Part shown: piece after piece, positions 1-29,036 of the stretch
How positions within the stretch are numbered: the first letter of the stretch is position 1
Layout of the letters: the number at the start of each line of letters is the position of its first letter
Virus record (IMG/VR): IMGVR_UViG_3300030012_002010
Location: 1 to 29,036 of that record
Reading direction: 5' to 3' (one strand)
Source of the DNA: a virus
Length of the DNA stretch: 29,036 nt
Program-made: the position numbers and the translations under genes
Notes under the pieces: generated by a model
What the model was told of the DNA's origin: nothing
Seen by the model: the letters and a program-made list of their open reading frames with translations, nothing else
The model's database searches: none

Positions 1-734
1 CAGGTAGTGATTATCACAGGTCTGGAACTGCTGCTGCTGTCAGAGCATTTTTAAACGTAGAAGATGGAGCTACTGCTGGTGGGTTTCCATCAGGAACTCG
101 CATGATATTTCAGCAGACATCAGCTCCTACTGGTTGGACTAAAGATACAAGTGACACAAACCAAAGAGCATTACGAGTAGTTTCTGGCTCTGCTAGTTCT
201 GGCGGATCAGTAAACTTCACATCTGCTTTTGCAAGTCAAGGTGTTTCTGGGTCAGTAGCTAACCAAACACAAGGCGGTTCAATCGCAAACGGAGGAAATA
301 ATACAAATAATAAAACCAGCTATTCTACTAATAATAGAACGCAAGGTGGTTCAGTCGGCAACCATACATTGAATACAAGTCGTATGCCACAGCACAGGCA
401 CATTGGAGGTACAAGATGTATTCACGACATGGTAAATGGTCATTATGGAACTATTGCTCAAGGCCAGACACGTTACCCTTCTTCTATGTATGTTGGTGGT
501 ACAAATGGTTACGCAAACTACGATTTACATTACACAAATTATCAAGGAAGTAGTAATTCTCACAATCATAGTTTTAGTGGTTCTGCTCACAACCATACAA
601 TGCCTAATCACTCTCACTCAATTAATGCTCACAGTCACTCATTTACTGGTTCTGCTCATAACCACTCATTCTCTGGTACGGCTATAAACTTGGCAGTTAA
701 ATACTTAGACGTTATCATTGCACAAAAAGACTAA
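1..734 (+). CDS. Phage tail fibre / collar-type tip protein (5' partial)
   Basis: The frame is open from the first bases of the window, so the gene starts upstream; the first internal ATG is at 102. The visible part begins with a Gly/Ala-rich linker, then a segment with the signature QQTSAPTGW, typical of the C-terminal collar-like domain of marine phage tail fibres. The second half is dominated by His-x-His pairs in near-repeats (HNHSFSGSAHNH, HSHSFTGSAHNH), as in T4 gp12-type tips where paired histidines bind a metal along the trimer axis. It ends in a hydrophobic strand (NLAVKYLDVIIAQ). Role by family: host-surface contact at the tail tip. The stop overlaps the next start (TAATG), so the two are translationally coupled. 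Confidence 0.85.
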   Translation, partial: GSDYHRSGTAAAVRAFLNVEDGATAGGFPSGTRMIFQQTSAPTGWTKDTSDTNQRALRVVSGSASSGGSVNFTSAFASQGVSGSVANQTQGGSIANGGNNTNNKTSYSTNNRTQGGSVGNHTLNTSRMPQHRHIGGTRCIHDMVNGHYGTIAQGQTRYPSSMYVGGTNGYANYDLHYTNYQGSSNSHNHSFSGSAHNHTMPNHSHSINAHSHSFTGSAHNHSFSGTAINLAVKYLDVIIAQKD

Positions 735-1042
735 TGATTAAAGTTGAAAATGGTGATTTTTGTCCACTTATGAAACAAGAATGTATAGGCTTAAAATGTG
801 CATGGTTTACTAAAGTAATGGGTCATCATCCGCAAACAGGTAAAGAAGTAGAAGAATGGGCTTGTGCAGTAGCTTGGCTTCCTATGCTTGCTATTGAAAA
901 TTCACAAAACACAAGGATGAGTGGTGCTGCTGTAGAATCTTTTAGAAATGAAATGGTAAGACGTATGGATATGCCGATTATTGAAGGGCCAACTAAACTT
1001 AATAATGTAAATATAGAAAATATTTTGGAGGATACACAATGA
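734..1042 (+). CDS. Conserved phage hypothetical, Cys-containing
   Basis: A 102-residue protein overlapping the tail fibre stop (TAATG) and overlapping the next start by ATGA. The N-terminal third contains CPLMKQECIGLKC, a spaced cysteine set, then a Trp-rich CAVAWLPM stretch with a further cysteine. Four cysteines in the first half could bind a metal, but no named zinc family is certain. Similar short proteins sit beside tail fibre genes in marine phages (recollection, not a search). Its place between fibre and chaperone suggests a late, tail-related role. Confidence 0.7.
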   Translation: MIKVENGDFCPLMKQECIGLKCAWFTKVMGHHPQTGKEVEEWACAVAWLPMLAIENSQNTRMSGAAVESFRNEMVRRMDMPIIEGPTKLNNVNIENILEDTQ

Positions 1043-1509
1043 GGCTAACAGTTATTCCTTTTGACAAATTAATTATAAAGGACGGAGAAGGTTACAATGT
1101 TGATAATTTAGACTATTTAGACTCAAATATAAATGCAATTCAATGGTATGACGACAAAGGTGAGGTTGAATATTTAGACGGAACTGAAAACTTATCTATC
1201 ACAGATATTACTCCTTATAACCAATGTCTTACCGATTGGGATGCTGCAAAAGCTAAGTATATAGAGAAGACAAAAGAACCAGTTTATACTGAGTCGGATT
1301 ATGAAATTATGTTTAGACAACATCGTAATTTTTTATTAGCTACTACAGATTGGACACAGGCTAATGATTCTCCTTTAAATGATACAAAGAAAGCTGAATG
1401 GAGAACATATAGACAATCTTTAAGGGATATGCCAGCTAACAAAACTACTACATATGAAGAACTTGCTAATAACATAAATCATTCTGATTACCCAACAGTT
1501 CCTTCTTAG
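1039..1509 (+). CDS. Tail fibre assembly chaperone-like protein
   Basis: A 156-residue protein starting inside the stop of the preceding gene. The C-terminal part holds the hallmark of the phage tail assembly chaperone family: RNFLLATTDWTQ, then a proline-containing linker (DSPL), then WRTYRQSLRDMP. The N-terminal half is acidic with strand-like segments (IQWYDDKGEVEYLDG). Proteins of this family are encoded just after tail fibre genes and help fold or attach the fibre, which fits the position. The final YPTVPS is also usual for the family. Confidence 0.8.
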   Translation: MRLTVIPFDKLIIKDGEGYNVDNLDYLDSNINAIQWYDDKGEVEYLDGTENLSITDITPYNQCLTDWDAAKAKYIEKTKEPVYTESDYEIMFRQHRNFLLATTDWTQANDSPLNDTKKAEWRTYRQSLRDMPANKTTTYEELANNINHSDYPTVPS

Positions 1510-1514
1510 GTATA

Positions 1515-1679
1515 ATGAAATTAGATATAAATAAGACTTTGAATTTTATTGCTTTTGCGACTTTGCTTATGTTGGCATTTAATATATCAACAGCTTTTGG
1601 TCATGGGTATCATGCAGATGAAGAAATAAATATAAACCAAGAAGATAATACATTAATAGATCAACACACACATAATTGA
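1515..1679 (+). CDS. Small His-rich exported protein, signal peptide
   Basis: A 54-residue ORF starting five bases after the chaperone stop. The N-terminus is a short Lys-containing segment followed by a hydrophobic core (FIAFATLLMLAF) and a probable cleavage region near STAFG, so a signal peptide or signal anchor is likely. The short mature part is acidic with scattered histidines and ends in HTHN. No family is recognised. It may act in the periplasm or at the membrane late in infection. Confidence 0.5.
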   Translation: MKLDINKTLNFIAFATLLMLAFNISTAFGHGYHADEEININQEDNTLIDQHTHN

Positions 1680-1734
1680 AATTTGCATAACTCATATTTT
1701 AAGAGTATTATATTAGTATTATATTTATTTTTTT

Positions 1735-1914
1735 ATGCTTGACGTAAAACAAGAACTCGCTGCATTGAAATCTGAACAGCAACAGATCTTAAAAAACTAT
1801 CAAGAGGCAAAAGAAGTTACAACAAATTGCGAAAGAAAATTATTGCAATTACAAGGAGCAATATCTTTTGCAGAAAAACAAATTTCAGAAGATAAAACTA
1901 AGAAAAAAGATTAA
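1735..1914 (+). CDS. Small coiled-coil phage protein
   Basis: A 59-residue ORF made almost entirely of charged heptad-like helix: it begins MLDVKQELAALKSEQQ and ends with a lysine-rich tail. It resembles short coiled-coil proteins found near late genes of many phages, of unknown function. Its 3' end overlaps the convergent gene ending at 1898 by 17 bases. The upstream gap (1680-1734) is very AT-rich with several TATTAT-like stretches that could form a promoter. Confidence 0.55.
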   Translation: MLDVKQELAALKSEQQQILKNYQEAKEVTTNCERKLLQLQGAISFAEKQISEDKTKKKD

Positions 1915-2500
1915 ACGATAAAGATATTCTATCTTCTTTGCTTTTATTTATTTCAACTCTATGACTTAAACCAGATGGAAATAGCATCATAGTTCCGTCT
2001 TCGTATTCTGGGGTAAATTCATTTATCATATTGTGTTTATCTAAATGTTCTTTGTTTGTATTTATTAAAAGCATTGCATCTCTATATCCAACATCCATAT
2101 TATCAAAAACAAATTTACCCATAGAAGCTGTTTGTTTTATCCACAGCACACCACTTAAAGTATTGCCGGGATGTCTGTGACTTATATTATAAGTATTTGG
2201 TTGATTTACGTTAATCCACATTTGTATTAGTTGTAATGGATGAATTAATTCATATTCAAAACATAATTCAAAAATGCAATCTATTATTGTTTTTTCAAAA
2301 GGTTTAAAACCTTCATCATTAAATATTTCTTTGCTTTCAGACTGCCACCCACCTACGTTTGATAAACGTGCAGATTCTTGATGATTGTTTTTGTATTTAT
2401 AAATCCAATCAATTAATGGTTGCTGTATTTTGTCAAAGTCTTGTATCTCACCAGACACTATTTGTGACGGAAAAAGAAATTTACTTTTGACTTGATACAT
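1898..2500 (-). CDS. Putative 2OG-Fe(II) oxygenase family protein (TIGR02466-like)
   Basis: A 200-residue protein resembling the phage/cyanophage family of putative 2-oxoglutarate/Fe(II) oxygenases. Seen: MWINVNQP, then ISHRHPGN running into LSGVLWI (residues about 105-125), then LFPSGLSHRVE with a downstream arginine (KEDRISLSFN) near the C-terminus. By family, the histidines of HRHP and SHRV would be metal ligands and the last arginine would hold 2-oxoglutarate; the usual acidic ligand of HxD is not obvious. The substrate is unknown. The gene is leftward among rightward late genes, converging with the coiled-coil gene. Confidence 0.75.
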   Translation of the reverse strand: MYQVKSKFLFPSQIVSGEIQDFDKIQQPLIDWIYKYKNNHQESARLSNVGGWQSESKEIFNDEGFKPFEKTIIDCIFELCFEYELIHPLQLIQMWINVNQPNTYNISHRHPGNTLSGVLWIKQTASMGKFVFDNMDVGYRDAMLLINTNKEHLDKHNMINEFTPEYEDGTMMLFPSGLSHRVEINKSKEDRISLSFNLFS

Positions 2501-2609
2501 TAGCTCTTGTCATCATGCCAAGTGTTATATAAAGAGGTGCTAATGCACAAACAGCCATAAAAGTTATAATAGTGACAGGTATTAAAGCTTTGGAAAAAGC
2601 ATCTCTCAT
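2481..2609 (-). CDS. Possible small membrane protein upstream of the oxygenase
   Basis: A 42-residue ORF with one strong transmembrane stretch (IPVTIITFMAVCALAPLYITL), overlapping the start of the oxygenase gene by 20 bases in the same direction. A stop lies two codons upstream of this ATG, so the start cannot be further out; an internal ATG at 2558 would give 25 residues. The 5' end is antisense to the start of the rightward gene at 2572, so both cannot use their longest forms comfortably. No family recognised; could be spurious. Confidence 0.3.
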   Translation of the reverse strand: MRDAFSKALIPVTIITFMAVCALAPLYITLGMMTRANVSSQK

Positions 2610-2832
2610 GTTTCAAAAAATTTGTAACTATCTCTCTATTCTATCTACTGTTTTAGTATTGGGAATTTTAGGCGGTAGTTTCTTTACATATAAGTATGTA
2701 ACTTCTGAACAATTTAAGGCAAAAATGATGAATCAGGTGCTTGAGAATGTACAAGGACTTATACCTGATGTTCTTGACAATGCTTTACCAAAAACAACAG
2801 GTAAGCCAATACAATTACCATTTAAAAAGTGA
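2572..2832 (+). CDS. Single-pass membrane phage protein, unknown function
   Basis: An 86-residue protein if the GTG at 2572 is used; the ATG at 2608 gives 74. The longer form is preferred because the extra residues (KALEKASL) look like a genuine helix. One transmembrane segment (about residues 19-40, LSILSTVLVLGILGG) is followed by a helix and a proline-rich basic tail. Proteins of this layout (membrane helix, then FTYKYVTS-like, then ALPKTTG) occur in marine cyanophages (recollection), function unknown. The stop overlaps the next GTG start (GTGA). Confidence 0.65.
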   Translation: MTGIKALEKASLMFQKICNYLSILSTVLVLGILGGSFFTYKYVTSEQFKAKMMNQVLENVQGLIPDVLDNALPKTTGKPIQLPFKK

Positions 2833-2978
2833 ATTGTTGGCATTGCAAGTCAGAGTTGATTTGGGGTGGTGATGAGGACTTATTAGAAGACTCAGAATAT
2901 TCTATGATCACAAATTTATCTTGCCCTAAATGTTTTGCATATGTAGAAGTTTATCTTCCTAGAAATGCCTACGATTGA
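2829..2978 (+). CDS. Small zinc-ribbon-like protein
   Basis: A 49-residue ORF starting with GTG that overlaps the preceding stop and ends 14 bases inside the next gene. It carries two Cys-x2-Cys knuckles, CWHC at residues 3-6 and CPKC near residue 32, separated by an acidic loop: a minimal zinc ribbon. Short proteins beginning with a CWHC knuckle and containing ELIWGGD followed by a second knuckle are widespread in marine phages (recollection). The overlaps on both sides suggest translational coupling. Confidence 0.7.
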   Translation: MNCWHCKSELIWGGDEDLLEDSEYSMITNLSCPKCFAYVEVYLPRNAYD

Positions 2979-3591
2979 AATTCCTAATATTTCTATACCA
3001 GAAGTAAAAATAAATGTACCATTACATATTCCATATCAAGTTTTAAATGTACCTCCACCATCTTTAAAATTGCCGGGATGTATAAGGTATCACAGAGATG
3101 CTTCTCCTAAAAATACTGCATTATATGATGACGATCCTAGAGGCACAGTAATTTCTTGCCCTAATGGGTCTATGCCTACATTTCAGCCAATGTTATATGA
3201 TAAAAGAAAGATTGAAATTGTAGAAAATAAGACTCAAGAAAGAAGAACAGAAAATAATGAAACAATAGAAAATCCAATAGTAAGACCAGAGTTACCTCAA
3301 GAAGAAAAAAAAATTGTTATTCCAGAATGTCCCGGCCCAAAAGATCAGCGCAGAGGTGATTACAGAAATGAAAAAAAGCTTGAAATTGTAGTTGGACATC
3401 GCTTAGATAAAACAGAGTGTATAACTCTTTATGAAGACGTACCTTTCAAAGATCAATATATCCCTTCTGCTAATCAATTTATTGGTGTTTTTAGTCTTGC
3501 TTTGGTCGGTGCTTCTGCTCCAATTATTTTACAGCTAGTAAAACCAATCGTTAAACAAGTTATGACAAAACTAACAAAAAAGAAAAAATGA
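2965..3591 (+). CDS. Proline-rich phage protein with C-terminal membrane helix
   Basis: A 208-residue protein. The N-terminal 60 residues are rich in alternating Pro/Ile/Val (IEIPNISIPEVKINVPLHI), suggesting an extended, surface-lying segment. A cysteine-bearing middle part (PGCIRYHRD, ISCPNGS) and a charged linker follow. Near the C-terminus is a hydrophobic helix (FIGVFSLALVGASAPIILQLV) and a lysine-rich tail. Proteins of this kind lie among structural genes of cyanophages, function unknown. It shares an ATGA junction with the next gene. Confidence 0.6.
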   Translation: MPTIEIPNISIPEVKINVPLHIPYQVLNVPPPSLKLPGCIRYHRDASPKNTALYDDDPRGTVISCPNGSMPTFQPMLYDKRKIEIVENKTQERRTENNETIENPIVRPELPQEEKKIVIPECPGPKDQRRGDYRNEKKLEIVVGHRLDKTECITLYEDVPFKDQYIPSANQFIGVFSLALVGASAPIILQLVKPIVKQVMTKLTKKKK

Positions 3592-4154
3592 AAATAATTG
3601 ATAATTTACTTCCAAATGACATATTTTCTAGATTATCTTCAACTATTATGCAACATAATGGATATAGATGTTTTGACTATACTGTTCACCCACAAGAATC
3701 AGATGGAAGTATAGATTATTTTGGTGAAGGTGATTTACAAAAAACAAAAAAACACGAAGTTCTTTTTACTTTAGATGTATATAAAAAAGGTCATAATGCT
3801 GAAATGACACATGATTTGTTTCATTATTTGAGTGATGAATTTAAAGAATTATATAAATGCCTTAATGTTAAAAAGATGCTTTTTATGAGAGCTAATTGTA
3901 CTGTTGCTTCTCAAGAAAATTATCGTAGTGCATATCATGTAGATATAAATAAATCACCATATGAGGGTATAGGTAAAACAGCTATTTTATATTTAAATAC
4001 AAATAATGGTGGGACACAAATTAAAGATGACACTTTTGTAAGATCAATAGCTAATAGTGTAGTTATTTTTAGTAACACAACAGAACACGCTGGGGTTTGG
4101 GCTACAGATAAAAAATTAAGATTTGTTCTAAACTTAAATTATTTAGAAAATTAA
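3588..4154 (+). CDS. 2OG-Fe(II) oxygenase-like protein
   Basis: A 188-residue protein with the ordered motif set of the 2-oxoglutarate/Fe(II) dioxygenase fold. YHVDI (about residue 117) supplies the HxD metal ligands, the strand AILYLNTNNGG follows, and TEHAGVW supplies the distal histidine, with LRFVLNLNY supplying an arginine for 2-oxoglutarate. The N-terminus (MKIIDNLLPNDIFSRL) is the usual opening of this family. The substrate (protein, sugar or DNA base) cannot be read from sequence. The start overlaps the previous stop (ATGA). Confidence 0.8.
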   Translation: MKIIDNLLPNDIFSRLSSTIMQHNGYRCFDYTVHPQESDGSIDYFGEGDLQKTKKHEVLFTLDVYKKGHNAEMTHDLFHYLSDEFKELYKCLNVKKMLFMRANCTVASQENYRSAYHVDINKSPYEGIGKTAILYLNTNNGGTQIKDDTFVRSIANSVVIFSNTTEHAGVWATDKKLRFVLNLNYLEN

Positions 4155-4170
4155 ACTATAATTATTATTT

Positions 4171-4203
4171 GTAGATAAGTTTAAGGTCTGGTAACTTATC
4201 TAC
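4171..4203. terminator. Stem-loop between convergent genes
   Basis: An exact inverted repeat of 11 bases (GTAGATAAGTT / AACTTATCTAC) with an 11-base loop between two convergent genes; it runs into the last codon of the leftward one. A T-rich stretch follows on the + strand. It probably ends transcription in one or both directions. Confidence 0.6.
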
Positions 4204-4997
4204 TTTAATTTGTGAGTATGTGGAATAACTTGATTAGCTTTTGGCACAATTTCTATATCAGAGCATAAATCGTAGTATGGACTGTCTTTCGTAAATTGAA
4301 TACCTGAAATTCGTTTTTCTCCGCAATGTTTTAGTCTTGCAAAATGCCAATCAAGTTCAAGGTTTTTAAGTTTTTGTTTGTTAATCTCATTTTGTACTTG
4401 TGCAGCTTCTTTACATTGTTTTGTATATTGTCTATCTAAAGGAATACTAAAATTTAAAGTTATACCTGTTCCTAGAGCATAACTATCTTTGTTTGTACCA
4501 GAATAATTTTGTTGATAGTAAAGTATTGATCCGGGATTGTCTGGCGTACCATCTCCTATAGGATTGCCGTCATCGTCAAAATCGCCAACAATATCTGTCT
4601 CGTCATAAACTGGTGTGGTGTAATAATCTCGATATGGTTTTCTGTAGTTTGTATTAAATGTAGTAAACGGAGTTATGGTCATCATTGCTCCTTGGCAAAC
4701 AACACCACCTCCATATTGATTTGTATGAAAACTACCATTATTTACATTCCAGTTTTGGTTAGTGACAGATCCGCTATTACTTTGACTGACAGCATTAGCT
4801 AAAGCACTTGCTGGTAAAAAAGCTATTGAAAGACAGAGGTAGTGGTAACTACGGATTCCGTTTCGATGGTGCGATTTATGGTTGTGACGTTCTGAAGACC
4901 GGGGGCTGAATATGTTTCTGTAAATTGAAAGGCATCTCCTGATGTTGGATTTGTAAGCGTCCAATTTGGTTTGGTTGTCATATCTGCTCCTGTCCAT
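4200..4997 (-). CDS. Exported phage protein, start unresolved
   Basis: The only ATG/GTG/TTG in frame is at 4997, giving 265 residues whose first ~50 are basic and lie in another frame of the upstream gene. The plausible protein begins much later: YLCLSIAFLPASALA is a typical signal-peptide core with an ALA cleavage site near 4800, followed by SQSNSGSVTNQNWNVN, VCQGAMMTITPF and a Cys/Lys-rich C-terminal helix. No standard start lies just before the signal peptide. The true start may be non-standard, reached by frameshift, or lost to a sequence error. This is the last gene of a leftward set of exported proteins. Confidence 0.6.
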   Translation of the reverse strand: MDRSRYDNQTKLDAYKSNIRRCLSIYRNIFSPRSSERHNHKSHHRNGIRSYHYLCLSIAFLPASALANAVSQSNSGSVTNQNWNVNNGSFHTNQYGGGVVCQGAMMTITPFTTFNTNYRKPYRDYYTTPVYDETDIVGDFDDDGNPIGDGTPDNPGSILYYQQNYSGTNKDSYALGTGITLNFSIPLDRQYTKQCKEAAQVQNEINKQKLKNLELDWHFARLKHCGEKRISGIQFTKDSPYYDLCSDIEIVPKANQVIPHTHKLK

Positions 4998-5248
4998 GTA
5001 TAAGATTGACCTCCTACTGTACCTGTAACTTGCGTTGCATCAGGGGACATACTACCGCCATCATGCGAAATTCCTGTGCCTGTAACCGTATATTCATAAC
5101 CAGTTTTATAGTCTTTTGAAGTGATTGATTCTGTAATTGTTGTTTGCGTATTCGTAGTTGAAGACATAGTACCTGTCGTAAAATTAGGCACAATATTTGC
5201 ATTAGCTGGCAAGGCATATATAAAGAATAAAAATAAAAGCTTTTGCAT
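4823..5248 (-). CDS. Exported beta-rich phage protein
   Basis: A 141-residue protein with a clear signal peptide (KLLFLFFIYALPANA, cleavage after ANA). The mature part is almost all Thr/Ser/Gly with strand-like alternation, including YEYTVTGTGISHDGG. This pattern recurs in the neighbouring upstream gene (YSVSGTGVETTDG), so the two look like diverged paralogues. Function unknown; the protein would be periplasmic or surface-exposed. Its 3' end overlaps the next leftward gene's long ORF. Confidence 0.65.
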   Translation of the reverse strand: MQKLLFLFFIYALPANANIVPNFTTGTMSSTTNTQTTITESITSKDYKTGYEYTVTGTGISHDGGSMSPDATQVTGTVGGQSYTWTGADMTTKPNWTLTNPTSGDAFQFTETYSAPGLQNVTTINRTIETESVVTTTSVFQ

Positions 5249-5256
5249 AAGTCATA

Positions 5257-5736
5257 TTAGTCCACAGTTACAGATGTGACATAAGAACCTGTAGCTGTAG
5301 TGCCAGCTCCTCCAGCACTAATTGTAATTACATGATTATCAACAGAACCATCTAAATCTCCTACTGTACCTCCGCTTGTACTTGTTAAGTCTCCAAAAGG
5401 TGAGACTTCTCCTGTGGTAAGACTCGTAGATATTGTGTCCCCAGTAGTGTGAGAAACTGTGTATGAAAAACTTTCTCCGTCAGTTAATTGAGATGCAGTA
5501 ATTGGTGTATAAGCATTAACTCCATTAGTCACAGTACCAAGACCTCCAAGACTTCCAGCAGTTGTTCCATCTGTAGTCTCGACTCCTGTGCCTGACACAG
5601 AGTAAGAATTTCCAATGCGATCTGCCGTAGTTCCGGGTGCTGCAACCTCAAGTTGCACAGAAGAACTTATTGTCGAGGTAATATCTGCATAAACTGGTGC
5701 AGATATAAAAAATAAAAAGGGAAGAAACTTTTTCAT
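5257..5736 (-). CDS. Exported Thr/Gly-rich phage protein
   Basis: A 159-residue protein with a signal peptide (MKKFLPFLFFISAPVYA, cleavage after YA) and a low-complexity mature part of Ser, Thr and Gly that is probably an all-beta fold. SYSVSGTGVETTDG parallels the downstream neighbour. No cysteines or catalytic motif are visible. The start codon overlaps the stop of the membrane protein upstream (ATGA), so the leftward genes from 6185 to 4200 appear to be one operon. Confidence 0.65.
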   Translation of the reverse strand: MKKFLPFLFFISAPVYADITSTISSSVQLEVAAPGTTADRIGNSYSVSGTGVETTDGTTAGSLGGLGTVTNGVNAYTPITASQLTDGESFSYTVSHTTGDTISTSLTTGEVSPFGDLTSTSGGTVGDLDGSVDNHVITISAGGAGTTATGSYVTSVTVD

Positions 5737-6185
5737 AATTTTGGTTTTGTGGGTTCTACTTTAACAACGTCAGGTTTTGATGTTATTAACTCGATTGGTT
5801 GACGAATTATAATAGTTTGAGTGCCACCACCAGAGTCACCAATCATACCATTTTCATTCTCTTTTTTCTTTTTTTTAGCCCCTTGTGCTGCATTAACACT
5901 AATACCTAGACCACCCAGAATGTTTCCAAGAAGCCCTGCTGCGAAGGTGCTATCCACACGAGGTTGATCTGGTATATCAATTCCAAAAAGTTTATTTGGT
6001 AATTTTATATATCCAAGAGATAAAACTAACAAACACCAAGTTAATATAAATGCTTGAGCAATAGTTGAAACTAAAAAGGTTATTTTCTCCTGATAGTCAG
6101 GTTTCTCATCCTCTAATTGTTTATTTTTTTGTGGAGTATCTTTGATTTTTTCTTTCTCCATAGCCTTTTTCTGTATAATAGACAT
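5733..6185 (-). CDS. Membrane protein with basic and Pro-rich tail
   Basis: Up to 150 residues; an alternative ATG at 6161 drops eight. A charged N-terminal region is followed by one transmembrane helix (about residues 37-60, FLVSTIAQAFILTWCLLVLSL). Next come a Gly-rich segment (AAGLLGNILGGLGI), a lysine run and a C-terminal tail with IIIRQPIELI and prolines. It may anchor the exported proteins encoded just downstream or belong to the lysis module; neither can be shown. Its 5' end lies back to back with the rightward gene at 6204. Confidence 0.55.
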   Translation of the reverse strand: MSIIQKKAMEKEKIKDTPQKNKQLEDEKPDYQEKITFLVSTIAQAFILTWCLLVLSLGYIKLPNKLFGIDIPDQPRVDSTFAAGLLGNILGGLGISVNAAQGAKKKKKENENGMIGDSGGGTQTIIIRQPIELITSKPDVVKVEPTKPKL

Positions 6186-6203
6186 ATATTGAGGACTCGT
6201 AAA

Positions 6204-6434
6204 GTGATTGAGGTAATAGCAGCAACAGGTGGTGCATTACTTACAGCTTGTTTTGTATCTGTAGGATCAATATCCTATAGAGGTAGACAATCAAGAGATG
6301 ATCTTGTGCGAAATACAACAGCTATTGAATTATTAACAACAAAAATAGATGATATGCACGATGATATGAAAGAAGTGTTTCATAGGCTTAAAGAAGTAGA
6401 ATTAGCAGTTGCAGAGATAAAGCCAAGACGTTAA
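6204..6434 (+). CDS. Holin-like small membrane protein
   Basis: GTG at 6204 with GAGG nine bases upstream is chosen over a TTG at 6117, which would add 29 residues antisense to the divergent gene. The 76-residue product has one N-terminal transmembrane helix (VIEVIAATGGALLTACFVSVGS) followed by a charged coiled-coil (LTTKIDDMHDDMKEVFHRLKE). That layout suits small phage holin-type or lysis-accessory proteins, but holin activity is only inferred. A stem-loop follows the stop. Confidence 0.5.
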   Translation: MIEVIAATGGALLTACFVSVGSISYRGRQSRDDLVRNTTAIELLTTKIDDMHDDMKEVFHRLKEVELAVAEIKPRR

Positions 6435-6437
6435 AAA

Positions 6438-6465
6438 ACCTCTTCCCCTTGGCATAGGAAGAGGT
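6438..6465. terminator. Bidirectional intrinsic terminator
   Basis: A perfect 9-bp stem (ACCTCTTCC / GGAAGAGGT) with a 10-base loop. On the - strand it is followed directly by six Ts, a good terminator for the leftward operon coming from 6.7-11.4 kb; on the + strand the T tail is short (CTTTAG). It lies just after the holin-like gene. Confidence 0.65.
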
Positions 6466-6509
6466 CTTTAGCTCAAAAGTGGAGTATGAGCTACTATTAA
6501 TTTAGCAAT

Positions 6510-6683
6510 ATGACAAAAACAATGCTTAAAGTTATTGAGCCTATTCTTTTTGCTTTTCTCCGTGGCAAAGCAATAAAAAAACTCGCACTTGATATAGTAC
6601 GAGCTATGGTTAAAAAATCAGATAATACTGTTGATGACCGACTTTGCGATATGTTAGAAAAAGCTTTATTTCCGGGCAGATAA
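6510..6683 (+). CDS. Small conserved phage protein (58 codons)
   Basis: A 57-residue ORF, MTKTMLKVIEPILFAFLRG at the N-terminus, then a helix and KKSDNTVDDRLCDMLEKAL. The pattern of an amphipathic/hydrophobic N-terminus and a downstream (D/N)NTVDD helix is shared by short proteins next to holin/lysis genes in marine phages (recollection). It ends one base before the small leftward ORF at 6684. Function unknown. Confidence 0.5.
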   Translation: MTKTMLKVIEPILFAFLRGKAIKKLALDIVRAMVKKSDNTVDDRLCDMLEKALFPGR

Positions 6684-6761
6684 CTATTTACCTAATTTAA
6701 CTTTTACTTTTTTAGTTTTCTTTTTCTTTGACGATCCATAGCCTCTAGTCTGAGTGTGCAT
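6684..6761 (-). CDS. Possible very small basic protein
   Basis: A 25-residue ORF, MHTQTRGYGSS followed by a lysine-rich tail (KKKKTKKVKVKLGK). Strongly basic, so nucleic-acid or membrane contact is possible. It abuts the rightward gene ending at 6683 and would be the last gene of the leftward operon before the terminator at 6438-6465. Could be chance. Confidence 0.3.
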   Translation of the reverse strand: MHTQTRGYGSSKKKKTKKVKVKLGK

Positions 6762-6841
6762 AATAATAATGTAACTAAGCCAAGTATAGCTTTGTTGCCT
6801 TATTAGACCAGTACGTTAGTGTGTGATTGGAGGGACTTGTA

Positions 6842-7144
6842 ATGAATCTCGTAATGCCTTGGTCAGACTGGTTTAATAAACAAGCGAAAAAAAGGCGTAA
6901 AGTTGAACCTTGGGTTTTAGCAGATGTTTCGTTAGAGGAAGAATTACATGTTGAGGTATTTTTACGACATGTTATAGAAACTCTAGATCCAAACGACATC
7001 CCAGATCTTATAAGTGCTTTCGCAAAAGAAAATTATAGACTGGTAAAAATAATAAACCAAGCAGGGGATCATATAGATAAAATAGATCCTATATCTTCTT
7101 CTCCCAAAAGTAAGCGCAATCCTTGGCCCAAACTCCCCCACTAG
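6842..7144 (+). CDS. Hypothetical phage protein
   Basis: The ATG at 6842 is preferred over TTG at 6827 because a GGAGG lies 9-13 bases before it. The 100-residue protein starts MNLVMPWSDWFNKQAKKRRK, then an acidic helical region (LEEELHVEVFLRHVIETL) and a second helix, and ends in a basic Pro-containing tail. No family recognised. The last 56 bases overlap the convergent gene ending at 7089. Confidence 0.5.
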   Translation: MNLVMPWSDWFNKQAKKRRKVEPWVLADVSLEEELHVEVFLRHVIETLDPNDIPDLISAFAKENYRLVKIINQAGDHIDKIDPISSSPKSKRNPWPKLPH

Positions 7145-7403
7145 CTTTACCTTCTGGCATGCCAAGACCACATTCTGCTTTTATAACTAAATGATGTATG
7201 CAATCTATACACAAAGGATGATCTCTACTCATACATCTTGCGTCTGCATATAAGTATTCTGCTTCTATAAGAGCAGGCTCTAATTCTTTTGCTTTAAGTG
7301 GTAAATTTAATTTGCCTTGTTTAGTTTTAATCTTAACTCGCCATACTGTTGGCTCTTCTTCGTAAAGAACCATGCGACCAGCATGGTATCTAAGAGAAGC
7401 CAT
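7089..7403 (-). CDS. Cys/His protein, possible zinc-binding
   Basis: A 104-residue protein. The N-terminal half is strand-like (VWRVKIKTKQGKLNLPL); the C-terminal half holds CIDCIHH, ECGLGMPE and KDCAYF, a C-x2-C-x2-H followed by spaced cysteines, which looks like a metal site. The motif set resembles small Cys-rich phage hypotheticals (recollection). It lies nine bases downstream of the next leftward gene and overlaps the convergent gene by 56 bases. Confidence 0.55.
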   Translation of the reverse strand: MASLRYHAGRMVLYEEEPTVWRVKIKTKQGKLNLPLKAKELEPALIEAEYLYADARCMSRDHPLCIDCIHHLVIKAECGLGMPEGKASGGVWAKDCAYFWEKKI

Positions 7404-7411
7404 TATTAAAT

Positions 7412-7579
7412 TTATACCTCGTAATCATCAGGTGGAGGACTAAGCCAGTATCTTGTTCCATTTATAACCCTAAATACATGATTACCGCAACATACTATCT
7501 GCCCTAAGTTTCTCTGCTGCTGCTTTTGCCTCTGATCGTGTCTCAAATGTTCTGCTGAGATAGACAGTTTTTCCGTCAT
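7412..7579 (-). CDS. Possible small gene overlapping in another frame
   Basis: An ORF of 55 residues from the ATG at 7579; its first half overlaps the better-supported gene at 7482-7667. Only the non-overlapping end (FRVINGTRYWLSPPPDDYEV) looks protein-like. No ATG/GTG/TTG starts just that part, so either this overlapping start is used or the segment was once the C-terminus of the upstream protein. Low confidence. Confidence 0.3.
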   Translation of the reverse strand: MTEKLSISAEHLRHDQRQKQQQRNLGQIVCCGNHVFRVINGTRYWLSPPPDDYEV

Positions 7580-7667
7580 AAAACCAACCTTTAAATTTAT
7601 ATGTAAGACCATAATATATTGGCTGGACTCCAAAATGTCCTTTACAAACGATATGTGTTATATACAA
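7482..7667 (-). CDS. Small phage protein with SEAK helix
   Basis: A 61-residue protein from a TTG at 7667, overlapping the upstream stop by 10 bases. Seen: strands IYYGLTYKFKGWFYDGKTVYL, then a Ser/Arg turn and helix FETRSEAKAAAEKLR. A short beta-sheet ended by a helix in this style resembles small phage proteins that line up TF.TRSEA-type motifs, but no function is known. The composition supports this frame over the overlapping one. Confidence 0.5.
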   Translation of the reverse strand: MYITHIVCKGHFGVQPIYYGLTYKFKGWFYDGKTVYLSRTFETRSEAKAAAEKLRADSMLR

Positions 7668-7753
7668 GATTTACCTTTTTGCCAATACAAAATTAATTTT
7701 TTTAGTTCTGCTATACGTTTCTTGGCAGCTTCTATTTTTTCTTTGTTTGTCAT
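7658..7753 (-). CDS. Very small helical protein
   Basis: A 31-residue ORF, MTNKEKIEAAKKRIAELKKL and a short hydrophobic end. The start overlaps the preceding gene's stop by four bases (ATGA-type), and its stop overlaps the next start, so it fits the chain of overlapping genes in this operon. A short amphipathic helix; no family. Confidence 0.45.
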   Translation of the reverse strand: MTNKEKIEAAKKRIAELKKLILYWQKGKSCI

Positions 7754-7977
7754 ATTAATTTGCAACTACAATCTTTCCATCTAGCCTTTATATACTTAAC
7801 AGCTTTAGATTGAGTTTCTGCATTTGTAGAAATTTTCATAGGTGCAGTTCCAATCCCAACTCCTTTAACAATAAAAGTAAATTTTTTAGTCTTTTTATCT
7901 TTAGGAGGTCTAGTTACACCTTCCATATTAGGTGTCATTGAAAGTACTTCTTTATCTTTAAAGTTCTCTAATTTCAT
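7750..7977 (-). CDS. Hypothetical small phage protein
   Basis: A 75-residue protein: a charged N-terminus, a lysine run (KDKKTKKF), strands TFIVKGVGIG, then a helix (SKAVKYIKARW) and a Cys-x-Cys end. It overlaps the upstream gene by 20 bases and the downstream one by four. No family recognised. Its place after the recombination genes suggests an early accessory role. Confidence 0.5.
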   Translation of the reverse strand: MKLENFKDKEVLSMTPNMEGVTRPPKDKKTKKFTFIVKGVGIGTAPMKISTNAETQSKAVKYIKARWKDCSCKLI

Positions 7978-8260
7978 TATCTACTACCTCCTGTTCTTCT
8001 TTACTAAAGTCTCTTACAAGCATTTTTTTTACTTTATTAACTTTATAATTATGTTTAACAATTATAGTTCTAATATTGTCATCAACCGAATTACTATGAA
8101 GACTTGCGGTATGATTATCTGCATATTGAACAATATGATCATAACCTCTAATATCTCTGTCTAATTGCTTAGCATATTCTTCTAATCTGTTTTCTTTTAG
8201 CTTCTGTAATTTTAACTCAGACCTGTAAGTTCTTTTACCGTTTGTGTATTTTGGTGTCAT
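7958..8260 (-). CDS. Hypothetical basic helical protein
   Basis: A 100-residue, strongly charged protein. It opens with MTPKYTNGKRTYRSELKLQ, a basic helix-prone stretch, continues with a mixed middle (YDHIVQYADNHTASLH), and ends in an acidic helix. The start overlaps the stop of the upstream gene by four bases. DNA contact through the basic N-terminus is possible but not shown. No family recognised. Confidence 0.5.
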   Translation of the reverse strand: MTPKYTNGKRTYRSELKLQKLKENRLEEYAKQLDRDIRGYDHIVQYADNHTASLHSNSVDDNIRTIIVKHNYKVNKVKKMLVRDFSKEEQEVVDNEIREL

Positions 8261-8661
8261 GTTATTTTTTCAAGCTCAGCAATAGCAAGTGAACGTGCTT
8301 TATCATGGATGTTTCTAAACTCGTTTCTGTCTATATATTCTAAAATAATTTGTGAAAAATGTTTATCGTAAATAGATCGAAACAGACTTTCATCGTGATC
8401 CAAATTTATAAGTTGTGATAAAAAAGCTTTGCATACCTGTTGTTTGCGTCTTACTTTTTGATGCCAATCTTTATCGTAATTTTCTTGTTTTTCTTGTTTA
8501 AACTTCTTAATATAATCATCCATGTTTTTTATAGCAGTCATTAATTCATCTTTTAATAATAAAATTTCTGGATTAGATAAAGCTCCAACATCATCTATAG
8601 ATACAACTTTATCAATTTGTTTACTGTTAAATGTTAAAGGCATAGATAAGGATAATTTCAT
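8257..8661 (-). CDS. Hypothetical helical phage protein
   Basis: A 134-residue, mostly helical protein with a charged middle (DYIKKFKQEKQENYDKDWHQ) and a C-terminal helix (HDKARSLAIAELEKIT). It is the first gene after a 93-base gap that contains a stem-loop and a possible promoter, so it may be separately expressed from the SSB-like gene upstream. No family recognised. Confidence 0.5.
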   Translation of the reverse strand: MKLSLSMPLTFNSKQIDKVVSIDDVGALSNPEILLLKDELMTAIKNMDDYIKKFKQEKQENYDKDWHQKVRRKQQVCKAFLSQLINLDHDESLFRSIYDKHFSQIILEYIDRNEFRNIHDKARSLAIAELEKIT

Positions 8662-8702
8662 CCTATTTTAGCTTAATTTTGCTTAAAATCTACTAAAAAT
8701 GA

Positions 8703-8749
8703 GGGGTCTTACATGAAGCGAAAACTTTACAAAAATACTTCATAGCCCC
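8703..8749 (-). terminator. Composite stem-loop after the SSB-like gene
   Basis: Nested inverted repeats: GGGG (8703-8706) with CCCC (8746-8749), and ATGAAG (8713-8718) with CTTCAT (8738-8743). Read leftward, CCCCTCATTTTT follows, giving a weak T tail. Probably a terminator or attenuator between the SSB-like gene and the next unit. A TAAAAT about ten bases before the ATG at 8661 could be the -10 of a new promoter. Confidence 0.45.
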
Positions 8750-8754
8750 AATAT

Positions 8755-9126
8755 TTAAAAAGGAAATTCTTCTTCTTGTTTTTTAGGTGTAGGTGATGAA
8801 AATGAATCATTTGCATCAGCTTCTTCTATAGCTTTCATAGTCTTATAGTCAGGTTCTAAGTTTAGACCAATATATTTTTTACCTTGCTTACTTTCGTTAA
8901 GGTAGCCTGTAGCTCTAATAGTAACTACACCTTCTCCATGAAAGTCGCTATGTTCTGGTTTTGCTTTCTGTACATACTCACATAGCTTAATTATGTCGGC
9001 CTCTGTAATCTGCATAACACCAGAATACTTAGGATAGTTTTTAGAAGAATCGTAGTTCTCTTTGTAACGCTTTTTATGGTCTTCTTCTGTTTGTGAGAAA
9101 ACTGCAAGCGGTAATTTAAAGTCCAT
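8755..9126 (-). CDS. Single-stranded DNA-binding-like protein
   Basis: A 123-residue protein ending in a Pro/Lys linker and the acidic-aromatic tip EEEFPF, closely matching the DDDIPF-type tip by which bacterial and phage SSBs recruit partners. The body has strand-rich segments (GVVTIRATGYLN, KKYIGLNLEP) compatible with an OB-fold, though no standard SSB signature is present. It is a few bases downstream of the HTH gene and one of a set with RecT- and RecE-like genes, which fits a role in covering ssDNA during recombination and replication. Confidence 0.65.
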   Translation of the reverse strand: MDFKLPLAVFSQTEEDHKKRYKENYDSSKNYPKYSGVMQITEADIIKLCEYVQKAKPEHSDFHGEGVVTIRATGYLNESKQGKKYIGLNLEPDYKTMKAIEEADANDSFSSPTPKKQEEEFPF

Positions 9127-9135
9127 AGATAAAAA

Positions 9136-9327
9136 TTAATTAGATTGACGTTTGGCTAATTCTAAATCCTCTATCTCAGCCAACTTATAGAGGATTTTTC
9201 CGTTAATAGTGTAGAAAGAAGGTGGTTTACCTTCTCTTCTCCATCTTTCAACAGAACCAATATGAACTCGCCATCTTTCAGCAAGTTCGCTTGGAGTCAA
9301 AAATTCTTTTTTAAAATCCGAAGTCAT
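9136..9327 (-). CDS. Excisionase/MerR-type helix-turn-helix protein
   Basis: The ATG at 9327 is chosen over TTG at 9351 because a perfect AGGAGG lies seven bases upstream. The 63-residue product has the winged-HTH pattern of small excisionase/HTH_17 proteins: LTPSELAERWRVHIGSVERW (turn and recognition helix), RREGKPPSFYTINGKILY (wing), then an EIEDLE helix. In phages such proteins act as directionality factors or repressors. No integrase is visible here, so a regulatory role is the safer reading. It overlaps the 3' end of the RecT-like gene. Confidence 0.7.
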   Translation of the reverse strand: MTSDFKKEFLTPSELAERWRVHIGSVERWRREGKPPSFYTINGKILYKLAEIEDLELAKRQSN

Positions 9328-9943
9328 CTTTAACCTCCTGTTGTTCGGCAACTATTTCAACATTACCTGTACTAACATCAATAGGTTGTATATCAATCAC
9401 TTCCTCGCTAGTTTGTACACCTAATAAAAGATCAGGGATGTATTGCCTACCAAAAAAAGTAGCTGCTCTTGCTCGAAGCATAATTTCTGGCATTGATTGA
9501 TATTTAGGATTCTTCCTAGTCCAACCTTCTTTTTGTGCCATTTTGATAGAAACTGCTGTACCTTTTACTAGCTTGTTATCTTCTAACCTTATAGCTTGGC
9601 ATTGTACAGATAATGTATCGTCTTTACCAGTAACTATATAGTCAAAGTTCTTAAATCTTCCGCAAGCCATTATTTGACTAGAGATGAAATGAGAACTCCA
9701 TGAGGGTTTGCCATGTATAACATTTAAATTTTGCATGACAGTTAAAGGACTAAGATTCATTCTCTTACTCATCTCAAGTGCAACTAAACAATTTGGCAAG
9801 CCTTGTTGACCTTGATATTGTGTTGGTACAAGATTTGAATCTGCTAAACTTTTTGCTTGCCTTTGTGCAAACTCAAAGGACTCGGTGCTTTGATAGATAG
9901 AGGAATTTCCCTCTGGATTGGTTGTAGTAATTTCAGATGTCAT
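9311..9943 (-). CDS. recT: RecT-family single-strand annealing protein
   Basis: A 210-residue protein. The RecT pattern is seen in order: a helical N-terminus (FEFAQRQAKSLADS), CLVALEMSKRMNLSPLTVMQ, GKPSWSSHFI, AVSIKMAQKEGW, and PEIMLRARAATFFGRQY followed by PDLLLGVQTSEEV. Known role: binds ssDNA left by a 5'-3' exonuclease and anneals complementary strands. A RecE-like nuclease lies just upstream with one tiny gene between, giving the classical exonuclease/annealase pair. Slightly shorter than typical RecT. The acidic end (EVKDDFGF) resembles an SSB-type tip. Confidence 0.8.
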   Translation of the reverse strand: MTSEITTTNPEGNSSIYQSTESFEFAQRQAKSLADSNLVPTQYQGQQGLPNCLVALEMSKRMNLSPLTVMQNLNVIHGKPSWSSHFISSQIMACGRFKNFDYIVTGKDDTLSVQCQAIRLEDNKLVKGTAVSIKMAQKEGWTRKNPKYQSMPEIMLRARAATFFGRQYIPDLLLGVQTSEEVIDIQPIDVSTGNVEIVAEQQEVKDDFGF

Positions 9944-10064
9944 AAGTAATGTCTTTGTAAGTGATGTCTACCCACTCATCACGAGCAAACATCCAAGTTT
10001 TTTCTGTTTCTGGGTCATAAAAGACCATGCCTTCGTATGGGTCGTAAGGAAATTCTTTTCTCAT
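9933..10064 (-). CDS. Small gene between RecE- and RecT-like genes
   Basis: A 43-residue ORF, MRKEFPYDPYEGMVFYDPET and an acidic aromatic rest (WMFARDEWVDITYKD). The start overlaps the RecE-like stop (TAATG) and the end overlaps the RecT-like start, so the three genes are chained and probably translationally coupled. Acidic and aromatic; could act on the exonuclease/annealase pair, but no evidence beyond position. Confidence 0.55.
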   Translation of the reverse strand: MRKEFPYDPYEGMVFYDPETEKTWMFARDEWVDITYKDITYDI

Positions 10065-10897
10065 TAGTAAAGTTGAATTTCCTCATTAGATGACGTTTGA
10101 TCCTTTTTCTTGGTCATCCAAGGAGGTAAGTAGATTGTTTCTATTTCGTTAGGAGTATAGTCTGGGTAAGAATCGTTTTCTTTACACCATAATATTTTGT
10201 CAATAGCTTCATCTACTTTTTTATTGCCTTCTTCAAGCATTTCTGTACTAGCTCTATAAACACCAACACAAAAAGGCGCAGTTTTTTCTATAGCAATAAA
10301 TATAAAATCATATGAATCAAACCCTAAGTTTTGAAGGACTCGCAAATACCAACTAGCTTGAATATGGTAGCCAAATTGCCCTATAGATTTTTGAAAACCT
10401 TTAGGACTTGCATCTTGTGTAGTCTTAAGATCAACAACTATGTTTTTATCCTTAGAAATCCAATCTGGCCTACATTTTGCCCTTATTCCGCCTAAATCTT
10501 CACTAAAAAAGCTTAATTCTGTTAATCCTTCCATGTCATAGATCATTTTAGCTGGACTTGCTAGAAAGCTATGGTTCATATGAATAAGGTTTTCTTCCCA
10601 CTCAGCAGACAATATATTTAGATGACCATGCTCTTCCATCCATTGCTTACCTTCTTTAGTCCTACCATTAAATGCTTTTGGTTTATAACAATATCTGTTT
10701 TTAAATAATTCATTCTCTAAAAAGAATGTATGAACAGCAGTACCTTCTTCCATAGCTTTAGTAGGTACAGTTTCAGCAGTTTTATCGTATAAATATTTTT
10801 TAGGACTAACTAAAGCTTTACGAATAGTAGAAGAAGACTCGTACTTGGTCTTGCCATGATACTCTTCGTTAGACATTACAAGTGGTTTATAAATCAT
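10064..10897 (-). CDS. RecE-like exonuclease (PD-(D/E)XK fold)
   Basis: A 277-residue protein matching the C-terminal nuclease domain of exonuclease VIII (RecE, DUF3799-type). Seen: SSSTIRKALVSPKKYLYDK (N-terminal helix), MEEGTAVHTFFLE, GIRAKCRPDWIS and IVVDLKTT (the catalytic D...DxK), then GYHIQASWYL. Known role: digests one strand of dsDNA, leaving a 3' overhang for the annealing protein. At this length it is the nuclease module without the large RecE N-terminal extension. It overlaps the upstream start by 11 bases. Confidence 0.85.
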   Translation of the reverse strand: MIYKPLVMSNEEYHGKTKYESSSTIRKALVSPKKYLYDKTAETVPTKAMEEGTAVHTFFLENELFKNRYCYKPKAFNGRTKEGKQWMEEHGHLNILSAEWEENLIHMNHSFLASPAKMIYDMEGLTELSFFSEDLGGIRAKCRPDWISKDKNIVVDLKTTQDASPKGFQKSIGQFGYHIQASWYLRVLQNLGFDSYDFIFIAIEKTAPFCVGVYRASTEMLEEGNKKVDEAIDKILWCKENDSYPDYTPNEIETIYLPPWMTKKKDQTSSNEEIQLY

Positions 10898-11123
10898 TAA
10901 ATTTTTCTCCCCATTTGATGAAGTTATCTAACTCGCCACATTCAGCAATTTTTTTAATTAATTTTTTGTGCATTAAATATGCTAACTTTGCTTGACCGTA
11001 ATACCACATACCACGATTCACAGCAAAACAAAAAGCTTCAAAATTATTAGTTCTTACATAAAGTAAAAGTTTATCTATAAATTCTTCACTTGTTTCTTTT
11101 TGTATCTTGTCAGAGTCTTTCAT
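10887..11123 (-). CDS. Hypothetical helical protein
   Basis: A 78-residue, helix-rich protein: a charged N-terminus, then IDKLLLYVRTNNFEAFCFAV and WYYGQAKLAYLMHKKLIKKI. No family recognised. It lies three bases after the first gene of the leftward operon and overlaps the RecE-like gene. Confidence 0.5.
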   Translation of the reverse strand: MKDSDKIQKETSEEFIDKLLLYVRTNNFEAFCFAVNRGMWYYGQAKLAYLMHKKLIKKIAECGELDNFIKWGEKFNDL

Positions 11124-11126
11124 TTT

Positions 11127-11453
11127 TTATACCTCTAAATTGTTAAGCTCTTTTTCGTCTAGTTTTTTCTCTATTTCTTTTACTTTGTCATACCATTTAC
11201 TATATTGTTTTTTTGCCTCTCTTAATTGCAAAGGATTATCTTGTACTTCTACTTGACGTTGTACATAAGCATTTTCCATTTTACAAGCGTAAACATATGC
11301 AGCTTCAAGATCTAGATCATTTTTAAGTGGTTTGTATAGCCAAATTGCTTGTTCAATTTTTCTCAATATACTACCTTCTTCTTCTTTGTTAATCCATTCT
11401 CCTTTAGTTAATTTGGATTGAATTTCTTTGAGTTCTTGATAGCTGAATTGCAT
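11127..11453 (-). CDS. Hypothetical protein, first of the leftward operon
   Basis: A 108-residue, mostly helical and charged protein with a coiled-coil end (WYDKVKEIEKKLDEKEL). It is the first gene downstream of the divergent promoter at 11461-11506, so it and the recombination genes behind it would be transcribed together. The start has only a short leader. No family recognised. Confidence 0.55.
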   Translation of the reverse strand: MQFSYQELKEIQSKLTKGEWINKEEEGSILRKIEQAIWLYKPLKNDLDLEAAYVYACKMENAYVQRQVEVQDNPLQLREAKKQYSKWYDKVKEIEKKLDEKELNNLEV

Positions 11454-11460
11454 AATAAAC

Positions 11461-11506
11461 TTGACACATATAACAACATATTATAGTATAGGACAACAAA
11501 TGTCAA
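11461..11506. promoter_or_regulatory. Overlapping divergent sigma70-type promoters
   Basis: On the + strand, TTGACA (11461-11466) and TAGTAT (11484-11489) are separated by 17 bases, 22 bases before the helicase start. On the - strand, TTGACA (complement of 11501-11506) pairs with TAATAT at 17 bases or TATAAT at 15. The two -35 boxes form the ends of one inverted repeat, so the promoters share the same spacer DNA and probably compete. Confidence 0.7.
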
Positions 11507-11510
11507 CCTT

Positions 11511-13214
11511 ATGCAACTAAGAGGTTACCAAAATTTAGCGATCTCTAATGTAAGGAAATCTTTTCAAACAAAACATAAATCTGTTTTGTTAACTCTTCCT
11601 ACAGGTGCAGGCAAGACTGTTATTTTTTCCGAGATAACAAAACTTGCTGGGTTGAAAGGTGCAAATGTTCTTATACTTGTACATCGAAAAGAATTAATAG
11701 ATCAGGCTGGAGATAAATTAACTAAGGCAGATGTAGAGTATGGAATAATTGCAGCAGGCCATAAGGAATCTAAGAGTAATGTACAAATCGCCTCGGTGCA
11801 AACTTTAATTAATAGACTTAACAATCCAGATCAATATAATCTAATAATTATTGACGAGGCTCATCACGCAGTAGCTAATTCTTGGCGTAAGATATTTGAC
11901 TTTTACAAAAAAGCAAAAAGACTTGGTGTTACAGCTACACCTATGAGAATGACAGGTGCAGGGTTAGGAGAAATATTTGATAATCTTATAATCGGCTCTA
12001 CTATTCCAGAACTTGTAGAACAAAAATATTTAGCAGAACATGAGGTGTATGCACCGCCAAATAAGCTAAATTTAGACAAAATAAGAACAATTAGGGGTGA
12101 TTACAGCAAAAAAGAAGTAGAAGATGAGTTGGATAAGGTTGATATAGTTGGCGATGCAGTAGAAAATTATCGAAGACTTGGGCAGAATAAACCAGCCATA
12201 GCATTTTGTATATCAGTCAAACATGGACAATATGTAACTAATAAGTTTAAAGAAGCTGGATATACAGCAGAACTTATAACAGGTTCAATGAACTCAGATG
12301 ATAGAAAAACATTAGTTAATAATTTTAAAGATGGAAAAGTAAAAATATTAGTTTCTATAGATGTCGTTAGTGAGGGATTTGACGTTGAAGGATGTTATGT
12401 CGCTATCTTACTTAGACCCACACAATCAGAAGCTTTATATATACAACAGGTAGGTAGAGTTTTAAGACCAGAACCTAATAAAGTTGCAATAGTTTTAGAT
12501 CATGTAGGTAATACAAAACGTCATGGATTTGTAGATGATATTAGAGAGTTTGATCTACACCAGAAAGCAAAAACAAAAAGAAAAGGAGAACTTGCACCAG
12601 CAGTAGAAACTTGCGAACAATGTTTTGCAGTTTATAGACCTCAACCAATTTGCCCTGTATGTGGACATAAAAAAGAAATAAGAAAAAGAGAAATTACATA
12701 CGAAGATGGTGAATTAGTAAAAATGAAAAAAGAACTTATGTTAGATCAAGGAGATCCACTTATAGAAAAATCTACAGGTGTAAAATTTTATTTTCATGCT
12801 TGGTCTGATGATACAAAGAAATTAGGTTATAAATTTAATTTAGAAGACACAACACCTCATGCAAAATGTTTTACAGAACAACAATGGAAAGAATTTACAA
12901 AAGCAAATCTTCATAATATTTTCTCTGAAAGAAGTGCAGTCCCATATACTCAACACAAAAGAGAATCTATTGCAAAAATATTTTTAAATCAGATACATCT
13001 AGCAAAAATTAAAATAGACGATATTGCTGTTATTAGAAGCGAACAAGTTAAAAGAAAGAAACGAGAAGAATGGCAATGTAAAACATTAAAAGATTGGTAT
13101 AAACTTGCAGAAAAACGTGGTCATAAACCCTTCTGGGCTAAAAAAAGATGGGAACTTAGAAGAAAACAAAAACCTAAAAATAACTACGATGATGACAAAT
13201 ACTTTGGCTTTTGA
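11511..13214 (+). CDS. Superfamily 2 DNA helicase (DEAH, Res-type)
   Basis: A 567-residue protein with the full SF2 motif set. Q-like LRGYQNLAIS at the start, Walker A LPTGAGKT, VHRKEL (Ia), DEAH (II), GVTATPMRMT (III), a C-terminal RecA domain with AFCISVKHGQ, SEGFDVEGC (V) and QQVGRVLRP (VI). After the core a Cys cluster, CEQC...CPVC, looks like a zinc ribbon, followed by a basic C-terminal extension. The fold is that of the type III restriction/UvrB-like helicases; in phages these work at replication or recombination forks. It starts the rightward replication block. Confidence 0.9.
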   Translation: MQLRGYQNLAISNVRKSFQTKHKSVLLTLPTGAGKTVIFSEITKLAGLKGANVLILVHRKELIDQAGDKLTKADVEYGIIAAGHKESKSNVQIASVQTLINRLNNPDQYNLIIIDEAHHAVANSWRKIFDFYKKAKRLGVTATPMRMTGAGLGEIFDNLIIGSTIPELVEQKYLAEHEVYAPPNKLNLDKIRTIRGDYSKKEVEDELDKVDIVGDAVENYRRLGQNKPAIAFCISVKHGQYVTNKFKEAGYTAELITGSMNSDDRKTLVNNFKDGKVKILVSIDVVSEGFDVEGCYVAILLRPTQSEALYIQQVGRVLRPEPNKVAIVLDHVGNTKRHGFVDDIREFDLHQKAKTKRKGELAPAVETCEQCFAVYRPQPICPVCGHKKEIRKREITYEDGELVKMKKELMLDQGDPLIEKSTGVKFYFHAWSDDTKKLGYKFNLEDTTPHAKCFTEQQWKEFTKANLHNIFSERSAVPYTQHKRESIAKIFLNQIHLAKIKIDDIAVIRSEQVKRKKREEWQCKTLKDWYKLAEKRGHKPFWAKKRWELRRKQKPKNNYDDDKYFGF

Positions 13215-13248
13215 TGTCAGATATGTGCAGTCTTATGCAGTTAATTAC

Positions 13249-13275
13249 TTGACAGAACTAATTTGAGCGTATATG
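13249..13275 (+). promoter_or_regulatory. Possible promoter before the NGQHR gene
   Basis: TTGACA at 13249-13254 and TATATG at 13270-13275 with a short 15-base spacer, about 20 bases before the next start. The preceding 82-base gap carries no other clear signal apart from the repeated fragment ATGCAGT/GTGCAGTCT. Confidence 0.35.
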
Positions 13276-13296
13276 GTGATGTTACATTAACAAAAA

Positions 13297-14226
13297 ATGA
13301 TGACTTCATCTATCCCTTATCAAGATGTACAAGTGTGCATCGAAACAATTACGCCCTCTAAGGCAAAAGAATATCTTTCAAGAAATTTTCAAAACAACAG
13401 AAGACCAGCACCTAGAGCAGTTGAGCAATTAACTCAAAGCATCTTGGATGATAAATTTTATTTAAGTTGGGATTGTCTTGCTTTTAATGATCAAAATTTA
13501 TTAGTAAATGGACAACACAGATTAAATGCTGTAGTAAACGCTAATGTTGCTTGCCCTTTCTTTGTTATAAGAAATATTCCACACAATACAGTTCAAAGTT
13601 TTGATTCTGGAAAGAAGAGAACACAAGCTGACAGAATATCAGTTGGAGGAACTCCAATGCACGGAAAAAGTTGCTCTATCATTAAATTAGCTTTATCTGA
13701 TTTTAATGCGAAATTTACAGGTACAGGTAATTTTGGTTATTTAAGATTTGATGAACTTATTGCTGAACTATACAGAAAACATTATAAGTTTTTTGAAAAG
13801 TTAGAAGAAGATGGGTTCTACAAAACTCGTTACATAAATAACACTCTTGCTAGTGCATTAAAGATATTTTTAGAAATGTCTGTTGGAAAATTGAATATGT
13901 ATAAAAATAAATATCAGTTTCCATATGACATGACTCCATATGAAAGAACTACTTTATGGATTCAATTAGTAACTGACGGTTACTCAGAAAATGTAAAGTG
14001 GAATCCTGTAACAGATATAGCTCCAATCAAATTAAAAGAATATTTAGTTAAAAGAAGAGAAAGAAACGAAACTATGTATGGAGCTATAGCTTTTAAATAT
14101 TATACTTTGGCAGCTAATCAATTTATGAGAGGTAAGATGACAAAAGACCTCAGATTAGATACTACAAAGAATGATCCTTTTAGTAAGCTAAAGGATCTTG
14201 AATCATCAAACAACTACTTATTATGA
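13297..14226 (+). CDS. ParB/DndB-like NGQHR-domain protein
   Basis: A 309-residue protein (second ATG at 13300). The N-terminal third contains the ParB-type opening (TPSKAKEYLSRNF), an internal helix and LLVNGQHRLNAVV, a variant of the DGQHR signature shared by ParB-like nucleotide-binding domains and DndB-type proteins. The rest is helix-rich and basic. Phages often carry such proteins beside primases and helicases; a DNA-binding or modification-related role is possible but unproven. The stop overlaps the next start (ATGA). Confidence 0.65.
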   Translation: MMTSSIPYQDVQVCIETITPSKAKEYLSRNFQNNRRPAPRAVEQLTQSILDDKFYLSWDCLAFNDQNLLVNGQHRLNAVVNANVACPFFVIRNIPHNTVQSFDSGKKRTQADRISVGGTPMHGKSCSIIKLALSDFNAKFTGTGNFGYLRFDELIAELYRKHYKFFEKLEEDGFYKTRYINNTLASALKIFLEMSVGKLNMYKNKYQFPYDMTPYERTTLWIQLVTDGYSENVKWNPVTDIAPIKLKEYLVKRRERNETMYGAIAFKYYTLAANQFMRGKMTKDLRLDTTKNDPFSKLKDLESSNNYLL

Positions 14227-14498
14227 ACTCTAAAGACAAGAAATATGTTCGAGTGATTTTTCAACTCGAACCAGATCGGCTTGAGTTTCTTAAAAAAGAA
14301 GCTAATAAAGAAGGTGTGTCTACCAGTCAGTATTTGAGAAATCTTGTTAGAGAAAAATTTTATAGAGGTAGATTTAGCTCTATGGTCGAGGAGCAAAGGC
14401 AAGAACGTATGGATGATGGTTTTGAAAAAGACCATCAAGCCTTACTAGATTTAATACGAAACAATAATGCCGACAAACCAGACTTCTCTCTTAAATAA
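14223..14498 (+). CDS. Ribbon-helix-helix-like DNA-binding protein
   Basis: A 91-residue protein. The N-terminus has the Arc/CopG layout: a strand (VRVIFQLEP), then helix DRLEFLKKEANKEG, turn, and helix STSQYLRNLVREKF, followed by a charged tail. A repressor or co-regulator role for the replication block is plausible. Coupled to the NGQHR gene by the ATGA overlap. Confidence 0.6.
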   Translation: MNSKDKKYVRVIFQLEPDRLEFLKKEANKEGVSTSQYLRNLVREKFYRGRFSSMVEEQRQERMDDGFEKDHQALLDLIRNNNADKPDFSLK

Positions 14499-14526
14499 TG
14501 TATTATGGAAAAAACTACATTATTAG

Positions 14527-14883
14527 ATGTCAAACCAAGAGACAGTCTTACAACAAAATATAAGGTTAGCTCTTGGACAACATTCTGACTTACGTTTATT
14601 TCGCAACGAGACTGGAAAACTTCCAGATCCTAGAACAGGGAGATGGGTTCAGTTTGGATTGGCAAAAGGTAGTTCTGATCTTATTGGTTTTAAAACTATC
14701 AAAATTACTCCTGAGATGATCGGAAAAGATTTAGCAGTTTTTTGTAGTGTCGAAGTAAAAACAAATACTGGACAACTCTCAAAATATCAGCATAATTGGC
14801 TTCAAGCTGTTAAGAAAGCTGGAGGAATTACAGGGGTAGCTCGTACTGTAAGAGATGCCTTAGAAATACTCAAGGTTAACTAA
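14527..14883 (+). CDS. VRR-NUC domain nuclease
   Basis: A 118-residue stand-alone VRR-NUC protein. Seen in order: an N-terminal helix, LFRNETGKLPDPRTGRW, GLAKGSSDLIGF (catalytic D), CSVEVKTNTGQLSKYQ (the ExK), then LQAVKKAGGITGVARTVRDA. The family is the PD-(D/E)XK-type nuclease also found at the C-terminus of FAN1; phages use the short form for branched or structured DNA during replication or recombination. All expected catalytic residues appear present. Confidence 0.85.
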   Translation: MSNQETVLQQNIRLALGQHSDLRLFRNETGKLPDPRTGRWVQFGLAKGSSDLIGFKTIKITPEMIGKDLAVFCSVEVKTNTGQLSKYQHNWLQAVKKAGGITGVARTVRDALEILKVN

Positions 14884-14909
14884 CGCTTTTAAAAATACCT
14901 ATTATCTTT

Positions 14910-17072
14910 ATGTCTACATTTGAGTTAGACCGTAGCCAATGGCGGTCATTTTTAGAACTTCTTGGAAAAGATATTCGTAAAGTTCGATTAAGATCATTTT
15001 TTCCAAAAGGTCATCCATTGAAAGAAAGAGATCGTGGTAAAAAATCTAACGCAAATGGTGATTGGATAAAGCATTGTCAAGAAGAAGGAAGAGGTGTCTA
15101 TCTTGTAATTAATGATGGCGAGGATACAGATTCTTCTATAACAGGTTGCCGAGCCTTTTTTTATGAACACGATGATCGGCCTAAAGAAGAGCAACTTTTT
15201 ATATGGAAAGAACTTGGCTTACCAGAACCGTCAATTCAGATTGATACCGGCAATAAATCTATCCATAATTATTGGATATTGAAAAAAGCAATAGAACCAG
15301 AGACTTGGAAACCTATACAAGAAAGATTATTAGATTATGCAGATGCAGATAGAGCCTTAAAAAATCCTTCAAGAGTTATGCGTTTGCCGGGAACTTTCCA
15401 TATGAGAGATGATGGTACTCATGGCGGTATGACTAAAATTATTTTTACTTCAGATAAAAAATATACAGTTAAAGATATAGAGAAATGTTTACCTACAAAA
15501 AAACAACATGAGAAAAATAAAGAGTCTGTAGATTTTAAAGAATATCGTAAAGAAGATTTTGCAACAGTACAAAAAGCACTCGCACACATACCACCTAGAA
15601 CACCCGGCTCAAACACATATCATATGTATCGCAATATCTTATGGGGTCTTATAAAAGCTTGTGAAGATGCAGGCAAAAGTTCTTCTGATGCAATATCGCT
15701 TATGAGAGAACACTCGCCAGAATGGGGAGGACTTGATCAAGTTGCTAGGTCTGGAGGACAAAAAATAGAAGCTAATAGTTTTTGGTACTGGGCAATGCAA
15801 CATGGTTACAAGCCACCAAAAGTAATGAAAGTTATAAATCCAGAAAGTCCAGATAATCCTACATTAGTTCACTCAGATAAGTTACAAAAAATAGAAGCAA
15901 ATGAATTATTAAATCTATTAAAGACTCGTAGAGACAATGGCGAACACGCATTTAGATATAACATATTTACACAACAGATAGAACTAAATGGAGTGCCTTG
16001 TCAGGGGTCAACTTCTATAGATAGATATTATTTAGAACTTGCTAGGCAAGGTTACAAATGCAATAAAGATACAGCATTTGATTGTGTGGTACAGATTGCT
16101 AGAGAATATGAATATAATCCTGTAACTGATTATTTAGATAAAGTTTATAAAACAGAATCACCAGCATACATTGACAGACTCGCAAGTACTTACTTAAGAC
16201 CCGAAGATGCACATTTATCAGAGCCAACTATTTATGACGATATGTTGAAAAAGACATTGATTGCAGCAGTAGCTAGAGCATATAAACCAGAAGGACATAA
16301 ATTTGATAATGCTTGTGTTTTGTTAGGAGAGCAAGGCTCAAGAAAATCAACTTTTTGGTCTGTCTTGGGAGGAGAGTTTTTTAGTGATGGCTTAAGAGAC
16401 ATTAACGGAAAAGACTCGCTTATGATTTTGCATAGAAGTTGGATTTGTGAGATGGCCGAGCTAGAAGCTGTAACATCTAAAAAAATGGCAGGGGAGATAA
16501 AATCTTTTTTATCACAAGAGAAAGATGTTTTTAGAGTTCCTTACGGCAAAGTTACTGAGGAGTTTCCTCGAAGAGGAATTTTAGTCGGAAGTACAAACAG
16601 ACATGATGGTTTCCTAGTTGATGAGACAGGGAATCGTAGATTTTGGATTATAAAATTAGGACAAAATATAGGAATAGAAAATCCAATATATATAGAAGGA
16701 TTGCAAAAAGAAAGAAACCAGATTTGGGCAGGCGCAGTTTTAGCTTTTAAAAATGGCGAGACTACATACTTAAATAAAGAAAATGAATTAAAAGTAAACG
16801 AGGAAAATTTAGATTATTTAATTGAATCACCTTGGAAAGCTGTAATTGAAACTTTCTGCGATACACCACAAAATTATTCTAGAGAGCTTACAACAGAACT
16901 TGTACTATCTGAGGCTATTGAAAAACCGATTGAAAGACAAACCAGATACGATCAGATGCAAGTTGCAACGATTTTAAAAAATTTAGGATACGAAAAAAAG
17001 CGCAGAGGTAGTAGGAGTTGTCGCAGATGGGTCTACATTCGAGACTCGGAGCGTGTCTTAACCTCTGCGTGA
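14910..17072 (+). CDS. Primase-helicase: RepB-type primase fused to VapE/VirE helicase
   Basis: A 720-residue two-part replication protein. The N-terminal region resembles an archaeo-eukaryotic (RepB-like) primase: acidic FFYEHDD (about residue 90), SIHNYW and RVMRLPGTFH. A PriCT-like helical linker follows (about 225-295, with YRNILWGLIKACEDAG). The C-terminal part is a VapE-type SF3/AAA+ helicase: Walker A GEQGSRKST (about 470), Walker B-type SWICEMAEL, and sensor VGSTNRHDGFL with NRRFWII. Known role: primer synthesis and unwinding. It directly precedes an iteron-bearing intergenic region. The leader carries TATCTTT before ATG and no Shine-Dalgarno. Confidence 0.85.
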   Translation: MSTFELDRSQWRSFLELLGKDIRKVRLRSFFPKGHPLKERDRGKKSNANGDWIKHCQEEGRGVYLVINDGEDTDSSITGCRAFFYEHDDRPKEEQLFIWKELGLPEPSIQIDTGNKSIHNYWILKKAIEPETWKPIQERLLDYADADRALKNPSRVMRLPGTFHMRDDGTHGGMTKIIFTSDKKYTVKDIEKCLPTKKQHEKNKESVDFKEYRKEDFATVQKALAHIPPRTPGSNTYHMYRNILWGLIKACEDAGKSSSDAISLMREHSPEWGGLDQVARSGGQKIEANSFWYWAMQHGYKPPKVMKVINPESPDNPTLVHSDKLQKIEANELLNLLKTRRDNGEHAFRYNIFTQQIELNGVPCQGSTSIDRYYLELARQGYKCNKDTAFDCVVQIAREYEYNPVTDYLDKVYKTESPAYIDRLASTYLRPEDAHLSEPTIYDDMLKKTLIAAVARAYKPEGHKFDNACVLLGEQGSRKSTFWSVLGGEFFSDGLRDINGKDSLMILHRSWICEMAELEAVTSKKMAGEIKSFLSQEKDVFRVPYGKVTEEFPRRGILVGSTNRHDGFLVDETGNRRFWIIKLGQNIGIENPIYIEGLQKERNQIWAGAVLAFKNGETTYLNKENELKVNEENLDYLIESPWKAVIETFCDTPQNYSRELTTELVLSEAIEKPIERQTRYDQMQVATILKNLGYEKKRRGSRSCRRWVYIRDSERVLTSA

Positions 17073-17085
17073 GGTTAGTACACGC
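17051..17085 (+). other. Stem-loop across the primase-helicase stop
   Basis: GCGTGTCTTAACCTC (17051-17065) and GAGGTTAGTACACGC (17071-17085) form a 15-base stem with two mismatches and a five-base loop TGCGT; the stop codon is in the second arm's first bases. No T run follows, so it is not a classical terminator; it may cap the mRNA or belong to the adjoining origin-like region. Confidence 0.55.
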
Positions 17086-17264
17086 TATGGACACTTCAAA
17101 CGATGTCAGGACTTGCGATATAAGCTGTGTCTATAGTGTCTATACCTTTTACTATAAAGTATAATAAGTAAGGAAAGAGGGGAGTATAGGGAATATATAG
17201 AGGAAAAATAGCGGTTTAGGAAACTCTTATAGGAGGGTCGGCACACATAGGACACTATAGACAC
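17086..17264. other. Candidate replication origin with iterons
   Basis: This gene-free 250-base stretch between primase-helicase and the next gene has two exact tandem copies of GTGTCTATA at 17127-17144. The 14-base inverse GACACTATAGACAC is at 17251-17264, and a one-mismatch inverse (CTATGGACAC) at 17085-17094. Between the arms lies a purine-rich, AT-rich segment (about 17155-17215). Iterons flanking an easily melted segment next to an initiator/primase gene are typical of replication origins; function is inferred. Confidence 0.5.
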
Positions 17265-17325
17265 CTAATAAACACCTAGTCTCACGCCTCAAGACTTGCT
17301 AACATACAAAAAAACAAGACTCGCA

Positions 17326-18090
17326 ATGGCAAGACCATTAGTTTATGACTTCAGTAAAATACAAAAAAGATTTAATGCTTACGAAAAAACTCAGGCTAAT
17401 TTTGCAGGCAAAGTTGCATTAACAAGACTCGGAAAAGAATTAAAAGGTAGAAATGGTTTGATTGCTAGATCATATAAAGGTGGGCATGGCTTACAAAAAT
17501 TTAAAAGTGCAGTTCCTTTCACTCTTAGTAGTACTTTTACAAAACAACGTGGCTTGGCTCTTGATGTAGGAGTAAAAAATTTGATTGAAAAAGGAAACCC
17601 AGCAGGCAAATATCTATATCCCGTTATAGGTGGTAAATCTACAAAAGCGTATGGTACTTTGTTTACACAATATTTAAGAAACAGGAATCTTCTTAATAAG
17701 GCAGATTATCCTTATGCCGTAAGAGGTAACAGTTTGATTAAGTTAGGTAAAAATGGCAGAGTTACAAAATCAACCTATTCAAATACAATGATAGGACTCG
17801 CAAAGACTAGAGATAAAGAAATAAAGGCGAGATCAAAAAAGAATGGAAAAATTCAAGATGCAAGAGTTATAGCTTTTAAAAGTGGAAGGGGTAAATATAA
17901 AAAAGGTATTTACAGAGAACATACACCTAGTTCTGGAAAATTTAGATCATACCTTAAGCCATTATTTATTTTTAAAGATATTCCTACGCAGAAAGGTAAA
18001 TTTACATTTAGACAAAGAGTTAAATTTTTTGCAGATAAAAAAGCCTTTAAATATTGGTCGCAAGAAATAAAAAGACTTGCTAAACAATAA
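17326..18090 (+). CDS. Basic phage protein, possibly minor tail protein Z-like
   Basis: The ATG at 17326 (MARPLVYDFSKIQKRF) is preferred; a TTG at 17296 would add ten residues. The 254-residue protein is very basic. It starts with an amphipathic helix followed by KVALTRLGKELKGR, and ends in a YLKPLFIFKDIPTQKGKF segment and FRQRVKFFADKKAFKYW. The helix and basic pattern is weakly like GPZ-type minor tail proteins, odd inside the replication block. No Shine-Dalgarno is visible; two GACTCG copies lie in and near the start. Function open. Confidence 0.4.
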   Translation: MARPLVYDFSKIQKRFNAYEKTQANFAGKVALTRLGKELKGRNGLIARSYKGGHGLQKFKSAVPFTLSSTFTKQRGLALDVGVKNLIEKGNPAGKYLYPVIGGKSTKAYGTLFTQYLRNRNLLNKADYPYAVRGNSLIKLGKNGRVTKSTYSNTMIGLAKTRDKEIKARSKKNGKIQDARVIAFKSGRGKYKKGIYREHTPSSGKFRSYLKPLFIFKDIPTQKGKFTFRQRVKFFADKKAFKYWSQEIKRLAKQ

Positions 18091-18105
18091 AATTAGTACT
18101 ATAAT
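18077..18105 (+). promoter_or_regulatory. Promoter before the ligase-like gene
   Basis: TTGCTA (18077-18082) and TATAAT (18100-18105) are separated by 17 bases. TATCTTTATC follows within the leader, about nine bases before the ATG at 18130. The -10 sits inside TAGTACTATAATAGTAT, a partly palindromic stretch also seen before 24012. Confidence 0.6.
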
Positions 18106-18129
18106 AGTATCATTATCTTTATCTTAAAC

Positions 18130-18909
18130 ATGCCGACAGTAAATGAATTAGCAAAACAATTTGTGTATCATAATGACCTTTACAGGGCAGGCAGGGCAAT
18201 AATATCTGACAAGGATTTTGATGAAATTAAGAAGGCACTAATAGCCGTAAGTCCTAATCACCCAGTACTAAAAAAAGTAGATGAGGGGTGTGTGTTATCA
18301 GGACTTGGCACTTTGCCTTTCGCAGAATGGTATTCATATCTACCAAAAAATACATCTTTGATTGCTCAACCTAAGATTGATGGTTGTGCTATAGCTGTTA
18401 GATATGTAGATGGAGTATTAGTTAAAGCATGGACTCGTAAAAATATTGATAAAACATATTGCATGAGACTCGTAAAAGATTTGCCGTTAACAATAAAAGC
18501 AAAAGGACTCTTAGAGGTTCGGGGTGAGTTATACGGTCAAGGACTCGTGCCATCTAGTTCACAAAGACTATCTGCTGGTTTTTTGCGAAAAAAATTGCCA
18601 ACAGGTGATGGATTGTCTTTCTGTGCATTTCAAATCTTCAACGGAAAAGGTACAGAAGAATCTAATTTACAGCAACTTATAGATTTGGGTTTTCATACAT
18701 GTGGTTATATAAAAGTAAAAAAAGATGCTGTAAAAGATGTAAAGCTATTGCATAGTAAGTGGCAAGACTCGCTTGTATTCAGTCGCTATCCTACAGACGG
18801 AATAGTTATAAAAGTTTCTAGTAAAGACTTGCAAGAAGAAATTGGCAGAACATCATTAGCACCTAGTTGGGCTACGGCAATAAAAGATGTGTGGAGAAAG
18901 ACTTGGTAG
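18130..18909 (+). CDS. NAD-dependent DNA ligase, adenylation domain only
   Basis: A 259-residue protein with the LigA adenylation signatures: Ia-like N-terminus (YRAGRAIISDKDFDEIKK), motif I AQPKIDGCAIAVRY (catalytic lysine about residue 82), motif III LEVRGELYG, motif IV YPTDGIVIKV and motif V SWATAIK. The OB-fold, zinc finger, HhH and BRCT domains of full LigA (about 670 residues) are missing, as in minimal ligases of some phages. The Ia subdomain that binds NMN appears present, so NAD use is likely. Nick sealing in this form is inferred. Four GACTCG copies lie inside the gene in different frames. Confidence 0.8.
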   Translation: MPTVNELAKQFVYHNDLYRAGRAIISDKDFDEIKKALIAVSPNHPVLKKVDEGCVLSGLGTLPFAEWYSYLPKNTSLIAQPKIDGCAIAVRYVDGVLVKAWTRKNIDKTYCMRLVKDLPLTIKAKGLLEVRGELYGQGLVPSSSQRLSAGFLRKKLPTGDGLSFCAFQIFNGKGTEESNLQQLIDLGFHTCGYIKVKKDAVKDVKLLHSKWQDSLVFSRYPTDGIVIKVSSKDLQEEIGRTSLAPSWATAIKDVWRKTW

Positions 18910-18910
18910 G

Positions 18911-18939
18911 TTGACTACTAAGTAAGTATCGAGTATTAT
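18911..18939 (+). promoter_or_regulatory. Sigma70-type promoter
   Basis: TTGACT (18911-18916) and TATTAT (18934-18939) with a 17-base spacer, 26 bases before the next ATG. Among the cleanest promoters in the window. The leader ends in TTTTATCAACT, a weak form of the TATCTTTATC leader. Confidence 0.65.
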
Positions 18940-18964
18940 AACAGTAGTTTATATTTTATCAACT

Positions 18965-19186
18965 ATGTCAAATCAAAGGCAACAAGTTAATTGCCGAATA
19001 GAGGAATCTACTTTAACTAAATTAAAAGCACTTGCTAATGGCTACAAATACAAGGCTTGCCCTACATGTGGGAGGACTTGGGACTTGCATGGGGGAGTTA
19101 AGACTGACCCTGTACAACATAGTGTCTTAGCAAGTCAGCTATTAGAAAAAGCTATTGACCAGCTATTTCAAGATAGCCAGAATTAA
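18965..19186 (+). CDS. Ribbon-helix-helix-like protein with zinc knuckle insert
   Basis: A 73-residue protein. The ends look like one ribbon-helix-helix unit: strand/helix VNCRIEESTLTKLKALANG and helix HSVLASQLLEKAIDQLF. Between them sits CPTCGRTWDLH with a glycine-rich continuation, a Cys-x2-Cys plus His that could bind zinc. The DNA for this insert contains GGACTTGGGACTTG, the near-form of the window's GACTCG repeat. DNA binding is likely; the target is unknown. Confidence 0.5.
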   Translation: MSNQRQQVNCRIEESTLTKLKALANGYKYKACPTCGRTWDLHGGVKTDPVQHSVLASQLLEKAIDQLFQDSQN

Positions 19187-19269
19187 TTGTTACGATTTTG
19201 TAACATAGTACTAGACAAGTACTAAATTATCCTGTACATTAAGAATGTACTTTATCTTTATCTTTATCA
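19187..19269 (+). promoter_or_regulatory. Promoter/leader module 1
   Basis: Starts right after the previous stop: TTGTTA (19187-19192) and inverted TGTAA (19199-19203), then TAGTACTAGACAAGTACTA, an imperfect palindrome, then GTACATT-AAG-AATGTAC. It ends in TTTATCTTTATCTTTATC next to ATG. A diverged member of the module shared by units at 21.6-28.1 kb. Confidence 0.5.
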
Positions 19270-19623
19270 ATGACAGTTACAGTTAAACCTAAAAGAAAAT
19301 TACTCGGCACATTAGCTTTTTCTCAAGCTGTTAACGAGTATCAATTATTTAGTTCCGAAAGAGAACAAGACATTAGATCAAAAATGATGCTTCATGCAAG
19401 TGGAGATTGGGGCGATCTAGAACCAGAAGATGCAAAGACTAACAATGAGGTAGTCAGACAAAGCAATGGTGGCAGATTACATTCTGTTTATAAATTGCAA
19501 GATAACAAAACTATTTGGATTATTACATCAGGCTATGGTCTTACTAAAGACGATATGGACTTGACTCAGTTTTCCGAGCAAGATTATTGCAACACAGTAG
19601 TTCTATTTCCAGAGGAGTATTAA
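19270..19623 (+). CDS. Hypothetical, plasmid-related-protein-like
   Basis: A 117-residue protein. The pattern LHASGDWGDLEPEDAKTNNE, GGRLHSVYKL, IWIITSGYG and VVLFPEEY resembles a family annotated as plasmid-related or uncharacterised protein in plasmids and phages; function unknown. First gene of a nine-gene chain ending at 21566, with no Shine-Dalgarno but TATCTTTATC repeats before the ATG. Confidence 0.55.
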   Translation: MTVTVKPKRKLLGTLAFSQAVNEYQLFSSEREQDIRSKMMLHASGDWGDLEPEDAKTNNEVVRQSNGGRLHSVYKLQDNKTIWIITSGYGLTKDDMDLTQFSEQDYCNTVVLFPEEY

Positions 19624-19625
19624 AA

Positions 19626-19982
19626 ATGACAAACACAAAACTACCAACAAACATACAAATTTTCATGGATCATCTGACAGTAGGTCTTGATTGTGCAGGC
19701 TTAGATATTGCAGACTATAAACCTATGACAGGTGTAAGTAAAGATACTGGAGAGTTTGGTCTTTTATTTACGCAAATTCCTTACGAGGAAGAAGACAGTT
19801 TTGAGACAACTGTTATTGTTCACAATGACAGAATAGACTTTCTAGATCATAGTGTTTCATTACTTATGAATAATGAAAGGCCAGCATCAGAATTAGCAAT
19901 TCTATTTCTTGTAGCGATGATACAAGGAGATGTGATTACACCACCAGACTGCCCTTGTTGTGCAGAGGAGGTAGCACAATGA
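19626..19982 (+). CDS. Hypothetical acidic protein
   Basis: The ATG at 19626 is preferred to an upstream TTG at 19587, as it lies just after the preceding stop with GAGGAG before it. The 118-residue protein is acidic, with a helix-loop N-terminus (LPTNIQIFMDHLTVGLDC) and a C-terminal CPCC. Its stop shares ATGA with the next gene. No family recognised. Confidence 0.5.
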   Translation: MTNTKLPTNIQIFMDHLTVGLDCAGLDIADYKPMTGVSKDTGEFGLLFTQIPYEEEDSFETTVIVHNDRIDFLDHSVSLLMNNERPASELAILFLVAMIQGDVITPPDCPCCAEEVAQ

Positions 19983-20347
19983 CAAAGCAAATTACATTAA
20001 ACTTTCCTGACGACATCTATCGTGATCTTGTCAGAGTAGCAAGAGCAGATGGTAGAAGGCTAAATGATTTAGTTACAATTCTATTATCTGAAGGTCTTAG
20101 ATACTTTTATTGCGAAACACATATTGCTATTAAAAAACTTGATAGTGATTATACACAAGCAGAAAAAGATCAGATTGAAAAAAACAAAGAGTTAGAAAAC
20201 TCGGAAGGTTGGTCTGGCTTAGATTATGAAGCTAGAAGAGCAAAAGGTTACGATCATGTTTGTCAATACATACATAATGAAGATGACTTTTTAGGCAACC
20301 TAGAAGACAGAGTAAAAGAATCAATTATTGGTCAGGAGGTAGCGTAA
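19979..20347 (+). CDS. Ribbon-helix-helix-like regulator
   Basis: The start at 19979 is supported by the ATGA overlap and an AGGAGG upstream. The 122-residue protein opens with the ribbon-helix-helix pattern ITLNFPDDIYRDLVRVARAD and RRLNDLVTILLSEGLRYF, then a charged helical tail. Probably binds DNA, perhaps the repeated promoter module. Overlaps the next gene by TAATG. Confidence 0.55.
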   Translation: MTKQITLNFPDDIYRDLVRVARADGRRLNDLVTILLSEGLRYFYCETHIAIKKLDSDYTQAEKDQIEKNKELENSEGWSGLDYEARRAKGYDHVCQYIHNEDDFLGNLEDRVKESIIGQEVA

Positions 20348-20535
20348 TGACACATACACCACTTCTAGGAGAATTAATTGTCGAGTTCGAGGAAGGCAAT
20401 CTTAATGGAGAGGAGACAATTAATCTTTTTCAACTTATATATGACACCAAAGCTTATACATGGCTTCAAGGTTGTTATGGTCGTACACTTCAAGACCTTA
20501 TAAACGCTGATCTTATACAAACAAAGGAGGACTAA
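20347..20535 (+). CDS. Small phage protein, WLQG-YGRT type
   Basis: A 62-residue protein containing EEGNLNGEETINLFQLIYD and WLQGCYGRTLQDLINADLI. This two-helix pattern is common in small proteins of marine phages and hosts (recollection), sometimes listed as a DUF of unknown function. Coupled to the gene before it. Confidence 0.55.
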   Translation: MTHTPLLGELIVEFEEGNLNGEETINLFQLIYDTKAYTWLQGCYGRTLQDLINADLIQTKED

Positions 20536-20538
20536 ACA

Positions 20539-20862
20539 ATGGCTAAACAAAACTCAAGACAAAAATTATTAGATAAATTATCTATTGATTTAGATAAAGC
20601 CTTTAATCAAAGGGTGCAAGCTGTTAAAAAGTTAAGAAAAGCTTTTGACAAAAAACAAATTGCATATATTCATTTTGAGGAAATGGATTTAGATCACCCT
20701 ATTGTTCAAGAAACTCAAGAACATATAGTCAAAATCGAAAAACTTTGTTCAAAAGTTGTTAAAGCAGAAAATAATTTTATGGTTTTACACCATAAATTTC
20801 ATTCTGAATTTGACAAGTTAGATGAAGAGTTAGGGTTCTTATCAAAAGTTAAGGAGGACTAA
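20539..20862 (+). CDS. Coiled-coil hypothetical protein
   Basis: A 107-residue, highly helical protein: LDKLSIDLDKAFNQRVQAVK, a basic middle and EKLCSKVVKAENNFMVLHHK. A long coiled-coil is likely. The 18-base leader AAGGAGGACTAAACAATG (20524-20541) is repeated exactly before the next gene, so the two were probably made by local duplication or recombination. No family. Confidence 0.5.
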   Translation: MAKQNSRQKLLDKLSIDLDKAFNQRVQAVKKLRKAFDKKQIAYIHFEEMDLDHPIVQETQEHIVKIEKLCSKVVKAENNFMVLHHKFHSEFDKLDEELGFLSKVKED

Positions 20863-20865
20863 ACA

Positions 20866-21057
20866 ATGAAACTTTATGAATACATAGATAAGGCTATCTA
20901 TCAATATGCGTCTTGTTATGATGCACCTGATCTAAGTAATAACGAGCAATTTTCAGATGCACTTGTTGATGTTATTGATCTTATAAGAGAATCTTCTATT
21001 GGAGAGTTAGAACTTAAAGAAGAAGAATTTGATTATGACGAGGAGGAGGAAGAATGA
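20866..21057 (+). CDS. Small acidic protein
   Basis: A 63-residue acidic protein ending in a run of Asp/Glu (FDYDEEEEE). The start uses the same AAGGAGGACTAAACAATG leader as the gene before. Very acidic small early proteins of phages can mimic DNA or bind host regulators; this is only a suggestion. Confidence 0.5.
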   Translation: MKLYEYIDKAIYQYASCYDAPDLSNNEQFSDALVDVIDLIRESSIGELELKEEEFDYDEEEEE

Positions 21058-21200
21058 ATAAAGATCAATTCATTGAAGAGATTTATGAAATTGCTTTTGG
21101 CGATAATGCTATAAATCGTGATTTTGCTTTCGAGGAGGTTATTGAGAGAATACAAGAATTTTCTGATAATGCTCTTAAGTATGAGGAGGGAGAAGAATGA
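21054..21200 (+). CDS. Small acidic helical protein
   Basis: A 48-residue ORF starting in the ATGA overlap and ending in the next gene's start. MNKDQFIEEIYEIAFGDNA then an acidic helix ending YEEGEE. Supported by the unbroken overlap chain and GGAGGA upstream. No family. Confidence 0.55.
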   Translation: MNKDQFIEEIYEIAFGDNAINRDFAFEEVIERIQEFSDNALKYEEGEE

Positions 21201-21379
21201 ACGACAATCATTTATGGACTTTATTCAATGATGCTCATTGGAGGTCATTAGATAACATTTGTAGTCACCCATTAGAAGCTCAAGAGATTGAGGACTTGGC
21301 CGAAGATTTAGGCTTACAGACTGTAGCCGATATGCTTAGAGAAAACAGAGAAGAACAGGAGAGAAGAGACAATGATTAA
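21197..21379 (+). CDS. Small acidic hypothetical protein
   Basis: A 60-residue protein: WTLFNDAHWRSLDNICSHP then EIEDLAEDLGLQTVADMLR and a charged end. Starts in the ATGA overlap, with GAGGGAG upstream. EDLAEDLG is encoded around a GACTTG. No family. Confidence 0.5.
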   Translation: MNDNHLWTLFNDAHWRSLDNICSHPLEAQEIEDLAEDLGLQTVADMLRENREEQERRDND

Positions 21380-21566
21380 ACAAATTGAAGTGACACTACT
21401 TGTAGAAGTAGATACAGAAGATGAGGAGATTTGCCCATCAGGAGATCCATTATTAGAAAATGTTGTTCTAAATACTGTTGATGATGGTTTCTTTATGAGT
21501 CCTGTAAAAGTTTTAAATGTTAAAGACTTGGGAGACTTGCAAGACTCGGAAGACTCGCAGGCATAG
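21372..21566 (+). CDS. Small protein with repeat-derived C-terminus
   Basis: A 64-residue protein. The first two-thirds (IKQIEVTLLVEVDTEDEE, then VVLNTVDDGFFMSPVKVLNV) look like a compact beta protein. The end KDLGDLQDSEDSQA is encoded by GACTTG/GACTCG repeats, which run up to the stop. The same type of tail is found at 26683-26735. Last gene of its operon. Confidence 0.5.
   Translation: MIKQIEVTLLVEVDTEDEEICPSGDPLLENVVLNTVDDGFFMSPVKVLNVKDLGDLQDSEDSQA
21523..21560 (+). repeat. GACTTG/GACTCG repeat cluster
   Basis: Four copies of GACTYG at about 9-11 base spacing: GACTTG twice, then GACTCG at 21543 and 21552, ending in GCAGGCATAGGC. It lies in the last codons of the operon ending at 21566. 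Confidence 0.75.
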
Positions 21567-21615
21567 GCATAGTGGCATTAGGTGGCTAGACCTTTAGGTC
21601 GCATACGCACACATT

Positions 21616-21713
21616 CTATGTAAGCCCACTATTAATTGTTACAAATTGTTACAGAGTAGCATATTGATACTTATAGTTGCTATATTGAATATGTAATTTA
21701 TTTACTATCTTTT
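21616..21713 (+). promoter_or_regulatory. Promoter/leader module 2
   Basis: Begins with TGTAAGCCCACTATTAATTG, shared with module 4. Then TTGTTA (21636-21641), TGTTA (21647-21651), TAGC, TACTTATA (21668-21675) and GCTATATT (21679-21686, likely -10). It ends TACTATCTTTT directly before ATG at 21714, with no Shine-Dalgarno. The preceding GACCTTTAGGTC (21588-21599) is a small hairpin. Confidence 0.6.
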
Positions 21714-22025
21714 ATGTCTAAAACTTTATCGAAAACAGACAAAGCAACTAAGCTTGCAATTATTTTTACAAGCGGTGGTGGTTCTTCTTGGGCGCAAGGC
21801 TCAGATGATGATAACTATGTTCTAGCTTATCGTGCTGGCAAGTATTTCAAGCAATCTTGGAAGCATATGTTTAAATTCAAAAAAGCTGGTGAGCAAAAAT
21901 TATGTGTTCATCTTTATGACATATCAAAAGCAGAGGGTTGGTCAGCAGATTACGCTGGCAATATAACTTGTTTAGAATCTAAGCAAGATTGCCCTTATAT
22001 TGAAAAAATTTATGTAGTGGTCTAA
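21714..22025 (+). CDS. Hypothetical basic protein
   Basis: A 103-residue, basic protein; its N-terminal half has KLAIIFTSGGGSSWAQGSDD and the C-terminal half LCVHLYDISKAEGWSADYAG with cysteines. No family recognised. First gene of the unit, with the TATCTTTT leader. A 10-bp stem-loop follows at 22044-22074. Confidence 0.45.
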   Translation: MSKTLSKTDKATKLAIIFTSGGGSSWAQGSDDDNYVLAYRAGKYFKQSWKHMFKFKKAGEQKLCVHLYDISKAEGWSADYAGNITCLESKQDCPYIEKIYVVV

Positions 22026-22043
22026 TTTAGTCCACTCACAATC

Positions 22044-22074
22044 GCCTAGAACAGCCTTCTAATTTGTTCTAGGC
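22044..22074 (+). other. Stem-loop between genes
   Basis: Exact 10-base arms GCCTAGAACA (22044-22053) and TGTTCTAGGC (22065-22074). No T run follows, so it is more likely an attenuator or RNA-stability element than a terminator. TATCTTTAGGAGAA follows. Confidence 0.6.
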
Positions 22075-22108
22075 ATATCTATAACCTTTATCTTTAGGAG
22101 AATTTAAA

Positions 22109-22273
22109 ATGTCTAACAAAGAATACAATTACTACCCACGATCTGTAGTAGTAAAATTAATTACTGACTTTATCAACGAGCATAAACTTGATGCTGAATT
22201 TGTTAACAGTCCATGCGAAGGAATAGAGTATGTTCGATTTTGTGTAGAGGAAGAGGAAGAAGAAGATGAATAA
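22109..22273 (+). CDS. Small acidic hypothetical protein
   Basis: A 54-residue ORF: MSNKEYNYYPRSVVVKLITD then a helix and an acidic tail (VEEEEEEDE). A TAGGAG lies nine bases before the ATG. The end overlaps the next gene by eight bases. One of several short proteins with a Glu-rich tail here. No family. Confidence 0.5.
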   Translation: MSNKEYNYYPRSVVVKLITDFINEHKLDAEFVNSPCEGIEYVRFCVEEEEEEDE

Positions 22274-22514
22274 ATACCACATTACTGACATTGAACTTTA
22301 TACAACTGAAATGGGTGATGGAGATCCAGAATGGATGCTCTCTGACAAAGAAGTTTATGTCTTAAATCAAAGATGTATAGGTAGATGGAAAGCTAAAGAT
22401 GAAAATGATCTATTAAATCAAATATTTAATTTTGCTGGTTTTCCTGTTGAGACTATGACATATAAAACAAATAATGTAACTGTCTCTTATCCACGTTACA
22501 AGGAGTTTAATTAA
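22266..22514 (+). CDS. Hypothetical protein
   Basis: An 82-residue protein with strand-rich N-terminus (YHITDIELYTTEMGDGDPEW), a middle helix (ENDLLNQIFNFAGF) and a strand-like end. No family. The stop is overlapped by the next gene's ATG (TAATG). Confidence 0.45.
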   Translation: MNKYHITDIELYTTEMGDGDPEWMLSDKEVYVLNQRCIGRWKAKDENDLLNQIFNFAGFPVETMTYKTNNVTVSYPRYKEFN

Positions 22515-22720
22515 TGTCTGAAATATTATTAGCCTTAAAAGAAGCTAGAGAAACTCTTGATCGTTTACTAGCTCAATATCCGTCTAGTGGTATTACTGCC
22601 AGAAGATTTGAACTAAATAAAGATTTAAAATATATTCAAGATCAAATTATTACTTTAGAAAAATTTTTAGATCCTTTTACAGTTGCAGAATTAGAGAGTC
22701 AGGAAACAGAGAACAGCTAA
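22514..22720 (+). CDS. Small coiled-coil protein
   Basis: A 68-residue helical protein: EILLALKEARETLDRLLAQ, a Ser-Gly turn, then a second helix (LKYIQDQIITLEKFL) and an acidic end. Likely a helical hairpin. Shine-Dalgarno AAGGAG upstream. No family. Confidence 0.45.
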   Translation: MSEILLALKEARETLDRLLAQYPSSGITARRFELNKDLKYIQDQIITLEKFLDPFTVAELESQETENS

Positions 22721-22721
22721 A

Positions 22722-22805
22722 TGTAAATAAATGTAACAAAGTATCACATTAGTAGCAACTACTTGATATATTAAGTATGTAAACAAATTTACCTATCTTT
22801 ATCAC
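22722..22805 (+). promoter_or_regulatory. Promoter/leader module 3
   Basis: TGTAA at 22722 and 22732, ten bases apart, then GTATCACATTAGTAGCAACT and a likely -10 TGATATATT. Ends CTATCTTTATC right before the ATG at 22806; no Shine-Dalgarno. A diverged member of the shared module. Confidence 0.5.
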
Positions 22806-23597
22806 ATGGCAAGATCATTATCAGTTCTATCTAAAATATTAGGACTAACAGCTTCATCAAATCCACATGAAGCTAAACTAGCAGAAGAAAAGCTAGAGCA
22901 ACAATTACAAGCTAGAGGTATCACTAGAGAACAGCTAGAACAACAGTTAGATATGTCTACTGTTGATGAAGAGATCGAAGCTATCTCATTTAGATACGGT
23001 CAGCCTTATAAGCGTATAGACCCAGCTACAGCAACAATATTAGGTGCGGTTGCTAGATTCTACAATGGCTCAGTTGTTTATTCTTTTGATGACGCTGACT
23101 ATAGCGGTTATGGTTACAAGCGTACAATTACTAGACATTTTGAGGTTTTTAGCTCACGAAAGAGTCAAATCGAGATTGAGGTTTATACTGACTATCTCTT
23201 ACAGGCTTTAGAAGATGATTGGGCAAAGCATTGCAAGGAAGATCCATTTCAAGTTGCAATGATGGGTTCATCACACCGAAATAGTTTTAGAAAAGCTTGG
23301 GCAAACAAAGTTGCTAGTCGCTTTTATGAGATGAAAAAAGAAGAAGAAGAGAATGGTAGACAGTTACAGCTTGATAGTAAAACTGTTAATCAATCTGCTC
23401 TTGCTGTTCAAAAGAAAAACAATACAGAAAAAGAAATTATTAGGGCTTACAAAAAAGAAAAGTATCCTAAGTTGTATGCAAGTTCTAGTTTTAAACAAGG
23501 CGGTTCTGGCAGTTCAGCAGGGCGATCAGCAGGCGGTAACGTAGGCTTATCTAGACAGATGGGTAGTGGCGGTTATAAAAGGTTAGGTGGGTCATAA
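22806..23597 (+). CDS. DUF2786/DUF7168-type protein
   Basis: A 263-residue protein. The N-terminal 45 residues carry the DUF2786 pattern (ILGLTASSNPHEAKLAEEKL and GITREQLEQQL). The middle part (about 50-170, ATILGAVARFYNGSVVY...YTDYLLQALEDDWAKH) resembles the DUF7168 partner domain. A charged linker follows, and the C-terminus is Gly/Ser-rich (GSGSSAGRSAGGN). The pair is common in phages and plasmids; function unknown. The stop overlaps the next start (ATAATGA). Confidence 0.75.
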   Translation: MARSLSVLSKILGLTASSNPHEAKLAEEKLEQQLQARGITREQLEQQLDMSTVDEEIEAISFRYGQPYKRIDPATATILGAVARFYNGSVVYSFDDADYSGYGYKRTITRHFEVFSSRKSQIEIEVYTDYLLQALEDDWAKHCKEDPFQVAMMGSSHRNSFRKAWANKVASRFYEMKKEEEENGRQLQLDSKTVNQSALAVQKKNNTEKEIIRAYKKEKYPKLYASSSFKQGGSGSSAGRSAGGNVGLSRQMGSGGYKRLGGS

Positions 23598-23782
23598 TGA
23601 CCTACCCTAACCCTATTAGTTCACCTTATGTTTTATTCAAAGCTATGAAACAACCTAAGACACTAAAAGAGATAAAGGCCGAAAGAAGAGCCATCATTGA
23701 AAACGCTTGGTTTAATCAAGAAATTAGTGACGATCAACTTGAAGCTGAATACAAGGCTTTAGGTATTAAGAAGTCAAGTTAA
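23597..23782 (+). CDS. Small helical protein
   Basis: A 61-residue protein: Pro-rich start (MTYPNPISSPYVLFKAM), then two charged helices (LKEIKAERRAIIENAWF and DQLEAEYKALGI). Coupled to the DUF2786 gene. A role with that protein is possible. No family. Confidence 0.5.
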   Translation: MTYPNPISSPYVLFKAMKQPKTLKEIKAERRAIIENAWFNQEISDDQLEAEYKALGIKKSS

Positions 23783-24011
23783 CTTAGTGGCATCTTTGTT
23801 TTCAATCCCCCTTATTAAGTCATTAGATGACTACAAGATTTAACTAGCATAGTTAAAACGATAAGGTTTTTAATTATGAGATTATGACTCAAAGTGTAAG
23901 CCCACTAATAATTGTTAACAAATGTAACAAACTACCACAATAGTACTATAATTTGCTATTGTATAAATATCAGGCAAGCCTGACTAACTTTTATTTTCTA
24001 TCTTTAATTTT
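23783..24011 (+). promoter_or_regulatory. Intergenic region with promoter/leader module 4
   Basis: No gene seen. The first half has small hairpins: GTCATTAGATGAC (23819-23831) and TAACTA-GCA-TAGTTA (23841-23855). The module follows: TGTAAGCCCACTAATAATTG (as in module 2), TTGTTA (23912-23917), TGTAA (23923-23927), TAGTACTATAATTTGC (23942-23957, TATAAT likely -10), and TTTTCTATCTTT before the ATG at 24012. Confidence 0.6.
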
Positions 24012-24422
24012 ATGGCTAACTCAACTCAACAACTATCACAAGAAACTTTAGAGCTTATTGATGAGCTACAAGAATCTTATGATCTTACAGAAAACGAGCT
24101 TCTTGATTATATAAAACAATATGGAGAAGAAGCATTTAACGATTGTGGAAGAATTTATTTTGAGCTTGTAGAGGAAGATAGCTCAAAAGTAGAAGCATGG
24201 TTAAAAATTTTTCAGATGGCTGATATAGAATTTCTTGAAGAAAATTATCATGGTCAATGGGATAGCGGTGCTGATTTTGCACAGAATATTTGCGAAGAAT
24301 GTGGTTACATCCCAAATGACTTACCAACATGGATAAAAATAGATTGGGAAGAAACTTGGGAAGATGGCTTATCTTGGGATTATTCAATACAAGATGGTCA
24401 TGTGTTTCGCACATCATGGTAG
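24012..24422 (+). CDS. ArdA-like antirestriction protein
   Basis: A 136-residue acidic protein. The C-terminal half carries the ArdA pattern: MADIEFLEENYHGQWDSGADFAQ, a Cys-containing EECGYIPND, then PTWIKIDWEETWEDGLSW and the closing DGHVFR. ArdA proteins mimic bent DNA and block type I restriction enzymes. This one is a little shorter than usual (about 165 residues) and its N-terminus (about 55 residues) diverges, so a compact or variant form is likely. Two-gene unit with the gene at 24434. Confidence 0.6.
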   Translation: MANSTQQLSQETLELIDELQESYDLTENELLDYIKQYGEEAFNDCGRIYFELVEEDSSKVEAWLKIFQMADIEFLEENYHGQWDSGADFAQNICEECGYIPNDLPTWIKIDWEETWEDGLSWDYSIQDGHVFRTSW

Positions 24423-24433
24423 GAGATAAGACA

Positions 24434-24898
24434 ATGACTAAAACAATCGAACAAAAATTTACTTGTAAAGTCAACTATGAATTTGACATTACTTTAGAAA
24501 ACCTTAGAGATTTATTCTGCACTATGGGTCAAGGCTCAAACTATTGGGCTACAGATGTGACTATAGGCAATATTGAAGTAGAAGAAGCTGATGATGGTGT
24601 TACATACATCAAGTCAGGTCAAGATTACGAGCATGAAGGTTGTTGTATATGGCTTAAAGAATTAACTCTTGATAGTCCTATAACGGTAGAAGATATAGAA
24701 GATGATAAACACCAATTTAAAGTTAAAGATGTTTTAACAGCTATAGAAAATATAATCTCAGGAAAAACAAATCTAAACAAGCATGATTGTGGCGAGATAT
24801 TTCAAGCTTTTGCAACTGATGACTTAGGACTTATAGACGCTTCAATAGCAGATTCTATATTACAGATAACAACCTATAACACCCTAGTTTATGGCTAG
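24434..24898 (+). CDS. Hypothetical acidic protein, ArdA partner
   Basis: The ATG at 24434 with TAGGAG before it is preferred; a longer upstream frame overlaps the ArdA-like gene. The 154-residue protein is acidic: strand-rich N-terminus (FTCKVNYEFDITLENLRDLF), GNIEVEEADDGVTY, HEGCCIWLKELTL, and a helical C-terminal half. No family. Its place beside an ArdA-like gene and its charge make an anti-defence role worth testing. Confidence 0.5.
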   Translation: MTKTIEQKFTCKVNYEFDITLENLRDLFCTMGQGSNYWATDVTIGNIEVEEADDGVTYIKSGQDYEHEGCCIWLKELTLDSPITVEDIEDDKHQFKVKDVLTAIENIISGKTNLNKHDCGEIFQAFATDDLGLIDASIADSILQITTYNTLVYG

Positions 24899-24900
24899 TA

Positions 24901-24924
24901 GAGACTCGCACGGAGACTCGCAGG
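24901..24924 (+). repeat. GACTCG repeat pair after operon
   Basis: GAGACTCGCA and GGAGACTCGCAGGC at 24901 and 24912, immediately after the stop of the previous gene. Same family as the clusters at 21523, 25563, 26683 and 27226. Confidence 0.75.
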
Positions 24925-24958
24925 CACACAAACAGGGTGGCATATAAAGATAGTACCT

Positions 24959-24987
24959 AGAGGGGAGTGATAAACCCCTCTTTTTTT
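24959..24987 (+). terminator. Intrinsic terminator
   Basis: A 7-bp stem AGAGGGG / CCCCTCT with a 9-base loop, then a run of Ts to 24987. Ends the unit with the ArdA-like gene; the next promoter module begins at once. Confidence 0.85.
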
Positions 24988-24988
24988 A

Positions 24989-25078
24989 TTGTTACAGAAT
25001 GTTAAGAAATACTGTAATAATACTAATAAGCAAAAATATGAGCTATATTGAGGGTGTTCAACAAACTATCTTTATCAA
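24989..25078 (+). promoter_or_regulatory. Promoter/leader module 5
   Basis: Clearest copy: TTGTTA (24989-24994), TGTTA (25000-25004), TACT (25010-25013), TACTAATA (25021-25028), GCTATATT (25042-25049) and TATCTTTATC (25067-25076) two bases before the ATG. The first blocks repeat every 10-11 bases, one turn of DNA, which suits a protein binding one face. Confidence 0.65.
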
Positions 25079-25348
25079 ATGACCACTATCTTAACTTCAC
25101 AAAAACAAGAATTTATAGATTACGTCTATAGCTTTTATGGTTCTTATGATGCTATTTATCCCCTACACCAGATGGTAACAGGGCAAAGACTTACAAAAGC
25201 TGACATCAAAAAAGCAATAAAAGATTATGAATTGTTTTTAGATAATCCTGAGTCAACTTGGACTTGGGGAGATGGAGACTCAATAGACAGAGAGAGAGTA
25301 CGGAACATTTTAGAAACAACTTACAACTTCGAGGAGGTACTAAGATGA
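25079..25348 (+). CDS. Hypothetical protein, WGDGDS type
   Basis: An 89-residue protein: helix QKQEFIDYVYSFYGSYDAIY, then TKADIKKAIKDYELFL, a Trp-rich TWTWGDGDSIDRERVR and a helix. Short proteins with the same order occur in marine phages (recollection), function unknown. Overlaps the next start (ATGA). Confidence 0.5.
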   Translation: MTTILTSQKQEFIDYVYSFYGSYDAIYPLHQMVTGQRLTKADIKKAIKDYELFLDNPESTWTWGDGDSIDRERVRNILETTYNFEEVLR

Positions 25349-25563
25349 CTGATTATTACATCATTCACGAAACACCATTCGGAACAGAACGATCTCTCTA
25401 CCAAAAAGTAGAAAGACGTATGGCCGAAAATCATCAAGAAATTGCTGATAGATGTCATGCAATTATTGAGCAAGCTGAAAAACAATATCTCGGTAATTTT
25501 TTCTTTACTGACGATACTGGTTTACAGGTTATGAAATTAACTCACTTAGTAGAAGAGGGTTAA
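25345..25563 (+). CDS. Hypothetical small protein
   Basis: The ATG at 25345 (ATGA overlap, GGAGG before) is preferred over a longer frame. A 72-residue protein, YYIIHETPFGTERSLYQKVE then a charged helix and strand end. No family. Last gene of the unit. Confidence 0.45.
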   Translation: MTDYYIIHETPFGTERSLYQKVERRMAENHQEIADRCHAIIEQAEKQYLGNFFFTDDTGLQVMKLTHLVEEG

Positions 25564-25602
25564 AGACTTGCAGGCACTCGCTAAGAGACTCGCAGGCAAG
25601 CG
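25564..25602 (+). repeat. GACTTG/GACTCG repeats after operon
   Basis: GACTTGCAGGC at 25565 and GAGACTCGCAGGCAAGCG at 25585, starting at the stop codon. Same family as other operon ends. Confidence 0.7.
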
Positions 25603-25625
25603 ATCACACACACAAAAGGGTTAGT

Positions 25626-25652
25626 AAGAGCTAAGTAAAATTAGCTCTTTTT
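25626..25652 (+). terminator. Intrinsic terminator
   Basis: A 9-bp stem AAGAGCTAA / TTAGCTCTT with loop GTAAAA and a T run. Separates this unit from the next promoter module. Confidence 0.8.
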
Positions 25653-25655
25653 CTT

Positions 25656-25746
25656 ATTGTTAAGTATTGTTACAGAATACTGTAATAATACTAATAAGCT
25701 ATAAATCTAAGCTATATTTGAAGTGTTCAAGCAACTATCTTTTATC
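25656..25746 (+). promoter_or_regulatory. Promoter/leader module 6
   Basis: TTGTTA (25657-25662), TGTTA (25668-25672), TACT (25678-25681), TACTAATA (25689-25696), GCTATATT (25711-25718) and TATCTTTTATC ending at the base before ATG 25747. Nearly the same as module 5 with the block fillers exchanged. Confidence 0.65.
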
Positions 25747-26031
25747 ATGTATCACTTTAATCGTTTTACTTACACTTTTCATACTGACCCTGCTCATGGG
25801 TGGTTGGAAGTACCTATTGAATTATTGCAAGAGTTAAATATCTCTAATAAAATTTCAGAATTTTCTTACATTAACTACACCGAAACAAGCGCATATCTTG
25901 AAGAGGATTGTGATGCACCAATTTTATTAAAAGCATACAAAGAAAAATATGGTGAAAAAATAAAATTTGATGAAGAGCATACTAATAATGAAAGTTTTAT
26001 TAGAGAACTTCCTAGCTACTACGAGGTGTAA
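25747..26031 (+). CDS. Hypothetical protein, HGWLEVP type
   Basis: The ATG at 25747 follows the TATCTTTTATC leader; a GTG at 25723 would place the leader inside the gene and is rejected. A 94-residue protein: TYTFHTDPAHGWLEVPIELL, ISEFSYINYTETSAYLEEDC, then a Lys/Glu-rich end. Widespread among phages and bacteria with unknown role (recollection). Confidence 0.55.
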   Translation: MYHFNRFTYTFHTDPAHGWLEVPIELLQELNISNKISEFSYINYTETSAYLEEDCDAPILLKAYKEKYGEKIKFDEEHTNNESFIRELPSYYEV

Positions 26032-26033
26032 TT

Positions 26034-26270
26034 ATGGATGCTATTGAATTTGAACCTAAGTACAAAGTTACTTATCCCTGTAACGAGATGGACTCAAAAC
26101 CAACTGTAAAATATTTCGCCTTTCATAGCGAGATGGAAGATTGGATTACTGAAGAAGTCCAACACCGAATTGACTATACAGTACAACATAGTCCTTTTAC
26201 TGTATCTGAAGAAGAATACAAAGAGATCGAAGAATACGAGTACTATCTCGTCAAAATTGAGGAGCTTTAA
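26034..26270 (+). CDS. Hypothetical acidic protein
   Basis: A 78-residue acidic protein: YKVTYPCNEMDSKPTVKYFA then helices with many Glu. It starts two bases after the preceding stop. No family. Confidence 0.45.
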   Translation: MDAIEFEPKYKVTYPCNEMDSKPTVKYFAFHSEMEDWITEEVQHRIDYTVQHSPFTVSEEEYKEIEEYEYYLVKIEEL

Positions 26271-26273
26271 TCA

Positions 26274-26438
26274 ATGAAATTTTCAGAAAAATACTATAAG
26301 GATCTAAATTTAAGTCCTTATCAGCATTATGTAAATAATGTTTGGTTTATTGAAACTCTCGATAAGCTTAAAGATACTGGAAAATTATTTATTCCAGACA
26401 TAAATAAAACATTTAACAAATTTGGAGATGAAATTTAA
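26274..26438 (+). CDS. Small hypothetical protein
   Basis: A 54-residue ORF: MKFSEKYYKDLNLSPYQHYV, then a helix and FIPDINKTFNKFGDEI. Supported by the short gap before it and TAATG overlap after it. No family. Confidence 0.45.
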   Translation: MKFSEKYYKDLNLSPYQHYVNNVWFIETLDKLKDTGKLFIPDINKTFNKFGDEI

Positions 26439-26782
26439 TGAAAGATTTAAACAAGCTAACTGAAGTAAAAATTGACCTACCGATTTATTGGGCTACTTAT
26501 ATTATGTATGCTGATGAGTCAGGTCTAGAAGATGGCGAAAAAGAAATTATTGATGAAATTCTAGAAGACTTGGAACTTACTTATTGTATTGATGTTCTAG
26601 ATAATCAGTACTTAGAGTTATGCCCACCCAGTTATATGCCTTCTAATATGGGTGGAGATTATTGTACCTATGTTTTCATGGAGGACTTGGGAGACTCGGA
26701 AGACTCGCAAATAGGCGGAGACTCGCAGGCAGGCATTAATACAGTAAAAAATAATCAATTAGAATTATTTTCTAAATCTTAA
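26438..26782 (+). CDS. Hypothetical with repeat-derived C-terminal insert
   Basis: A 114-residue protein. Its body, VKIDLPIYWATYIMYADESG with DGEKEIIDEILEDLEL and GGDYCTYVFMED, resembles a family of small phage/bacterial proteins of unknown function. After residue about 82, DLGDSEDSQIGGDSQAG is encoded by GACTTG/GACTCG repeats, followed by an ordinary tail (NTVKNNQLELFSKS). This tail likely includes DNA added by repeat insertion without breaking the frame. Confidence 0.5.
   Translation: MKDLNKLTEVKIDLPIYWATYIMYADESGLEDGEKEIIDEILEDLELTYCIDVLDNQYLELCPPSYMPSNMGGDYCTYVFMEDLGDSEDSQIGGDSQAGINTVKNNQLELFSKS
26683..26735 (+). repeat. GACTTG/GACTCG repeats inside a coding end
   Basis: GACTTG at 26684, GACTCG at 26693, 26702 and 26720, then GCAGGCAGGC. 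It is in frame within the gene ending at 26782. Confidence 0.75.
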
Positions 26783-26890
26783 TTGTTACAGAATGTTAAG
26801 AAGTACTGTTACAATACTAATAGGTCAAAAAATATGGCTATATTAGGTTCATAGGCAAACAAGTCTATTTATTCTTTATCTTTAAATGCT
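26783..26890 (+). promoter_or_regulatory. Promoter/leader module 7
   Basis: TTGTTA (26783-26788), TGTTA (26794-26798), TACT (26804-26807), TACTAATA (26815-26822), GCTATATT (26837-26844), and TTCTTTATCTTT before ATG 26891. No terminator lies between the previous gene and this module. Confidence 0.65.
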
Positions 26891-27226
26891 ATGAGACAAA
26901 TCGAAAAAGAAATGAACCACGCTATCAGAGTTCAAAAAAAATATTTTTCTAAAGGGAATACTGTAGTAAGAACTTCTGCTGATGGTATAGAGTCTCAAAT
27001 CTACCTACATAACAACCTAATAGGCTGTTATAACCATCCATTAAGACAAATCACTATTTACGATGGTGGCTGGCAGTCTAATACTACAAAATCAAGACTT
27101 AACGCCTTATTAGATGAATTTGCTTTTGGTCTAGGTGTATTTCAAAAGAATTTTGAGTGGTTTATATCAGACCGTTTACAAGATACTGTTTTTCCTTTTA
27201 GATCGGGCTTTACAGTTATGAGTTAG
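26891..27226 (+). CDS. Hypothetical protein, GWQSNTTKSRLNALL type
   Basis: A 111-residue protein: helix MRQIEKEMNHAIRVQKKYF, beta segment (IESQIYLHNNLIGCY), GGWQSNTTKSRLNALLDEF and FQKNFEWFI. A conserved arrangement in marine phages (recollection) with no known role. The stop is directly followed by the GACTCG tandem array. Single-gene unit. Confidence 0.55.
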   Translation: MRQIEKEMNHAIRVQKKYFSKGNTVVRTSADGIESQIYLHNNLIGCYNHPLRQITIYDGGWQSNTTKSRLNALLDEFAFGLGVFQKNFEWFISDRLQDTVFPFRSGFTVMS

Positions 27227-27297
27227 AGACTCGGAGACTCGGAGACTCGGAGACTCGGAGACTCGGAGACTCGGAGACTCGGAGACTCGGAGACTCG
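27227..27297 (+). repeat. Tandem array, 8-bp GACTCGGA unit, nine copies
   Basis: GACTCGGA repeats at 27228, 27236, 27244, 27252, 27260, 27268, 27276, 27284 and 27292; the last is GACTCGCT. No variant units inside. Starts at the base after the TAG stop. Exact short repeats with no spacers, so it is not a CRISPR. It probably grew by slippage. Confidence 0.9.
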
Positions 27298-27310
27298 CTA
27301 ACTTTTTCAC

Positions 27311-27338
27311 ATAGGCTTTTTCAAGCCTATTTTTTTTC
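27311..27338 (+). terminator. Intrinsic terminator
   Basis: An 8-bp stem ATAGGCTT / AAGCCTAT with loop TTTC and a long T run. Lies just after the tandem array. Confidence 0.85.
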
Positions 27339-27386
27339 ACAAAATTTCTTTGTATAATTTGTTACAGTACATTTGTACTATTCATC

Positions 27387-27464
27387 ATGTTACATTTTGA
27401 TGTGATAAATGATACAATTAAAAGATATAAATATTACATAATAAATATACCACAAAAAGCTTAA
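27387..27464 (+). CDS. Possible micro-gene
   Basis: A 25-residue ORF, MLHFDVINDTIKRYKYYIIN then a short end, in the 220-base gap after the terminator. TATAAT at 27352-27357 and TTGTTACAG lie upstream, and CTATTCATC precedes the ATG, like the shared leader. Low confidence; otherwise this stretch is AT-rich with no signal. Confidence 0.2.
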   Translation: MLHFDVINDTIKRYKYYIINIPQKA

Positions 27465-27474
27465 TTTTTTTTAA

Positions 27475-27557
27475 TTGTTAATAAATGTTAAGAAGTACTA
27501 CTTTAATACTAATCATTAGATATTTTTAAAGAGTAATTATTATTACTTATCTTTATC
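27475..27557 (+). promoter_or_regulatory. Promoter/leader module 8
   Basis: TTGTTA (27475-27480), TGTTA (27486-27490), TACT (27496-27499), TACTAAT (27507-27513), AGATATTTTT in place of GCTATATT, and TTATCTTTATC directly before ATG 27558. Confidence 0.6.
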
Positions 27558-27845
27558 ATGTCTAAAACTTATCAAGTTTTTCTAGGTACAAATAAGCCAT
27601 CAGGCGGTACTGTATCTAATCAAGAATGGTTAACCTTTTTAAAACAAGTTGATTCTGTCTTTACTGGTTATACAGTTGAAACCGCTCTCGGATCTTGGAA
27701 AGGTGAAAGGGAAAAGACCTACATTTTGACAGTAATAACTGACGAAATAAAGCAATTAATCAGGATTGCCGAAGATTACAAAATGATTTTCAATCAGGAT
27801 TCCGTATTAATTCAAGAGCAAACAGTTTCACCTTTATTTATTTAA
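27558..27845 (+). CDS. Hypothetical protein, LGTNKP/GSWKG type
   Basis: A 95-residue protein: YQVFLGTNKPSGGTVSNQEW, FTGYTVETALGSWKGEREKT, then IRIAEDYKMIFNQDSVLIQE. The order (fold-back beta sheet with a G-x-W-x-G loop) is weakly like DUF3574-type proteins; unproven. No signal peptide. Confidence 0.5.
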   Translation: MSKTYQVFLGTNKPSGGTVSNQEWLTFLKQVDSVFTGYTVETALGSWKGEREKTYILTVITDEIKQLIRIAEDYKMIFNQDSVLIQEQTVSPLFI

Positions 27846-27850
27846 TTATT

Positions 27851-28006
27851 ATGTTTAATCAACTTTCTTTACCTGATAGGCTTAATTCCTCGGATACTGA
27901 ATCAATATTCTATATGGAATACTTAGAGGAACAAGAGATGGAATTAAAAAAAATCTGCAATAAAATTAGTTTCTTTAAGAAGTTAATCAAGGCAATTTTT
28001 AACTGA
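27851..28006 (+). CDS. Small helical protein
   Basis: A 51-residue ORF starting five bases after the preceding stop: MFNQLSLPDRLNSSDTESIF, an acidic helix, then a basic end (KISFFKKLIKAIFN). Helical, possibly membrane-touching at its C-terminus. No family. Confidence 0.45.
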   Translation: MFNQLSLPDRLNSSDTESIFYMEYLEEQEMELKKICNKISFFKKLIKAIFN

Positions 28007-28033
28007 TTTCAAACAACTATTAAATAATTTTTT

Positions 28034-28059
28034 AACGGCCTTTACAGGCCGTTTTTTTT
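28034..28059 (+). terminator. Intrinsic terminator, copy A
   Basis: ACGGCCT (28035-28041) and AGGCCGT (28046-28052) with a TTAC loop, then Ts. The same 24-base sequence recurs at 28514-28537. Confidence 0.85.
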
Positions 28060-28060
28060 A

Positions 28061-28095
28061 TGCTTATAATACTAATATGCTACTACTTTAAATTT
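28061..28095 (+). promoter_or_regulatory. Short promoter, module-like
   Basis: TATAAT (28065-28070) within TATAATACTAATATGC, matching the TAATACTAATAAGC block of the shared module. The earlier TTGTTA blocks are absent, cut off by the terminator. Precedes a 26-codon ORF. Confidence 0.45.
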
Positions 28096-28176
28096 ATGGA
28101 AGCTTTAATTTTGTTCGCTGGACTTTACAGCATTAAACTAATTATTGATACTGCAAGCGCATATCAAACAAAGTAA
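28096..28176 (+). CDS. Possible small membrane peptide
   Basis: A 26-residue ORF, MEALILFAGLYSIKLIIDTA and a short polar end. One short hydrophobic helix. It follows a module-like promoter directly, which supports it; no other evidence. Confidence 0.35.
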   Translation: MEALILFAGLYSIKLIIDTASAYQTK

Positions 28177-28208
28177 ACCTTTTTTATCAACTATCATTAT
28201 TTTTTATC

Positions 28209-28493
28209 ATGGACTTTACAAGAGAGGAATTATTAACCGAAGCGCACAACTGGTTTACAACTTATGCCGGTACTTATGCACGGCTTTTAAACCGCACGGA
28301 AGACAATGTTGAAAAGGCTTTTTGGGTATTCTCTGACTTAATGCTTGGTCAACATCCCGAAGACGTAACTAGAGACAATAGACACGCTTTTATTAATGCT
28401 TTTAAGTCTTCCAGTTATCTCTCAACTATTACACCTAAACAGTTAGTGGAAGGTGGGGAAGAATTTAGAGAGATAATAGACATATACTTTTAA
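28209..28493 (+). CDS. Hypothetical helical protein
   Basis: A 94-residue protein: FTREELLTEAHNWFTTYAGT, NVEKAFWVFSDLMLGQHPED, then a helix and REIIDIYF. Mostly helical. TTTTTTATC directly precedes the ATG. Flanked by two identical terminators (28034 and 28514). No family. Confidence 0.5.
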   Translation: MDFTREELLTEAHNWFTTYAGTYARLLNRTEDNVEKAFWVFSDLMLGQHPEDVTRDNRHAFINAFKSSSYLSTITPKQLVEGGEEFREIIDIYF

Positions 28494-28513
28494 TCACTCT
28501 TAAAAACGATTTA

Positions 28514-28538
28514 AACGGCCTTTACAGGCCGTTTTTTA
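28514..28538 (+). terminator. Intrinsic terminator, copy B
   Basis: Same stem-loop and T run as at 28034 (ACGGCCT / AGGCCGT). Another AACGGCCTTTTTT half-copy follows at about 28544. Confidence 0.85.
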
Positions 28539-29036
28539 ATGGCTTAACGGCCTTTTTTATTGGCAATGCAAAAGTAGTACTAGAGTACTACAAAAACGGC
28601 CTAGTCATATCAAGCGATTACAGCGAAAATCGGCTGTAACAGTACTTAAAAATGTTTTTGGTGTGATAGTACTAGAAGGCTACTTCGGCCTCTCTGACGG
28701 CCTCTGAGAGTACTCTCAGGCTACTCTTGAAAAGCTACTAACCTTAAAAAAGCTATATTTTAAAATTTTAGTTTTTGGCTTATGAATCAAGCTTAAATGA
28801 TAAGTTGAGCTTATATTTTATCGACTAAGTATAAATACTTAGTCAGTCTCAATTTGAGACAGTTTTAAAAAATTGAGACTCGCAAAATGTTTTGTCAAGT
28901 AAAATTAGAAAATATTTATATATTGAAATGATAAGTTTAGCTTATATTTTAAGCAAGATAGATAAGCCTAGTTTATATGTACAAGGTGATACAAAATAGG
29001 TTCTTTCTGCCTGCCTGCTGGTGGGTAACTTCATGG
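28539..29036. other. Palindrome-rich region without convincing genes
   Basis: No good ORF seen. Inverted repeats: GTAGTACT-AG-AGTACTAC (28574-28591), TTACAGC/GCTGTAA (28618-28624, 28633-28639), the perfect CTGAGAGTACTCTCAG (28704-28719), and GACTAAGTAT-AA-ATACTTAGTC (28823-28844). Five AGTACT cores lie in 28576-28714. Three copies of an 18-base near-palindrome GATAAG..TAG.TTATAT lie at 28799, 28930 and 28961. One GACTCG is at 28877. Could be an operator cluster, origin or packaging-related region. Confidence 0.55.

Follow-up and report, generated by a model that had tools for sequence, protein, structure and literature searches.

Why should a short DNA word recur dozens of times in a phage genome and face the same way whatever the orientation of the genes that contain it? 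The question was raised by the hexamer GACTCG in virus record IMGVR_UViG_3300030012_002010, of which positions 1 to 29,036 (29,036 nucleotides) constitute the window analysed here. The phage family is marine, probably with cyanobacteria as hosts, and the motif recurred across dozens of related IMG/VR phages. Since the window is a record of 29,036 bases, the genome-wide count was run on G008 and G034, near-complete relatives with lengths of 52 and 55 kb. Strand counts are given as + strand copies : − strand copies.

Strand bias and extent of the motif

An exact count of the window gave 34:0 for GACTCG, with 25 scattered copies and nine within an array (27226-27297). The original prediction had likewise described a large + strand excess and no CGAGTC; of its 33 copies, the nine in the array were correct, whereas the 24 scattered ones lacked the copy at 5421. 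Dinucleotide shuffles of the window yielded 3.2 copies on both strands together (maximum 8), and when 6-mers were scanned without bias, GACTCG ranked first for strand skew in the window and in three relatives (G008, G011 and G010). With its flanking context, the motif reads RGACTYG. It was found 58 times on the + strand and once on the − strand (at 26860) of the window, in a + strand domain (5420..28882) that is conserved in relatives; positions 1-5420, which contain tail genes, held no GACTCG by exact count. When ten replication arms were pooled, RGACTCG gave 241:0 and YGACTCG 2:3.

All scattered copies were placed on the + strand by exact count. From left to right, they lay antisense within a leftward gene (5421..5426), at 6194..6199, antisense within recT (9879..9884) and the exonuclease gene (10337..10342 and 10836..10841), in primpol (15923..15928, 16177..16182, 16413..16418 and 17043..17048), at 17318..17323, 17426..17431 and 17795..17800, and in the ligase gene (18432..18437, 18467..18472, 18542..18547 and 18766..18771). 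They were followed by two intergenic clusters of two copies each (21543..21557 and 24903..24920), a single intergenic copy (25587..25592), three copies near the 3' end of a small gene (26693..26725) and one copy right of the array (28877..28882). Besides the array, copy density peaked over primpol and the ligase gene and dipped over the SF2 helicase gene, the extreme right end not being highest.

As originally claimed, GACTCG occurs in all three reading frames and also within leftward genes (9879, 10337 and 10836), and codon use does not explain it: synonymous-codon shuffles predicted 1.2 copies in rightward genes, where 14:0 were observed, and 0.3 in leftward genes, where 4:0 were observed, with 0 of 300 shuffles reaching the observed value in either direction. 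In a mostly leftward gene block, which held roughly one-fifth of all sites counted, the ratio was 76:3. GACTCG density was 0.65:0.03 per kb in one half of the replication arm and 1.20:0.07 in the other; the structural arms had 0.05:0.07 per kb, with neither excess nor skew. RGACTYG is strand-specific, independent of gene direction and confined to the replication arm. The skew sought across the genome and in relatives was thus strong in the relatives, but it held for the replication half only and not genome-wide. Both orientations were present in G024 (3:5), in G028 and G029 (three minus sites each) and in G033. An orientation flip left of the arm, an idea taken from G024 (0:5), was not general, as pooled left arms gave 11:14.

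Selection and tandem amplification

On the + strand, 76% of the GACTCG and 74% of the GACTTG sites were exactly conserved, compared to 48% for all hexamers. CAAGTC, which is GACTTG on the opposite strand, was exactly conserved in 37% of cases and GACTGG in 0 of 11. The leftward block, whose sites are mostly antisense, again showed 76% conservation of GACTCG. Within primpol, the copy at 15923..15928 was found at an identical offset in G008, G011 and G003, and the offset of the copy at 16177..16182 was also common to G010 and G012, relatives at 83% identity. Purifying selection keeps RGACTYG in one orientation. An active motif had been favoured over mere avoidance from the outset, and this preference is borne out by a word that is orientation-dependent, over-represented and kept by selection.

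The array consists of nine copies of GAGACTCG with a period of 8 (27226..27297, + strand). Most records reaching that map position carry an array there, with periods of 7, 8, 11, 16 or 24, or alternating 10/12. Because the periods are unrelated at matching places, copies matter and spacing does not. In the near-complete G034 and G008, the terminase genes came first and the array lay 1.8-3.2 kb from the opposite contig end; the array is a tandem amplification near the terminase-side (right) map end. A search of all viral contigs for tandem GACTCG retrieved mainly unrelated contigs and no independent case without a replication module, and one such contig, L374, was consistent with in-frame coding repeats.

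Tandem arrays might be taken to indicate a mutational by-product of micro-repeat copying or codon bias. This explanation is very unlikely, given that the synonymous shuffles failed to reproduce the skew and that exact conservation of the scattered copies far exceeds background, on one strand only; the copying micro-repeat suggested earlier also fits poorly with the differing array periods. The lead idea had been that one-way sites evade a type III restriction enzyme. In phage T7, the EcoP15I sites are all in one orientation, a feature that the GACTCG sites of the window share. Evasion of this kind predicts no excess, arrays or conservation, whereas GACTCG shows all three; moreover, the word is selected for at its positions and confined to one genome half, and relatives carrying both orientations (see above) would acquire cuttable head-to-head pairs. 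We therefore consider evasion extremely unlikely.

Directly after the array, an intrinsic-terminator-like hairpin (ATAGGCTTTTTCAAGCCTAT) with a T-run was identified (27311..27338, + strand), and the intergenic DNA on its 3' side is about 80% AT as far as position 27550 or so; in G008, G011 and G003, too, the array is succeeded by a similar hairpin. The position of the array immediately 5' of this element could reflect a polar transcription signal (an RNA element, a roadblock or a site of stoperator type) on a single long transcript that runs rightward and ends at array and terminator, and stoperators are indeed asymmetric, numerous and oriented (PMC6550527). However, the sites of the leftward block are mostly antisense to the genes there and equally conserved, the scattered copies lie mostly within coding sequence, and no repressor or integrase was recognised in a non-systematic look, which makes a transcription signal improbable.

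Candidate readers of the motif

Whether the phage uses a Chi site of a host RecBCD-like enzyme, or has borrowed a KOPS-type motif from its host, was evaluated in three Cyanobiaceae genomes representing the probable host group, with 400 kb taken from each; two were Prochlorococcus-like (32% GC) and the third was a relative with 38% GC. GACTCG was at Markov expectation in all three (11:14, 17:9 and 20:22), a host polar motif being rejected on the G068 sequence (20:22) and on the two further genomes, which agreed. Neither the chromosomal over-representation nor the replichore skew typical of a host Chi was detected in these genomes, no consistent replichore skew emerging from 50-kb bins of the 400-kb stretches or from near-complete position lists, and GACTCG did not follow a KOPS-type ori-to-ter orientation. 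In 61 of 61 family genomes searched, GACTCG was rarer than its reversed control, and it was absent from Prochlorococcus phage P-HS2. A comparable motif was not found in S-2L, S-LBS1, S-H1, KBS-S-2A or P-SSP7 either. The orientation and ori-to-cos placement of the motif do match those of Chi in lambdoid phages, where Chi is concentrated between ori and cos (PMC3784561), and the word exchange in the G036 lineage (see below) could reflect a different host. Since the probable host group shows no enrichment or skew, a host Chi or KOPS is nevertheless disfavoured and, in our judgement, decidedly improbable.

The window itself encodes two types of candidate reader. The first is an ExoVIII (RecE)-like exonuclease (10064..10897, − strand; Pfam DUF3799, PHROG exonuclease VIII) with a RecT-like annealing protein as its partner (9311..9943, − strand; PHROG 561). 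Both predicted genes are conserved in motif carriers, which thus appear, at the gene level, to encode an exonuclease and a partner for annealing. Of the proteins that the carriers share, the exonuclease is one of the less conserved (down to 36%), an awkward fit for a conserved target word. The second is a primase-polymerase with a VapE-like helicase domain (14910..17072, + strand), a relative of the cyanophage S-2L PrimPol that is well conserved in carriers (57% upward).

As the main rival, RGACTYG could represent template recognition sites of this PrimPol (for priming or helicase loading) on one template strand, the array and the AT-rich stretch 3' of it forming a replication origin. S-2L PrimPol did not prime on M13, and its authors suspected an incompatible template sequence (PMC8065100); NrS-1 PrimPol requires an 8-nt template motif (PMC8718748). 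Lagging-strand sites would be expected genome-wide, however, and the structural arm has no GACTCG excess or skew. In addition, the NrS-1 motif has two copies only, on opposite strands (PMC7102993), and S-2L and S-LBS1 show no GACTYG skew. Overall, a PrimPol site is possible but doubtful.

We tentatively favour, at somewhat below even confidence, a phage-specific polar DNA signal with Chi-like logic, read leftward from the right end, plausibly by the phage ExoVIII-like exonuclease with RecT; the Chi-like alternative offered earlier thereby gains support as an oriented active motif. A candidate enzyme would enter at the right end that packaging cleavage leaves free and travel leftward, reading RGACTYG. 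Each copy may confer some chance of a pause or switch, so that a high copy number would be favoured, as would arrays whatever their spacing. With lower confidence, the reader may be phage-encoded, most plausibly the ExoVIII-like exonuclease with RecT, and resection of the right arm could be limited at RGACTYG, with subsequent handover to annealing. The right end and the order of first entry are inferred from gene order rather than from mapped termini, and the copy density, which is not maximal at the extreme right end, speaks against this reading. In lambda, the enzyme that reads active Chi comes from the free right cos end, which matches the + orientation of RGACTYG.

In a sister lineage (G036), the layout is the same but the word is GTTCTTG. 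Distant outgroups (L292, G013 and G014) carry GACTCG, which is therefore probably the ancestral word. The exonuclease or ligase had been picked as reader from per-protein identity matrices, in which G036 fell outside the carriers mainly for these proteins; the GACTCG-bearing outgroups much weaken this case. PrimPol domain identities did not separate the switched lineage from the carriers, and private substitutions at conserved columns in that lineage singled out no protein. We consider it nearly an even proposition that these phages own a lineage-specific polar code, in which a phage-encoded enzyme would read RGACTYG or a GTTCTTG-type word in one direction only and so mark the replication arm as self for the phage's own end-processing or replication machinery, independently of host Chi.

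Comparison with known polar DNA words

Chi, KOPS and other polar DNA words have been described chiefly as codes of the host, which phages exploit or avoid. A word owned by the phage would open two questions to direct testing: whether the RecE/RecT systems of phages obey Chi-like signals that the phage itself encodes, and what template word is required for priming by S-2L-type PrimPols, a point left open by the S-2L authors. If the code exists, the dense, selected one-way word and the different word of the sister lineage would provide a natural specificity switch.

Lambdoid Chi (GCTGGTGG, read by host RecBCD) resembles RGACTYG in being short, asymmetric, over-represented and situated between the replication region and the packaging end, in an orientation that fits entry from the right. 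Unlike Chi, RGACTYG is neither enriched nor skewed in the probable host group, shows a near-absolute strand bias, forms tandem arrays, is swapped for another word between sister phages and belongs to a phage with an exonuclease and annealase of its own. Strand-specific pausing of lambda exonuclease occurs at GGCGATTCT, which is found in the left cos (PMC7496540). This provides a precedent for a sequence that slows a phage exonuclease, and a two-component recombinase of related type is present here, but the pause motif was described at the left cos, whereas RGACTYG comprises dozens of selected copies. The NrS-1 PrimPol site TTTGGTTA is likewise a specific template word of similar length used by the same general replicase type, yet the window phages carry dozens of copies on one strand instead of an opposed pair. 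Finally, cluster A mycobacteriophages have 20-30 asymmetric, oriented stoperators per genome, with variants between relatives; these follow the direction of transcription, whereas RGACTYG ignores gene direction and its scattered copies are mostly intragenic.

A one-strand motif and the selection acting on it

An exact count gave 34 copies of the hexamer GACTCG on the + strand of the window and none on the - strand. The original prediction had recognised this one-strandedness but gave 33 copies, overlooking the one at position 5421. Shuffles of the window that preserved dinucleotides yielded about 3 copies (strands summed), and GACTCG ranked first in an unbiased scan of all 6-mers, both in the window and in the related phage records G008, G011 and G010. 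As a synonymous-codon control, codons were shuffled among genes (300 shuffles, rightward and leftward genes scored separately). The 14 copies observed in rightward genes compared with 1.2 after shuffling and the 4 in leftward genes with 0.3, and 0 of 300 shuffles reached the observed count in either class. Excess and skew are explained by neither dinucleotide nor codon composition; the original prediction had likewise held that codon use does not account for them.

Sites followed the consensus (A)RRGACTCG(C/T)(A/T), with a preceding purine in 99% of 232 distinct isolated sites. In ten replication arms (the genome half with a leftward block including recT and a rightward block including primpol and ligase), counts on the + and - strands were 241:0 for RGACTCG, 2:3 for YGACTCG, 168:15 for RGACTTG and 9:16 for YGACTTG, so that the full motif is RGACTYG (58:1 in the window).

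At sites aligned between related phages, GACTCG was conserved exactly in 76-77% of cases (likewise 76% in the leftward block alone) and GACTTG in 74%, compared with 37% for the opposite-strand GACTTG word, 32% for GACTAG, 0/11 for GACTGG, 44% for hexamers of the same composition and 48% for all hexamers. Lost GACTCG copies were most commonly replaced by GACTTG. Both words are under orientation-specific purifying selection, in line with the suggestion of an active motif rather than mere avoidance. The lead idea that one-way sites serve to evade type III restriction, as for T7 and EcoP15I, is disfavoured by the excess, by the selection and by relatives carrying both orientations.

Layout along the genome

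Pooled over 20 records, the structural arm had 0.05:0.07 GACTCG copies per kb (+:-), the leftward block of the replication arm 0.65:0.03 and its rightward block 1.20:0.07. Orientation is thus independent of gene direction, as had been claimed, and the resulting antisense copies count against a transcriptional signal, which is disfavoured. In 2-kb bins, density was uneven: it peaked at primpol and ligase, was low across the SF2 helicase gene and faded to background some 10-12 kb to the left of where the helicase begins. In G024 (contig L061), five reversed copies lie left of the arm, near the start of the + sites; most other relatives lack them. A 104-aa cysteine-containing protein of unassigned family (7089-7403, - strand), without a match in the phage collection, is unusually well conserved (79-99%) in close and mid-distance relatives with widely differing neighbour genes.

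In most records extending that far, a tandem array (nine units at 27226-27297, + strand, in the window) lay close to the arm's right end, with periods of 7, 8, 11, 16 or 24 bp, or alternating 10/12 bp. This array forms the 3' terminus of the rightward operon; a terminator-like (intrinsic) hairpin follows immediately (27311-27338) and then AT-rich DNA, with similar hairpins at the matching place in G008, G011 and G003. The contigs of G034 and G008 open with terminase genes and carry the array 3.2 kb and 1.8 kb, respectively, from the opposite end, the same arrangement as in lambda-like maps.

Distribution and exchange of the word

The window falls within a marine phage group whose primase-polymerase (PrimPol) is related to that of cyanophage S-2L. 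The skew was found, as anticipated, in every close relative covering the replication arm, and extended to relatives with a PrimPol just 57-65% identical (20:0 in the 55-kb record G034 and 13:1 in G104, for example). It was reduced in G033, G035 and G037, and not found in most GC-rich PrimPol phages, S-2L or S-LBS1.

The sister phage G036 (PrimPol 66% identical to the window's) showed no GACTCG skew. Instead, GTTCTTG stood at 17:0 across the equivalent arm, against 2:5 elsewhere, with four copies at the array position of other phages. Three further records with a G036-like exonuclease showed this pattern too (8:0, 10:0 and 5:2). GTTCTTG was kept in 19/31 aligned cases and exceeded the all-hexamer background in 4/4 pairs, although numbers are small. 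Identical architecture with a different word argues for the word being a code whose reader can change. The G036 NAD ligase (adenylation domain, 19.7-20.6 kb), 38-40% identical to those of carriers and more distant from them than outgroups are, looks like a foreign replacement allele.

Other words were also noted. TCCCCGA, possibly another word in transition, occurred at 7:0 (0.1 expected) in G035 (L158) and at 3:1 in G033 (L145-L147); scattered GACTCG is weak in this group, yet G033 keeps the array. In G037, a cluster of degenerate 44-bp repeats rich in CCATGCC and CCGAGCC lies upstream of the gene for the exonuclease (L148, 13.2-13.5 kb, corresponding to about 26.2-27.0 kb of G037 in PrimPol orientation). 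In G010 (L027, L028), TGCGGG and its complement were strongly over-represented on both strands (14:12, about 1 expected), in contrast to the one-way motif. TATTAAA in the GC-rich genome of S-2L (L040; 6:0, zero expected) likely represents promoters.

Candidate readers of the motif

The hosts are probably marine cyanobacteria, since the window gene at 2965-3591 matched almost exclusively cyanophages and the IMG genome number of the relative G020 falls in a range including Prochlorococcus single cells. In 400 kb from each of three genomes of the probable host family, GACTCG was neither enriched over Markov expectation nor skewed, and Prochlorococcus phage P-HS2 lacked the motif, which makes a phage-encoded reader likelier than host Chi or KOPS. 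Natural candidates are the ExoVIII-like exonuclease with RecT, and PrimPol; sequence comparison favours neither. A literature search limited to open-licence papers, and thus weak evidence of absence, returned neither this word in a phage context nor a phage-own polar code of this kind.

One-strand multiplicity, arrays of any spacing, the position beside the packaging end and the motif-free other arm fit a processive enzyme that would enter at the right end, with some chance of responding at every copy. The data establish the motif together with its polarity, domain, selection and switch; which enzyme reads it, and in what direction, is inferred. Were RGACTYG instead a template site for the phage PrimPol, strand specificity would be accounted for but the empty structural arm would not, and NrS-1, the studied PrimPol case, has just two copies of its word (PMC7102993), compared with the many one-strand copies found here. 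The per-copy response proposed for a processive enzyme follows the same logic as Chi, which in lambdoid phages is concentrated between the origin and cos (PMC3784561), and as the strand-specific pausing of lambda exonuclease (PMC7496540).
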